Assembly: GCA_037042185.1 (NCBI GenBank)
Contig: JAXQJY010000025.1
Span: 62,001 to 126,000 of the forward strand
DNA length: 64,000 nt
Direction: 5' to 3'
DNA from: Sordariomycetes sp. S80-01Y
Lineage: Eukaryota > Ascomycota > Sordariomycetes
Shown: one piece after another, positions 1 to 64,000 of the stretch
Numbering within the stretch: the first letter of the stretch is position 1
Layout: each line of letters starts with the position of its first letter
The notes under the pieces: model-generated
The model's database searches: none
What the model saw: the letters and a program-made list of their open reading frames with translations, nothing else
What the model was told of the DNA's origin: nothing
Translations under genes and position numbers: made by a program

Positions 1-467
1 TTTAGAGATGTTAGCTGGGGCATTAGCTCTAGACGCCGCTTTTTCTTGCTTACCCGGCTCCACGAATTATCATGGAAAGTCTCAATGAGTCTGGCGCATT
101 TCAAATTTTATATGGTGTATCGATTGACTAGATTGGGCTGGTCCACCTGAGGTTGGCCTTTATTAGTAGTGTGCCTGATGATAAGACTTTATGGTAGATA
201 GATCCAAAGATCTTTTTATACTACATTAGCGGAGGATGAGAGATTTTGAGAGCATGTACATGGACCAGATTCACACAGGGCTACGTGGCAAGGATTGCCT
301 TACTTTTCGTCGTCCCTCAAAACTACCCGTATGTTTTGACCTCTTTGACATGGCTCACGCATGACGGGTTGCCCTCGAACATGTAAAACTAGTTGAGTTG
401 CAACCGCCCACTATATTCTACTGCAGCATGCAATCTTTGTCTCTTACGAGATCTTCAGCAGTGTCCA
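1..467. other. Intergenic left edge, no gene seen
   Basis: I see no reading frame, RNA gene or repeat here that I can support. It lies downstream of the leftward gene that ends at 468 and is moderately AT-rich. Confidence 0.5.
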
Positions 468-1488
468 TTACAGACATGACGCGAAGCACGTAATGATCAG
501 GGCTAGAAAGGTCCATAGACTCCACACAGACCGCATGGGGCTCTTATCCTCTTGGTCGCCACCTTCTTCGTCGTCGTCCCCACCGGACTCCTTCTCAGCA
601 GTTGAAAGCTCCTTTGCCCGGAGACAGGTAATAGTAGCGTTGATGCTTGGATCCGTTCCGTTCGCAAATTCACTGTACTTGGAATAGGCCCAACCGGTGC
701 CCAATATCCAAACCCTCTCTAGAGCCTCTTGATAGAATTTGTCATCGTCCTCGGCGTGAACATCGAATTCCTCAAAGTATGCCCAAGGATCAAGAGTCAT
801 AAACTCATTTGAATCTCGCATGTTTGGTTCTGTTTGAAGTCAGTGAGATGCATCTGACAGTTGCGACTGGAGGGAAGTGACCGGCAGCGATCAGGCGTGT
901 GCCATTTCCCAGCTTCGACCGGCAGGAGTCCGGCAACAATGTGATTGGACAATGCGGCCCCGGCCATTCTGAATCAAAGTCTCCAGAGAATCCCTCACGC
1001 AGGGACAGCAGTATATCATCAGTACACTCTGTGGGCAGAACGCTTGTGCACAAGCCGTCCATTTCTTCGGGAGATGCCGTGAGCTTAGACGGAGCCCACA
1101 GGTGCGAGCAGATCAACCAAGAGGGATCTTGCGCGACTCGAGGCATCGAATCCTCTGTCACAATATGGACAGACTCGGGCGGTACGTATGATATCCGGGT
1201 AACAGTGGTGTAACCGTCGTCTGTTACTGGTACGTTCGCTTTGATCTCGATGCGGGCTTTCCACCCCTCAACCTCGCTGCCGGGCCATTTTTCGGCCAAG
1301 TCAAAGCCAGAAGGATCAGGGATTGCGAACTCTCCGAATGCATCAGGGTTTGCTACAGCCTTGTTGATTTCTTCCTCGGTGAATTCGCGGATGGGATTGC
1401 GACCGTCGTCGTACTCTTGAGCCAGAGCGCTGGGAACGACGGCGGTGACCGCGCAAAGGAGCGAACCATAACGGGTGATGGGCAACAT
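468..1488 (-). CDS. Secreted, probably GPI-anchored protein of unknown function
   Basis: I do not recognise the family. I chose the ATG at 1488 because it opens a clear signal peptide (MLPITRYGSLLCAVTAVVPSALA, then QEYDDG); an upstream in-frame extension lacks one. An intron is needed near 881-830: the acceptor (CTGAC branch, then AAACAG at 830) is good, while the in-phase donor GTCACT at 881 is non-consensus, so that boundary is uncertain. With this splice the product is 322 residues. It has several Cys, N-glycosylation sites (NGT, NAT), an acidic Asp/Glu-rich linker and a C-terminal hydrophobic tail (WSLWTFLALIITCFASCL), the layout of a GPI-anchored wall or membrane protein. A single C-terminal transmembrane anchor is the alternative. 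No neighbour suggests a role. Confidence 0.6.
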
Positions 1489-1793
1489 TTCGTGATATGA
1501 ACAGAAGGCAAGTTGGCTGTTGTTTCCAAGGGCAACATGCCGCAGGCCGCTTTTATATGCAATCGGAGGACTGGACTGGACTGCCGAGAAGCCAGTGAGC
1601 CTTGCCAAGAAACGTAGTCGCGGAGCGCTGAGCTAGCGGAACTATTCCGCTTCCTTCACTCACAAGTTCAAGACTCCGCTCGCATCAAGGGTCACGGACC
1701 GATCGAGTGAAGTATCGGAGCTAAGGTATGCATCTCCTTCCTGCATCGAGCACGCCAAGAACCGAGATGAAAGTCTCGCTTAGGAGCGCATTG

Positions 1794-2293
1794 TCATTCG
1801 CGAAAATAATCCTTAACCGCAAGGTGCCAAGCTACAACCACCAAGAGGCTTTCTGGGCAACCCGCGGGCGAGATAGCAAAAAGCCCCGACCGGAGATTCG
1901 ATAAGGGAGTTTGTCCTCGTGATAAATGCCGAGCGCCGTAGTACCAGCAACATACTCCCTCCGGTAGTGTGTTTTCCGATTTGAAATAACACTCCATACC
2001 TATCTCTGAGGAAATCCCATTGAGTCTCGATGTTATCGACGATGACGTTGGTGTCCAAGGACTGGGGTGAAATCCCGACTTCCACATCGGCTTCCAGTCT
2101 AAGCTCACACATGAAGTCTTGAGAATCCGCGTATGCCTGAGTAGTCTGCTAATGGCACAAATACGGCAGGGAAATCTTTTGCAACGATTGGAACAACTAA
2201 CGCGATATGATGGCTTCCCCTAGATACGAAGCCCTTACTCTCATTCAAAAGAACGATTACATCTTTCACAGTTACTCCATGCATCGTGAGCAA
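1794..2293 (-). other. Possible decayed or unrecognised gene fragment
   Basis: Two overlapping leftward frames (2293-2105 and 2112-1813) give protein-like text of 62 and 99 residues. They abut at an ATGTGA overlap and could be one gene broken by a shift, or chance. I recognise no domain, and there is no clean start, splice pair or upstream promoter. The rest of the gap between 1489 and 2501 shows nothing. Confidence 0.15.
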
Positions 2294-2501
2294 GAATAGC
2301 CCAGCCAGAGAAGCTTGATCACGTAATGGGTTCGTTTTTCACGCATGGCCATGTCGCAAGGGATTCACATCATGAACAATGTTCCACCAACCAAAGAGTT
2401 ATTTTGTACCATATCAAGCAAGAACTTTCGTCCTCGAGCTTCCGACATTCTTCGGACACCTGTAATATAGCTGACATGTCCCAGCCCTTACTCAAATGGT
2501 C

Positions 2502-3485
2502 CTAAAATCTCAATTCAGTGCCAGGTATTCTAATTGTTCCTGACATGACTTGAGCACCGCTACCCACGATGTCTGTCTCTGGAGATTCTTGATCTTGCAC
2601 GTTGAGAACGACGTCAATAACGCAACGGCGACCAACCTGCAACCCTTGTGTCACTTGAATCTTCCCTTCGTCTTCTACAAGTCTCAGGAGGCCATGGTCG
2701 TGCAAGTATCTTGCCAGTGGCCCAGCTGCACTGCCAGTGGCTGGGTCCTCCCCCGACATGCCGGGACTGAAGAATCTGGCCTGGTATCTGTTTCCGTCTT
2801 CAAGGGTGAAGAGATACAATCCATAGCACTGCTTATCCGCTGTTTGAAGTTGCTGTGTAAGCTTTTCGTGCTGAACGACGATTTTATTGAGCCCTTCGAC
2901 GGACTTTACCGGGACAATTAGATGCCTTGTAGTCGATGTAGACATGACTCGGGGTTTGAGTTGCGACCAACCAGGAAGACCAAGATCTTCAGATTTGAGC
3001 CCAATACTCTGAGCCAAAGCCTCCACATTTGGATGGTAGCCATGGGCGTTCGGAGGAGCCTGCCGGACTATCACGCCAAACTCGTAGCCACGAGGTGTCG
3101 GCTGCCTGGTGATCTTTACGCCGCTGATCTTGCCCCCGATTTCTTGAGAGAACTCGTGTTCCTCATCACCATTATCGCTTACCCTCGTCGGATTGTCGAA
3201 TTCAAGCCGCTGACTCTGCGCTAGATACCACCATACACCAAGGATGTTGTGACCTGCGCCAAACACCTCCTTCCCATTCGGTAAAAACGACTGCAGTTTG
3301 AAGTCGGCTTGGCAGTCGTCCGGCCTGGAGAAGAAGGTTGTCTCAGATAGATTGAATTGTCGACTGATGAGCCTCATCTGTGTCTTGCTTAACAGGCCAT
3401 GCGTGTTGTCGACGATGGAAAGTGGATTTCCCTGGTAGGGCGTCGAGGCAAAGACGTCAACCACAGAAAAAGGGACGTAAGTCAT
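2502..3485 (-). CDS. PhzF-family isomerase/epimerase-like protein
   Basis: A single-exon protein of 327 residues, normal for the PhzF/diaminopimelate-epimerase fold. It starts at the ATG at 3485, where the conserved opening MTYVPFSVVDVFASTPYQGN begins; about 76 in-frame residues upstream are unlike the family. The GNPLSIV segment (about 19-25), the FNLSETTFF segment holding the family's catalytic Glu (E48), the GAGHNILG segment (about 75) and the C-terminal GEDPATGSAAGPLARYL signature are all present. PhzF proteins catalyse proton-transfer isomerisations, as in phenazine synthesis, but most fungal members have no known substrate. No phenazine genes are nearby, so this is a stand-alone enzyme of unknown substrate, probably cytosolic. 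Confidence 0.85.
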   Translation of the reverse strand: MTYVPFSVVDVFASTPYQGNPLSIVDNTHGLLSKTQMRLISRQFNLSETTFFSRPDDCQADFKLQSFLPNGKEVFGAGHNILGVWWYLAQSQRLEFDNPTRVSDNGDEEHEFSQEIGGKISGVKITRQPTPRGYEFGVIVRQAPPNAHGYHPNVEALAQSIGLKSEDLGLPGWSQLKPRVMSTSTTRHLIVPVKSVEGLNKIVVQHEKLTQQLQTADKQCYGLYLFTLEDGNRYQARFFSPGMSGEDPATGSAAGPLARYLHDHGLLRLVEDEGKIQVTQGLQVGRRCVIDVVLNVQDQESPETDIVGSGAQVMSGTIRIPGTELRF

Positions 3486-4521
3486 CTTGGAGGTGGGATA
3501 AACTGATTCTAATCTCAAGTCTAATCCTTTGGTGCTCTGGCGATGTTCGATATTGCTGTGTACCTTGGCAGGAATGTATACGCCTCCCGTTGCGGTGCGC
3601 GACAATTGTCCAAGGCAGAGCATACTTATAGTACTGTTGTACCGAAGTTGGGTGCGACTAATCACGCATTTCCCGGGCGTGAATAGGCCCCCGTCGTGTT
3701 TCGTGTTTGACAAATCAGTCTGCCTGATTAGTGATGCCAGATTAGTGGTGTTAAGCTTAATTGATCACGCCGCATCCGAGGGTTAGTGGGGGCTGACATA
3801 CACAGCAAGACTTTTGCCTGTGCATTTGCTAAGCCGCGCTCAAGGTCTCTATTTCACCGTCTTCAGATAAGCCAGGTCCTCGAAATGCTGCTGTGCTAAA
3901 TCCAACTTCTTGTGAGCAGTCACAGTACGTAGGAGAACGGGTACTTACCTAGAATATCCGCAGATGAGTGAAGTGCAGTGAAGAGTACAGGCTCAGAACT
4001 GAGGAAAGGTGAGGCCGAAGCATTCGGCCCGAACAAAGTCTCGTTGTGTGGCAATGGACCCCTAGCGATTTTCTTGATCGAAGATGGTCGTCATATCTGC
4101 TTTACGGGATACACATCAAATCACTGAATACCTCAGGCCAAATCTGACAGGTTTGCATGGGACAGTTAGTTCCCTGGTATTTGGTTAGTCGTCTACTTAG
4201 TCAAGTCAATGAGAGAACTACGCAAGTGCGCTACTCCCGAAGTGGAAATGTCGTATTGGTCGGGATCATTCGACAACTGGTTCGAGAACAATGCCCCGCC
4301 ATGAATGCAACAGATGGAGATGGGCCCCATGTCTAAATTCCGTTGCAAGATTCTCGGGGGCTAAAAAGGTCAGGAATCCAACATGTTCTTGTGATTTGGT
4401 CACCCAAGTCGTACAAATCCGCGAATCCAGTGCCTAATAACGGCCATCCACTTGGCAACGGAGCATTGGCCTTACAGCTGCTCATATCTTGTTTGACACC
4501 CTTGTCACCTGGATCTTCAAG
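3486..4521. other. Intergenic, divergent promoter region
   Basis: It separates the leftward PhzF-like gene from the rightward GPI protein gene and would hold both promoters. I found no further gene or repeat. Confidence 0.4.
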
Positions 4522-5886
4522 ATGCGTTACCAGCTGGCATCACTACTCATTGTCGTTCTCGCATTCGGGGGTCTGGCATCTGCGCAGCGCCGAAAAGGAG
4601 GTGGCGGGGGTGGGGGAGGCTTTGGGGGAGACCATGAGGACAGCGATGATTATGGTGATGATGACATTGGTGACGGAGGAAGTAGCACCGGCGACTCTGG
4701 CTCTGGATCGTCAAGGCCTTGTGGGTGGTTGGCGCGGCAGCATGCATTTGGGCTTCCGGGTTTGTACTATAACGGAACCCTGACTGTCCAGCATCAGCTT
4801 ACGGACAACACGGCCTGGGAAGATGCAGACGAGGATTTTGACGACTGCGACAACAACGACAGAGAGCTGAAGACATATGAGTATCCGGCTCTGCTCCTCA
4901 TCGGCCCAACGGCCAATGAGTCTGATGGCAATCCAATGCATTGGGTCCTGCGTGGTCACGAGCCCCAGAGTGAGGGAAGCGGTTACTATCAGGTCGACTT
5001 TTTGCAACGCTGGGTCTACATCCGGTCGAGCGATTTCGTCGTCTCTAATCGCACCACGTTGTACACCACCGACTACTTGGTAGATCGACTGGAGGACATC
5101 GACGCCACAGGGTTGGATGACGCAACGCGCGTATACTGGGAAACGAATGTCACCTCCGACGATGGCAAGGTCTTTTCGGCAAGCGCAGAATACATCGAGC
5201 CCCCACCAACAATCAACCTAGATCAGGAGCCGTACGAGAGCATGGTCTTGTATCGGCCAGGCAAACGGACTAGCGGATACGTAACTCTTAGCGACGTATG
5301 CAGATTTGGTCAAAGCATCCTGGACAGCGATGATGAGGAGGCTGCTGTAGAAGAGCTACGGGGCGCAAATAAGAGACGCAGGAGTTTGCGTACGCGAGAT
5401 GACCATGAATCCCGCTCACTGGCGGACGGAACACCGACACTGTGGCTCGAAAAGGGCGTCAGGGCTGAGATGGAAAATATCGGCGCCTCGAGTATGACAT
5501 GGTCTCTCAACACAACAATGACAAGGGCGATTCCCTGGATGGGGATGCGCTCGGCGGGCTGTCATACATTCAACTTCGAGAACGACCCTTTCGAAATGTC
5601 TAGTTTCTACCCTCTGCAGTCTGAAAAATACAAGGAAGAAGGACTAGACCGTATCATTCCCTGGAATATTTCGGTCGACTTCAGCCTTTCTTTCGAGGGC
5701 TCGCTGGTCCGAGAGAATAGCACGACCTTGGAAGGGGAGGCGAATGGCAAGCTGGTGTTTGGCAGGGATTACAAGGAGTTCACTGAAGAAGCAACGGGTC
5801 AGGATGAGGATTGTGCCGTTGGACTTCATACCAAGTGGATGGCTACTGTGAGCATCACTCTGGCATTTTTCTTGATTCTCAACTGA
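4522..5886 (+). CDS. Secreted Gly/Asp-rich GPI-anchored protein, unknown function
   Basis: A 454-residue single-exon product. The ATG at 4522 gives an immediate signal peptide (MRYQLASLLIVVLAFGGLASA, then Q); the ATG 33 bp upstream would add residues ahead of it. The mature start is a basic stretch plus a run of about eight glycines, then an Asp/Gly/Ser-rich acidic segment (about 35-68). The main ectodomain carries several NxT/NxS sites. A dibasic-rich stretch (ANKRRRSLRTRDD) could be a Kex2-type processing site. The last 18 residues are hydrophobic after a Gln/Asp-rich spacer, which fits GPI attachment. I recognise no domain; a surface or wall role is inferred from architecture only. Confidence 0.75.
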   Translation: MRYQLASLLIVVLAFGGLASAQRRKGGGGGGGGFGGDHEDSDDYGDDDIGDGGSSTGDSGSGSSRPCGWLARQHAFGLPGLYYNGTLTVQHQLTDNTAWEDADEDFDDCDNNDRELKTYEYPALLLIGPTANESDGNPMHWVLRGHEPQSEGSGYYQVDFLQRWVYIRSSDFVVSNRTTLYTTDYLVDRLEDIDATGLDDATRVYWETNVTSDDGKVFSASAEYIEPPPTINLDQEPYESMVLYRPGKRTSGYVTLSDVCRFGQSILDSDDEEAAVEELRGANKRRRSLRTRDDHESRSLADGTPTLWLEKGVRAEMENIGASSMTWSLNTTMTRAIPWMGMRSAGCHTFNFENDPFEMSSFYPLQSEKYKEEGLDRIIPWNISVDFSLSFEGSLVRENSTTLEGEANGKLVFGRDYKEFTEEATGQDEDCAVGLHTKWMATVSITLAFFLILN

Positions 5887-7367
5887 GCATTACTTTATCA
5901 TTCGAGAAGCATGCATAGCGAGGGAGCCGTAATCTGCCGCAGGAATAGAAATCAACACCTTATGATGACAAGACGACCCTATATACTGCATCAAGAAAAA
6001 TTGCAGGGCACCGAGCAGATCAAGTGCTGCGGAGGTAAAGGCTCGTGCGGCGTCCCTGTGGCATATGCATACTTGATAAGATAGGAAGCGCTGAGTCACC
6101 ACTTTTTCACAGCAATGGGTCAGCCCGCGACTGTTCCGAGCGTATTGTCTTGTCTCTTGCTGTTTTAAGAAGATACTAGGCTCCTTTCGCATGAGCAGAC
6201 TTCTCGTAATTCTGCGCCTGCCTGGCCAGCTGATTTCACCCGTCAACGCATCAATCGGAAGGCATCCTCCACAGCTCTCACAAATTTCTCTTGGAGTTTT
6301 TTGTACTGGCCTGCAGTCAATGGAGAGTATGGCGCGTGTAGGGATTAGGGATATGAGAATCGATATAATCAGCTATGTAACGAAACAGGGGTGGGACAAC
6401 ATAGACAAGAAGCTCATGGCTCACAATATGCAAGAAAACGAGAAATTTGGGAATTCAATTGTCTATTGAAGAGGGATACGCCCCGAGAATCTAACGGTGC
6501 TTTTTAAACATCTAGTATGCTGACCTCTGTCACTACGCCTGACTGCCCAATCGCAGTTTAACCCGTCTTCTACAAGCCTACCCGGCAGCACCCGCGCCGG
6601 TACGCTCTGCAAGGGCCTATGAGTATATGAGGGAGAGCTCTCACAAATAATTATAAATCTATAGTTAGTTCATTCATTTTTGATAATTCCTATGAAGACG
6701 TTGTAGACTCCACGGCTAGCGGAAAGTCGTGGTAGAACACCAACTTGCCGCAGATCGCTCCGAGCTGTTGTCAAGTCACTTCAAAATCCGTCTTCTCTGC
6801 TTTCGCCCACACCTGCGGAACAAAGTGGTGCCCATGGTGCAGGAATTGCTGATGAAAAGATCAATGTTAATTTTGAGGGTTCGTTGTCCACGTTTTCCTG
6901 CTGATCCCATTCGATTCGTTCCCGAATATCATGATCAGCCATATAGCATCCGAGACAATTGGTCGATAATCGGAAGTTGAAGCCAGAGCTCCTGATGCTT
7001 TTCCTCACACTTAGTGACTTGATCAGTCGCGTGAGGAACGACTTTCGACAGTGTGATCGACCCGCTACTAAAATTCCCTTGTGGGATCGTAGCCCCCCTT
7101 GGAGCAGCTGGTTGAGGGCCTTTGGGGCCCGCAAGTGGACCTCAAAACAAGCCGAATCGTCATCTTCGTCAATAGCCCCTGTTTATCAATTGCCGCATTT
7201 GACCGCCCCGCTACAAATACGAGAAGCTTGGAGTCCGGAAATTGCGGTTGAACGGCAAGTAATTATTCCAGGTAGGGCCAGCGCTCTAGCTGCAACGCTT
7301 AAAGAAACTTCCGAGACCCAACCATCAAGATGCCTTTGTCGTTGAGTCTTACGTGCGACACGCCATC
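5887..7367. other. Intergenic, no gene seen
   Basis: About 1.5 kb between two rightward genes, with an AT-rich patch near 6645-6690. Short frames on both strands lack start context, splice signals or recognisable protein features. Confidence 0.4.
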
Positions 7368-9386
7368 ATGCATCACTCAGCGATAGGGTCTTCGACCAAC
7401 CTCCGCGAGACACCTGTGGACGAGGGCCGCGAGAAACGCCGGGTCTGGCGCTATTGGTCGTTCTCGTTCTTCGCCTTGTCGATAGCATCTGCCTTGCTCA
7501 TCTCCATTATCGTCATCCTCGTCAAGTATGACGGCCAGCAATTACCCCATTGGCCGTTCAGCATAAACATCAACACGCTGGTCGCCCTCCTCAGCACCAT
7601 TTACCGAGCATCAATTGTGGTCGTGCTAGCGGACATCATCGGGCAGGCGAAATGGGCCTGGTTCAGAGAAAAGGCTCGGCCTTTGAAGCAACTGCAAATC
7701 TACGATGACGCAAGCCGAGGTGTATGGGGTTCCCTTAGGTTGATCCAAGCACTCAGATTTGGGGCTCGGGGCAACCCTTTGGCGCTCATTGCTGCTTTTA
7801 CCACGATTCTCAGTCTCGCGGTTGGCCCCTTTGCGCAACAGGCGGTCAAAACGACAACCTGCACTCAAACAATAGCATCTGAGAGCGGAACAATCTCGGT
7901 AGCGAATACAGTCCCGGGCACGGATGGCTACTACCGAATCGGAGCTGGTATGTGGGAGTTGGGGCCTGGTATGAAAGGCGCAATGGTTAATGCCGTCACC
8001 GCTCCGTCCACCAAAGGCAGCATCGTGGAACACTCATGTCCAAGTGGTAATTGCACATTCCCGCGCCAGAACGACATCCCATACTCGACAGTAGCCATGT
8101 GTTCAAAATGCATGGATATGACCAGCTTGGTCGAGATCCAAGAGCCTCTGTCAGACACATATCCTTCGAACTTGACTTTGGGCACCCTCACAGTCAACGA
8201 GATCGGTGGCTCAGATTGGCTCGTCAGCGGCAACATTGACCTCGGATTCGCAGAAGCTCATATGTCTGATGAGTTCAGGGACCTGTCATCTCAGGCGATG
8301 AGCAACATCACTATCCTGACCATTTCTGAAGCACCTTGCCAAGGGAAAGATGGCTGTCCTCACAAGATATCTCCACAGGCACAGAACGACTATGTAGCAG
8401 CGACATGTACGCTGTATCCATGCATGCGCAACTTTCGCCCCAAAGTCGAGGGCGGCAGCCTGGTGGAAGAGATCGTCTCCGTGGAGCCCGCACGCGTCAA
8501 CGGGGTCGATTTCTCAAGCTTTATGAATCCTGCTCAGAGCGAATACATCGCGATCAAGCAACCATGCGTGGTGGAAAATGAGATATACGATGCTGGCAAC
8601 TTCTCGGTTGTACCAAACAAGACAGATGTGCGAGCGTTCAGAAACTCCAACATCGGCGGAGAAAATGTCTCAGTACCGACTGATTGCTACTACACGTTCA
8701 GCGGAATATACGTCTCCGCTCTTCGAGCATTCATCGACGAGTCTTTACTCAAGGGCAATTGTTCGTGGCAATCCGCACAAGGGGGGTCGATAAACTGCGG
8801 GGATGAGTGGTGGCTGAGCACTCTTTGGAGTCAGAACAAAGCGACGGTCGAGACATTGCACGGCGCAATCAACAACTGGACCAATGCCGTCACTAACTTC
8901 CTGCGAAGCGATGGCTATGGCCCGCTTAATGTTACTGCAGACGACGTCGGAATCTCGAACGCGAAAACGGACATGATTAAAGGTTTGGTCCATGAGACAA
9001 CAGTGTGTATGTCCCTTGACTGGCCGTGGCTGGTCATGCCGGGGTTACTGTGCTTGCTCACGATCCTGCTCTTGGCTGCAACGTTGGTCCTCAATCACAC
9101 TCAGAGCGAACAGGCCGTATGGCAGTCCAACATTTTGCCGTTACTGTTCTTCGGGCTCGACTCTTCGGGGAGCAAATCAGTCGAGCATCCCTCCGAGGAC
9201 TGGAACGATATCGTTGATGTGTCATCGAGGATGATGGTGCGGCTCCAGAAGAACGAGCTCCATCGACGGTCTGCCTTTGTTTCAGTGATGGCTGAAAGCT
9301 CAAACGAAGACAACGAGACGGAGTCGATCTCAATGTCTACGTATCGAAGAACGAACACGATTTCGAGCGACGATTCTAAATGGTAG
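7368..9386 (+). CDS. DUF3176 multi-pass membrane protein
   Basis: 672 residues from the ATG at 7368; the frame opens 15 bp earlier only through a GTG. The N-terminal third matches DUF3176: a first membrane helix (FFALSIASALLISIIVILV) followed by KYDGQQLPHWP, a second helix around STIYRASIVVVLADIIGQ, the W-W-F motif near KWAWF, and the signature DDASRGVWGSLRLI. A third helix lies near ALIAAFTTILSLAVGPF. A long extracellular Cys-rich, N-glycosylated domain follows (roughly residues 165-550). A final helix (PWLVMPGLLCLLTILLLAATLVL) and an approximately 100-residue cytosolic tail close the protein. The family is specific to filamentous fungi and has no established function. No intron is needed. 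Confidence 0.88.
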   Translation: MHHSAIGSSTNLRETPVDEGREKRRVWRYWSFSFFALSIASALLISIIVILVKYDGQQLPHWPFSININTLVALLSTIYRASIVVVLADIIGQAKWAWFREKARPLKQLQIYDDASRGVWGSLRLIQALRFGARGNPLALIAAFTTILSLAVGPFAQQAVKTTTCTQTIASESGTISVANTVPGTDGYYRIGAGMWELGPGMKGAMVNAVTAPSTKGSIVEHSCPSGNCTFPRQNDIPYSTVAMCSKCMDMTSLVEIQEPLSDTYPSNLTLGTLTVNEIGGSDWLVSGNIDLGFAEAHMSDEFRDLSSQAMSNITILTISEAPCQGKDGCPHKISPQAQNDYVAATCTLYPCMRNFRPKVEGGSLVEEIVSVEPARVNGVDFSSFMNPAQSEYIAIKQPCVVENEIYDAGNFSVVPNKTDVRAFRNSNIGGENVSVPTDCYYTFSGIYVSALRAFIDESLLKGNCSWQSAQGGSINCGDEWWLSTLWSQNKATVETLHGAINNWTNAVTNFLRSDGYGPLNVTADDVGISNAKTDMIKGLVHETTVCMSLDWPWLVMPGLLCLLTILLLAATLVLNHTQSEQAVWQSNILPLLFFGLDSSGSKSVEHPSEDWNDIVDVSSRMMVRLQKNELHRRSAFVSVMAESSNEDNETESISMSTYRRTNTISSDDSKW

Positions 9387-9691
9387 CGATTGAATGTCTT
9401 CTTGACTACTCCGTACAGGAGAACGCAAATTCTCGGACGACAAAGATGCCACTGTGTATATGCAACATGAATGTCCGAGCTGAGGTCACGTCGTCCAACA
9501 CGGAATCAGTGAACCAGGAGCTTCTCATAAGCATAACACGAAGAAGCCCAGTAATGAGGCGCACAGGGACATGCCGCTGTGGTAGCTGGCTCTGTCGTTG
9601 CTTTAGACGATGCGACTATGTCCTTCTAGGTTGTCGCGTCTGTTGCGAATACTCCGGGATCTCAGTGCCTGGATGGAGTGAAGGACGGGGG

Positions 9692-9733
9692 CTCCGAGAT
9701 TCCGGTCCCGAGATTCCGACTCCGAGATTCCGG
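9692..9733. repeat. 14-bp tandem repeat, three copies
   Basis: Units CTCCGAGATTCCGG, TCCCGAGATTCCGA and CTCCGAGATTCCGG lie head to tail with no gap at 9692, 9706 and 9720. The first and third are identical; the middle differs at two positions. It is non-coding, so this is a minisatellite-like array or a cluster of binding sites. Confidence 0.9.
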
Positions 9734-10251
9734 CCAAGTAGTCCAATCGATGTTCACGGAGAAGGCACAAGACCAGATCCATTCCGTGAAGAAGTCCAAG
9801 AACAAGAAGCCCCTTTCAGGGAACATCTGTTTAGAGATAAGAGAATGGTCTGGATTGGCAAGATAGCCACCCAAACTCCAAGAGTCCGTGGTAATTCCGT
9901 TGAAGAAGTGGACGAAGTTCGAGCCAGTAGCGATTGCAAGAGGTGATCATGCACCCGGCGTGCCGCTCCCGAAATTTAGGTTTAGGCTATCGTCCCCGCG
10001 TAGATCACAGCAGCTTGCTAATGGAGACCCTTGGGGGAACTTGAACGGTCATTGGTTAAGTAGCTTCATGTTGTAAGAGCTACAACATATCCCTAAACAC
10101 GCTCCCCCGCACCCTACCGTCGGATTACCCAGAACTTCGTCACCCTCTGATGTCATTTTTCTTGCTCCAGCCCGAGCTCTACATTCTCTCGCGAGGTGGC
10201 ATTTTGTGCTGCTAATAAGCTCTCAGCCGGGCCTTCCGATGGAACTGCTGA

Positions 10252-10260
10252 GTATATATA
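10252..10260 (+). promoter_or_regulatory. TATA box of the Hsp31-like gene
   Basis: The sequence GTATATATA lies about 82 bp before the ATG at 10342, a normal place for a fungal TATA element in a stress-inducible promoter. Identification is by consensus only. Confidence 0.6.
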
Positions 10261-10341
10261 GCCCGAACTTCCCTCTCAAGTCAACGGCCAAACAACTACA
10301 ATCCGGAACCAGTTGCAACGAAACCAGCAAACACAAGCACC

Positions 10342-11226
10342 ATGTCCTCGAGCGCAACAGATCGCAAACCCGTGGCAGACCAAGCTGAGGCTGACGCTTG
10401 GTTCCCTTCCCCATATTCTCTTACGCAATACGTTGCCCCGAAAACCGACTTCGCCGGTGCGGATTACCCCAATGCCTACAAGGGTGGGAAATGGAAGGTC
10501 CTTCTCATCGCCACTCAGGAACGCTACCTTAGGATGGCGAACGGCGAATTCTTTTCCACCGGAAACCATCCTGTCGAAATGCTCCTGCCCATGATTCACC
10601 TCGACGCCGCTGGGTTCGATATTGACATTGCCACAATTTCCGGAGATCCAGTCAAGTTCGAGATGTGGGCTTTCCCCAAGGAGGACGAGGCTGTTAAGTC
10701 TATCTACGAAAAGTACAAAGCCAAGATCCGCAGTCCCCTGAACCTCAGCGACGTGTGGGGCAGTGGTTTCACCAAGGAAACGCCGTACATCGCGGTGTTT
10801 GTTCCAGGCGGCCACGGCGCGCTGAACGACATCCCTTTTTCTGCTACGGTTGGAAACGTATTGCACTGGGCCCACGAGAACGAGCGCTTCCTTATCACCC
10901 TTTGCCATGGCCCGGCGAGTATGCTTGCGGCGGACGTTGGAAAGCCCAAAGGCAGCAAGTTCATCTACGATGGGTACAAGATCGATGTGTTCCCGGACTC
11001 GTTAGATAGCGGGGCGAACATTGACATTGGTTACATTCCTGGAAAGATGGATTGGCTTGTCGGTGAGCGCCTCCGCAAGCTGGGCGTCACCCCTCTCAAC
11101 AAGGGCATCACTGGGGAGACACACCGGGATCGGCTTGTCCTGACAGGTGATTCGCCTCTTGCTTCTAACAACCTGGGCAAGCTTGCTGCGAATACGCTGC
11201 TGGAGAAGGTCGCTGGGCAGTCCTGA
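10342..11226 (+). CDS. Hsp31/HchA-type DJ-1 superfamily chaperone/glyoxalase
   Basis: 294 residues, single exon, with a good ATG context (caagcaccATG). The protein aligns by eye along its whole length with E. coli HchA (Hsp31, 283 residues): [59 protein letters not shown] and the closing [14 protein letters not shown]. The nucleophile elbow gives C188-H189, with an Asp in VFPDSLD (D219) and Glu E79 in the active-site position. HchA proteins are homodimeric holding chaperones with glutathione-independent glyoxalase (methylglyoxal to lactate) and debated deglycase activity. This is the long HchA form, not the shorter yeast Hsp31 form, so an old bacterial origin is possible though not shown. It is probably cytosolic and stress-induced. 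Confidence 0.92.
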
Positions 11227-11474
11227 GCTCTGAACAAACAGTCCCGATGATGAGAGATCAAGATACTTAGTTTAAGTAATCACACTGTACTGGCCGCGTT
11301 TACATTCTCCTTTGGGATCATGTTGTGAGAACTGGCTGCAGCGATTCGGCCATCCATTTCGAGATGCGTAAGGGTATGCAAGCCCCAATGAGGCATAACC
11401 AAATATGGCGTACGTTTCCGACGGGCTCTCTACCTACGTCCTAGGACTGCCTTTTTTCATCTTGGTTTGACTAC

Positions 11475-13024
11475 CTATTGTGGGATCTTGAAGCCCGAGT
11501 GGCGAAGGTTTTGGAAAACATCGTTAGGGTCGTACTTGTTTGAAACTTGTTTCAATAGTCCGATGTTCTCCGTACCATATCCAGAGATAGGGTCCTGATC
11601 GTAGTAAGCATAATTCAAGTAGTGCCAATTCCAGTTCGCGTCGATGGAGTCGGCGTACTCCTCGACTTCGTCGAAGAATTGTCTGATCAGAGGTAAAGCC
11701 GCAGCCTCATGCTCCGCATCCTCGACCCCAAAATACATCAGGAACATGAACCCCGGCCCGTCTGCCACGCGATCCTCCAGACCCAAGACGTTGTTGCCCT
11801 CGGCTTTTGAGACCATAGACTGGGTCATGGGTTGCGCTTGGCAGCTGCTAAACATGCCAGTCTCGGTACCGATGAGCTCTTCGATATCCAGCATGACCTT
11901 CTCGTGGCCATCAGAGATGAATTGAAGAACACGAGCATCATTTTTGTAAGTCCCGGTGAACCATATGGTGTAGGTCCTGTAGTCCCGAATGAGCTCAGAG
12001 GTGATGTTGGACATTGTGCCACTCCGCAGCGAGTTGGAAGCTTGGCCGTCGATGGCGAGGAACTCGTCCAGTACAGCAGGATAGGCCACGTTGTCAACGT
12101 TATCGAGAACGCAACGGATGGAGAAGCCGCCAGCTGCAGGGTTGTAGCCCCAGCCCATGATAGAAGAGGTTGCGGGATCGGTTCCGACATTGTCGGTGAA
12201 GTTGATAAAGGCGCCTATCACCGGCACGGTCTGAGCATAGTCGAATCCCAAAAGCCCGCCCCAGATTTCAGGCTTGTCACTATCCTTGAATTCGATGGCG
12301 TACATGTCGTAGCGAGTCACGAGACCGAAGTTGCCCGAGCCTCCTTTCAAAGCCTTCCAGAGGTCGGCGTTCTCCCCCTCGTTGGCATCGACGACGCTAC
12401 CATCAGCTAGAACAACTTCGAAGTTCTTTACTTGGTCGCAGCCAAACCCATGGGTCCCAGAGTGAAACGAGTTGCCGCCTCCAAGAAGAAACCCCCCGAC
12501 GCCTACCGAGCCGGCGCGTCCGCCTGTAACCGTCACGCCGAAAGGCGTCAGTGTGTCGTAAACATTCCCCCAATGACCGCCCGGGCCCACTGAGACGACC
12601 TTGGTTTCCTCATCGTAGGTGGTCTCATTGAAAAATCCCATGTCAATGGTGATACCCTCTTCCAAAGAGTTCGAGAGCGCGTGCGTTCCGTGACCACCGC
12701 CACGGATACCAAACGGGCACTGGCCTTCGCTGATAGTCCTTATAGCAGTGGAGAGCTCTTTTGCTGATCGCGGTAGCACCATGCACCAAGGCTCGAGGGC
12801 AGCGCTAAGCGACCAATACGTGGTCATCCGTTCACTATAGGCGTCTGTGTCCGATGCGTAGACTCTCTCGCCCAACGCTTTCGTGAGCGCTTCGCACTGA
12901 TGCTGTTAGAAAGAAGGACCATGGTTTGGGCATTTCAATCACGAACGCATTTGGAATTGTCTCCGGTGGCGTGTATTGCGACTGCGAACGCGAGGGCTAA
13001 CGCAGTGAATGGTGTAGTCTTCAT
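11475..13024 (-). CDS. Secreted FAD-linked (berberine-bridge-like) oxidoreductase
   Basis: Two exons: 13024-12947 encodes a signal peptide (MKTTPFTALALAFAVAIHA), and the second runs from 12896 (or 12902, adding His-Gln) to 11475. The donor is GTTCGT at 12946; the alternative acceptors are both in phase. The joined protein is about 500 residues. The FAD_binding_4 domain shows FGIRGGGHGTHALSN (His for 8-alpha-FAD linkage), VSVGPGGHWGNVYD, GGRAGSVGVGGFLLGGG and GGSGNFGLVT. The C-terminal BBE motif is NYAYYDQDPISGYG, then KYDPNDVFQNLRHSGFK. The second covalent-FAD Cys of plant BBEs is Gly here (VGVGG), so the flavin is probably attached only through His. Such fungal enzymes oxidise sugars or natural products; the substrate is unknown, with no biosynthetic cluster around it. 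Confidence 0.9.
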
Positions 13025-14281
13025 GGTCAACGATTGCAAGCGTGAAATGGATGAGAGAGTGTGAAAAGAGAGATCAAGGGAACCATGCACGGGTCATTTT
13101 CAGAAGAAGCAGAGGGATTCGACATCCAGGGACGGCTAGCGAACACGGAGACCACATACGCTGGAGCATTGTGGCAAGACCGAACTGAAAACGATGCAGA
13201 TGCAGTCCTGCTGCAGGAATGGACCCAAATCTTGAGGAGGTGCTGTGCTGAAGCTGGGGGGAAATCGCAGGGGGTGCGAGAACCGAGTGGTACTCGCTTT
13301 AACAATGCATTTCAAACTCGTCTGCCGGGCGGCCTCGCTGTGATGAACAAGCGAATAATCGTAGGAAACACAAGTGAAAACGATGGTGAGACCAAATACT
13401 GAAGTGGTTTTCACACAAAACGTTAAGGAGTCTATCCTGTCCCTCGAAATGTCCGTGGGTTGTTCTGCCCCGGTTCACTAAGTCTACAAGAGTCATCCGC
13501 GGAGGCCACTGTATGCCCTGGTCCAGAAACCATTTTGGGAGATCAAGCAATGGCCCGTCCTGGAAAAACGGGGGTTGCGTGCAGATCATGTCTATTTACA
13601 GGGCTTCTGCTGTAGCTCCCTGCCAAGCTGACGAAGATCTCCTGGGACTAAAGCTCGAGCTACTGCGACTCGAACTTGGAACCGAAATGATCACCCATGC
13701 TTCTTTTCAGCTCGTCGAGAGTTTTTCCCGTTCGTATCAAGGCCGTGATGAATCAATGGGCGCTAGAGAAAGCGCTCCGTACACCATGAGTGGAAGCCTG
13801 CGCACCATTGGCGGCAGCTATCGCCCGGCTTTAGAGCCGCACAACTTTATTTGTCCGGAGGATCATTTGAGGATCGTTTGAGGATCATGGTGGGCGAAGC
13901 GGACGCCCGACACAGCGAAGAGCTTGGGGAAGGACATCTCAGTCAAGTCAAGAAATGGCAGAGGGCTGGTCTGAAAATGGGCCTCATTCCCCAGCCGTTC
14001 AGGCATTGTCCTCCAGATCGTTGTTCATTACTGCGCCAGAACATTGTTTCTAATCCAGTGGAAGACGCATTAGCTCCTACAGCTTCAGGGCTCAAGGCGC
14101 CGTCTCGGGAATCAGCGTCACGCTTTGTCCGGTCCAGCAGCGCCCGACGATCTCGTTGGTTCGAGCACGACACAGGGGTCGAAATCGGTCAGGTTTATGT
14201 TGAGAGCCTGCTCCGTTGTCTGTAACGCAGTCTTTGTCTCCGAGCTCCTTATTTCCATCTTGAGGGTCGGGCCTTTGCAAG
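13025..14281. other. Intergenic divergent region with a short tandem repeat
   Basis: It lies between the BBE-like gene (leftward) and the rhodopsin-domain gene (rightward). It holds the 11-bp repeat at 13858-13890. Rightward frames near 13513-14225 look like chance: no splice sites, composition bias or motif. Confidence 0.4.
13858..13890. repeat. 11-bp tandem repeat, three copies
   Basis: GAGGATCATTT, GAGGATCGTTT and GAGGATCATGG follow one another at 13858, 13869 and 13880. The repeat is short, non-coding and of unknown meaning. Confidence 0.85.
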
Positions 14282-15610
14282 ATGCCTGACTACTCAGCGT
14301 TTCCCGTCGTCGAGGGCGTCAGAACCTATCTACCAGCACCAGATGGTTATGCCGTCGACTTCGAAAATCCCCAGCAGCAGTTTCACGTCACGTTATACTC
14401 GGTGGTGGGCGTCGGCAATCTTCTTGCTCTCCTCTTTATGTCGCAAAGGATCTACACCAAGCTGGCGCTGTCCAGGGGTTTGCAACTGGAAGATGGTATG
14501 TTTCCTTTGACATCCGCTCGTGGGAAGCTTCGAGGCTTAATAGTTACAGGTTTCTTGATCGCTTCCTGGATATGCTCCCTGGTCGTTCAAGGAGTAACCA
14601 TATGGTCTGTCGGGATTCAAGCAAGAGGTGTTCACGGCTGGGAGATGCCAATAGAGCGATTCGTGCAGTTCAAATTTTCGGTCTACATTGGCGGTTCAGT
14701 CTTTATGCCCTGCGCATCGTTTGCGAAGATTGCTCTTCTGGTCTTCTACCTACGGCTTTCGCCACAGACATGGTTCAAGTACGCTTGCTGGGCTACCGTT
14801 GGGATCATATCAGTGTACACACCCGCAATCTTCTTGGCCTTGCTGTTTGCTTGCAGACCTGTGAAAGCTTCCTGGCGCGTTGAGCTTGAAGGAGAGTGCA
14901 TTGACAACACGGCATTGTTCATCGCGACTTGCGTTGTTAACAGTTTCACGGACGTTGTCTTGTTTCTATTACCAATTCCCAGTAAGTACTAGAGTCGCTT
15001 GCTTGCTCCGCGTACGTGCCTTAACTTCTGAAACAGCTGTTCTAGGCTTGAGAATGCCACTCGTTCAAAAGCTGGGCGTCCTTGGGGTTTTCGCCATTGG
15101 CCTAGTGTAAAGTCTCTCCCCTGTGCAAGGTGCCTTCAATGCTGATGAAGAAATAGTACTGTCGCCACGTCCGTCGTTCGCGCTGCCATCCTCCCCAAGA
15201 TGGCCGGCGCCGACCAGTCTTGGATCACGGCCTCGGCCTCGGTATGGTCCCAGCTCGAATGTAACTTGCTGGTCATATGCGGCACGATACCCACGTTGAA
15301 AAAGTTCCTCCGGCACGTCTCGCCCAAGGTGCTTCGCTCGACAGACAAGTCAAAAACAGCGAGCACCCCGAACGTACCACGAACGCCCCTCTACCAGAGG
15401 CCACGCAACCCATACGCACAATTTGGGCAGGATGCCTCCGAGCTAGAGCTCACGAGATGGGATGAGACGGAGGAAATGAGGAGAGGAGCAGGAGTGTCGA
15501 CTACAATCACATCGGGGAGTGCAAGGCCGACAAGTGACGACGGAAGTAGCGAGAAGGCCATCATGGAGACGCGTCAGATCGAGCAGACTGTTGAGCACCG
15601 GCACTGTTGA
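14282..15610 (+). CDS. Rhodopsin-domain (SAT4-type) integral membrane protein
   Basis: Four exons: 14282-14495, 14550-14981, 15037-15106 and 15157-15610, joined by introns with donors GTATGT, GTAAGT and GTAAAG and acceptors ACAG, ACAG and ATAG. All phases agree and give 389 residues. The first intron is 54 bp without a stop, so a retained-intron product would stay in frame. About seven hydrophobic segments follow the fungal rhodopsin-domain pattern: LQLED after helix 1-2, a conserved Cys-rich loop (ACRPVKASWRVELEGECID), PIPTVLGLRMPLVQKLGV, and PKMAGADQSWITASASVWSQLECNLLVICGTIP before the last helix. The cytosolic tail is polar. Family members include PTH11-like receptors, but this one lacks a CFEM domain; the ligand is unknown. 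Confidence 0.88.
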
Positions 15611-16428
15611 TAACGGCAACCTAAAATCGACGCCTTTATTCTACCGATCCCCAGACAGTTTCCTCGCCTCAACCACACAGCACGCCACGATATACCTGTG
15701 CATCAGGGGTCCACAGGTGGCCCGCGCATGGAGCAGGTCGTCCTTGTGCGAGCTGTGGTCTCTAGCGCACACCTCCGATGCGCAGGCCAGAACAAAAAGC
15801 TCCGACACCGTGATTTCTTTGGCCGACGGATTTGGTATCTGAGTGAGAGAGGTCCTACACACGTTTCCGTCTTGGAGTCACACCTTGCCGTTCGACATCA
15901 GCACGTCGGAAACTCCACTCAGCATAAGCTGAGCCCCGAGTGGTCGTTTTTGTTCTAAGCATGGAACGAGCGGACGCCTGTAGATCATTGCTCCATATGC
16001 TGTGCTCCAAATCTACTGGGAACAGCTAAAATTGCTCTTCTTGAAGTCGGAACGCGTGATGCCCTTGGGTGGCCCTGAGCAAGTTACGAATACTCGTCAA
16101 CCCTGATAAGTTCTGTTCTCTCGGTAGACCTCGCCTTGAATAGGAGTCTGCCAACTGAAGGGTCATCATCGTCGTTGTTGTTTTGGCTGGTCTTGGCCGA
16201 CCTCGTTGCCCCGCAGCTTTAGCGGCTGAACCGCGTGATCGACCTCAGAAACATGCATCGCGCCCCGGTAGATAGGGTTTATGGATCCCCCGTCCAGGAT
16301 CTGAATATAAGGTATGACAAGGATCCTTGTCACGGCTTTCGAGGAAGTCACTGCGGCGTCACCCCATCGATCCACCTTCAATCCTCATTTTACAAGATCT
16401 GTATACACCTCCGTCTCGCGAAACAGTT
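15611..16428. other. Intergenic, no gene seen
   Basis: It separates two rightward genes. No RNA gene, repeat or supported frame was noticed. Confidence 0.4.
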
Positions 16429-17193
16429 ATGGGTTGCACCAGCAGCAAGACTGAACCAGGACCACCCGTTCCATCCCAGGGGTTCCTCAAAGCCCAGCCA
16501 CAGCTCCCGCAAGGTTCCCAGGGCAGCTTCGCGCCAACTTTCAAGCTCTTCTACACGGGGCGCAAGAAGCTCCAAAAGACAGACTTCTTCGCCATCGTCG
16601 CCGAGACCGGCAGCGCGCAGGTCCCCCTCCACGTCGTGACGTTCCACATGGGCAACCTGGACCTCAAGAAGCAGGTGACACTCTACACTGGCACAGCGCG
16701 GGACACGGCGCCCCTCGCGACGGCGGGATCAGACAAGATGCTCGCCAAGTACGCCTTCGTAAGCTTGCCCGGGGAGCAGCCTGGAGGCGGGAATCGAACC
16801 GAAACGCTGGTCTGGCCGAAGGGCTTTGCCAGCCAGAGCTTCACCGTCCGCGTCGGGGCGTCGGGGGCCCTCGAGACGTTCGAGTGGCGCGGCGAGAACA
16901 TGACGGTCGCCTCGGGAAGCAGCATCAAGCCATGGAACTTGGTGAGGGTAGATGCAGGCCAAGAGGTCGTCGCGACGTGGACAGAGCTGCCCTTCAGGGC
17001 TGTGTCAGGGGAGATGGGGACCTTTCAGTTCCATGGCAGCGGTGCGACGGGCGAGCTCGGGTCCTACTGGGCGCTCATGACCGTCACGTCCTGGCTATGG
17101 CTTCTGGAGCAGAGGTACGTGATAAACAGGTTCATGGATCAAATGGGGGGTGCGGCGTCGCAGCTGGCGTTCTTTGGGCTTGGGATGGTCTAA
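16429..17193 (+). CDS. Small N-myristoylated protein of unknown function
   Basis: 254 residues from the ATG at 16429; the frame extends 34 codons upstream through less likely sequence. I chose this start because MGCTSSK is a textbook N-myristoylation signal (Gly2, Ser at position 6) with Cys3 available for palmitoylation, predicting attachment to the inner face of a membrane. After a Pro/Gln-rich linker (about 10-38) comes a beta-rich domain (about 40-200), then a Trp-rich hydrophobic stretch (SYWALMTVTSWLWLL, about 218-232) and a Gly-rich end. I recognise no family. Codon use looks more GC-rich at third positions than in the flanking genes. Confidence 0.7.
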   Translation: MGCTSSKTEPGPPVPSQGFLKAQPQLPQGSQGSFAPTFKLFYTGRKKLQKTDFFAIVAETGSAQVPLHVVTFHMGNLDLKKQVTLYTGTARDTAPLATAGSDKMLAKYAFVSLPGEQPGGGNRTETLVWPKGFASQSFTVRVGASGALETFEWRGENMTVASGSSIKPWNLVRVDAGQEVVATWTELPFRAVSGEMGTFQFHGSGATGELGSYWALMTVTSWLWLLEQRYVINRFMDQMGGAASQLAFFGLGMV

Positions 17194-17942
17194 CTAGACA
17201 AGGGCAAGGCCCAGTGTGCAGTGCATATGCGCAACCCGAGGTGGGACAAGATTATACCAAGCGCAGAATCGTATCACGAGAGATTACTCAGGTCAGACCA
17301 GGTGGCAACCATATTGCAATGCACCAGCAGAAATGCAAATGAGTGTGAAATGAATCGCTCAAGACAGCCTTGATTTCCATTGATGAAGGGCTAATCCGCA
17401 CAAGCCGTAGCTAAATGTCAATCCCTAACCCGTGTATGTCCGTTAGGGTTTCCTTTTTTTCATCCATCGCGCCGAATTATCAACCGTGGCACTACCCAGC
17501 CGATCCAGCGTCCCTGGGCCGTGGAAATCAACCCGACTCCAACCATGTCCTAACAAGAAAACGTGAAAATTAAGCTGCTTCGAAACCATGGCGTCGTCAC
17601 CGTCGTGTACCATGAGGTAACCGAAAGCATAATCAAATAAACTCCTTTGAATGCTCCATCCTTGCCGCAATAGGAGCCATTTCCTTAAACGCCATGCAAA
17701 TCAAATCAAAGAGACAGCACCGTCTGTTTCGCCAGACCATCGTCCGCCGGAGTCAGACAGATGCCGTCATGTGCGCTCGCCGGCGCTCAGATAGAAGTGG
17801 CGTAGTTTGGTAAAGTGTACAGTGCGTTGGGACACGTATGTCCACAGTAAGTTTCCACAGCAGTTGCCAATCACCGCCGCTATTGTGCGTGCGGCGACTG
17901 CCTCGACACCAAATAGAGTCATCAAGCCAGCAAGCCGTGACC
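17194..17942. other. Convergent intergenic region
   Basis: This is the 3' flank of the myristoylated-protein gene and of the Gac1-like gene. Nothing else is seen. Confidence 0.4.
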
Positions 17943-20308
17943 TCATCCACGTATGGCGGGCGGAGTGTGCGTATCCCTACGCCAAGCGAATTGTACGGGT
18001 AGGGATTGTTGCTGGCCAACATAATGACCGCCACCGACTGGCTGCGGGGCTTGACTGCCGACCGGCACGTAGTTGGGAGAAGGGGGATCGGACGGCGAGC
18101 TTGAGTTTGAGTTGATGGTCAGCAGTGAGGACTCCGAGCCAGTCTCTGCTGTGGCCGGCCGAGGTGTAGTCTTTGAACGCGAATCTGAGACGGAGGTCTC
18201 GTCCAAAGAGGCTCCGTCGTAGCGCCCGCCCTTCATCTGCCCGTGAGTGGAGGAGTTTGTTGCCTTGGTACCAAACTGCCATCATGTTAGTCACCGTTTC
18301 GGTCGTCGAAGAGAGAGCGTTGCCGGTCGTCGCGGGGGGGTTGAATCCGATTTGGGACTTGCGAAGTCCACTAGGCCCTAGTCGGGGGTTCGGAAAGGTT
18401 GAAGTGGGTGCCAGGGGAACGTACAAAGCAATACTTATTCACGAGCTCCTCGTATGAAGCGCTCGGGAGGCTTGGTACGGGGGAGTCGGTGCCGGAAGGT
18501 TCGCCGACGGGGCTGAACAGCGGCGGCGAGGAGTTGTCCTGCGAATCCGCCAAGTACCGAGTACCGCGGAAGTTGTCCTTCATGTATAGAGTCTCCTTGT
18601 CCTTGGTCATCGAGTCTTTGGCGGCTTGGACGGCGGCGCTCAAAGAGGCACCAAAGTCGTAGCGGTTCGCAAATGCAACCCCGCTCGGAGAGGTGAGACC
18701 CTTGGCAATGTTGTCGCTCGCAATGTTGCTGCTCGACTTGGTCTTCAAGCGAAGGCCGGTAGGGCCGGATTCGTGCTCCCCAAGGTACTCATGGAGAGGC
18801 TGGTCGAACTTGAATGACGCGTCGTTGCCGAAGTCCTTGATGTCGATCGGCATCGACTTGGGCCGCAGGCTGCTAGACGAGTTTTGTCGACGGTTGCTCC
18901 TGGGCAAAGCGTTCTTGGACCGACCCGAGGCGCCCTGGAAGTTGTTCTTACCATTCTGGGGCAAGTGCTTCTTCCTGAAGTCGACCTGGAAATTGGCGCC
19001 GCCGTTGTTATCCCAGAACTCCTGACCGTTGACGGAGTACCGCATACAGAAGAACAAAGTCTTCGACTCGAGATTGGCCGTATCGGACAGCTTGATGACA
19101 AAGTTGAAGCGATCGTAGCCTACTGGGGTGTCTCGAGGACGGATCTCGTGACAGTACTCGGCGGTGACCTCGGATGTCGTCTTCCAGTAATCCAAAGTGA
19201 ACCGGCAGGTGAGGTGCTTTTGGAATGCAAGGTTTGCTACCGCAACAGAGCCGAGCATCGACTTCTGGTCTGCCGATAGCCAGACCTTTTCGAGTTTGAC
19301 AGGGAACGTCTTGCGAGAATGCGAGTCTTGGGGGAAATTGGGAGTGATGATCTCCCACTCGAAAGGTGGCATTCGCAAAGCCGGCCGGCTTTCACTTGGA
19401 AACGGATACTCGGTGTCACTTTCGTAGTTATCCACGGGCGATGAGCCTGCGCTGACGGCAAGTGGGCGGTCGACTTGGAGAAAGTGCCGGACGTGCTCGA
19501 GATGAGAGTCGAAGTGGACTGCTTTCGAGAAGACAGGCGTGCCGGGCATGCTGGAAGGGCGGCGACGGGAGGTCGGCCTCAAAGCAGGTCTGACCAGCTC
19601 GCCAGACTTTTTGCGTACCATCTGTGGTTTCGTCTTGAGGTCCTCGTCGGTATCATCCTCGGACGCAGTGATGGAGTTCTCGGTGGACGGGATGGCAGGG
19701 GCGTGCGGTTCCGTCGCCGAGCGAACATGGCTGACCTTCCGCGAAGAGTTGTTCAGGTCATCAAGAGCGCTGGTGCTGAAGCTCATGTGCATCGAGCGAT
19801 GGCCGGCTGGGTCTGAGGAGAGCAGGGCGTTGTCGTCGGCCATGCGGGGATGGCGCGGCGGCGAAGGCGTCCGAGCCTGGGGGATCTGGCTGACCGCATC
19901 CCTGAGGTCCTTGAACTTGTCCGCCTTCCGTCCGCGAACCTCGGGCGTGGTCTCGTCGTCGCTACCAGACGTGGCAGAGTCAGGAGGCGAGATGACGGCG
20001 CCCATTGGTATACCGCGGTCATCAGTTCGCGGCGGGGGGGATTGTCGAACATTGCCTACGCCATGATGTCCCACGTCGAGTGCCAACGATGGCAGGTCCT
20101 CGAATGTGGCCTGGGGCGTGATCGAGGCGACGGAGGTGTCGCTGACGCCGGTTACTGAGGGCGTTCGTCGATGCTTGTTCAGGTATGAGGCAGATCGCGG
20201 GAGAGACGGCCGGGAGGACCCAGATTGCAGAGATGATCGACGGCTCACATCTGGTGAGGCAGAAGCAGACGAGGCTGGAGAACGGTGCGAAGGTGGCGTG
20301 TAAGGCAT
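17943..20308 (-). CDS. Glycogen-targeting regulatory subunit of PP1 (Gac1-like, CBM21)
   Basis: Two exons: 20308-18425 and 18275-17943, split by a 149-bp intron (donor GTACGT, branch TGACTAAC, acceptor GGCAG); the joined product is about 738 residues. Reading through the donor would end the protein a few codons later, whereas splicing gives NKYCF-FGTKATNSSTHG and a Ser/Pro-rich tail. The long disordered N-terminus (1-255, Ser/Pro/Arg-rich) leads to an RVxF-like PP1-docking site (KAVHF, 262-266) and SHLEHVRHF. The CBM21 carbohydrate-binding module follows at about 334-444 (VKLEKVWLSADQKSMLGSVAVAN..., YSVNGQEFWDNNGGANFQV). By family it brings type-1 phosphatase to glycogen and activates glycogen synthase. 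The exact C-terminus is the weak part of the model. Confidence 0.88.
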
Positions 20309-21660
20309 CCCAACGTCTCGCCTAAGATAGCAGAGAAGGGTGATCGGGAGACGACGCGCCTAAGCTGATTGGTGAGGATCGTGCTTCTCGGTATAATCGG
20401 AGAGGGATGATGAATCGAGAAGAGGGGGGAGAGAGTCGAATTAATTCATAGGGTAGCACGGCTCGAGGTAGAGTGTGGTGGTGGCGTGACTCTTGGGGGA
20501 GATTAGGTGAGGTGGTTCGACTGTGCTGCAACAGGACGCAAATCAGTCAAGAGCCACTTGAAAGGGCTGCGCCAGAGGATAGAATGCACAGGATGTAGGG
20601 GGGGGCGTAATTGCAACACGGCTATGGCGAGAAAAGCAACATTCGGTGTTTTGTGCCCATGGAGCGAAACGGGGTGCGAAGGATCGAGGGGCGGAGGACG
20701 AGAAAATTGATGTTGTAGGCGAAGCAGAAGAGATGGACAGCCGCACAAAAGAATACCCGGCGTTCAAGTTGAGAACGTACCTATTTCCCCAAAAGGAGGG
20801 AGGGAGTAGCAAAGCGATGATGGAGGAGCAGGCGAGCAGGCAAGCAGCAAGTGGACGAGCGTCTACACGAGGAGGAGCGAGGCTTGGGCAGTATTCCAGC
20901 AACCAAGCAGGGTCTTCTCTCGGGTGACAAAAGCCACAGCTGAAGCAAGAGCCAACACAAAGCGGCTGCCTTGTCGACGTCGGTTCGAGGATGAGGTCGA
21001 CGGTGAGAAAAGCAGGACAGACGGAGGACCAGCGACGTCACCCGCAAACGGCTGTCACGGCGATGGCTTCGACTGCCTGAAAACGGTCGATGGATTCGAG
21101 TGCCGACGGAGGACGACAACAACAACGAGGGCAACAGACAATTAGGAGCCCCAAGCAAAACAACACTCAGCAAGGAGTGAAGTGGTGATGGAGGAGAGGA
21201 GGAGGAGGAGCAGCAGAAGGCCTGGAGGAGGATCTCGAGACGGAGGTGTGGTAGAGGGCAGGGGCGGCGGTGGTTTTACTCGTTACTGCCTGCCCCTGCT
21301 GTGCAGCGCACCGTGGACCGTGGACCGTGACCTGCCTTGCACTCGCACCTGCAGTGCAGCGCTGCGGCAGGCGATTTACTGGCAGGAGCGACCGGCGCTC
21401 GCTGCAATCAACTTTCAGGTTGGGGCGGCGCCAGCGCCAGTGGAACGTTCGGAGTCGGACAAGACGAGCGGTAAAAGCGGGGGCCAGCGCCACGCTAAGC
21501 CCACGCTCCGCTTTTAAAGGCGCGGCGCTGTGGAGGCGTCGACCAGCAGGGTTAGCGTGATCGAGAGGGAGAAACACTGTACTCCCAGTCACTGACTGAA
21601 AAAAAAACCCCCGGCGGACGAGCAACGAGTTGGCAGGATGCGGACGACACGACGACCATA

Positions 21661-21666
21661 GCCTGG

Positions 21667-21696
<30 letters not shown>
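21661..21696. repeat. GCCTGR hexanucleotide repeat, six units
   Basis: One GCCTGG followed by five GCCTGA units in non-coding DNA; a simple microsatellite. Confidence 0.9.
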
Positions 21697-21697
<1 letters not shown>

Positions 21698-22773
21698 GGT
21701 GTCGCGGGAGCGGCGAGAGGCGGGTGGGTTGCGACGTCGGCCGTTGATCATCAGTAGTTGGCAATGATGGACTGACAGGACATGTTATGACATGGCATGA
21801 CAGTCGAATTGTTGAGACACCACCTCGTCTCGCCAGCCTTTGCCTGTACGGAGCTACGATACGATACGATGCGATGTGATTCCAGTCCAGTGCCTCCGAC
21901 CCGGCCATTGCAGGGGCCAGTCGCCCGCGGCAGCTGCTGGAGGCTGACCCGGACGGACTGAGATCATGATCTGTCTGTGCCCACCGGTTGTTCCATGCCA
22001 CGAGTCCTGAGTCCAAGCCAAGATATGAGTCTCACCCGCCGCGACCGAGACACAACCACGCTGCCTGTGCGAGTCCTCGCGTGGAAAGCCAAGGCCGTGA
22101 CTGTCGCGTCCCTCCTTTCACGATTAACACTGCAACTGCAAATGCAGACGGCACCGTCACAAACAGCCTCGCGCGTACAGAATGCCATCCACGCCCGTCC
22201 AAGAGGTGGCAGCCACCCCTGCAATCGCTGCAGAGTCTGGCGACCCCCCCTGTCCCCTGTCGACTCTGTCTGTTAGTCTTGCAACCATGATGCGGCGCAC
22301 AGTGCATGCTGGAGGGAGCCGCATTGGCGAATGGCATGACTTCGCGAGGCGGCATGGCCTTTGGCCTCAAGTCATGTCATTGTCCCTGCTGCCGGTGCTT
22401 CCTCACTCACCGACCATCCAACAAGCCATCCTAGCTTGTCGCTCAAAGTCAAAAGTCAATGCAAGCCTCAGCTACCTCGCAGTAGCGACCCCGTGACTCC
22501 ATGGTGCATGCGGAGCCGAAGTCTGGAGAAGCCACTGCAGCGCTGACGAGTGACGCCGCTGGGGATGCTGGGGACGCTGAGTCTGGTGGTGGACGCGTGG
22601 TGCGACCGGCAGAAGGCAACTCGCAGATCCAGGCACTGTGCACCCTCGTACTGCGATGCAGAGCAAACACTGTGTGATCTGAGGCCCCCAACGGACTGTG
22701 CGGTCGTGCACAGCGCAGCTTCTGCTCCGGACGCCGGAGCTTCAGTGACGTCGGCGAGGCTGATAGTCAATGG

Positions 22774-22797
22774 TGCCACTGCCACTGCCACTGCCAC
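22774..22797. repeat. GCCACT hexanucleotide repeat, four units
   Basis: Four perfect tandem GCCACT units in the gene-free stretch. Confidence 0.9.
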
Positions 22798-25700
22798 TGA
22801 GAGTGGTGCACTATCCGAAGCCAAGCCAAGACCCCCACGAGCCCATCGAAACAGCTCATTTCAACTTGGCCCAACATCGCGATCCGTTTCAATCATCGAC
22901 GAGCAAAGATTTTACTGTACATCTTTCCGAGACCGCTCGTCGATCGCTGCCTCGCAGTAATTAGTGGCCGAATTGACTCGGCACTCTCGCTTCACTTCGC
23001 ATTGCCTCTGTCCGCTGTCCATTGCCCACCGAGGTGGTTGCTCGCTGGCCTTATCTCTTTATCACGCAACCACCGCCCTCTGCAGCTGCAATAGGCCAGA
23101 ATGGAGCATCCAGCGCTGCCTCTCGCTCCAGCCTCTCCCCAGCTTTGCCTTGGACGGCCAACCGTCACTCGTCCTGACAGCGCCACTTATTATGGATCCG
23201 CAGCCAAGTGGAGGGAGGCAAGATGCGAAGATACGTAACGTACGGAGCGAGTGACTTCACTTCAACGTGTGGAGGGCCGTTGATCTCATTATTGCCCCTG
23301 ATCCTTGGGTTCTTGGGCTTCAAATTTTCGTAACAGAGGCGAGGAGGATGGGTTGGTGCCTCGTCGCATCACGGCCGGCTTCAGCGCGGATGGCGAATTT
23401 TGCTGCAGCCACCATGCGCCAACACAACCTCCTCTCATCCACCGCGGCAGTCGCATCCATAACACCACGGCGATTATGAGGGCGATGCCGTCTCAACAAA
23501 CTCTGCACCCTCCATCAGCGAGACCCTGAGTACATATCCGGCCTCGCCTGCCTAAGCGCCCGAACCCTTCAAAATCCTCCTTGGCCTTTGAGCACAGACG
23601 CTCTGCTGGTCAATCCGCACTTCCCCTCGTTCGTAAGGAGGAGGAAAAGTCTTCCCCTCCAGATTCCAGGGGTTCCAGGGGACTGGACCGACCTCTGCGC
23701 GCGCCGTGTGCTAATGCCATGCCGGAACGCCGGTTGCGCATGTCGAGATAAGAGTACACGCACTTTAAGACGTGAATTTGCCTTTCCCTTTGTCTTTGAC
23801 AAGCTCGGATTTGAAGAGTCATACCAGTACACAGACACGTGAGGGAGTCCTACGCGGCGCAATCGACATCACAAATGCCTCGTGCCCTCTTGTCGGTCCT
23901 ATTCTCCCCACGATGCGCCTCGAGGGTGAGCGACAAACTCCTCCCCCCACGGGCAATTGACCAACTCGCCGGAGAAGCAGAAAATGCTACGACTTTGGTT
24001 CAGCGTGGCTGAACAGTAGCGCCAACCTTGCCCACTGCTCACCGACCTCGACCCTCTCCGATCCACACACCTGTCCCGCCCTTCCCGTGTCCTAGCCCAG
24101 CATGGAAGATCTACAATCCCTCAGATAAGGCCTCTCTTCGTCTAAATCCCATTGAAGTCATGGTGAAAAGTTTCTGTTACCTTTATCAATGCAACGCACA
24201 TACGCTAGCCCGGCTTACATTGCCCCCGATGATGCCTGTCCCCCAGTTGGACATAATTACTGCGTTGTTCTCGTATCCTATACCTAGCAGTGGTGGCCTT
24301 CCGACCTGAGGTGTTTAACGATACCATTTCACAGCAGGTTGCAGCGCAGCTGACGTCCGAGATGGTGTCAGTCAATTTGCCATCGACTTGCCATCGACTC
24401 GGCATCACGGCATGGGCATAATTCTCCTAGCCCTGGAGGCGCGTCCTGAATCACGCCGATCATGCAGACTGGAGTAAATCACAAAACAACGTTCCTCGTC
24501 CTCAGATTCCAACGCGGCACTGAAACAGCCCATCACGGCCGTGGTCGCCAGAGCCTCCAGGGTAGCGAGTAGAGCTCTGAAGCTTACCCCTTGTTACAAA
24601 TGCTGCACTGTACCGGTCAGCTCCGCCATTCCTGTCCTACCCACCATATCTTCCAACCCCGGAATCGAGGAGGAGGAGGCCGGCGTCCAAGCGGCATCCG
24701 CGGGGCAAAGTTTACTTCACACACAACTTCTCATGCTGAAGCACCCTGAGAGACCCTTTGTGCCCCCCTCCCGCTCCCCGTCTGCGTTCCCGCCTGACGG
24801 CGCCTTGCCACTGGTGGCCAAGTTCTTCACAGGTCGGGTTGCTCGCCTGTTCCCAACTGACGGTTGGGTTGTGAGGCTATCAAAAGTTTGTCTCGTGTTT
24901 CATCCCGGCGTCCCCCAAGCTTGAGGTGCCCTCCACGCTGCAAGTCATGGTCTCGAACAGCAGCATCTCTACACGCCATTGGGCGCTCAAAGTTCTGCTC
25001 ACCTCTTGGTCCGTCCCACCCCTGGCGGCGCTAAGGCGAGACTAGGATCCGGGCTGTGAGGATCCCCACCGAGGACACGGCAGGGAGGCCACACGGACCA
25101 TCCTCAGCATGGCATTCTCGTCTTTGCCGGTCTTTGAGACCTGGTTGCTGTTGACTCCATTAAGACGAGAGCGGCAAATGCGACTGATGCGCGCTTTTTG
25201 TGTGGACGTGACACCACCATCACCAGAGACTACGCATCGGGACGGCGTGGGACCCTGAAAGCGAGCTGCCTGCCGTGCCCACTGCCTTCGGTTGCCTCAT
25301 TGTGGTTTGATCGTGGTGAGACAGATGAACCTTGGTCCAGATAGCGACACCTCCGAGGACGGACATCTCGAGGCGGTGAGGGATCCGTGTGCCAGGCATC
25401 ACACCATCGGCTTCAGTCCCAACTTCCGCTTCCCAGAGCCTGGTGCCTGCGGGGATCGTCGTTTGATGGTGATACTCGACGCGTCTCTCCTCAACTACAC
25501 CGCGTCAGATGCTTCGGCACTTGTCAGTTGCTGCTGGACCCCCGTTTCCACTTTCTGCCGGCCGAAGCTGGTCAACCGGACCCACCTCACGATGACCGGC
25601 TCCGGCGGACTTCACTTAGACCGAAAGACTCACGTGCTTGGAGCTGCGGGCCAAGGTGCCGTTTCAAGGCCGAATGGTCAGACGTTCGCTCTAGGTCAAA

Positions 25701-28339
25701 TATTGCCAGTAGACAATGACTGCACACTCTCTTCAACCACCATGATTCCAGAGCTATGTGAAGCTGCCAACCGCCGCTCCAGAATGGTCTGTGCCACGTA
25801 CGCTTATCTCCGTAGTCCCTCGATTCACTTTCTCACGTAGAGTACAGCTTAGAAGATATATCCTTCTTGACAGGGTACAGCCCAAGCCAACCTGAGAGAT
25901 TTCAACGTTCTGAACCATTAGACCCCTGAAGTAGTTCGATGAAAAGTCGTGCTGCGCAGGAGCCCTTTCGTCGAGATGGTATCGGGGCGTGTTCAGTCAG
26001 AGAAGCTTCATACAAACGAGAGCTTTCATTCAAAGTACAGCAGTCCACAAATGAGCTGAGTCCCTGTACTTCTGCCGCAGCCACCATGTCTCGAGCTTCC
26101 CCGCGATTAAACGCCCTTTACATCTCTTGCAGCCCGGACCCGTGTGCGACGGGTGGTTTCGAGGAACGGTGCCAACCCTCCACTTCCTTCACCGGTCCTC
26201 CAAAAGAGGATGCTGCCCGAAACACTTCTTACGCGGGGATTCTTCCCTTAGATTGCTCAACACTCCCACAGCGACCATTGCGGTGTGCATGTGGTGGCGC
26301 GAACGGCTTCTCGACCATGATGCACCAATCACTGAGCCGTGGCGGCTGCGCCGAGCATGGGACCTAATTGATACTGCGTCCAGCATGTCAGAAACCACAC
26401 ACCTGCAGGTAGATGTGTTCCTGTCGGTGTAATTGTCTATCTGATGACCCAAGCTGGACCTGACAACTCCTCGAACAAATACAAATGTCGAGACGATTGC
26501 TCTTCTCGGGCTCGACGTTGAACAGCGTGCTTTGATAAGCTGATCGCTACGATGGAAAGAAAGCACAGAACAAGAGAGTTGCAAGCTGGTACCGGCGGGC
26601 TTGTTTAGTCCTGGAGGAGGCGGCGTACTCAGACGCGGCACATCCTGCGCGATGACATGCCTACAACTGTCTCGGTGAGTACGAACACAACCATCAGGGG
26701 AGGCCAAAGGATGCTTGTGGCATCTCGACCCCTTTTCATGGATGCAGTCAATGAGACCCCAACAACAACATGCATGCTACCACTTGAACCCTGATGGATG
26801 TATGCAGAAAAACTAAATTGTACGAGCATGCCGTGCAATCCGAGGCCAGGCACGAGTACAGCGCTGCAACCCAAGATATTCGGGATGAACGCACCGGAAG
26901 ATATAATCCTAATACAAGTCGACCTGCAATAATACTGACTCCGCTCACTGCCCACCTCTATGGTGCAGTCGCTAAGCAGAGCCAAGCAACGTCTCCAAGG
27001 AGTTGGACGTTGAATTAAGCATTGTAATTGCTTCGGCGCAAGGCTGACCCTTGACGACTACTGAATAATGGCCTGCACTGACCTTCTGGCGTCCTGTGTT
27101 CGCTGCTCACTAGTGAAGAGCAGGTTTTGGCTTGACCCAACTCGGAGCTTTCCCTCCTCAAGATCGCGATTGAGCAGGCGTATGTCTCGGACTGATGTCA
27201 ACGCAATCGTTCCGTCCGGGGCTACACCGCCATCTCAAAGAGGGCCATGTCAGCCTCGCGACGCTGATTCACTTGTCCTTAGCTTGGATCGAGTTGTTAT
27301 CAAATTGAGCATCGCACCACCATCGAGGTAAAGCAGCCCCTCCGGCAGCGTCTGCAACCGCGCGATGGTACCATGCCGCTGGAATCCCACGCAACGCGGT
27401 TATCAGCAAATTAATCGCGCAAAGGCCAGAGATGGAGGAAAGCAAAGGAGAAAGAAAAGCCAAGCCTGCAGACAGGTGATGAGACTCGGGAGTCAGACGT
27501 CTGTAATTTTTCCGACTTGTCCGTGACAGCCGCCGCACGCTGCGGGCCGTTTCATCGTCAGATTCCTCACCATCGGACGTTTATATAGACGATCGGACCT
27601 CCAAGGCTCGCACTGTGCTGTCAGGCCCACCGCGGTGCGCCTACGCAGCCCCACGCACAGTGGGACTTCTGGACGAGAGGCACAGGCCTACCTTGCTTTC
27701 GGTGCCATCCGGCTGGGGCCTGTGAGCGACAGTCAAATAAAACACCCGTCACGGCGGTCGACGATCCACTGCTGATTGACCCGGTGGATGCGTTTCTGCA
27801 CGTATCATTCGTTGTTGGAAAGATGGGAGAATGTAAACCCCATGGTGACTCGTCTCAATCTCGATGGGGATGAGGGGGGACTTTCGTGGAGTGATGAGGA
27901 AATCTGCGGGGCTCTCGTGTAAGCAATGGATACTCCCTCAGAAACGGCAGGTTGAAGCTGATAAGGGAGTAGGAGACGCGGATTATGAATCTCACCGCTG
28001 GATGGTAGAAACGCGCTGCTGTGGCCTCCTGGTCTGAGTATAGAATGTGGACTGGAGAGGGCAGTGAAGCAATTGTGTTACACCAGCTCCAACGACATGA
28101 TAAGTATCAGGTTGCATATGACTTGCCGACGATTCCTTGTAGCAAACCAGAACAAGCACAGCATGGAAGTATCGGTCGGGGTCGCGGTTTTGTAAATGCG
28201 TTTGTGGGAGAGGAGGCTTGGCGGTATCATTTACGGTACAGATGATGTCGCTGTTCGTCGTTGCTGGTTCCAGACATACGCCATGTCCATCATTCATGTA
28301 AACTCTACTTGCCCCATTACTGACGCCTCCTAGTCATTT

Positions 28340-30012
28340 CTACCGGTGTTTCTTCATGTTCACCTTCTTGTACCGAACGACCTCGGCACCGCTCTCGTCA
28401 AATGAACGCTCGGCGACTACCTTATACCCTCCGACCCTCGGGAAGACCTTCGTCCAGAAAGCCCAGTAAACAACACCCAAGAGCAGAACACCGACACCAA
28501 CGACTGGGAAGACAAAGTACGGGTACCCGTCCGCAGTCCAGCTTCCCTTCGGAGGCAGGAATGGCACCAAGACGAGGAATATGTTCGACGCCAACCATAG
28601 GAGGGAGATGGGGAGATACGTGTGCCACGGAGATGACCAGCCCTCAGACTTGGACCACTGGAGGTAGATGAGACCAGCCCCAACGAAGCCGTTGATCCAG
28701 GATCCCGGGTAGGTGTAGAGGTTGACAATGAAGGTGTAGGCCGGTCCAGCAGGGGGTGCCACGAGCACAATGACCGTGACCAACCAGTGCAAGAACAGAG
28801 ACGTGGCGGGGGCATTGAAGGGCTTGTTGGAGGCCCAGAATCGGCTGAAAGGGAGCATGCCCTCCTTGGCCAGTTCTTGATTGAGACGAGCATGCGCGAA
28901 CGAGACAGCAAGAACGTTGCCCAGGTTGCTGAGGCAGACGAATACCGGAAGCACTCGAGCACCGGCGCTGTCACCGAACATGTGCTCGAAGAAAACACCC
29001 GCGACCAGCACCTCCGAGTTCGCCAGCGTGTGCTTGTCGATGGCGGCAAAGTAGGCTACGTTTGCGAGAACGTAAAGCACGGTGACGCCTCCCACGGCGA
29101 GCGGAGCGGCGATGGCCAGCGTCTTGCGCGGGTTCTTCAGTTCCGACACCACGTAGTTGGCATTTTCCCATCCCTTGTAGCTGTAGATGACATTAAGGAT
29201 GGCGTTCGAGTACGCCTGGGCACCGCCGCCTCCGTATCCGTCGCCCTCCTCGATTCGGAACGCGTTGTCGAAGTTGTGAGGGTTCGGCACGCGACGGTGA
29301 CCCGCCAGGGCTGCGAAGCCCGAGAAGACGATGAAGAGGAGCGTCACCACCTTGAAGACTCCAAGGACGTTGAATAGACGCACTCCCCACTTCGGAAGCG
29401 TAGAGTGCAGCGCGACCGCAAATGTCACGCACGCAACGCCCACACCTCTTGCCGGCCAGCCGTCGTTGGAGCCCCATCCGGAGGCGTAGAGCACATAGCG
29501 GCCAAATGCCAGGGCGTTACCCGTCGAGAAACCGAGGAGGATCATCTGGGAGGCGAGCACGCACGTCATCATGTATTTGGGGTGCTTGTATACGCGCTCC
29601 AGGTAGTTCTTCTCACCGCCAGAGAGGGGAATGGCGAGCCCGAACTCGAGAAAGACGCTGATTCCGCAGAAGGTGAGGATGCCGCCGACAATCCAGAGGA
29701 TAAAGCTCACGCCAACAGAGCCTGTCGCCGCGAAGACGCTGGACGGTGTTGAGAAGACTATAAGTTTGTCAATCATCAGAGCAGCGGGCCGTGATTGATG
29801 CTCAGATACTCACTGCCAGTGCCGATCATCTTGTTCAAGATGAGGAACACAGCTCCCGTGACTCCGATCTTGCGATCCTCCGTGTACGCGTAGGTCTGCG
29901 CATCAACGGTAGACGCATTGTCGGAAATGTGGCCGTCATTGTCGGTAGTCAGATCTCCAGTCTTGAGGCCGTCGGGACTTCCCTCGGGGTCGCGTAGCTT
30001 GTGGTCGGCCAT
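28340..30012 (-). CDS. Amino-acid permease, LAT family, MUP1/MUP3 methionine-permease-like
   Basis: Two exons: 30012-29814 and 29757-28340. The 56-bp intron (donor GTGAGT, acceptor TTATAG) restores the family's GTGIFSTPSS motif: MIGTG is split from IFSTPSS, with the Ile codon spanning the junction. The product is 538 residues with 12 predicted helices. Typical features are KIGVTGAVFLILNKMIGTG in helix 1, GLAIPLSGGEKNYLERVY after helix 2, a loop with VIYSYKGWENANYVVSELKNP, and FWASNKPFNAPATSLFLHW. In yeast this group imports methionine and cysteine at the plasma membrane; the actual substrate here is inferred. The N-terminal 45 residues are acidic and cytosolic. The next gene on the same strand is another amino-acid transporter of a different family. 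Confidence 0.88.
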
Positions 30013-31188
30013 GGCTCACGCGTGCTAAGTTGCAGACGTGCTGGTGAAGCTATACGACCAGATGCGTAGGAAAGGCGCGTGCTGCCTTTTAACTTCCTGT
30101 GTCCTATCAATGAATCCTCCCCTCGGTAGCCGTGCGACGAGTGAAAAGTTGCGCCTCGAGCAGGGTCGCTGGCGTGATCGCCTAGAGTGGTCACGTCAGG
30201 GGGTGACAGCCGTGGGATGGCTGTCGGCTTGGGCTGCCATTGGCAGGGAAGATGCCCCCTCCCCCTCCGGACGAAAGCTTAGGGCTGTTAAGCACCAACC
30301 TCGGCGCATTTCGAAAGTCTCTAGAAGGTTTCTAGTGGGGCTCTCAGTGCAAAAGTTGGGGTATATCAGGGTGGCTGATGTGTCCAAACGTTCTCGTTCT
30401 ACACACAGTCCTTCCCTTCGCAAGGCAGTCCCAGCGCGCATGCGCTCGAGTCTTGCTCTTTGGGTACCTTCAAGGGTAGCAGATCGAGCCCAGACCAGTC
30501 CCGAGGGGCAACGCACAGGGTTGCCCGTTGTCTTGGCTTTTATCGGGGATCCGCACAAGCTTCGCCCGGACTGGAAGGTCAGTAGTGTCGTACCAAGCCA
30601 ACAATGTCGCGTGCGCGCGCGCGAATGCCGGCACTGCAACCTCCTCGACCATACGAGAGGTGTTCGGATCGACTTTAGTGACGGCCTCGCTCTGTCACTA
30701 GTGTTACTAGAAGGGTGATTTCCAACATCTCGACAGTGCCCTTCGGGGCGAGCAAATGATCAAACGGACGCTTCTTGCCGCCGCCACGAAGGATTCATTG
30801 GCATTACGTTCATCCATAAAAAAAAGTGCCTGACGCCATTCGGCCCCTGGAGCATCTCATGCACACGTTCTCCTCGCCGTTCTTGGGACACCAGCAAGAC
30901 CGGCGCCGTAGGAAAGTAATTTCGAGACCTGTGGCAACCTTTTCGTGACACCATCATCGTGTTTGTCCAGGACCTAGTAGTTCGACGTCCATCGGTCGCG
31001 AAGTGGCCGGTAGAGCGGCGCCAAGGGCATGTCTTAGAACAAGGAGAACAGCCAACGATTCACAATTAACACGCCTCTCACTCGCATTCCAAGTGAGCGG
31101 CCAGCTTCACAGCGTCAAGTACTCAAATACTCGAGGTCATATTGCACTAGCTATACATCTTATACAGTGTGTTCGAGGCTGAGTGGGT
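30013..31188. other. Intergenic between two permease genes
   Basis: It holds the promoter of the MUP1-like gene and the 3' flank of the GABA-permease-like gene. A short GCGCGCGCG run lies near 30615. I see no supported gene. Confidence 0.4.
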
Positions 31189-32946
31189 TTAAGCCTCGTT
31201 GGTTGGGGGACCAGCGTAGTTGTGGTATCCCCATACCCAGTACCAGATACCCGAGATGGCAGCAGCGCCGAGGAAGACAGCGAAGGCGTAGTTAATGTCG
31301 GCGGCAGGCGTCGGCACAGCAGAAGGCATACAGAACAAGGGGAGGGCGAACAACGACCAGGCTGGGAACACTCAGAGTTAGCGTTGGGGGATCGACGCGA
31401 GGACAAAGGTGGCTTACCAATGGCGACAACATTGCAGAAGGGGCCCATCTTGCCCAGGTGGAATCGAGCGCCCTTAACCTGCTTCCTTCCAGTGAACAGG
31501 TTGATAGCAATGGGAGTGGCGTAGGACGCAGTCAAGCAGATGACACCGACGCCAGAGAAGGCGTTGAAAGCGGCGTAGGAGCCAAAGTAGAGGAGTCCGA
31601 GGAGCAGCTGGACAACCATGCTCAGCATCATGGCGTTCAGGGGCACATCGAGCTTCTTGTTCACGCGCATCCACAGCTTCGAACCGGGAATGGCACCGTC
31701 ACGAGCGAAGGCCCAGGTGCAGCGAGACGAAGCGGTCGTGCAGCCAACACCACACAGAATGCCGAGGACCATGATGGGGATGAGCAGGCCCATCGCACCG
31801 CCACTGGATCCAACGGCGCTCTTGAAGATGGTGGGAACGGGCTGACCAGACGGGAGGTTGACCAGCATGGTGATATCAGGCATGACGAAGACGATGGGGA
31901 TCAGGAACAGAAGACCGGCAAGGGTGTTGATGACGATGGTCGCGACCATGGCCTTGGGGACCTGGATTGAGGGCTGCTGCACTTCCTCACACATGCTATC
32001 GAGGCTGGTTAGACACGGAGTGAATCCTGGCTGCCGGAGAAACTTACGAAATGATCATGCCGGTGGACGACGTAGCGTAGCCGGCGTGAAGCAGACCAAC
32101 GCAGAAAGACCAGCCACTAGGCCACCCGGAAGACGCCTCAAAGTGGGTGAAGACCCAGTCCGCGTTATTGCGGCCCTCCTTCGCAACAACAAGAATAGTC
32201 ACGACAATGGCAATCACACCGATGAAGGTCCACACAATCGCAGCAGTATCCAGCCACGGCAGCCACTTGTTTCCGAGAGCAGAGATGGCGTTGCAAAGAA
32301 GGGTGATGGCGAGGAAGATCAAGTACAGCTGGTAGGGCTCCTGAGCAAAGACGCCCACACCAGGCTCCTTCTCAAAGACATTGATGCAAGCACCGAAGAA
32401 GAGAGTAGTACCGAAGTTGACAGACAGCGTGATGCTGATGTTGCCGACTGTGTAGAGCCAGCCGCAGATCCAGCTTGCCACGCGACGCCATTTGGCGGGC
32501 GAGAGCATGAAGGCCTGGTAATACACACCTAAGAGACGGGATCATCAATCAATTATTTGAACTTTTCACAAGTAAAGGGGAATCGCAGGGACCGGGCATC
32601 AAGTACCTCCAGCAGTGGGGTAGACACTGGTAATTTCACCAAGAGACGCGGCAACACAGAGAATGATCAGAGAGACGGCAACCCAGCCCCAGATGATGTT
32701 GACGGGACCACCACCATTGATGGGGTAGAAGAGGGTCGTGGCCAGACCGTAGGGGATCGAGGCGAGCACGAAGGACATGAAGGCGACCTGGGCCGTGGAG
32801 CGGGTGCGCGCAAGCTCGGGCTTGTAACCCAGACCCTCGAGCATGTCATTGGCAGAGTCAATCTGGGACATGCGGCGCGTGCCCTCGCCGTCGTACTTGG
32901 GCTCGGCCATCTTGGTAGGCGGGGGGCTCGAATCACTGGTAGCCAT
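31189..32946 (-). CDS. GABA/choline-type amino-acid permease (APC superfamily)
   Basis: Four exons: 32946-32607, 32528-32048, 31995-31418 and 31361-31189. The introns have donors GTACTT, GTAAGT and GTAAGC and acceptors CTTAG, GATAG and CCCAG, and every phase fits, giving 523 residues. The start MATSDSSPPP at 32946 precedes an in-frame GTG-opened extension I reject. The protein opens with MSQIDSANDMLEGLGYKPEL ahead of helix 1. It then carries GGPVNIIWGW, SLGEITSVYPTAGG, SPAKWRRVASWICGW, TGMIISMCEEVQQPSIQVPKA (partial family signature) and SSRCTWAFARDGAIPGS. These are hallmarks of the fungal Uga4/Hnm1 group, plasma- or vacuolar-membrane importers of GABA, choline or related amines. Which substrate it carries cannot be read from sequence. 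Confidence 0.9.
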
Positions 32947-34032
32947 CTCGAATTCGTTGTCCGATAGCAGCCAGTGGGCGGCGTCGTCGTCGAGTTCACG
33001 GGAGTTGGTGAGCGCGTGAGGGCGCGCGACGGTGATTCGGCTGAGCAAAATAGCAGCGTCGATCACAGGTCGTCAACGTCTTGACGTCGCTTCGTCGCAG
33101 AAGGTCTCGGGTATGCGCCGTTGGCAGTTGTCGCCTGTCAATCCACGGGAAAGGAGAGGGAAGGGAGTGAAGAAGAGGATTGGAACGGATCCTACGGGCT
33201 GGAAACCGGAGGGGCCGCACTTCATAGATAAAGAGTGCTACGAGGTCGACGGCTTGCCGTGGGCTGGCCCATGACTCTCGACGGATGGGCCAGGGTGCCG
33301 CGCCTTCGACCGAACGAGTGGGTCGTCACGGCTGGAACTGCTGTGGCTCTACGTATGAAAAGATGCATGTGTCAGTCAATCAGCGAGTCAAGACGCTCGA
33401 AAAATTCTACAGTGGTTTCCAGAAGACCCAATAGCCCCAGCCGCATTGCATGGGGGGCCGAGGCGCTAGGCAATGGCAAGGAATGGCCCCCTACGAAAAC
33501 GAACCAAACGCCCGAGAGATTCACCAGCTGGACCAATTCGGGGACCCCATTAAAAGACTTCAATTTCGCTGCGTCGACGTCAGGTTGGCCCCTGCGGACT
33601 GGCCGAAGGGCTTCACTGGCCCGATAGCCAGACTAGCCTCCAACGGGCAGGATACGCCGTGCCAAGGCCGAGTGTGCTTGGTGGACCACGCGACCGCAGG
33701 ACTTGATTCTGTATGGCCCGTCCTGGGGCTAGGTAGGGAGGTACTCGATAGTCCTGCGCGAGCGAGGCGACGGTCGAAGTCTATGTGTATCGCCAGAGCT
33801 TATCCTCATGGCGTCCCACCTGCATGCCCTTCCAGATAAACTAAGAGGCAGCCTAGGAAAGCCACGTCTCGGCGCACATGATTTCGTGTCACGGACCAAC
33901 TCAAACGGAGTAGGCAGGTTGAAACAGGGGGAAGAAAAAGGCCAAGCCAACAGACGAGCGTGCATCGTGGTATCATCCGTCACGGTCAGCATCACCATTA
34001 GTATCATAGCATCTTATGAGCCAGTGTCACGG
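32947..34032. other. Intergenic, no gene seen
   Basis: It contains the promoter of the GABA-permease-like gene and the 3' flank of the coactosin-like gene. Short frames on the plus strand look like chance. Confidence 0.4.
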
Positions 34033-34473
34033 TCAACCGCGGCCGCCGTTGTAGTCAGCACCTCCAGCCTTCCTCAGCCTCACCACCATATCCTTCTCCT
34101 CCAATTCGCCGCGATCGCTGGCGGTCACGGCGATGCTGTGATGTGACAGCACTCTCTTAACATCTCCGCTTTCGACGCTGACCCTTGCCTTGCGCATCAC
34201 CTTTGTGCTCTCTCCAATCCATATCACCAAGACAAACTTGACGCGGGTGCTCTCCTTGTCGTTGGCGTATTCTACGCGCACGTAGCCGTATTGTACCTGG
34301 CTGTCGTCGAGCGAGGCGGTCATCTCTGACAGACCCCCCTTGCCAGTCGCGCTCAGGGTGAGGGCGTTGCCCGTCGGCGCGGCGTAGGAGATGAGAAGCC
34401 AATTCGTTTCGTCCTTGTCGTTACGGACCGCATCGTACGCCGCCGCGATTTCTGGCGCGTCAAGGCCAGACAT
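34033..34473 (-). CDS. Coactosin-like ADF-H domain protein
   Basis: 146 residues in one exon, against about 142 in animal coactosin. The order of motifs matches that family: an N-terminal helix (EIAAAYDAVRND), then WLLISYAAPTG and VQYGYVRVEYAN. Next come the strand KFVLVIWIGEST, a VSVESGDVKRVLSHHSIAV helix-turn, and the terminal ELEEKDMVVRLRKAGGADYN. Coactosin binds F-actin through one ADF-homology domain and opposes capping without severing. The protein is expected to be cytosolic. An intron in the 5' UTR is possible but was not sought. Confidence 0.85.
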   Translation of the reverse strand: MSGLDAPEIAAAYDAVRNDKDETNWLLISYAAPTGNALTLSATGKGGLSEMTASLDDSQVQYGYVRVEYANDKESTRVKFVLVIWIGESTKVMRKARVSVESGDVKRVLSHHSIAVTASDRGELEEKDMVVRLRKAGGADYNGGRG

Positions 34474-35274
34474 GGTGATGTGACCGTCGACCGAGGGGCC
34501 GAAGGGGATGGAGGAAGAGGTTGAAGGTAGCGGTCGGGGGTCTCGCGTCCGCTGCTCGGTCTTCGACTGTACGAGTAATTCTCAAGAGGAGGAAACAGAC
34601 AGATTGAGGGGTTTCGCGGGGCCAATTGTGCCGCTGGGGTGGACGTGGAGCCACTTGAGCCGAACCCCCTGAATCCGGTGTGGCTACCCTGTGGCGTTCC
34701 CTTGCATGTGCCCCAATTTGCTGATACGGGCTCTTCACAAATCTAGCGAGCTTCTCGAAAGAACTTATGGAAGAGCCTTGACATCGAGTTTCATTTTTCA
34801 GCGCTACAGATGATGTACAGCTGAATAGGTTGAGGGTTGATGTATCACTTGAATGTTTTGCATACCCCCGCAACCCCGTTCTCGTATCGCTGCACCTTGC
34901 CGATAGACATGTCCGCTTCTTTTTGGTTCATTGTCAATTGCAAAACCACTATGTCGTCCATGCAGATAATATTACAACCCAGAGCGCATGGCTCAGTTGA
35001 TCGTCAAGCCCTCAGCCGAACTTCCGAGCTCTCGGTGTAGAACCGAGCTCAAGTCGCGGCATTTCCAATGGTACTCCACACGATATCAATGACCCCGGCG
35101 CGAGCACGGAATCTCGCGCAGCGCCATGACGGCAGAGGCCTGACTCGGTGGTGAGCCGGCGACACATCCCTACTCCAGTGAAAGCATCTACCGGCCCGTT
35201 GTCTCATTCTCCAACCAACCTCTCGGCGTCTCTCGGACCAACAGCAGCATAGCTTGACACGGACCATCTTCATC
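34474..35274. other. Divergent promoter region
   Basis: It lies between the coactosin-like gene (leftward) and the C69-like gene (rightward). No extra gene or repeat is seen. Confidence 0.4.
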
Positions 35275-36828
35275 ATGCGCATCTGTAACATTGTCGTGGC
35301 TGCCGCGGCATTGGCAGCTCCGGTATCAGCTAGCTACGCTTTCTATGTTGGCAAGAACCTTACGGCCTCTGGCGCGGTTCTGCTCGGTGGCACGGGTGAA
35401 GAAGTCTCGTCTCACTGGCTTCAGCTCTTCACCGCCGCTGACCACCCGCCAAATGCGACAATACGGGTCGGCGTCACGAAAGATGCCTCCATCCCAGGAG
35501 AGCTCATTGACATTCCTCAAGTCAACCATACCTGGCGATATCTTAGTATGGAGTACTCTGACTTTGAGGGCTTCCCCGCGCCTCTGACGAATGGTGGCAT
35601 CAATGAGAAGGGAGTAGCCGTGAGGGATGTGTGGGCCACCAACAGAGACGAGCTTGTCGAGATGACGCCAACGCCACAAAGGGGAGTGCAATACAGTGAC
35701 CTCGCGAGGATCGTGATGGAACGAGCCAGCACAGCCCGGGAGGGCGTTGAGATCATTGGCGATTTGATCAAAAAACATGGATATGCGACTTACGGTGGCA
35801 ATTCGCACCTGATTGCAGACAAGAACGAGGGATGGGTCGTCTGGGAGTTTGCCGGTGGTCAGGGGCTGTGGGCTGCCGAGCGTCTCGGGCCAAATGAGGT
35901 CCGCGTGTCGTATCCTGGGTACATCGAGGAGTTTCCAGTTGACTTCGCCGATTCAGAAGACTACTTGGGATCCGATAACATTGTCTCCTTCGCCGTCGAG
36001 CAAGGGTGGTGGTCCGAGGATAGCGACGTTTCCTTCAACATTTTCGAGGTGTACGGCGTGCAAGGCGAGAGCTATCACGCTCGCGAGGGAGGCTTCAAGT
36101 ACATGTCGCAGTCTGACCTCGAAGACGCAACAATGGCCATGGTGCCTGTCACGGAAGCGGATCTCATGGAACGAGTAAGGGACCCGCGAATCGCAGACGA
36201 CGAGGCTGGATACGGCCAGGTTGTGAGCGTCTACGATGTGGAAGATTCAGATCTTTTTAATCTCTGGACAGCAGCCACGGGTTCTGTCGCCGCCCCCTTC
36301 GTGCCCTGGTATCTCGGAGTCGAATCTGTCCCGCCCGAGTTCGGCCAGCACAGATATCTGACGACTGGCGCCTCGAGCACCTTCTTGAACCCCGACTACC
36401 AACTCCAGGAAGCGTCGCTATTCGCCGGTCGGCTTTTCAAGAGGGTGCTCTACTACATGTGTTCGGCACCAGAGACTCTTCTACCCTTGGTGACCGACAT
36501 GATGACATCTTTTGAAGAGGAGTCGCAGGATCAGGTGTCTAGCTGGGTCGAGAAAGCTGCAAAGAGCTTGCTCTCGAGCGGAGATCGGCAGACTGCGCGC
36601 AAGCTCCTGACACATTTCAGCCACTCCCGAGCATTCAAGTCTCTCGACCTTGGTAAGGTCATGACTGACGCCATGGATGGTTACATCAAGCTTTCCGGAC
36701 AGTGGAAGGGTCCCCGGGGTGACAACATCAACGATCCGGGAGAGGGTGGAGAAACGGTGAATTGCTTGTTAAAGGCTGACCCTGACAAGCCAGCGAGTGA
36801 ACAAAAGCCCCTAAAGCGACAGCCGTAG
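35275..36828 (+). CDS. Secreted C69-family (PepD-like) Ntn hydrolase with Ser at the nucleophile position
   Basis: 517 residues from the ATG at 35275; seven codons upstream open only with TTG. The signal peptide MRICNIVVAAAALAAPVSA is followed by S20-YAFYVGKNLTASGAVLL. In C69 dipeptidases the mature protein begins at this point with the catalytic Cys, as in C-T-x-x-x-V-G-K. Here signal cleavage after Ala19 would expose Ser20. The rest fits the family: NGGINEKGVAVRDVWATNRDEL, a YATYGGNSHLIADKNEGWVVWEFAGGQGLWAAERL block (partial text), NPDYQLQEASLFAGR, and a C-terminal helical part. N-glycosylation sites are present. It could be a Ser-type Ntn amidohydrolase or inactive. The stop lies 37 bp from the convergent MutY gene. 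Confidence 0.82.
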   Translation: MRICNIVVAAAALAAPVSASYAFYVGKNLTASGAVLLGGTGEEVSSHWLQLFTAADHPPNATIRVGVTKDASIPGELIDIPQVNHTWRYLSMEYSDFEGFPAPLTNGGINEKGVAVRDVWATNRDELVEMTPTPQRGVQYSDLARIVMERASTAREGVEIIGDLIKKHGYATYGGNSHLIADKNEGWVVWEFAGGQGLWAAERLGPNEVRVSYPGYIEEFPVDFADSEDYLGSDNIVSFAVEQGWWSEDSDVSFNIFEVYGVQGESYHAREGGFKYMSQSDLEDATMAMVPVTEADLMERVRDPRIADDEAGYGQVVSVYDVEDSDLFNLWTAATGSVAAPFVPWYLGVESVPPEFGQHRYLTTGASSTFLNPDYQLQEASLFAGRLFKRVLYYMCSAPETLLPLVTDMMTSFEEESQDQVSSWVEKAAKSLLSSGDRQTARKLLTHFSHSRAFKSLDLGKVMTDAMDGYIKLSGQWKGPRGDNINDPGEGGETVNCLLKADPDKPASEQKPLKRQP

Positions 36829-36865
36829 GTGTGGTACGCCCAGTGTTAACATCTGCTGTCCGCAC

Positions 36866-38707
36866 TCACTGGAGGCGGGCGGCGGCATACTCCGATACCA
36901 AAGACCAACACTTCTGCATGCCCGTGCCCATAGATTCTTCCTCCGCGTCCGGAACCCACCGTCTTGGCTGCTTGCTTCCCTCCTTGGACGGCGAGTCCTC
37001 GACACTAGTTCGCAGCTCAAAGAAATGTACGTGCATTGTCAACTTTATGTGTGAAAACAGCCACGGGACGCTCCCTAGTTCGCCGCGATGGCTGAAATCA
37101 TCGGGACTCGCGCCTTTAAACAGTCCTTGTACGAACTTTTGCGCTGCGTCGCTCCGTTCCTGCGTGCTTGGTGCCTCATTGGGGTCGAGCATGTGCGAGG
37201 GTAACTCCCATAACCCCGCGAGCAGCCCTTTCTCTGGGCGACGATGGAGGAGATATGAGCCGTCGACACTGCGGATAGCGCAAACGAGCGTCTCCTCCTC
37301 GCGAACAGCTTTCTTTGCGACTTTGAGAGGAAACTTGCTGGCGTGCTTGACAGTGGCCTCGAGCCGAGATTTGTCCTCTGATTCCTTCGGCTTGGACGCT
37401 GGTTTCCCGTTCCCATTAGATTGACGGGTGAAGGCAAACGATGCCAACGTTGCTTGCTTCTTCACGGGCTTTGGAGCAGCAGCCTTAGCTGAACCATTTG
37501 TGCTAGCTGCCGCGGGTGTTTCGTCTTCTTGCGCGGCGCTCTCGAGGGGTTCACAAAGATTGCAAGCGTCCTCGATATCTTGCAGCACCGGTACGTTGAC
37601 AGGGTTTGTTGCAGTGCTCGCTCGACCTTCCTGGTATGCCCGGCATGTTGACGTGATGGGGCAAGCAGAGCAGTTCGGTTTCGGCGTGCAAATCGTGCTC
37701 CCTAATTCCATCAAACCCTGACCCCATCGTCCAGGTCTGTCGTTACGCGGCATCTCATGGCCTCCATCTGCGTGCTTTTCGTCTCCCATGGCAACATCCT
37801 TCACCAGGGCGTCGGCCGCTGCCCAGAGGACGTCGATGATGGCCTTGTCCGCCTTCACATTGCCCAGAAGGCCAAGCTGTCGACTCAGCACACGTAGTAC
37901 GTTGCCGTCAACCATAGGCTCTGGCCTGCCAAAGACGATGGACGATATCGCGCCTGCTGTGTACCGGCCAACACCCGGGACTTCTGCCTCGAGGGCCTTT
38001 GCGTCCTCAGGGAGCAGGCCCTTGAGCTTGGGGTGCTCGACGACGTGTTTCGCAGCTTGGTGGATCCTCGTCGCTCTGCTGTAATATCCCAAGCCCTTCC
38101 ACGCGGCGAGCACATCATCAGCATCGGCAGAAGCAAGATCGTGGATTGTCGGCCACTTCTCCATCCAGCGGTTCCAGTAGTCGATGACAACAGCCACGCG
38201 GGTCTGCTGGAGCATGATCTCGCTGATCCAGACTTGATAAGCCCGCTTTTCCAGCATCGTCCTCAGCTCCTCAGCGTCGGAAACATCGGCTGGGTTGATC
38301 CAGGTTTTGCGCCATGGCATCGACCGCGCGGTGCTGACACTATCGAACCAGCGCAGAAGAGATGCTTGGCCTTCCTTTCCCTGATTCCCCACTCGGCTGA
38401 GAAGAAGAGGCCTGTGGTAGCTGACCGAGTGGCGACGTACTGGCAGGGAGCAGGTTTGCTCCGGATCTACCTCCCCGGCAGCGGAACTGAAGAGGCGCTG
38501 GTTAAGGCGAGAGGCTTCTTCTTTGGCAGCCGCACCGGTCTTACGTTTCTTCGGCGGGGGGCAGGAGGCTGATTCCGCAGCAGGTTCTTCGTAATCATCG
38601 TCGCCTGGTTGAGATGTAGCAGGGGATGCCGAACGTGGTGGTGTTGTGCGTGTGAGGTGAGTTGAGACACGCTTGGCAGTGTTGCCGGCGCGACGTTTGG
38701 CGGACAT
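36866..38707 (-). CDS. A/G-specific adenine DNA glycosylase (MutY/MUTYH)
   Basis: 613 residues, single exon. It removes adenine mispaired with 8-oxoguanine in the nucleus and possibly mitochondria. An N-terminal extension of about 115 residues includes a basic nuclear-localisation-like patch (PPPKKRKTG, 50-58). The glycosylase core has E163 in QVWISEIMLQQTRV, the helix-hairpin-helix EVPGVGRYTAGAI (about 242-254) and the catalytic Asp D267 in MVDGNVLRVLSRQ. The [4Fe-4S] loop holds Cys at 340, 346, 349 and 355. Its spacing is C-x5-C-x2-C-x5-C, one residue shorter than the C-x6 of E. coli and human enzymes. The C-terminal Nudix-like, 8-oxoG-recognising domain starts near AIRSVDGSYLLHRRPEKG. A Lys/Ala-rich linker joins them. 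Confidence 0.95.
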   Translation of the reverse strand: MSAKRRAGNTAKRVSTHLTRTTPPRSASPATSQPGDDDYEEPAAESASCPPPKKRKTGAAAKEEASRLNQRLFSSAAGEVDPEQTCSLPVRRHSVSYHRPLLLSRVGNQGKEGQASLLRWFDSVSTARSMPWRKTWINPADVSDAEELRTMLEKRAYQVWISEIMLQQTRVAVVIDYWNRWMEKWPTIHDLASADADDVLAAWKGLGYYSRATRIHQAAKHVVEHPKLKGLLPEDAKALEAEVPGVGRYTAGAISSIVFGRPEPMVDGNVLRVLSRQLGLLGNVKADKAIIDVLWAAADALVKDVAMGDEKHADGGHEMPRNDRPGRWGQGLMELGSTICTPKPNCSACPITSTCRAYQEGRASTATNPVNVPVLQDIEDACNLCEPLESAAQEDETPAAASTNGSAKAAAPKPVKKQATLASFAFTRQSNGNGKPASKPKESEDKSRLEATVKHASKFPLKVAKKAVREEETLVCAIRSVDGSYLLHRRPEKGLLAGLWELPSHMLDPNEAPSTQERSDAAQKFVQGLFKGASPDDFSHRGELGSVPWLFSHIKLTMHVHFFELRTSVEDSPSKEGSKQPRRWVPDAEEESMGTGMQKCWSLVSEYAAARLQ

Positions 38708-39083
38708 GTTGATGATGTCAATTGAGCCCCCGAATCAACGCAAGGACCGCAACCGTTGTCTAATTCTCACTTGATTGAGTTGAAGCGAAGTGAAGGCGCG
38801 CGCAGATGGTGGCTTGATGCTTCGGTGAGTGACCGCGTGTGTTTCGCGTAGCAATTAGACTTATCGCGCACGGACCACCCTCAAAAGCAACCAGTTGAGC
38901 ATAATGGTAGATAATCAGAAGCGTTTGTGAAAAGGTGTCTCTCTGATGTGCACAATCTCAATAACAATTTTGATTGCTTTTGTTGACGACAACGTGTCAA
39001 GCTCGCCTGCACTCGCACGTCTCTATCCTCTTGTGTCTACCACCTAACTCTAAGCTTCACAATGCCCGCCTCCTAGAACGCTT
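38708..39083. other. Intergenic, MutY promoter
   Basis: It lies between two leftward genes. Nothing beyond the expected promoter and 3' flank is seen. Confidence 0.4.
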
Positions 39084-40250
39084 TCAGCCCACCTGGACCT
39101 CGATAGTGTAATCAACCCCCTGCTGCTCGACGACAGTTACTTTCACTCCGAAATCCTCCACAAAAAGACTGCTGTTCCCAGCCATGTTCAATGGCGCATC
39201 GTTGAGATCGTCTCCTCCGCAACCTCCCGATCCTGGATTCGCGTCCAGCACCACAAAGGACCCCTTTCCAGACCCGGTCACCGTCGAGACGCGGTACAAG
39301 AGAACTCCCTGTGCGCACGATTCACTGTCATTGCCTGTATCAGACCGCACTTCTGCAACTAGGACCTCGGTGGCGTTATGCTTGACCACAACGCCTTTGG
39401 TGAGGCTGCCTTCGGTATCTGACACTGGTGAGAGAGTGTGTCTCGTCGTGCCAGTCCCCAGGATACAGTCAAAGTTCTCATCGTCCAGCCAACCCAGGCG
39501 CCATTTGTTCCACGCGAAATAATCAGGGCTAGGACCGCTGATGAGGCCCATGACATCCCATCCGCCAACGTACTGCCCAACGGGGCCACTGGGAAGAGGG
39601 TAGAGGTCGGGCAAGCACATTGTGTGGCCGCCCTCATGGTTCCAGACCTTATAGCCCCATCTTTCATAAGCATCCATACCAAAGGTTACGCTTTTCTTGG
39701 CGATTTCCTGTCCCGACCGTGAAGCCACCGGCCCCATGTAGGTGGGCGAGAAGGAGATGGCTGAAGCGGCGCTGGTCGGCACAATCCAAACGACATCGAC
39801 GGGGGAGATAGACCCTCCAGAGTGGAGGTAGGCGTCGACTGCATCTTGGATGTACTTGTAATGGGTCTCAGCCGTCAACCCGCGTTCCCAGCCATAGGAA
39901 TCAGCATTAGCTGGCATACGAACAAAACCGGCTGTGGTGTCAGCGGTAATGTCAAGGTCTAGACGACCGAAAGACGATGTCGAGTACCAATCCCGTGCAC
40001 CAGGGAGAAATTCAGCGTACAGAGAGCTCGGCTTGTCATTGGCTGGGGCGTCAGGAAAGTCGACAAATATCATGTGCCCAGTTTGAAGTCCGGTGCTGGC
40101 AGCACAACTCTGCTCGGGGCCGAACCCAAACCCGGGACTCAATTGGACGCTAGGGTCCGCTGGAAGCTTGCACCGCTCATCAGGTACTCCGAGCGACGCC
40201 CACACCGTGTGGGCGAAGCAGGCCGTAATTAGGGATGACTCTGCTCTCAT
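39084..40250 (-). CDS. Secreted M6-like (immune inhibitor A type) metalloprotease
   Basis: 388 residues from the ATG at 40250; ten earlier codons open with GTG. The first 20 residues (MRAESSLITACFAHTVWASL) form a weak signal peptide. The M6 order is clear: HMIFVDFPDAPAND, FLPGARDWYSTSSFGRLDLD, and the zinc site NHEGGHTMCLPDLY (H205, E206, H209, with Asp-Leu-Tyr after it). YVGGWDVMGLISGPSPDYFAWNKWRLGWL then follows (partial text), holding the Met-turn. The usual HExxHxxGxPD has Cys in place of Gly. A beta-sandwich C-terminal domain (about 260-388) follows. The protein is probably extracellular. It stands next to the catabolic cluster, but I infer no link. Confidence 0.82.
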   Translation of the reverse strand: MRAESSLITACFAHTVWASLGVPDERCKLPADPSVQLSPGFGFGPEQSCAASTGLQTGHMIFVDFPDAPANDKPSSLYAEFLPGARDWYSTSSFGRLDLDITADTTAGFVRMPANADSYGWERGLTAETHYKYIQDAVDAYLHSGGSISPVDVVWIVPTSAASAISFSPTYMGPVASRSGQEIAKKSVTFGMDAYERWGYKVWNHEGGHTMCLPDLYPLPSGPVGQYVGGWDVMGLISGPSPDYFAWNKWRLGWLDDENFDCILGTGTTRHTLSPVSDTEGSLTKGVVVKHNATEVLVAEVRSDTGNDSESCAQGVLLYRVSTVTGSGKGSFVVLDANPGSGGCGGDDLNDAPLNMAGNSSLFVEDFGVKVTVVEQQGVDYTIEVQVG

Positions 40251-40540
40251 GATCGAAGTTCGACAAAGCGGCCAGCACACAAGCTGTACAAGTGCCGAGG
40301 AGGTTGAGGAAAGGTATTTGAAGACTCAGGGCCTTGGCATAATGTGACAGTCTTCATCTAAGGTGAAGGCTTATCTTACGATAGGGTCACCATTAGTCGT
40401 TCATGCGGGGAACAGATGAGATGTGACCTGCCACATTCGGATGCATTACGGGACCGAAGCCGGCACGCTTGTACCGTTGCCGGATGTCATCCCGGAGCTA
40501 CTTCTAGCTATGCGCAGATCTTTCCATGTGTTTTGCTTCC

Positions 40541-42377
40541 TCATCTCACACTACCATCAACGACACGGCCAGCTGGCCCTTCATTCTCCAGCTTGGCCGC
40601 TGTATTGTTGCTCCTCTGTGACTTGTCGATAGACTTGACACTCAGCGCCGAAGCAATCGCTACTGCTCCAAATGCTATTGCTACCAAGTAAACAATCCGA
40701 TAGCTTTCCGAGTTCGCCTTGAGAATTGCTCCCTGCACCGCCTCCACGGTAGCATTGTTCGCACCCGGGACAGTAGCATAGGCATCAGCGGTATTCGTCC
40801 CAGCCGCCGTGACTAGCTCATCCATAGATCCGTCGAAGCCAGCAGCCTCGGCAGCATCACGGACAAAACCGGGCATGACCTGGCTGTAACGGCTGGTCTG
40901 AATAGAAGTGTATACAGCTGTCGCTACAGCCCCACCAATGAGGCGAAACGTGCTGATGAGACCAACACTGATACCTATGTCGGTCTGGTCCTTGAGATGC
41001 AGCGAGACCATGCCGAAAGACAGCGGTGATGGAGGAAGGTTGACACTCCCGACAAGAATCACGGTTGCAATGGCTTGCGCCTTGTCCGCAAGTCCAACGC
41101 TGGCCAGTGAGCCGATGAGCGCGGTTTGCACCACAATGCATCCTACCAACTGCCACTTCTCATGCTTAAGCCAGGGCATGAGACTGACGCAGTACCAGCC
41201 TGCGATGATGGTTCCAAAGGAAATCATGTTGGCGTAGACTCCACGAATGATGGGCTGATCTTGGGGCACCCAGATGAGACCAGACTGACGAGGCCAAATC
41301 ACGTTCATGCTGTAGTAAAGCATGCCAGCGACGAAGCACACGACAAGAAAGCTGGTGAACCTCCTCCACTCCTTGAACAGATGAGGCGGAAGCATTGGGT
41401 ATGGCAAAGGCATGTAAACCTCCCAGAACCCCAGTGCAACGAAGCAGGCAAAGGCCACAACGATAGGCGCAACTACCCAGGCGCTGCTCCAAGGCCGTTG
41501 GCCTCCTCCCCAGTTCAGCGCGAGAAGAAGCAATAGACAACCCCCTGTAAAGAGGATGATGCCAACGTAGTCAATCTCCTTGGCCAATTGCCACTTGGTC
41601 TTCTGATCCTCGCGATGCTTGGTTTCGAATGTTGGCGGATGGTAAAAGAAGAAGAGCATGACCGCCGTGACGGCCTCCCACGCGAAGCACCACCAGTAAC
41701 AGGAGCGCCACCCGGGTTTCGTATACGCAATGAAGACGTAGCTGAGGATTGGAGAGATGGAGCTGAAGTGATTGGCAAGGATCATAACGCCCAGTGTTTG
41801 AAAGCGCCACTTGTTCGGCACAAGCTCCTGCGCACAAGCAAAGCACATCTCCTGGAAGCCACCACCGATGCCAAAGATGATGCCGCTAACAATCATCTGG
41901 TTGATGCTCTGTCCAGTTGCACCAATCAAGGCTCCCACTGCGGCAGAAATGGCACCGAACATGAGGAACCACCTGCGCCCTGTAATGTCGGTGATGCGTC
42001 CGCCGACGCTGACGATGACGGCGGCGCCGAGATTCCATGTAATGGCTATCCAAGGGTATCGTGGATCGGGTCCAAGGTCAGCGTCGATGTAGGTGAGGAC
42101 AGCTGCCGGCCTAGACTGATATCAGCGTAGTTCTCGACCTGTTGTTGTGAAGACAATTGGGTAGCCTCGAGCTCCCAGGTATTTCTGATACTTACATAAG
42201 AAGTGTGAATAGGTACGATTCGTACATCAGAATGAGAGACAAGACGGCAAGCTTGGTCTTGAGAGTCACTACTCCGTCGTCGTCTTCAGCATCGGTGGTC
42301 GATGAACTCTCGACATCACGCTGCTCCTTGGCTTCCACCGCACCAAGGTCATCGTGTTTGTCGTCGTTAGTCAACAT
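40541..42377 (-). CDS. MFS transporter, TRI12-like, cluster gene 1
   Basis: Two exons: 42377-42196 and 42110-40541. The 85-bp intron has donor GTAAGT and acceptor TCTAG, giving YLFTLL-M-PAAVLTYIDADLG and a 583-residue protein, normal for this 14-helix family. The N-terminal 40 residues are acidic. Family landmarks include GRITDITGRRWF in loop 2-3, ELVPNKWRFQTLG, FYHPPTFETKH and WPRQSGLIWVPQDQP. TRI12-type pumps export trichothecenes and other small molecules, and some relatives import. It is divergent from the acyl-CoA ligase at 43093, with one CTAATGATTCA palindrome between them. That supports co-regulation and a role in substrate uptake or product export at the plasma membrane. Confidence 0.9.
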
Positions 42378-43092
42378 GGTAGTTTTAACGCATCAGATAG
42401 ACTGAGAAGTGGCGATTTCGAGTTGTTCGGCTGTCGGGCTGTGAGAGGATTTCGACAAACACCTTGAAACCTGGGCCGTGATTCGACTCGGAACATAGAA
42501 ATGGCATGCAAGGCCCAGAGCTACTTGGGTCAGAACTGTGATAACGCGAGCTCTCCAGGTAACACATTAATGTAGTGTCAGGAATCCCACGCTGCTCCCA
42601 CTGGAGGTTTACGTATTGGCACCTAGCCACTCTGGTCACCTAGTTCAATACGTAGCGACTAGCGATTGAGGCTCAAGTCAATCAATATTTCGGGCAATTG
42701 ACGGACCCCGAGGACTCGAAAGAGATTCCGCAAGCTGAGCTGACTCTATGCGAGAAAACTTACCAAAACCTGCATCCATGGCATCGGGAAGTGTTTACCC
42801 CGTGCGGGGGCCAGGTTGGGTCTGGGGGTGGAGCTCGAAGGATGCGAACCTAATGATTCATTAGAGGCCAGCTCTATCCCTGGATCTCGGGGAGATATCC
42901 GAAGGGCACGACACCACTCATTTGAGGAGACCCGGAAACAGGTAGCAGGAAATCAATTGTGGTGCCTTGCGGAGGTGGCGGAGCTCGGGTGTCCGACATC
43001 ATGGAGTAGTAGGCATTAACATTCGAGGCATAGACGCGTGTGTGGTAAACAGAATCTCGAATTGGTTTTGAAAAAGCTTCAACTGGTCAAAA
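42378..43092. promoter_or_regulatory. Divergent promoter, MFS 1 / acyl-CoA ligase 1
   Basis: 715 bp of non-coding DNA serving both cluster genes. It carries the palindromic bZIP-like element at 42850-42864. Confidence 0.6.
42850..42864. promoter_or_regulatory. Palindromic AP-1-like element (cluster motif, site 1)
   Basis: CTAATGATTCATTAG is a 15-bp inverted repeat of CTAATGA around one central base, and the fullest copy of the cluster motif. It lies 229 bp before the ligase ATG and 473 bp before the MFS ATG. The half-sites suit a bZIP dimer. Confidence 0.7.
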
Positions 43093-44874
43093 ATGGAAGA
43101 TTCGAACATTTACCACTCTCCATATCCCCTGCCTAGCGTCCCGATTCATCAAAGCGTATCCGAATTCCTCCTCGCCTCAGACCCCGATGATACCAGTCCC
43201 GATACCGTCATTTTCACTGATTTCGACTCCCCTCAACATCTCAAAGTGACCTATGGTGGTCTTCGTAAAAAGGCTTCTGAAGACGGCGCAACTCTCCGCA
43301 GCCGCCACGGGCTCAAGCAAGGGGATGTCGTCTGCATTTACGCGTACAACTCCGTGAATTGGGCGAGAATCGCCCATGCTACTCTCTGGGCAGGCGGATG
43401 CCTCTGGTTAGTTCTTCCAAATATTGAAAAGTTCCATAGTCTGCCATGGCACTAACTGCAGTCGAAGCGGTGTGAATCCTCTTGCAACAAAGTTTGAGCT
43501 TGAGCATTATTTCAAAATCGCGGAGCCGAAAGTCATTGTGGTCGACTCAGTACTTCTTGAAAATGTGAAGCATGCAATTTCAAAGCTTCGTGTAAGTCCA
43601 GAAGTCATTGTCATTGATGATGCTCCTGGGAGACTGGACACGTCACAGCTTGTGGTAAGTCTCTCCGTGGCATAGTGTCTGGAAGAAGCTGATTTGAGAA
43701 GTACCCGAGAGACTTTGACGCGCAGACGGGATCAATAATGCCCCTGAGCCTCTCCAAAAGAGACAACCGCGTCGAGCATGCCGCTATGTGCTTCTCATCT
43801 GGCACCTCGGGCGCCCCAAAGGCCGTCATCATGTCACACCATAATCTTATCGCCCAAATGCTAGGTGTAAGATCTACAAACCCCTTTCTGCACAGCAGCA
43901 GAGTACGCGAGGTCTTCTTCCCCAGCTTTGCGCACGTGTACGGCTTGGTCTCTGCCATTCTCGTTCCCGCATGGGTAGGGTCGTTCTGCCAAATCATGAA
44001 ACAATTTGATTACATGGCATATCTGAAGAGGTGTGCAGATATTAGGGCGACCGTGTTAAGGCTGGTGCCTGCTGCCGCTGTGCGAATGGTCAAGGATCCG
44101 CGTGTAAGTGAGCTTGACCTGCGATCGGTTCAGGCTGTCATGTGTTCCGGTGCACCTCTGTCTGATTCAACGGTCAGCGGATTGAAGGATATGCTGGCGC
44201 CAGAAGCTGGCGTGCTGAACGGCTATGGTATGACCGAAGCGACAGTTACACTCCTCCGCGAAACACGCAGAGACAAAGCAGCAAGCGTCGGACGTCCATC
44301 TGCAGGGGTTTCGATCCGCATCGTAGACGACAGACTAAAAGATGTGCCTCCAGGCAATGATGGCGAGTGTCTTGTTCGAGGTCCAACTGTATTCTTGGGG
44401 TATAAGAATGATCCGACAGCCACGGCTGAGGCCAGAATTCAGGACGGTTGGCTGCGGACAGGCGATATCGCCCGGGCAGACAATGAGGGCTTCTTCTATT
44501 TGACGGGTCGGAAGAAGGAGTTAATCAAGTTTCGTGGCAATCAGATTGCTCCAGCTGAGCTCGAAGCTGTGCTGCTTATGGACCCAAGAGTTGCCGATGC
44601 TGGTGTCTGTGGAGTTTACGACCCAGCAATGGAGACCGAGATTCCCTTAGGGTTCGTCACCTTGAAAGCCGAGCATCTCTCAAGCCCGGGGTTGCAGGAA
44701 AGAGTGCTGAGGGAGCTTAGAGGGTTTGCGAATGGTCGAGTGGCACCTTATAAGAAACTGCGAAGGGATCTAGTACACGTGGCTGCGTTACCGAAAAATG
44801 CATCAGGAAAGTTACTGCGGAGGAAACTCAATGAGTGGGCAGATGATCAAAGGAAGAAGAGATCTAAGCTCTAG
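43093..44874 (+). CDS. Peroxisomal acyl-CoA/4-coumarate-CoA ligase-like enzyme 1
   Basis: Three exons: 43093-43406, 43462-43654 and 43702-44874, giving 559 residues. The introns start GTTAGT and GTAAGT; the second could instead end at the CAG at 43724, also in phase. The adenylate-forming fold shows the P-loop CFSSGTSGAPKAVIMSH (about 199-215), NGYGMTEATVTLLRETR, GWLRTGDIARADNEG, and GRKKELIKFRGNQIAPAELE with the hinge. LPKNASGKLLRRKL holds the catalytic Lys. The C-terminus RSKL is a perfect PTS1, so it should act in the peroxisome, activating a carboxylic acid to its CoA thioester with ATP. It is the likely entry step of the cluster pathway. It ends 27 bp from the convergent AhpD-like gene. 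Confidence 0.92.
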
Positions 44875-44901
44875 ATATTGAATCCCATTCTAACGAGTCG
44901 G

Positions 44902-45721
44902 CTAGTCTAGGATTAATCTCTCCTCGTGGATAACATCTTCGGCCTTTGGCATTTCATTCTTCAATCCAACCTCACAGATCTCACAAATCTTCATTGTGAT
45001 TTCGCAAACCACTTTCAAGCTCTCCTCGCTGCCGCCGTTCCTGATTGTTCCTCGCATATGCCATCCAACCTCCGCCGGAACGTCCATTGGCACAAGCGTC
45101 GCGACATTGAGGAGTGAGGTCGCCACTGCATCTAGAATGGAGGTATCGGATTGGTAATAACCATAGATGTATGTTACAACGAGTGTGCGAAGATCCGGCC
45201 AATAATTATCCATGTTCTCCAGGAAGGGATCAAGATCGGCGCGGAAGATGTTGCGCATATAAGCCTCACCCCTCTCATCAGTGTCTGATGGTACTCTTAT
45301 ATCTTTGCGAATCGACGAGATGTCGTTTGACTCTGCGGATGGAATGACCTTTATCAAAGCTCTACATGCGTTGATCAACCGAGGGATACCGTATATGATT
45401 CCCGTTTTGAGTAGCCCTTCTGCGACTTTGTTAGACAAGATGCTAAGGATTTGAGGCGAACTGACCCTTGATCCTTCTCAAAACCAATCTGTGATATTCA
45501 TGATCATCTTCATGACCATTGATGGCTTCGACAAATACATCAGCGACATATGTTCCTTGATTGCTTGCGGCAAACGCGCATGCCTGTATTCATGTCTAAG
45601 CGTCTGAGGTTGTCTCCCTGAAGTTGAGGCTCACAGCAACGCAGTACCATGTTTCTCGCAGGTCGCCGAGCTCATAACGAGCCTTCAAGGATTTGACGTA
45701 ATCAATTGCGTTGGAGTCCAT
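44902..45721 (-). CDS. AhpD/carboxymuconolactone-decarboxylase-like protein
   Basis: Three exons: 45721-45635, 45583-45466 and 45419-44902, giving 240 residues. The donors are GTGAGC and GTCAGT; the second intron has a CTAAC branch and GTCGCAG acceptor. The opening MDSNAIDYVKSLKARYELGDLRETWYCVA is all-helical, and KEGLLKTGIIYGIPRLINACRAL recalls the helix of fungal AhpD/CMD-fold proteins, where a conserved GxPR-xxN segment occurs. The AhpD CxxC redox pair is absent, and I cannot place the CMD His/Glu residues with certainty. It carries no PTS1. Its position, between ligase 1 and the bZIP gene with which it shares a promoter, makes it a cluster member of unknown reaction. The family call is tentative. 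Confidence 0.6.
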
Positions 45722-45891
45722 GATCTGGGCATAGAGGAGTTCCAAATGGGGTTGAAGGATTGGATCTGGGGGTTGTGTGGAGATTGAGAACGGTCAAACT
45801 CCTCGGTACAAAGCTCACCAATATCGGAAAAGAGCTGAATTGTCGCTAACGAACGTTGAAGAAGTAAGATGGTAATGTTTGAAAATACGCC

Positions 45892-45898
45892 TGACTCA
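45892..45898. promoter_or_regulatory. TGACTCA, consensus AP-1/Gcn4 site
   Basis: A perfect 7-bp bZIP site 171 bp before the AhpD-like ATG and 253 bp before the bZIP ATG. Confidence 0.55.
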
Positions 45899-45958
45899 TA
45901 GTCCAAGGTACCTACTGACTGTCGAAGACTGGTCCGCGGATGGCCAAGAGACTAGCAG

Positions 45959-45980
45959 CCCCCCCCCCCCCCCCCCCCCC
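45959..45980. repeat. Poly-C homopolymer, 22 bases
   Basis: An unbroken run of C in the promoter of the bZIP gene. A run of this length is slippage-prone, and the count may also be a sequencing error. Confidence 0.85.
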
Positions 45981-46125
45981 GCACGACCCCTGTGCCTACG
46001 CGGTGGCACCAACAGCGCGTAGAACGCGGAGAATCCGGGGGCGGACTCTAACGACCTCCACCTCTGCTCCTCACGGGTATTTGTTTCCCGGATCCCCCAT
46101 CTTCCCCATTGTGATCCCCCAGCAC

Positions 46126-46136
46126 TGAGTCATTAC
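46126..46136. promoter_or_regulatory. Variant of the cluster motif before the bZIP gene
   Basis: TGAGTCATTAC, which reads GTAATGACTCA on the other strand and matches CTAATGATTCA at 9 of 11 positions with a perfect TGAGTCA core. It lies 15 bp before the bZIP ATG, so probably in its 5' UTR or core promoter, and suggests autoregulation. Confidence 0.5.
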
Positions 46137-46150
46137 CACCAGCCTACACT

Positions 46151-47383
46151 ATGAGCCCATCAACTCGTCGCCGACGCACTCGAGATGAATCATCACCGCC
46201 AGCAGCACGAGCATCGCCAGATGAGGATGTCATAGGCGAAGCCCATGGGATGTCCTCTCAACGGGATGTCGAGCTTCAAAGAAAGCGTGCGCGAGACCGG
46301 AAGAGCCAGCAGGCTATGCGTGACCGCACAAAGTGGACCATCAATGCACTCAGCGAGCAAGTTGCCGTGCTTTCTTCCGCACTTGATCAGCGTGTCCAAG
46401 AAGTGCAATCAATGGATGCGAAGCTCGGATTCCTTGAAACAGAGAACGCCCAACTCCGAGAACAGAACGCGGCATTGCAGCTCAGCCTCATGGGTCACAC
46501 AGACATGGACAGTGTTGCGGACTCAGCAGCTCAAATCGGTCCAAGCCCAGCAGCCAGCGCCAGCAGCTTAGCTTTGTCGCTGTGGGAACTTTACCCCAAC
46601 AACAACGTGGCGAGCTGTCTTGCCGATCAAATACTGCAGGGCTTTGTGGACACAGTTCGTTCCACTGGAATGGCTGTTTCGTCCCCTGGGGAAAAAGCAA
46701 GCAGATTTCCACTCAAGCCGAATCTATGTAGCCTGATGGACAAGGACCATCGCTCCGATGACGACATTAGCAACGTAGTTGCAGACGTACTACGGACGTA
46801 CCAGGAGATCGAGAGTTTACCGAAGCAAGTCGCTGTCTTCTACGTCATGGCTACCCTGTTGAAGGTGAGCAATGATTTATATGATATGTCGATGGTAGTG
46901 AATGATCTAACGTGAGGTCAGTGGATGGTTCTTCTAGATGAACAAAGTTGGGAGCTGATGCCTGAGTGGCTTCGCCCCGTACCCAGCCAACTCTCAACAC
47001 CGCACTCGGCGTGGATAGACCGAATACCTTGGCCACGAGCTCGAGAATATCTCATCGCTCACCCCGAAATCACCCTTGATGACTTTGCAGCTCCTTACAG
47101 CTCCGGCTTTAAGCTCAACTGGCCCTACGACCCTTCATCCGTACTGCTCGCAGCTTCTGTCAACGGTAACGGAACGGCCGAGATTGCAATCAACCCAGTG
47201 TACGAGGAGCATGTTCGACAGATCCGTCACTGGACTGTTGGAGAGGCCTTTCGGCATAGGTTTCCCGAGCTCACGAATTTGATTGACCTGGACTCTGGCC
47301 AAAGTCAGCCATCAGAACCACATGTGGATGTGGTCTCGCCGCAGAACATTGCTCACAGCGTGTCTCATTACTCCCCACAGTGA
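46151..47383 (+). CDS. bZIP transcription factor with DUF3425 domain, likely cluster regulator
   Basis: Two exons: 46151-46864 and 46922-47383. The 57-bp intron (donor GTGAGC, branch TCTAAC, acceptor GTCAG) is in phase 0, giving 391 residues. A basic region (about 43-61, QRKRARDRKSQQAMRDRTK) precedes a zipper-like heptad stretch (about 66-115, with Leu, Val and Met at spaced positions and LETENAQLREQNAALQ). The C-terminal half fits DUF3425 (LKWMVLLDEQSWELMPEWLRPVPSQL is partial text; then HSAWIDRIPWPRAREYLI and FKLNWPYD). This domain accompanies bZIPs that often control nearby clusters in filamentous fungi. It sits centrally among the catabolic genes, and AP-1-like sites occur in several of their promoters. 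I infer that it is the local nuclear regulator. Confidence 0.9.
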
Positions 47384-47476
47384 GCAAGGAGATATGTTCC
47401 AAGGCAGTGACCGGGTTTGCTGGAGAGCGTGCACCAGCGACATGCGGATTTGACAGCACACCACACGAGGCGCTAC

Positions 47477-47483
47477 TGAATCA
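47477..47483. promoter_or_regulatory. TGAATCA core upstream of AtuA-like gene 1
   Basis: The 7-bp core of the cluster motif, 179 bp before the ATG at 47662; the flanking TAG half is not conserved. A 7-mer can occur by chance, so the support is weak. Confidence 0.3.
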
Positions 47484-47661
47484 GTTTTGTGGAGTACAGA
47501 TCCGAGGCCTTGAGGGTGCAGACACTATTCGCGCCGGAAGACAACAGCCGACCACCCGGAGCAGCTATGTGTTTGACGCTCCGATAGTCGTGATGATCCA
47601 TTGCGTACCATAAACCGTGCGAGCACAACCCTACACTTCCGCACCAGCCAAACGAGCCTTC

Positions 47662-49635
47662 ATGCCCTCAAGACAACCAAACATGCAGACTCAGACGACA
47701 CTCGCCAGGCCTATCCGCATAGGTGGAGCCTCCGGGGGTTTTACTGACAGAGTTGCTGCCATCAGTCGTTTAGCGAAAGACCCTGATGTTGATGCCGTGG
47801 TGGGAGACTGGCTATCCGAAAATGTCATGACGGGTTATGGTGCAGCAAAAGCCCGACAATATCAAGAGACAAAAAGCCTGTCTCTGGAGGAGCGAAAGAA
47901 GACAGCCCAGTATGCGAGCACATTCTTACAATGTTTTGAGCCGGCGATCCGCCACATTGCGCAGAACAGAGCGAAACTGGTTGTCAACGCTGGAGCGAGT
48001 GATACCGAGCTGCTGGCAGAAGTGGTAAAAGATATGGTGCAGCGTGCCGGCGTCGACCTTAAAATTGCCTGGGTGGAAGGCGATGATGTGACTTACCCGT
48101 TCTTGAAGATGTTAGAGGAAGGGCGTGAATTCAAAAGTCTAACCGACGGTAGAACTCTTGAGGAATGGGGGCACAAGCCAATCTGTGCCCAGGCTTATCT
48201 GGGCAGTCTGGGGATCGCCGAGGCCTTGCAACGAGGGGCCGACATAGTGATATGCGGGAGGTGAGTTCTCTTGACCTGGAAAGTCCGAGCAGTTGTTGAC
48301 TAGCAGTCAAGGGTCTCAGATGCAGCCCCAACGATAGGACTGGCAGCGTGGTGGCACAATTGGAAGGCCACGCAACTGGATGAGTTGGCAGGGGCGCTCA
48401 TTGCTGGTCATTTGATTGAATGTTCCGTCTTCGTGACTGGCGGCTACTACAGTCGATTCAAAGAGCTCATGCGTGACAAGAAGCACTTAGACCTCGGATT
48501 CCCAATTGCGGAGATATCAGTCGACGGGAGCTGCACGGTCACGAAAGAAAAGAACTCGAATGGGGTCGTCAATGTCGAAACAGTTACTGCGCAACTGGTT
48601 TACGAGATCTCCGGGCCGTTGTACTTCAACTCAGACGTTGTGGCAAGTCTTGAAGAGATTAGTCTCCAACAAGTCGCTGAAGACGCTGTTAGAGTCACTG
48701 GTGTCAGAGGACTTCCCCCTCCTCCAACTACGCGCGTGGGTGTGACCGCGCACGGCGGATATCAGGCTGAGTGGCACTTCTACCTCGTCGGCCTCGACAT
48801 CGAAGAGAAGTGTCGTTGGATGGAAGAGCAAGCACGATATGCTATTGGAGACGTGATTCTCAATCAGTTCACCACACTAAGATTTCATGTCCATGGAACA
48901 AGTCCCGACAACCCGATCAATCAAGAAATTGCTACTGTGGACTTTAGAATCTTTGCTCAAGCTAAGAGCGCAGAGCTATTCGACGGGAGTAAACCGGATG
49001 GCTTCGCGAGGAAGCTGTATGAGACGGTATTGCAGTCCTGTCCCGGGGTCTCGCGACCGAATGATCTTCGACAGTCAACAGCGAAGAGCTACTGGGAGTA
49101 CTTCGTTACTACCATTTCGCAGAGCGCTTGCAAACATCGCGTTCATTTGCTTTACGAGCCCATGGACGATTCGGCCAAAGTGTTACCAATCCCTCTGCCC
49201 CCAATAACCCAGAATTACGGACCGCAAAAGTCATACGAGACATCTGACGCGGTATCATTGGAGTCTTTTGGGGCTACAACTATGGCACCACTGGGTTACA
49301 TCGCCTTGTCCCGCTCAGGAGACAAAGCATCCGATGCCAACATTGGGTTATTCATCGCTCACGATGCAGACGACGAGCAGTGGCACTGGCTGCGGTCCCT
49401 CATGACAATTGATCGCTTGAAGGACCTCCTGGGACCTCTCGAGTACAGTGGGGGCAGGATAGACCGGTTTGAAATGAAGAACATACGGGCAGTGCATTTT
49501 CTGCTGAAAGATCACCTGGACAGGGGCTATAATTCCGGCAGTAAGCTGGATACTTTGGCGAAGAACTTGGGGGAGTATATCAGAGCAAAGCACGTGCCTA
49601 TCCCCGTGAGGTTTCTGGAAAGGGGTCATCTGTAA
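47662..49635 (+). CDS. AtuA/DUF1446-family protein 1 (acyclic terpene utilisation type)
   Basis: Two exons: 47662-48260 and 48312-49635, giving 640 residues. The in-phase acceptor is an unusual CAAG at 48311 that restores ICGRVSDAAPTIG; the donor is GTGAGT. An alternative ATG lies at 47683. The N-terminal AtuA domain has RIGGASGGFTDR, DAVVGDWLSE, VVNAGAS, KIAWVEGDDVT, GADIVICGR and AAWWHNW, then LAGALIAGHLIECSVFVTGG and YPIAEIS-like segments. The C-terminal AtuA-associated domain (about 525-630) has YIALSRSGDKASDANIGLF and RAVHFLLKDHLDRG. In Pseudomonas, atuA belongs to the geraniol/citronellol operon but has no assigned reaction. It ends GHL, not a canonical PTS1. It is a diverged paralogue of the gene at 57242-59134. 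Confidence 0.88.
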
Positions 49636-49947
49636 ACAGTAGTTGATTATAGCAAACATCCTGAGCATCTCTTCGTATCTTATGGACTAGGAATGATCAC
49701 GACATGCAAGCACAGAGAGCACTGAGGTTATTTATAGGGCAGCTCAAATCGCAAGGCTCATGCGCAGCAAATGGCATTTCTTTCGGTAGGACAGGACGGT
49801 AAAGGCGTGCGGGGCAAAGAGCACGGAAATGGGTTACCGTGAGGTTGAACCAGAATAAAACCCGAGCGAGGTCTGCTCTTCTAATCGTCGACGCTAAGCA
49901 TCTATAACTTAGGCACGCAACGAAAACACTGTCAGTTTGACAATTCT
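49636..49947. other. Intergenic, promoter of the dehydrogenase gene
   Basis: 312 bp. I found no CTAATGATTCA or TGANTCA element here. Confidence 0.4.
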
Positions 49948-50808
49948 ATGGCCATGTCATCGACTCAATTCAAAGGCAAAGTTGTAGCAGTGACTGGCGC
50001 CGCACAAGGCATCGGCTTTGTCACTGCAAGTCTTCTAGCGGCGCGGGGCGCATCGCTGTCTCTGGCCGACGTCCAAGATGAGGGTTTAACCAAAGCCAAA
50101 GAAGCTATCCAGAAAGAATCACCTGCTGTAGAAGTCTTCACCCACGCCTTGGATGTTCGCAATGCCGACGAAGTTGCCTCATGGATCAACAAAACGATCG
50201 CTCATTTCGGTCGATTAGATGGAGCGGCAAACATCGCTGGGATTGTACCCAAAAGCATTGCCAGCGATGCAGGGTTGGTGGAAAACATCGACAGCGGTGA
50301 ATGGGATTTCTGCATGGCTGTCAACCTCACAGGAGTCATGCACTGTATGAAGCATCAGCTGAAGGTCATGGCCGAGGGGAGTGCCGTCGTCAATGCCAGT
50401 TCAATCGCGGGATTGCAAGGGAGAGAAAAGAACGGAATCTACACAGCGAGCAAGCACGGGGTCATTGGGCTGAGCAGAAGTGCAGCAAAGGAGGTTGGCC
50501 GAAGAGGTGTGAGGGTCAACGCCATTTGCCCGTAAGTTCAGCCTGGATGGGCTCCATCTTGGTTCATTGCAGAGAACTAATAAGGACCCAGAGGAAGGAT
50601 CGAGACACCAATGTCTCGCATAGCAGCGGAAGCAGCAGAGGCGGCAGGTCAAGGCGCAGAGTATGCGAAGGAAACGCTGTCGGACATTGCTTTGCGAAGA
50701 AAAGGCCAACCGATGGAGGTTGCCAAGTTGATTGCGTTCCTCCTCAGCGATGAGTCATCGTACATAACAGGAAATGCTGTTAGCATCGATGGGGGATGGA
50801 ATTGCTAA
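49948..50808 (+). CDS. Short-chain dehydrogenase/reductase (classical SDR)
   Basis: Two exons: 49948-50531 and 50592-50808. The intron has donor GTAAGT and acceptor CCCAG and restores NAICPGRIETPM; the product is 266 residues. The NAD(P)-binding motif TGAAQGIG is at 16-23, Asp at the end of strand 2 (LADVQ) suggests NAD(H) preference, and NIAG replaces NNAG. The catalytic set is S151/S152, Y165 and K169 (YTASK). The tail SYITGNAVSIDGGWNC is typical FabG-like. There is no PTS1. In the cluster it could oxidise a 3-hydroxyacyl-CoA made by a hydratase, or an alcohol precursor of the acid. Bacterial Atu operons also carry SDRs (AtuB, AtuG), which fits the comparison but does not prove orthology. 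Confidence 0.92.
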
Positions 50809-50915
50809 TGTGTGGTAAAGTCATGAAGTGATAGATAGAAATAGTAACTGTGACACGGCGCCCACTACCCAATTGGCCATCTTTCACACGGTGATTTGAG
50901 AAGACTGTTGTGATC

Positions 50916-52778
50916 TCAAACGTCGCCCGCGTTTTTAGTCTTCTTCACCTTTCCAGCCGTCATTTTCCTCTCAACCTTTCCAGTCAAATGCTTCTTGGCA
51001 TCCTTTGAGAACAAGCAACCAACGATAGCGATAGCGCCAAATCCAAGACTAGCCAGGTATACTGTCTTGAAGGCTTCTGCGTATGCATATGGTAAGGCGG
51101 CGTTGACCGCATCGCCGACAGCGGAGGGGAACTCGGAGAAGTCCCGCGTCTGCACTGCGGCGAGAAGCTCAGCTATGCGAGATGAGCTAAGACCAGCTTC
51201 TTCAGCTGCTGGAATAACCTTGTTAGGGATCGTCGTCTCAAGGCGATTACTGAGAATCGTCGTGTAGACGGCAACGGCAACAGAACCACCTGCTGATCGA
51301 ATTGAAGCCAGCAGCCCAGAAGCTAGACCGATATCTTGAGCAGCGCAGAAAAGCGGCGCCAGCGCCAAAGATGCAAGCTCAATGAATCCAACCATGAAAG
51401 GACCAAGAATGGTCAGCGCCACGCCGGTATTCTTGTCAGACGGCGTCAGAGAGGCCAAGGCTGACACGAACCCAACCATGGCAAAGGTCGAGAAGATGAG
51501 CCAGTATCGGACATTTCCTCCCCATTTGACAATGGCACCAGCACAAACTTGACCCAGCGCCGTGCTGGCCGCAACAGTGCATGAAAGCCAACCACCGTAC
51601 TCCACGTCCCGCGTGAAGAGTTGCTGAACTTGCTGTGGCCACAGCAGAACCGCAGAGTAGTAAAACATGCTGGCAACTGTGGCGCAACACACGAGAGAAA
51701 TGAAACCCCGGTTGGCAAAGAACTTGACAGGGATCGCGGGGTACTTGAGGTTTGCGAAACCCTCCCATAGGAAGAGGATGACCAGGAGAACAGCGCCCAC
51801 GACCATCGAGGCGATGGGGGCGGCGCTGTTCCAGGGGTACATGGTTCCGCCCCAGGAGACTCCCATAAGAAATATGGTGAGCCCAGCAGTCCAAAGGAAG
51901 ATGCCAAGGTAGTCCAGCTCTTTCAGCATTTGGCGCTTGGTCTTGCGTTCGTGGAGCAGCTCAAAGGTCGGCGGATGGTAAAAGATGAACAAGAGGATGA
52001 TGGCAAGACCAACATCGATGATGTTGATGTAGAAGCACCATCGCCATCCAAGGTTGGGGTTCGCAATAAACCTTCGAGCTACTTCCAGTTAGCTGTTATC
52101 TCCAGCCGTAGTGGCAATCTCATTTACCAATCATGGGCCCGAAACTGGCTATGGGGGCGTTGGTGAGGAAGATGAAGGACATGACCATAGGTCGGTATTT
52201 GTTGGGCACCAGCTCACCGATGGCAACGTTGAAGCTGAGTTGAACCGTCTCACCCAGGCCGTAGACAGCCGCTCCCACAATCAGAGAGTCGACGTTCTGA
52301 GCAAAAGCGCAAACGATGATGCCAACGAGCGCTACAATATTTCCGCCTATGAAGAACCATCGTCTCCCAAAAAGATCAGAGAGTCGACCGAGGATTGTGT
52401 AAGTGAACGATAGAGCGAGAGTACGCGCAATGTTGAACCAGGAAATGTAGTCGCTTGGCCCAATGTCTGCGTTGATATATGTTAAGATATTTGTTGGAAG
52501 GATGAGAAAGAGATAGGCGCTGATTGCAGACAGACAGAAACCCTAAATTTTCAGGAACACATCCCTTCATAGTCATGTAGAGGACTAACAGTCATGGTAC
52601 CGATGAACCGCGGGGAGTAGAAGTATCCCGGGGGCAGATCGTCACCTAGGGCAGCTTCGTTGATTGAGGATGCATCGCTACCGCGTCTGGCTTGTTTCTT
52701 TTCATCATCGAGGTGGTCAATATCCTCGACGCGATTGACTTCCATGTCGTTGGTAGGCTTGGGCGAAAGAGTAGCCAT
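50916..52778 (-). CDS. MFS transporter, TRI12-like, cluster gene 2
   Basis: Three exons: 52778-52590, 52542-52128 and 52078-50916. The introns start GTTAGT and GTAAAT and end TTTAG and AGTAG; phases agree and give 588 residues. A charged N-terminus (about 1-50) precedes helix 1 (FIGTMTGFCLSAISAYLFLI). Landmarks are ILTYINADIGPSDYISWFN, GRLSDLFGRRWFFIGGN, GELVPNKYRPMVMSF, NPNLGWRWCFYINI and FYHPPTFELLHERK, shared in form with the pump at 40541. It differs enough to suggest a different cargo. Its upstream region carries one exact cluster motif (53194-53204). The C-terminus is Lys-rich (KVERKMTAGKVKKTK) and cytosolic. Confidence 0.9.
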
Positions 52779-53468
52779 CGAAGTATGCTAATAGTCGAGC
52801 CGGAAGAAGGACCTCAAGAAGACTTGGTCCCAACTTTGGGTAACCGCACCATCAGGGAACGGGTAGGTATTAATAGCGTGTGTTCGAAGAGACGAAAAGC
52901 CTGCGTCTTGAAGGTGTTTTTACTTTTCACTCTGCGTGAGAGGACTTTGATTGAAAATGACAGAGGCAAGCTAATGAGCGGAGTGTTGCTCCTGGACTGC
53001 TCAGACTAAGGTGCAACCACTACCCGCTGCTCTGGGTCTAGACTGTGCTCAGCTTCAAGCTACCCCGGATTATCGAAGGTATCCACTTTCCCAGGATACG
53101 ATTTCCGGAAAATGGCATCCTCCCTTGAAATACGTGGAGTCTGTCAAATCCGCAGTCCGGGGGATAACATGGGGGACCTGCCACGTGCTCGCATGAATCA
53201 TTAGCGCAGTCCTCTCGTACCAAGGGTATTGCCACGAAATCGTACACAGTAATACAATGACTCGATAACAGCTTGGTTGGCTCTGTTCTTGGTCTCAGCT
53301 TCCGAAGGGACCGACACTGCTATGTTGGCAGAGAACTTGGCTGCCACACTGCCTTTGACCACGATGTCTCCTGCAGGGGTAGGGAGATGCTCTCACTCAC
53401 AGACTCATGCGGCACCTGAGGTAGCCATTTTTAAGGTACCAAAATTAAAATGTATGACTATAGTATGC
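52779..53468. promoter_or_regulatory. Promoter region of MFS 2 and 3' flank of crotonase 1
   Basis: 690 non-coding bp. Besides the cluster motif there is a CACGTG E-box at 53182-53187, seven bases before it. Confidence 0.5.
53194..53204 (-). promoter_or_regulatory. Cluster motif CTAATGATTCA, site 2
   Basis: An exact copy read on the minus strand (plus strand TGAATCATTAG), 416 bp before the MFS 2 ATG at 52778 and in the same orientation as that gene. Confidence 0.65.
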
Positions 53469-54311
53469 CTATAGCTTGCTGCCTTTCCATCGAGGCTCTC
53501 GCTTCTCGGAGAAGGCTTGGAGCCCCTCGAGGATGTTTTCTCCTTTCTGTAGCTCATCAAACTCTCTACCCAGTGTCACATCAACGGCTTCCTCGATTGC
53601 TGCAGTGTCCCAACCTTGCCTAAGACCAGCTCTTGTACAAACAATCGAGTCTGGGCTGTTCCTCGCGATATCGCTCGCTAAGCTGATCGCGGCCGGCAGC
53701 AGATCCTTCAGTGATACGACTCGATTGACGATTCCCCATTCATGCATCTCTTGGGCAGTAACCGTTCGGCCGGTCAAGGCAAATTCAGAGGCCCTTTGCA
53801 AGCCGATGCTCCGGATCAGTCGCGGCAAAGCGCCCCCGATCGCTGCAACTCCTCGCTTCACCTCTGGTAAACCAAAAGTGGCTTCGTCTGCCGCGAGCAC
53901 AATATCGCAATTGACCACAAATTCGCACCCTCCACCCATAGCAAGACCATTGACAGCCGCAATGATTGGTTTCTTTCCCTTTCGGCGGCTTAAAGGAGTA
54001 AACTCTGGAGCCTTTCCCATACGTTTCTCTGGGTCTGCATCAGCGGCCATACTGCCGTTCCATTCCTTCAGGTCGGCTCCCGCGGAGAATGCTCGCCCGG
54101 TACCGGTAATGATGGCGATTGAGAGGCTGGGCTCCCGATCTAACCACTTCCAAACCGAGTCCATCTCCCATTGCGCAACTGTAGACATTGCGTTGAGCGC
54201 TTTCGGTCGATCCATCCGAACAAGAAGGACTCGAGGTGCCGGAAAGGAGAGACGCAGAAACTCGGGGGTCGCTGGAGGTGGTGTTTCGAAGCTCTGATTG
54301 TGGGAAGACAT
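53469..54311 (-). CDS. Peroxisomal enoyl-CoA hydratase/isomerase (crotonase) 1
   Basis: 280 residues, single exon from the ATG at 54311. Crotonase landmarks are MDRPKALNAMS (33-43), an oxyanion/CoA-binding segment AFSAGADLKEW (74-84), NGLAMGGGCEFVVNCDI and FGLPEVKRGVAAIGGALPRLI. Both catalytic glutamates of true enoyl-CoA hydratases are present, at E130 (GGGCE) and E150 (LPE). The last residues GSKL are a perfect PTS1. It would hydrate a 2-enoyl-CoA in the peroxisome or carry out a related crotonase reaction such as isomerisation or retro-aldol cleavage. It is divergent from the paralogous crotonase at 54927, with a cluster motif between them. Confidence 0.92.
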   Translation of the reverse strand: MSSHNQSFETPPPATPEFLRLSFPAPRVLLVRMDRPKALNAMSTVAQWEMDSVWKWLDREPSLSIAIITGTGRAFSAGADLKEWNGSMAADADPEKRMGKAPEFTPLSRRKGKKPIIAAVNGLAMGGGCEFVVNCDIVLAADEATFGLPEVKRGVAAIGGALPRLIRSIGLQRASEFALTGRTVTAQEMHEWGIVNRVVSLKDLLPAAISLASDIARNSPDSIVCTRAGLRQGWDTAAIEEAVDVTLGREFDELQKGENILEGLQAFSEKREPRWKGSKL

Positions 54312-54926
54312 CTTTATTCACGCTTTCTGTAGCCATGTAAATAAAGGGTATCAACACTTGTGGTCTTTCGTCGATGATCACAGGTGAAGCTCGACGTAAA
54401 ACTGCGATTCCGTGTCTCACGAGAGCTTACTCCGGTCGGCTATTCAATTGGGAGTGGTACCTCAGCCGCGGGTCACAACAAACGGACTGAAGGCACCTTC
54501 GGAAGCGTTCTGAGAGGTTGACTGACAAGGGATCCCTGTTCGTTTCTACCACACCTATCAATGATGACCCCCCTTTCCTTGGGATGCGGGGCTCTCAAGG
54601 GCAAACGCGGGGAAGCGGATCTCGTGCCATCCTCGATAATTGAGCTAATGATTCAGCGAGTGACCTGCACATCCAAAAATGAAGATCCTTGCCAGTCAAG
54701 CTGGTTTTACGGAACTGACTATCCGAATGTTCCTCAGCCAATCCAGCCTGATAGAGGAAAAGGACAGTGGTCATGCCGCTGAAGCACTTACCGAGGTTGA
54801 GGTTTGCGATTGGCAGCTAGGAACAGAGCCTTCATGACAATTGGCCTTGCTGATCTTGATAGAAACATTCCTAGTCCAGCGGCTATCTCAGCCAGTTTAG
54901 TTGCCATTGTGACCTCACTCGCAAAC
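54312..54926. promoter_or_regulatory. Divergent promoter of the two crotonase genes
   Basis: 615 bp without a gene; contains the cluster motif at 54645-54655. Confidence 0.55.
54645..54655 (+). promoter_or_regulatory. Cluster motif CTAATGATTCA, site 3
   Basis: An exact copy 272 bp before the crotonase 2 ATG and 334 bp before the crotonase 1 ATG. Confidence 0.65.
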
Positions 54927-55833
54927 ATGTCAACTCCGCGAACGAAGAACCCAGTACCTTCCGGGATCGAAACACCGTACCCTCACGTGGAACATAGCCT
55001 CATTTCGTTCCCGCGAAAACACATCCTGCTCGTTACGATCAACCGACCTGAACACCGCAATTGCCTTCCCGTCGAGGCCACTATCGAGCTCGGAGCGCTG
55101 TGGAAGTGGTACGACGCCGAACCACACTTGCGATGCGCGGTCTTTACAGGAGCGGGGGAGAAGGCTTTCTGTGCTGGTATGGACTTGAAGCAAAGATTTG
55201 ATATCTTAGAAACGGGCAACGTCGCCCATGAGTACCCCCAGGGCGGCTTTGGGGGGATGACGAATAGAACAGGGCGCAAGCCTATCATCATTGCTTGCAA
55301 TGGGCACGCTCATGGTAAGCAAAGGACAACGTCATTGTTAATAATACAGCCGCTGATAAATTAATCCAGGAGGCGGTATGGAAATTGTCCTGAACGCCGA
55401 TGTGATCTTCGCCGCACCGAACGCGACTTTCCGCTTACCTGAAGTCCTCCGAGGGGTTTCCGCTCTAGCTGGGGCTCTGCCACGCGCAATGGTTCTCTTT
55501 GGAAACCACCGAACGATGGACCTCATTTTGACGGCAAAAACTCTGAGTGCAGAAGAGGCCGTTCAATGGGGCTTGGTGAAGGAAATCGTCCCCCAAGCAA
55601 AATTGCTGGAGCGCACGCTAGACTACGCGCACGAAATAGCGAGCATGAGCCCAGACAGTGTCATAATATCCAGACTAGCCGCTAGAGAGGCTTGGGAGAC
55701 AGGAATCAGCAGGGCTACCATGCGCGGACAAGAGCTATGGGCAGAGAACATGCTGAGGAGCCAGAACGCGGCCGAAGGTCTGCAGGCGTACAAGGAGAAG
55801 AGGGACCCGAAGTGGTTCCCGTCACATTTGTAG
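54927..55833 (+). CDS. Peroxisomal enoyl-CoA hydratase/isomerase (crotonase) 2
   Basis: Two exons: 54927-55314 and 55370-55833, with a 55-bp intron (GTAAGC to TCCAG) splitting a Gly codon of the HGGGME motif; 283 residues. I start at MSTPRTKNPV because the 41 codons before it do not look like the family. Motifs: INRPEHRNCLPVEA, AFCAGMDLKQRFD, NGHAHGGGMEIVLNADV with catalytic E134, and FRLPEVLRGVSALAGALPRA with E154. It ends PSHL, an accepted PTS1 variant. It resembles the neighbouring crotonase in layout but differs throughout, so the pair is an old duplication or two recruits with different jobs. It ends 57 bp from the convergent MaoC gene. Confidence 0.92.
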
Positions 55834-55890
55834 ATATTGACAAACGTTGATTTTTATTTCTAGAGTAACTAGTATTTGTCTCTGCAACAT

Positions 55891-56961
55891 TCACAGCTTG
55901 CTTGACTCTGCAGCAATCGTCGCATACCCATTTGACAGGGCTGTCCTCCCATCGCCCTTTACAGTGGTCTCGAAGACTACCTCTTGAACACCACCAGCAC
56001 TGCTGACCACCCACATCTTCGTCTCAAGCTCGTCTCCTGGATACACGACACTCTTGAAGCGAGCCCCGAACTTCTTTAACCTACTGGGCTCAGACCCCCC
56101 CAGCTCTCGGAGCAAGCCGTGCGCCGCGATGTTCCATGTGCCGAGGCCTTGGAGGATGTGACCCTTGAAGCCTGCACGGCGACCGAATTCGTCATCTGCG
56201 TGCATTGGGTTATAGTCCCCACACAGACGGTACAGGAATGCTATCTCCGGAGACGTCTGAAAAGTGTGGATGGCGTCCGGGCTTCGATTGGGTGGAGTGA
56301 CCCCCTGCTTTGTTGGACCTCGAGGACCGCCGTACCCTCCTTGGCCGATGCCAAAGGCTGTAGAAGTCAAGCGCGCGTATTTGACGTTAGTCTTTGCATC
56401 GACTAGTTCATGTTCAGCCTCCAATATCATCGCACCCCCTGCGTGAGTTTAGCTCAGTTCCAGAAAGCGAACGTAACCATCGTGCTTACCCTTGTCGTAA
56501 ACACCAATGACTTTGCCCTGGATCTCCAGGTCAAGACCTTGAGAGCTCGTGGGTATGGTTTTCAATATCTCGATACCGCGCTCGCCGTCGACTGATCTTT
56601 GAGCATCAAATGGGGGCGTTCCAGGCACGGCAGCGGAGGTAGTACGCGATACGAAGTCAAAAACGTCCTGATCAGTCTGTTTGAAGGCTAGATTGACCGG
56701 AAAGGTTGGGAATGTGGCGAAACGCGGGTGTAGCTCGTACAAGAAGTGTCTCTCATCTTTCTGAACACCAATTGCATTTGCCTGCGCTGAATGTCAGAGA
56801 AGCGCTGATAAAGTGTTGGCTCCCTTCAAACCTACGAAGAGTAGTACATCGCGACGGTTGTAGCTGCACTTGATGGGAGGGTAACGGTGTCCTGCGGCCT
56901 TGCGAAAGTCGACGTTATCATAGCGCCCCGAGGCGTTCTTTACAGGAATGTCGGAGTTCAT
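55891..56961 (-). CDS. Peroxisomal MaoC-type (R-specific) enoyl-CoA hydratase 2
   Basis: Three exons: 56961-56836, 56781-56490 and 56438-55891. The introns have donors GTAGGT and GTAAGC and acceptors GCGCAG and ACGCAG; 321 residues. The N-terminal hot-dog half has a YNRRDVLLFANAIGVQKDERHFLYELHPRF run (partial text) followed by FPTFPVNLAF. This is the signature of peroxisomal hydratase 2, and it appears only when the first intron is removed. The second half holds the catalytic motif YRLCGDYNPMHAD (Asp214, His219) and AGFKGHILQGLGTWN. It ends ESSKL, a perfect PTS1. By family it hydrates trans-2-enoyl-CoA to the (3R)-hydroxy form, the opposite stereochemistry to classical crotonases. No cluster motif was seen in its 280-bp upstream region. 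Confidence 0.92.
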
Positions 56962-57241
56962 CGGAAGAATGCGTGCTGTACGGCAAGTATAGTAGTAGAA
57001 AGAGCCCGTGGCGGAGCAGTTATTAGTGGCATTTGGAGATGCGGGACAACCCTTTTTGTAAGTAACAGCACTAGGCGGGCTAACGAGGGAATTGCCGAAC
57101 GGCCTCGGCCTGGTTCATGGGGAGTGTGTCACAAGGTTCCTTCATAAATATTACTGGATTTTGTGGAATGGGGCTCGCATCGACTCGTTTAGAATTTTGG
57201 GCGTCTAATTCACGTTTACATCTAGCTGAAAGGCAGCCTCT

Positions 57242-59134
57242 TTACAACTTCATCTGTGACACACAGCCTTTTCTGCGCGCCTCTGCGCGCCTATCATTCT
57301 CATCTTCAACCAGGTCCGACGGCATCTCGACAAGCCGAGCTCTCAAGAACTCACCAATGCTTTTACCAAACCCATCCAAGACGCTGCTGCTGCTGACACC
57401 CTCCTGCAGCAGCCCCTTCACGACGAAATGAACTGCCCGCAGGTTTGGGAATTCACAACGCTCGACACTGTGTCTCGATCCATCCCAATCATCTCCCAGG
57501 AGTTTGATGAGCCTGCTTTCGCTGAGAAAAGCTTTCGCAAATGGATATGCAGCGTCAGAGCGCACCCAGAAGCCGATGTTGGCATTGCCTCCTTTATCAC
57601 CGCTGCGAGCAAAAAAGAGATCGCCTAACTGTGTCCTCGTTGCGTTCCCCATGTTCAGAGGCGAGGATTCGGGTGAATCTCTCGATACCCAAGGTCCGCG
57701 AGCCAGTTTCTTCGGACTCAAATCCTCCAAGCGCACGGGGTCTGCTTTGTGCGCTTCACCGGAGACGAAGTGAATACTGAGATCCGGCAATAAGGCCTGC
57801 TTCACTAAAGCGGGTACATACTTGACATATGGCTTGGGCTCCATGGTTCTCCAATCCATGTTGAGGTGCAGTCCGCAGTAGCCTTGCATTCCATTATAGA
57901 AGATTGCCCTCTTGAACTGCGTGAATGCCTCTCTTTTGTGACTTTGAGCAAACATGCGGAATGTCACCGTGCACTCGCGTTGAGACTTTGGATCAACAGG
58001 GGACGCGCCGTATTTCTCCATGCTGAATGTTGAGAAGTCGTCTAGCTTGATCTGTCTCATGACTTGATCCTTTAGGAGCTTGAACTTGAAGTCGATATCG
58101 GGACCTGCTGCATATCCACAGATTTCGGCCTGGAGTCCCCCTAGGAGGCAGATTGAGAGCTTGGAGGTGTTTGGTGGCGGCAGACCTATGATGCCAGATA
58201 GATGGACACGATCCTTCCCGACCTGTTGCAGCCTTGCCCCGTCGATTCTCGCCGTCACGTCCGGGTTCAGATAGTGGACGCCTTGGATCTCATAGAGAAG
58301 CTGACCAGTGCATGTATCCACCGTGACAGCTCCATTGCTGCCCTCGGGCTTCGTGATTACGGACGTACCATCCGGACTGATTTCCGCAATGGGATACCCA
58401 ACATGGTGTAATCGCGGTATCTCCTGAGCGCCACAGTAGTTGCCCCCGGTGACATAGGCACCGCATTCGATGAGATGACCAGCCATGAGACTTCCAGCCA
58501 ACGCATTGTACTCCGTGGGCGCCCATTGGTGCCACCAGGACGCGAGAGCCATGACTGGAGAAGCGTCACAACAGCGTCCGCAGATAACAATGTCGGCACC
58601 TAGATCCAAGGCTTTAACGATCCCTCTCTGCCCAGTGTAGACATTAGCAGCAAGGATATTCTGGCCCTCCGCGGCGAATGTGGTCCCTTCAACGTCGAGG
58701 TGGTCGATCTGGCCCAGACGCCCAGTTTTGACGAGCTCCGTAACATCATCGCCCTCAACCCAAGCTACTTTAACTCCTCTGATGCCTAGAAGTCTAAAGT
58801 ACTCATCCACCTTTTCGGCGAGCCCCCTCGGATTCAAAGCGCCCCCATCATGAATCACCTTGACGCCCTTCTCTGCCACGGCGCGAGCGCCTGCACCATT
58901 GTCCCATGCTAATTGCTCCAGGAAGTTTGGCTCATAGCCCAGATCTGGCTGTGTCTGAAGCTCAATGGCCTTCCATGCAATGTTGAACTCGGCGAGATAG
59001 TCTGCCGTGATGGCATCCACTTCTCCTGAAGCCGCGAGGCGGTAGACTTGATCGATGCCATCACCAATAGCGCCCGAGGCATTGCCGATTCGAATTGAAC
59101 GCTTAGTTTGGCGTGACTGATATGCAGACTCCAT
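57242..59134 (-). CDS. AtuA/DUF1446-family protein 2
   Basis: 630 residues, single exon from the ATG at 59134; six earlier codons open with GTG. Its parts match bacterial AtuA better than the first paralogue does: SIRIGNASGAIGDGIDQVYRLA, ITADYLAEFNIAW, VIHDGGALNPRGLAEKV, VKVAWVEGDDVTELV, GADIVICGRCCDASPVMALASWWHQW (partial text), SLMAGHLIECGAYVTGGNYCG, and VGYPIAEISPDGTSVITKPEGSNG (partial text). The C-terminal associated domain has GDLFFARSGDKGGNANIGFWV and NLRAVHFVVKGLL. It ends QMKL, similar to but not a canonical PTS1. The reaction is unknown in any organism. It is divergent from ligase 2, with the cluster motif between them. Confidence 0.92.
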   Translation of the reverse strand: MESAYQSRQTKRSIRIGNASGAIGDGIDQVYRLAASGEVDAITADYLAEFNIAWKAIELQTQPDLGYEPNFLEQLAWDNGAGARAVAEKGVKVIHDGGALNPRGLAEKVDEYFRLLGIRGVKVAWVEGDDVTELVKTGRLGQIDHLDVEGTTFAAEGQNILAANVYTGQRGIVKALDLGADIVICGRCCDASPVMALASWWHQWAPTEYNALAGSLMAGHLIECGAYVTGGNYCGAQEIPRLHHVGYPIAEISPDGTSVITKPEGSNGAVTVDTCTGQLLYEIQGVHYLNPDVTARIDGARLQQVGKDRVHLSGIIGLPPPNTSKLSICLLGGLQAEICGYAAGPDIDFKFKLLKDQVMRQIKLDDFSTFSMEKYGASPVDPKSQRECTVTFRMFAQSHKREAFTQFKRAIFYNGMQGYCGLHLNMDWRTMEPKPYVKYVPALVKQALLPDLSIHFVSGEAHKADPVRLEDLSPKKLARGPWVSRDSPESSPLNMGNATRTQLGDLFFARSGDKGGNANIGFWVRSDAAYPFAKAFLSESRLIKLLGDDWDGSRHSVERCEFPNLRAVHFVVKGLLQEGVSSSSVLDGFGKSIGEFLRARLVEMPSDLVEDENDRRAEARRKGCVSQMKL

Positions 59135-59712
59135 GGTATTCAAAAGCAGCACTTAGATGGTTCAGTCTCTCATGAGGGAGGTCTAGCAACTACGCAAGGA
59201 TTCACAGGCAGCTGAGGCTCGCCTTTGCCCAGGCCAGAGCTCTGGTCTCGTCCGTCAGTCACAGAGCAAGTCAGCTACTGCATATTCGGGTAACGAGACA
59301 CGAGAGTTGCAGATGGTTGAGCCCCGCACGATGCAGGAGTGAGAAGGGCGGCGACCGGGGAACAGTATGGAGAAGCGGAGGTGGACGACGCGGGGACGTT
59401 GGGTTGCCGCTAATGATTCACCAGGTGTACCACAGTACATTGCAAGGGTCCTACGGGAAAGGCCTGTCATGAACCAGTTTTCTGAGATGGAGATAATCGT
59501 AAGACAAGCTGGAATTTGAGGGCTGCATTTGGTTTCGCGTCGGGAGTACTCTTCCCTGAATCAAGCGCGGCAATGGTGGCAGGAGATTCTCTTTGTTACC
59601 TTCATTGTCAAAGCGGCCAGAGAACCCACCCGACCCAAATGAGCGATCACCAAGGAGATCAGAGACGTTAACGAAAGCGCCAAAGGCAATCTTCCGCTTC
59701 AAAACCAGCCCA
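59135..59712. promoter_or_regulatory. Divergent promoter, AtuA-like 2 / acyl-CoA ligase 2
   Basis: 578 bp with no supported gene; it contains the cluster motif at 59410-59420 near its middle. Confidence 0.55.
59410..59420 (+). promoter_or_regulatory. Cluster motif CTAATGATTCA, site 4
   Basis: An exact copy 293 bp before the ligase 2 ATG and 276 bp before the AtuA-like 2 ATG. Confidence 0.65.
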
Positions 59713-61395
59713 ATGATCGTATACAATTCAGACCGCCCTCTGGCGGTTCCCCATGATCTCAACCTCACCGAGCTCTTACACTGCAACACAAAGCTGCCAC
59801 CCTCCCACATCATCGCCAGCGATAGCCTCACCAATCGAAGCATCACGCTGGGCCAGCTCCGCGAGCGATCTGGGCGTCTAGCAAAGGGGATCACCAATCG
59901 ATACGCGCCGACAGAACAGGCTCGATGGGCGGTGATCTTGCCGAATAGCGTGGACTTCCTGGAAACGGCCCATGCCGTGTTGTGGACTGGAGGGACTGTA
60001 TGTCCTGTGAATTATGCACTCAAGGCGAGCGAAATTGGGCATGCCCTGGCTGTTTGCCGACCTCATTTTGTGATAGCTTATGGCAAGGTCATGTCCAATA
60101 TCGAGGAGGCCGTGGATATAGCAGCTAGGGACATGGAGAATGAAGGTGTTCAGTGGGCACGACCGCAAGTTATCACGGCCATCGTAAGAAGTCGGCCGTC
60201 CAAGTATTTGCATCTGTCGGAAGACCTGTTGGCCGCCAATAAACTCCGCGTACCACATTACACGAATACTGCAGAGCGGCTTGCGACCATTCATCTATCC
60301 TCTGGTACCACCGGGAAACCCAAAGGTGTTCTGCTCACCCATCACAACTTCGTCGCGAACGTCTTCCAACTCCTCGATCACGACGCATCCCAATTCCATT
60401 CAGCGTCGCGCACCGTGGCCTTCACGCCATGGGCACACATCGCCATGACGACGATGCCGCTCTTCCTCGCCCCGTATACGGGAATGTTCCACCACGCCAT
60501 GCCGTCCTACAACCTCGAGGAGTTTGGACGGCTAGTAGGCTCCGTTCAGGCCACGAGCTTCCAAGGCGTCCCGTCCGTGGTGATGCAGCTGGCGAAATCG
60601 GATGTAACGGAGCGTTTCGACTTCTCCAGGGCCGCAATTCTCAATGTCGGGGGAGCACCGCTGAAGAAAGGCGACCTGAAGAAATTGATGTCGAGGGCTC
60701 CCTGGACAATGATACAGGCCTATGGAATGACGGAGGCCGCTGGTTACGTGGCATACCAGCGCTTCGATGAGGAGTTGCCGCCTGGCAGCACCGGAAGGCT
60801 CATGCGCGGTATCGAGGCCAGGCTGGTCAAGGAAGGACAAGCGGTGGATGCCCCCACGGGAGGACCAGGCGAGCTCTGGCTTCGAGGGCCGAACATCACG
60901 TCGGGTTATGCGTTCAACGAAGAGGCAAATCAGAAGGCATTTCCCGAACGGGGGTGGTACAACACTGGCGACGTATGCACAATAGATGAGCAGGGTCGGT
61001 TGTCTATCGTTGGCCGTACGAAGGACCTGATCAAGTACAAGGGGTTCCAGGTCTCGCCGCAGGAGCTAGAATCCTATCTCAACTCGCACCCACACGTTGC
61101 AGAGGCGGGTGTCGGCGCCATTTGGGACGAGTCTCAGCTCACGGAACTGCCAGCGGCATGGGTGGTCCTCAAACAGGAGCTGGCAGGAGAGAAACACGAG
61201 AAGCGACGCGATGCGCTGATCGAGGTCCAACGGTGGTTCGACGCTCAGGTGAGCGGGTACAAGAAGCTGAGAGGTGGCATCTGGGAGGTTGCCAAGCTGC
61301 CCAAAAATGCGACGGGAAAGATTCTGAGAAAGGAAATGATTGAGATGAGACAAGGCGTGTATTCTTTTGGGAAGAGCCTCCAGGCGAAACTATAA
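59713..61395 (+). CDS. Peroxisomal acyl-CoA ligase 2 (AMP-binding)
   Basis: 560 residues, single exon from the ATG at 59713; the frame runs 40 codons further up without a better start. Adenylation motifs: IHLSSGTTGKPKGVLLTHHN (about 193-212), QAYGMTEAAGYVAYQRF, GGPGELWLRGPNITSGY, GWYNTGDVCTIDEQGRLSIVGR (partial text), KDLIKYKGFQVSPQELES and KLPKNATGKILRKEM with the catalytic Lys. The C-terminus QAKL is a PTS1. It belongs to the fungal 4-coumarate-CoA-ligase-like group, but is distant from ligase 1, so the two may act on different intermediates, for example parent acid and a shortened acid. It ends 45 bp from the convergent TenA-like gene. Confidence 0.92.
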   Translation: MIVYNSDRPLAVPHDLNLTELLHCNTKLPPSHIIASDSLTNRSITLGQLRERSGRLAKGITNRYAPTEQARWAVILPNSVDFLETAHAVLWTGGTVCPVNYALKASEIGHALAVCRPHFVIAYGKVMSNIEEAVDIAARDMENEGVQWARPQVITAIVRSRPSKYLHLSEDLLAANKLRVPHYTNTAERLATIHLSSGTTGKPKGVLLTHHNFVANVFQLLDHDASQFHSASRTVAFTPWAHIAMTTMPLFLAPYTGMFHHAMPSYNLEEFGRLVGSVQATSFQGVPSVVMQLAKSDVTERFDFSRAAILNVGGAPLKKGDLKKLMSRAPWTMIQAYGMTEAAGYVAYQRFDEELPPGSTGRLMRGIEARLVKEGQAVDAPTGGPGELWLRGPNITSGYAFNEEANQKAFPERGWYNTGDVCTIDEQGRLSIVGRTKDLIKYKGFQVSPQELESYLNSHPHVAEAGVGAIWDESQLTELPAAWVVLKQELAGEKHEKRRDALIEVQRWFDAQVSGYKKLRGGIWEVAKLPKNATGKILRKEMIEMRQGVYSFGKSLQAKL

Positions 61396-61440
61396 ACCGC
61401 GTTCACAGAGGGAAAGTCATGACTGCACCGATGATCAACC

Positions 61441-62202
61441 TTATACTGCTGGCCAAAACAAGCTCTCAGCATCCAACACTTCGTTCCACTTCTTTGTAGC
61501 CCTCGTCATCAAGTCAGATGCTGCTGCGTCGCCACTTTCCTTGACCGCTTTCCTCACTGCGTCGTCGATAATTGCGCTGAGCTTGTCGACGAAGGTTGCG
61601 AAGCCAGGGCTGCTCCAGTTCGGAATGAACTCATCCCTCAACGCACCACCGTCCGCGTCTGAGGTACCGTCGCCGCCTTCCTGCTTGGACTTGGCCCACG
61701 ACCAAGCGTCGAGGTAGCATTTTTCAGTGGCCCAAAAGACGATGGCGTCCTCTAACCACGGCAAAATAGCCCCTTGACATGGCTCGATCCCGGCAAACAG
61801 TCGCTCAAACCTTCTCAGGCCTTCAAGCTTCCCTTCCTCCAACACCTCGCCGTCTGCATCGGTGGGAAGATCAATTGTGATGCCATACTTGCGTGCAGAC
61901 TCAATGAAGAAGTGCTCCTCACGCCGGACGTTGGCCAGAGCTTCAATCAACCAGTCCACCACGGCAAAGACGGGGTCCTTGCGATGATGGGCCGTGACGG
62001 GAAGTCGATGGGAGGCCAGCATGCGTCCAGCTCCGCGTATGTAGTTGTGGATGTACATGCGATCGTTGGCGAGCCATCTGCCGAGGGCGTTACGAGAGAC
62101 CTGGCCTCGTGCAGCGGCGGCGAGGAAGGGGGACTGAGTGGCTCTCTCGTAGGCACGTCGGTCGTGGTCAAGGAGTTGTTGAGTGAGGGAGAAGCTGGCC
62201 AT
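61441..62202 (-). CDS. TenA/THI-4/PQQC-family (haem-oxygenase fold) protein
   Basis: 253 residues, single exon. The all-helical TenA pattern is seen: TQQLLDHDRRAYERATQSPFLAAAARGQV (partial text) followed by LGRWLANDRMYIHNYIRGAGRML, then WLIEALANVRREEHFFIESARKYGI, and ILPWLEDAIVFWATEKCYLDAWSWAK near 165-190. TenA enzymes hydrolyse aminopyrimidines in thiamine salvage. Here the usual active-site Cys between helices is not obvious, so a non-thiaminase role is possible. It is next to the catabolic cluster but lacks the cluster motif and a PTS1. It shares its upstream region with fumarylacetoacetase, so I count it as outside or at the border. Confidence 0.75.
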   Translation of the reverse strand: MASFSLTQQLLDHDRRAYERATQSPFLAAAARGQVSRNALGRWLANDRMYIHNYIRGAGRMLASHRLPVTAHHRKDPVFAVVDWLIEALANVRREEHFFIESARKYGITIDLPTDADGEVLEEGKLEGLRRFERLFAGIEPCQGAILPWLEDAIVFWATEKCYLDAWSWAKSKQEGGDGTSDADGGALRDEFIPNWSSPGFATFVDKLSAIIDDAVRKAVKESGDAAASDLMTRATKKWNEVLDAESLFWPAV

Positions 62203-62958
62203 GGCGAGAGATGGATCACGACTGCGGTTTTAGTGACAGTCCAGTGTAGATGGACAGTTGCAGAATTGCTGCCTCGCTGGATGTATCTCACCACATGGCC
62301 GCATCCGGGTACGTCATGCTTGTTCCACTCACTGCGCTCTGCTCTACAGCACAGCACAGCGAACAGTCCACATGGCTGACTGGCTCCAAAGCTGAGATTG
62401 ACAGCCGCCGCACAACTGGCATTCCAAGGCCAGCTTATTCAATATTACTGGTAATATTACGGTAGATGTAGTACGACTAGGTGCTACCTTAAGCAGTCCA
62501 CCCCGACCCTGGCAGGTGCGCGGGTGGGACTTGCCCGTCCGTTGAATCCAAGTCAGGCGATTAGCGGGTCCGATGGATGGACTTTCCAGATCGAGCTGTC
62601 CTCGAACCGTGTAAGTGGGCAGCACGAGTACCAGGCAATATGAAGACCCTTGAATCCCCGACAGCCGCTACGTGAATCAATACCGCCCCCGAGTCCTCTG
62701 TCGGCGGGCACTGCAGGTGAGTTGACACTGGTGCAGGGTACGCCGAGAAGGGCGGTCCCGTTCCGCCGTGGAGGAGGGGCCTTTGCTACCCGCCCCGTCT
62801 CTCGGCTTGCACCGGCACCCTTACACTCGAGCACAGCACACAACGGCCTCGTCCAGTGCCAACCCGCATTATTTTGCAGATTTGTACTCTTTCTCTCTCA
62901 TCTCATCAACTCTCCGTACTCGCCCTCGACCTGCCATCGTCATCGTCTCGTCGCCGTC
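62203..62958. promoter_or_regulatory. Divergent promoter, TenA-like / fumarylacetoacetase
   Basis: 756 bp without a supported gene. It holds the inverted repeat at 62441-62458 and pyrimidine-rich tracts just before the fumarylacetoacetase ATG. Confidence 0.5.
62441..62458. repeat. Perfect inverted repeat AATATTAC-TG-GTAATATT
   Basis: Two 8-bp arms around a 2-bp centre, inside a short AT-rich patch. It could be a dimeric transcription-factor site; no family consensus is assigned. Confidence 0.8.
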
Positions 62959-64000
62959 ATGTCTTGGTTGCAAATCGCCCCCGACTCGCCCTTCTCGACG
63001 GCCAACATCCCCTTTGGCATCATCTCCACCTCATCAGACTCCGCGCGCCGCGCCGCCGTTGCGATTGGCGACTATGCGCTGGACTTGAAAGCTTTCGCTG
63101 CTTCTGGTGGCTTCAAGCCCTCCAGTGAGATCAGCAAGCAGGAAGCCGTCTTCTCCCAGCCCGTCCTCAATGACTTCGCCGCTCTTGGTCGCCCGTTCCA
63201 TCGTGCCGTTCGTGAATACCTGCAGGACGTATTCAGCAAAGACACAAAGAACCCAAGCCTCCTCAAAGACAATGCTAAGCTCCGCGATGAAGCCCTCATT
63301 CCTCTCAGAGATGTTAGCAACCATCTGCCCATGAAGATTGGCGACTACACGGACTTCTACGCCTCTACGAACCACGCTTACAACGTGGGAGTGCTCTTCC
63401 GCGGCCCTGCCAACGCTCTCCAGCCCAACTACAAGCACTTACCTGTAGCTTACCATGGAAGAGCCAGCAGCGTCGTCGTCTCGGGCACGCCCATTCGAAG
63501 ACCATGGGGTCAGATCCTCAAGGACCCCAAGGCTGAGCCCAAGGTGCCGGTGCTCGCCCCCTGCGAGAAGCTGGATTTGGAGCTGGAGATGGGCATGCTC
63601 GTGTGCCGGCCTAACGAAATGGGTGCACCTGTTTCCGTCAATGAAGCCGAGCAGCACATCTTTGGCTACGTCTTGATGAACGATTGGAGTGCCAGAGATC
63701 TGCAAGCCTGGGAGTACGTTCCTCTCGGCCCCTTCACGTCGAAGAACCTGGGAACCAGCATCAGCCCGTGGGTTGTACTCGCAGATGCCGCCATTCCGAG
63801 AACCGAGGGTCTGCCTAACGAAAACACGCTCCTCCCGTACCTCAAGGAGAACGCAAAGGAGAACATGCTCGACATCACTCTCGAGGTCGATCTGAAAAGT
63901 AAGTTCCCGAGGTCGTCGACAATTGAGAAGAGCTCAAGCGCTTACATCTATCAGCCTCATCTGGGTCCACAAAGACCATCACAAAGACCAACTCCAAGAA
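62959..64000 (+). CDS. Fumarylacetoacetase (partial, runs off the window)
   Basis: The first exon is 62959-63898, and a second starts at 63955 after a 56-bp intron (GTAAGT to TATCAG); it continues beyond the edge. About 329 of the family's roughly 420 residues are visible. The N-terminal domain begins MSWLQIAPDSPFSTANIPFG. The catalytic domain has the metal- and substrate-binding pattern FYASTNHAYNVGVLFRG, YHGRASSVVVSGTPI, DLELEMGM (acidic metal ligands), FGYVLMNDWSARDLQAWEY and PLGPFTSKNLGTSISPWVV. It hydrolyses fumarylacetoacetate to fumarate and acetoacetate in the last step of tyrosine/homogentisate breakdown. No other homogentisate-pathway gene is in view. Whether it serves the adjacent cluster is unknown. 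Confidence 0.95.
   Translation, partial: MSWLQIAPDSPFSTANIPFGIISTSSDSARRAAVAIGDYALDLKAFAASGGFKPSSEISKQEAVFSQPVLNDFAALGRPFHRAVREYLQDVFSKDTKNPSLLKDNAKLRDEALIPLRDVSNHLPMKIGDYTDFYASTNHAYNVGVLFRGPANALQPNYKHLPVAYHGRASSVVVSGTPIRRPWGQILKDPKAEPKVPVLAPCEKLDLELEMGMLVCRPNEMGAPVSVNEAEQHIFGYVLMNDWSARDLQAWEYVPLGPFTSKNLGTSISPWVVLADAAIPRTEGLPNENTLLPYLKENAKENMLDITLEVDLKSKFPRSSTIEKSSSAYIYQPHLGPQRPSQRPTPR

Follow-up and report, generated by a model that had tools for sequence, protein, structure and literature searches.

A conserved fungal gene cluster at positions 40541..61395 of the window, the 64,000-nucleotide stretch of DNA analyzed here, probably degrades a β-branched (tertiary-carbinol-forming) organic acid in peroxisomes; we put the probability of this reading at about two in three. 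Gene content, synteny, C-terminal PTS1 signals, the fold of an AtuA protein and the kinship of two crotonases to SidH were observed directly and carry the argument. The AtuA/DUF1446 family is poorly understood, seems to cut carbon-carbon bonds and has been studied mainly in bacteria. The conserved cluster ties it to peroxisomal CoA chemistry and, together with a citramalate-lyase fold, turns a family of unknown role into a testable C-C lyase. It also points to a fungal carbon-source pathway not yet described. In the literature searched, no description of such a cluster was found, in agreement with the preliminary description, nor was an assigned function for any fungal AtuA/DUF1446 member.

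Gene content and conservation

Gene models free of internal stops, with introns of the GT-AG type, were obtained for all 12 genes of the preliminary description. They are listed below, followed by one adjoining open frame; values after Pfam names are those of the domain matches.

40541..42377, minus strand: MFS1, TRI12-type transporter; 583 aa, 1 intron; TRI12 1.4e-57
43093..44874, plus strand: LIG1, acyl-CoA ligase; 549 aa (551-559 aa with alternative acceptors), 2 introns, C-terminus SKL (PTS1); AMP-binding 2.6e-64
44902..45721, minus strand: CMD-like small protein, weak assignment; 240 aa, intron choice uncertain with several splice variants possible; CMD 14.3 bits, cut-off 23
46151..47383, plus strand: DUF3425 regulator; 391 aa; DUF3425 4.1e-24; bZIP-like basic region by eye
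47683..49635, plus strand: AtuA1, AtuA and AtuA_ferredoxin; 633 aa, 1 intron, ends GHL (not strict PTS1); AtuA 7.4e-164
49948..50808, plus strand: SDR oxidoreductase; 266 aa, 1 intron; adh_short_C2 4.3e-62
50916..52745, minus strand: MFS2, TRI12-type transporter; 577 aa, 2 introns; TRI12 7e-78
53469..54311, minus strand: CROT1, SidH-type crotonase; 280 aa, intronless, C-terminus SKL; ECH_1 3.7e-56
54927..55833, plus strand: CROT2, SidH-type crotonase; 283 aa, 1 intron, C-terminus SHL; ECH_1 3.8e-44
55891..56961, minus strand: MAOC, hydratase-2 type enoyl-CoA hydratase; 309 aa, 2 introns, C-terminus SKL; MaoC 6.7e-22, MFE-2 hydratase-2 N 5.4e-14
57242..59134, minus strand: AtuA2, fused AtuA and AtuA_ferredoxin; 630 aa, intronless, ends MKL; AtuA 2.5e-154
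59713..61395, plus strand: LIG2, acyl-CoA ligase; 560 aa with the start chosen to match its best homologues, also 560 aa long (619 aa from the gene finder's upstream start), C-terminus AKL; AMP-binding 9.1e-61
61441..62229, minus strand: TENA/THI-4-like open frame, weak and incomplete model; TENA_THI-4 19.2 bits, cut-off 22

Pfam matches above cut-off were obtained for 11 of the 12 proteins: TRI12, AMP-binding, AtuA (PF07287) with AtuA_ferredoxin (PF23544), and ECH_1 in two proteins each, and MFE-2 hydratase-2 N with MaoC, adh_short_C2 and DUF3425 in one each. The earlier AhpD/CMD label is weak because the CMD match falls below its cut-off. The DUF3425 assignment stood, and the bZIP part of that label comes from inspection by eye, Pfam giving no bZIP match. 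Convergent neighbors are separated by 27 bp (44875-44901), 107 bp (50809-50915) and 57 bp (55834-55890), as described before. Neither a thiolase nor a hydroxyacyl-CoA dehydrogenase domain exceeded its cut-off in the 12 models. Across the 30.9 Mb genome, eight long and two partial AtuA matches passed the cut-off; three of the eight lie within ~21 kb, the third just past the window. An ABM gene, joined to LIG2 in other fungi, also lies past the window end. The TENA/THI-4-like frame sits between LIG2 and this gene, its cluster membership unproven.

A lack of synteny in relatives, named by the preliminary description as contrary evidence, was not borne out; conservation is strong. The AtuA2 neighborhood is common to other genera (57 of the 120 AtuA2 matches listed), and partner genes shared its contig in 75 matches versus a mean of 0.17 at shifted lengths. 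These results support a real, conserved cluster of catabolic type with peroxisomal signals. It is rather unlikely that the region instead comprises two adjacent independent units, CROT1-CROT2-MAOC-AtuA2-LIG2 (with or without ABM) and, to the left, MFS1-LIG1-CMD-DUF3425-AtuA1-SDR-MFS2. Such a division would fit the location of LIG1 homologues off the AtuA2 contig in two Neonectria (N. ditissima and N. magnoliae), the AtuA2-MAOC and LIG2-ABM fusions, which are confined to the right half, and a separate AtuA, SDR and TRI12 group without a ligase elsewhere in this genome. However, among the matches listed, left genes share the AtuA2 contig (LIG1 7/21, AtuA1 3/9) as often as right genes do (CROT1 14/42, CROT2 23/75, LIG2 27/90). 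Gene-number spacings also match those of the window in other genera: nine between LIG1 and AtuA2 in Cosmosporella, Stylonectria and F. nematophilum, and six between AtuA1 and AtuA2 in Cosmosporella and Cylindrodendrum. The LIG1 homologue of F. decemcellulare lies on another, small contig, and in F. zealandicum it is the LIG2 homologue that lies on another contig.

Peroxisomal signals, AtuA fold and proposed pathway

Strict PTS1 ends, defined as (S/A/C)(K/H/R)(L/M), terminate 5 of the 12 hand-spliced cluster proteins versus 0 of 91 other, uncurated gene-finder models (Fisher p 9e-6), and all five are the ligase, crotonase and MaoC proteins (5/5). These predicted signals agree with the peroxisomal part of the role proposed earlier. 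Strict PTS1 is absent from AtuA1 and AtuA2 of this genome, from the SDR and from AtuA1 homologues (0/9); among LIG1 homologues it occurs in 6 of 21, with QKL in ten.

AtuA2 has the citramalate lyase fold of PDB 9evf. In Foldseek the fold agrees over the large chain at 16% identity, a relationship that sequence search with AtuA did not recover. Whole-length superposition is poor (rmsd 12.6, TM 0.44/0.60), which suggests that the domain arrangement may differ. The small second subunit, 9evf_B, matched the AtuA2 C-terminal domain with a probability of 0.94 and TMt of 0.66, at a weak E of 0.11. As far as the available 9evf record goes, that enzyme consists of two chains rather than one fused chain, and its title implies free citramalate as substrate; its ADP may reflect a different energy coupling. 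Those AtuA relatives for which evidence exists act as lyases in degradation pathways, C-C lyase activity being reported for bacterial relatives only. One comparable setting is the thn operon (ThnQ/ThnS) of anaerobic naphthalene degraders, in which an AtuA-like lyase occurs among hydratases and MaoC proteins. That lyase comprises two gene products in contrast to the fused fungal protein, and the operon has, in the part of its gene table consulted, a CoA-transferase gene in place of ligases and performs anaerobic ring cleavage with acyl-CoA dehydrogenases.

From these features we infer a substrate class, a degradative direction and an order of reactions. The TRI12-type transporters would import the acid, and LIG1 and LIG2 would convert it to its CoA thioester. 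Hydration by CROT1 and CROT2, by MAOC or by both would yield a 3-hydroxyacyl-CoA with the hydroxyl on a tertiary carbon. AtuA2, presumably equivalent to the two subunits of the bacterial lyase fused, would cut the C-C bond at this carbon, releasing a carboxylate such as acetate and a 3-oxoacyl-CoA, which would enter ordinary thiolysis by enzymes encoded outside the cluster. Steps outside the peroxisome, either preparing the substrate or finishing products, may fall to AtuA1, the SDR, the CMD-like protein and the ABM protein, and the DUF3425 protein is the putative regulator.

Alternative pathways

The preliminary description drew on bacterial geraniol/citronellol breakdown (atuABCDEFGH of Pseudomonas/Thauera). 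In a fungal version, which we regard as quite improbable, a carboxylase whose gene lies elsewhere would act on geranic- or citronellic-type acids before a crotonase hydrates the product and AtuA cleaves it. The cluster does contain the AtuA, ligase, SDR and crotonase types of the bacterial pathway, and similar tertiary-hydroxyl chemistry is expected. In contrast to the Atu pathway, the fungal cluster has PTS1 signals, TRI12 transporters, duplicated AtuA, ligase and crotonase genes, and hydratases of SidH and hydratase 2 type; as noted earlier, neither geranyl-CoA carboxylase subunits nor an acyl-CoA dehydrogenase (AtuD) occur among the 12 models in the Pfam search. Carboxyltransferase matches in the genome lie on contig C8 (178 kb and 731-733 kb) and on C16. 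The contig that carries the AtuA cluster also encodes a second MCC-like carboxylase, next to a ligase with the C-terminus ARL, and this carboxylase could supply the missing step. However, it belongs to its own cluster (C8:727-746 kb), whose other members include an acyl-CoA dehydrogenase (C-terminus AKL) and an HMG-CoA-lyase/crotonase fusion (C-terminus SRL), so AtuA is not obviously needed there. This second cluster resembles the first in the PTS1 ends of its ligase, crotonase and lyase, but the stretch examined contains no AtuA. A tree built by a quick method and rooted at its midpoint places the fungal AtuAs next to bacterial ones from 11 loci, with no carboxylase in the flanks examined. 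The geraniol/citronellol assignment is therefore not upheld.

The carboxylase-free degradation favored here has a special case in mevalonate or anhydromevalonate, for example from fusarinine or coprogen siderophore acyl groups; coprogens carry anhydromevalonyl groups. The nearest PDB structure to both CROT1 (1.1e-83) and CROT2 (5.5e-66) is the mevalonyl-CoA hydratase SidH (7oeq), and no carboxylase is required. In this scheme, which we consider unlikely, a ligase would form mevalonyl- or anhydromevalonyl-CoA, a crotonase would interconvert the two, the SDR would oxidize C5 to give HMG-CoA and AtuA would free acetate from it. Filamentous ascomycetes would then remove β-methyl (isoprenoid) branches in peroxisomes without biotin carboxylase, using SidH-type hydratases to form the tertiary alcohol and a citramalate-lyase-like AtuA, with two subunits fused, to cut it. 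This speculative proposal, if true, would define a new turnover route for isoprenoid acids and a function for the fungal DUF1446 family. Against a mevalonate substrate, the SidH subfamily may include other branched substrates, the SDR lacks PTS1, and the solved structures closest to LIG2 are of 4CL/luciferase type. The 12 models also contain no SidF-type acetyltransferase, unlike the Aspergillus SidI/SidH/SidF set; the PF13523 matches of the genome lie on C12 and C6, with others under the cut-off on C7 and at C8:308579. A separate crotonase on C9 is 50% identical to CROT1.

In some Alternaria host-selective toxins the acyl portion is made in peroxisomes, and the cluster could likewise use these organelles to build a short branched acyl unit for a secondary metabolite, with the two MFS transporters as exporters. 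In the available portion of the SidI/SidH report (PMC3709128), this ligase and hydratase are peroxisomal with PTS signals, which suits such biosynthesis as well as mevalonate breakdown; the siderophore set described there does not include AtuA. We give a biosynthetic role little credence: polyketide synthase, NRPS and terpene synthase domains are absent from the 12 models (Pfam), and the AtuA relatives with evidence act in degradation.

Gene content and predicted location

In a genome of 30.9 Mb on 16 contigs, the window spanning 62001-126000 of contig C8, twelve complete gene models were obtained with a simple gene finder and hand splicing. They encode TRI12-type transporters (MFS1, MFS2), acyl-CoA ligases (LIG1, LIG2), AtuA plus AtuA_ferredoxin proteins (AtuA1, AtuA2), crotonases (CROT1, CROT2), a hydratase-2 type enoyl-CoA hydratase (MAOC), and SDR, CMD-like and DUF3425 proteins.

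Features at and beyond the right end of the window (window coordinates)
40541-61395: cluster, in the order MFS1, LIG1, CMD-like, DUF3425, AtuA1, SDR, MFS2, CROT1, CROT2, MAOC, AtuA2, LIG2
65907-66683, beyond the window end: ABM protein
67275-69301, beyond the window end: third AtuA, adjoining the ABM gene

We favor, at a probability of about 0.68, a real, conserved, catabolic-type cluster, predicted to be peroxisomal and centered on a predicted AtuA lyase, with the substrate left general. Gaps of 27, 107 and 57 bp measured from the gene models bear out the convergent spacing of 27-107 bp in the preliminary description. Its domain list holds for the 11 of 12 proteins above the Pfam cut-off; the AhpD/CMD-like label is weak: the CMD match scores 14.3 bits against a cut-off of 23, and the CMD identity is only suggested. 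To the left of MFS1 lie A/G-specific glycosylase-like and secreted peptidase-like proteins, by eye apparently unrelated to the cluster.

Five of the twelve proteins end in a peroxisomal signal (PTS1) by the consensus in PMC3709128 (LIG1, CROT1 and MAOC, SKL; LIG2, AKL; CROT2, SHL), whereas none of 91 other gene models from the same genome does. This control is uncurated and excludes a second cluster (C8:727202-746070, same contig) with three strict PTS1 ends. PMC3709128 also gives -ARL, -AKL and -PKL as functional variants. Among the homologues listed, strict PTS1 ends occur in 41/42 for CROT1, 51/75 for CROT2, 72/90 for LIG2, 3/3 for MAOC, 6/21 for LIG1 and 0/9 for AtuA1; for AtuA2, 40/120 are strict and 90/120 loose. 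On these ends and counts, the CoA enzymes are predicted to be peroxisomal, as had been proposed, and AtuA2 is probably so in many species. No peroxisomal location is predicted for AtuA1.

Conservation of the neighborhood

Searches were run with seven of the twelve proteins: with AtuA2, with CROT1, CROT2 and MAOC, and with LIG1, LIG2 and AtuA1. The best 120 matches of each list (360 in all) were assigned to a class by best match, and a shared contig was called from exactly equal contig size. By this measure 57 of 120 AtuA2 matches share a contig with another class (75 matches observed; mean of 0.17 with sizes shifted), while the other 63 have no partner among the 240 other matches listed, which may reflect the restriction to the best 120. 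The nearest named AtuA2 homologues are from Hypocreales. For 17 genomes in which AtuA2 shares its contig with a partner among the matches listed, gene numbers in the protein names give the distance, which is always within ten; the synteny sought in other fungi is thus present.

Gene numbers of AtuA2 and partners
F. decemcellulare: LIG2 8730, AtuA2 8731, CROT2 8733
T. roseum: LIG2, AtuA2, CROT1, CROT2 at 7808-7811
F. zealandicum: LIG1 1603, CROT1 1607, AtuA2 1610
Stylonectria: LIG1 158, AtuA2 167, LIG2 168
Cosmosporella (read as steps of ten): AtuA2 106380, AtuA1 106440, LIG1 106470
F. nematophilum: LIG1 3733, AtuA2 3742
Cylindrodendrum: AtuA1 10187, MAOC 10192, AtuA2 10193
S. strictum: AtuA2 2513, LIG2 2515, AtuA1 2523
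N. ditissima: CROT1 8363, AtuA2 8366, LIG2 8367
N. punicea: AtuA2 and partner at 9002/9004
N. magnoliae: AtuA2 and partner at 6334/6333
C. acutatum, C. jinshuiense, V. albo-atrum, Elasticomyces, Thyridium, S. bragantina: AtuA2 and partner within three

The window spacings (LIG1-AtuA2, 9 genes; AtuA1-AtuA2, 6) both recur in Cosmosporella, the former also in Stylonectria and F. nematophilum and the latter in Cylindrodendrum.

The cluster could instead be two separate units merely adjoining, MFS1 to MFS2 and CROT1 to LIG2. LIG1 homologues lie on another contig in N. ditissima (5380; AtuA2 8366) and N. magnoliae (4302; AtuA2 6334), as does one LIG2 homologue in F. zealandicum; the F. decemcellulare LIG1 homologue is on a 6.4 kb contig, too short to inform on linkage. 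However, AtuA2 is accompanied about equally often by both halves, since the fractions on its contig are similar among the matches listed (LIG1 7/21, AtuA1 3/9; CROT1 14/42, CROT2 23/75, LIG2 27/90, MAOC 1/3). This removed the main count in favor of two units, which were downgraded from a minor possibility to improbable.

Right of the cluster follow a TENA-like frame, a fumarylacetoacetase (FAH), a GST-type protein, the ABM protein and the third AtuA; the FAH and GST-type genes separate ABM from the cluster. The ABM domain also occurs on nine LIG2-type homologues among the matches listed, several from one species, with tails 43-55% identical to the local protein. ABM is therefore probably a cluster gene, here lying a few genes away. 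AtuA2 and MaoC occur on one protein in two homologues (P0098, P0109). Both joins are either real fusions or merged gene models; the genes are neighbors there either way.

Proposed hydration and cleavage, and the carboxylase question

The nearest solved chain for both crotonases is SidH 7oeq (CROT1, 1.1e-83, aligned from residue 15 to the end; CROT2, 5.5e-66), the next being far weaker (7.1e-42 and 5.3e-41). SidH is described in PMC3709128 as mevalonyl-CoA hydratase. CROT1 and CROT2 need not be the siderophore SidH of this fungus, because another crotonase, 50% identical to CROT1, is encoded on contig C9. Mevalonyl-CoA carries a tertiary 3-hydroxyl. The proposed mechanism derives mainly from this pairing, in which a SidH-type hydratase would act ahead of a tertiary-hydroxyl lyase, AtuA. 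By eye, MAOC contains the hydratase 2 motif D-x-N-P-x-H. Mevalonate breakdown, a special case of the peroxisomal AtuA-lyase reading, is unlikely.

The classical terpene (Atu) pathway is quite improbable; of the earlier proposal of import and peroxisomal acid breakdown, what is supported is a conserved catabolic-type cluster with PTS1 ends. None of the twelve models of the cluster has a carboxylase domain. Among 80 bacterial AtuA loci, a carboxyltransferase gene is nearby in 24 and a biotin carboxylase in 13. In a quick midpoint-rooted tree of 91 sequences, the 14 fungal AtuA sequences form one group (SH-aLRT 100) next to 11 bacterial ones (support 99). Within the flank examined, 0 of these 11 loci have a carboxylase gene (one locus Pfam-checked) and six have a CoA-transferase family III gene. 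If the midpoint rooting is right, a carboxylase-free setting would be common to the fungal cluster and its bacterial neighbors.

This fungus has three carboxyltransferase genes: one ACC-like, one on C16 adjoining, by eye, an isovaleryl-CoA-dehydrogenase-like gene, and one (C8:731644-733686) in the second CoA-degradation cluster. In that cluster Pfam identifies, besides the carboxyltransferase, an acyl-CoA dehydrogenase ending AKL and a protein ending SRL in which HMG-CoA lyase is fused to a crotonase. By eye, other genes there resemble an aldehyde dehydrogenase, a biotin carboxylase and a ligase (ending ARL), and a permease-like gene is also present. This composition suggests a carboxylation pathway of the leucine/terpene type, located in peroxisomes.

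Other AtuA genes

On contig C1, an AtuA lies in a cluster (C1:164653-185958, loci L022-L024) among SDRs that share 47% and 43% identity with the SDR of the window. A TRI12-like transporter is also there, as are genes resembling a P450, EthD, an aldo-keto reductase and a glyoxalase, named mostly by eye; no ligase or crotonase relatives were seen in this cluster. BLAST with the window cluster proteins found no relatives in 30 kb around each of the four other AtuA genes.

In bacteria, AtuA lies downstream of a TRAP-type transporter pair in 15 of 80 loci (L060, L068, L069, L073, L075-L077, L079-L081, L088, L089, L094, L097, L099; Pfam confirmed the pair in L069). No carboxylase immediately adjoins AtuA in these loci, which may be a hydroxy-acid uptake-and-cleavage unit. 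An acid transporter again adjoins AtuA in a Pseudomonas locus (L106), where an AtuA and AtuA_ferredoxin pair is immediately upstream of a citrate-transporter-type gene (CitMHS).
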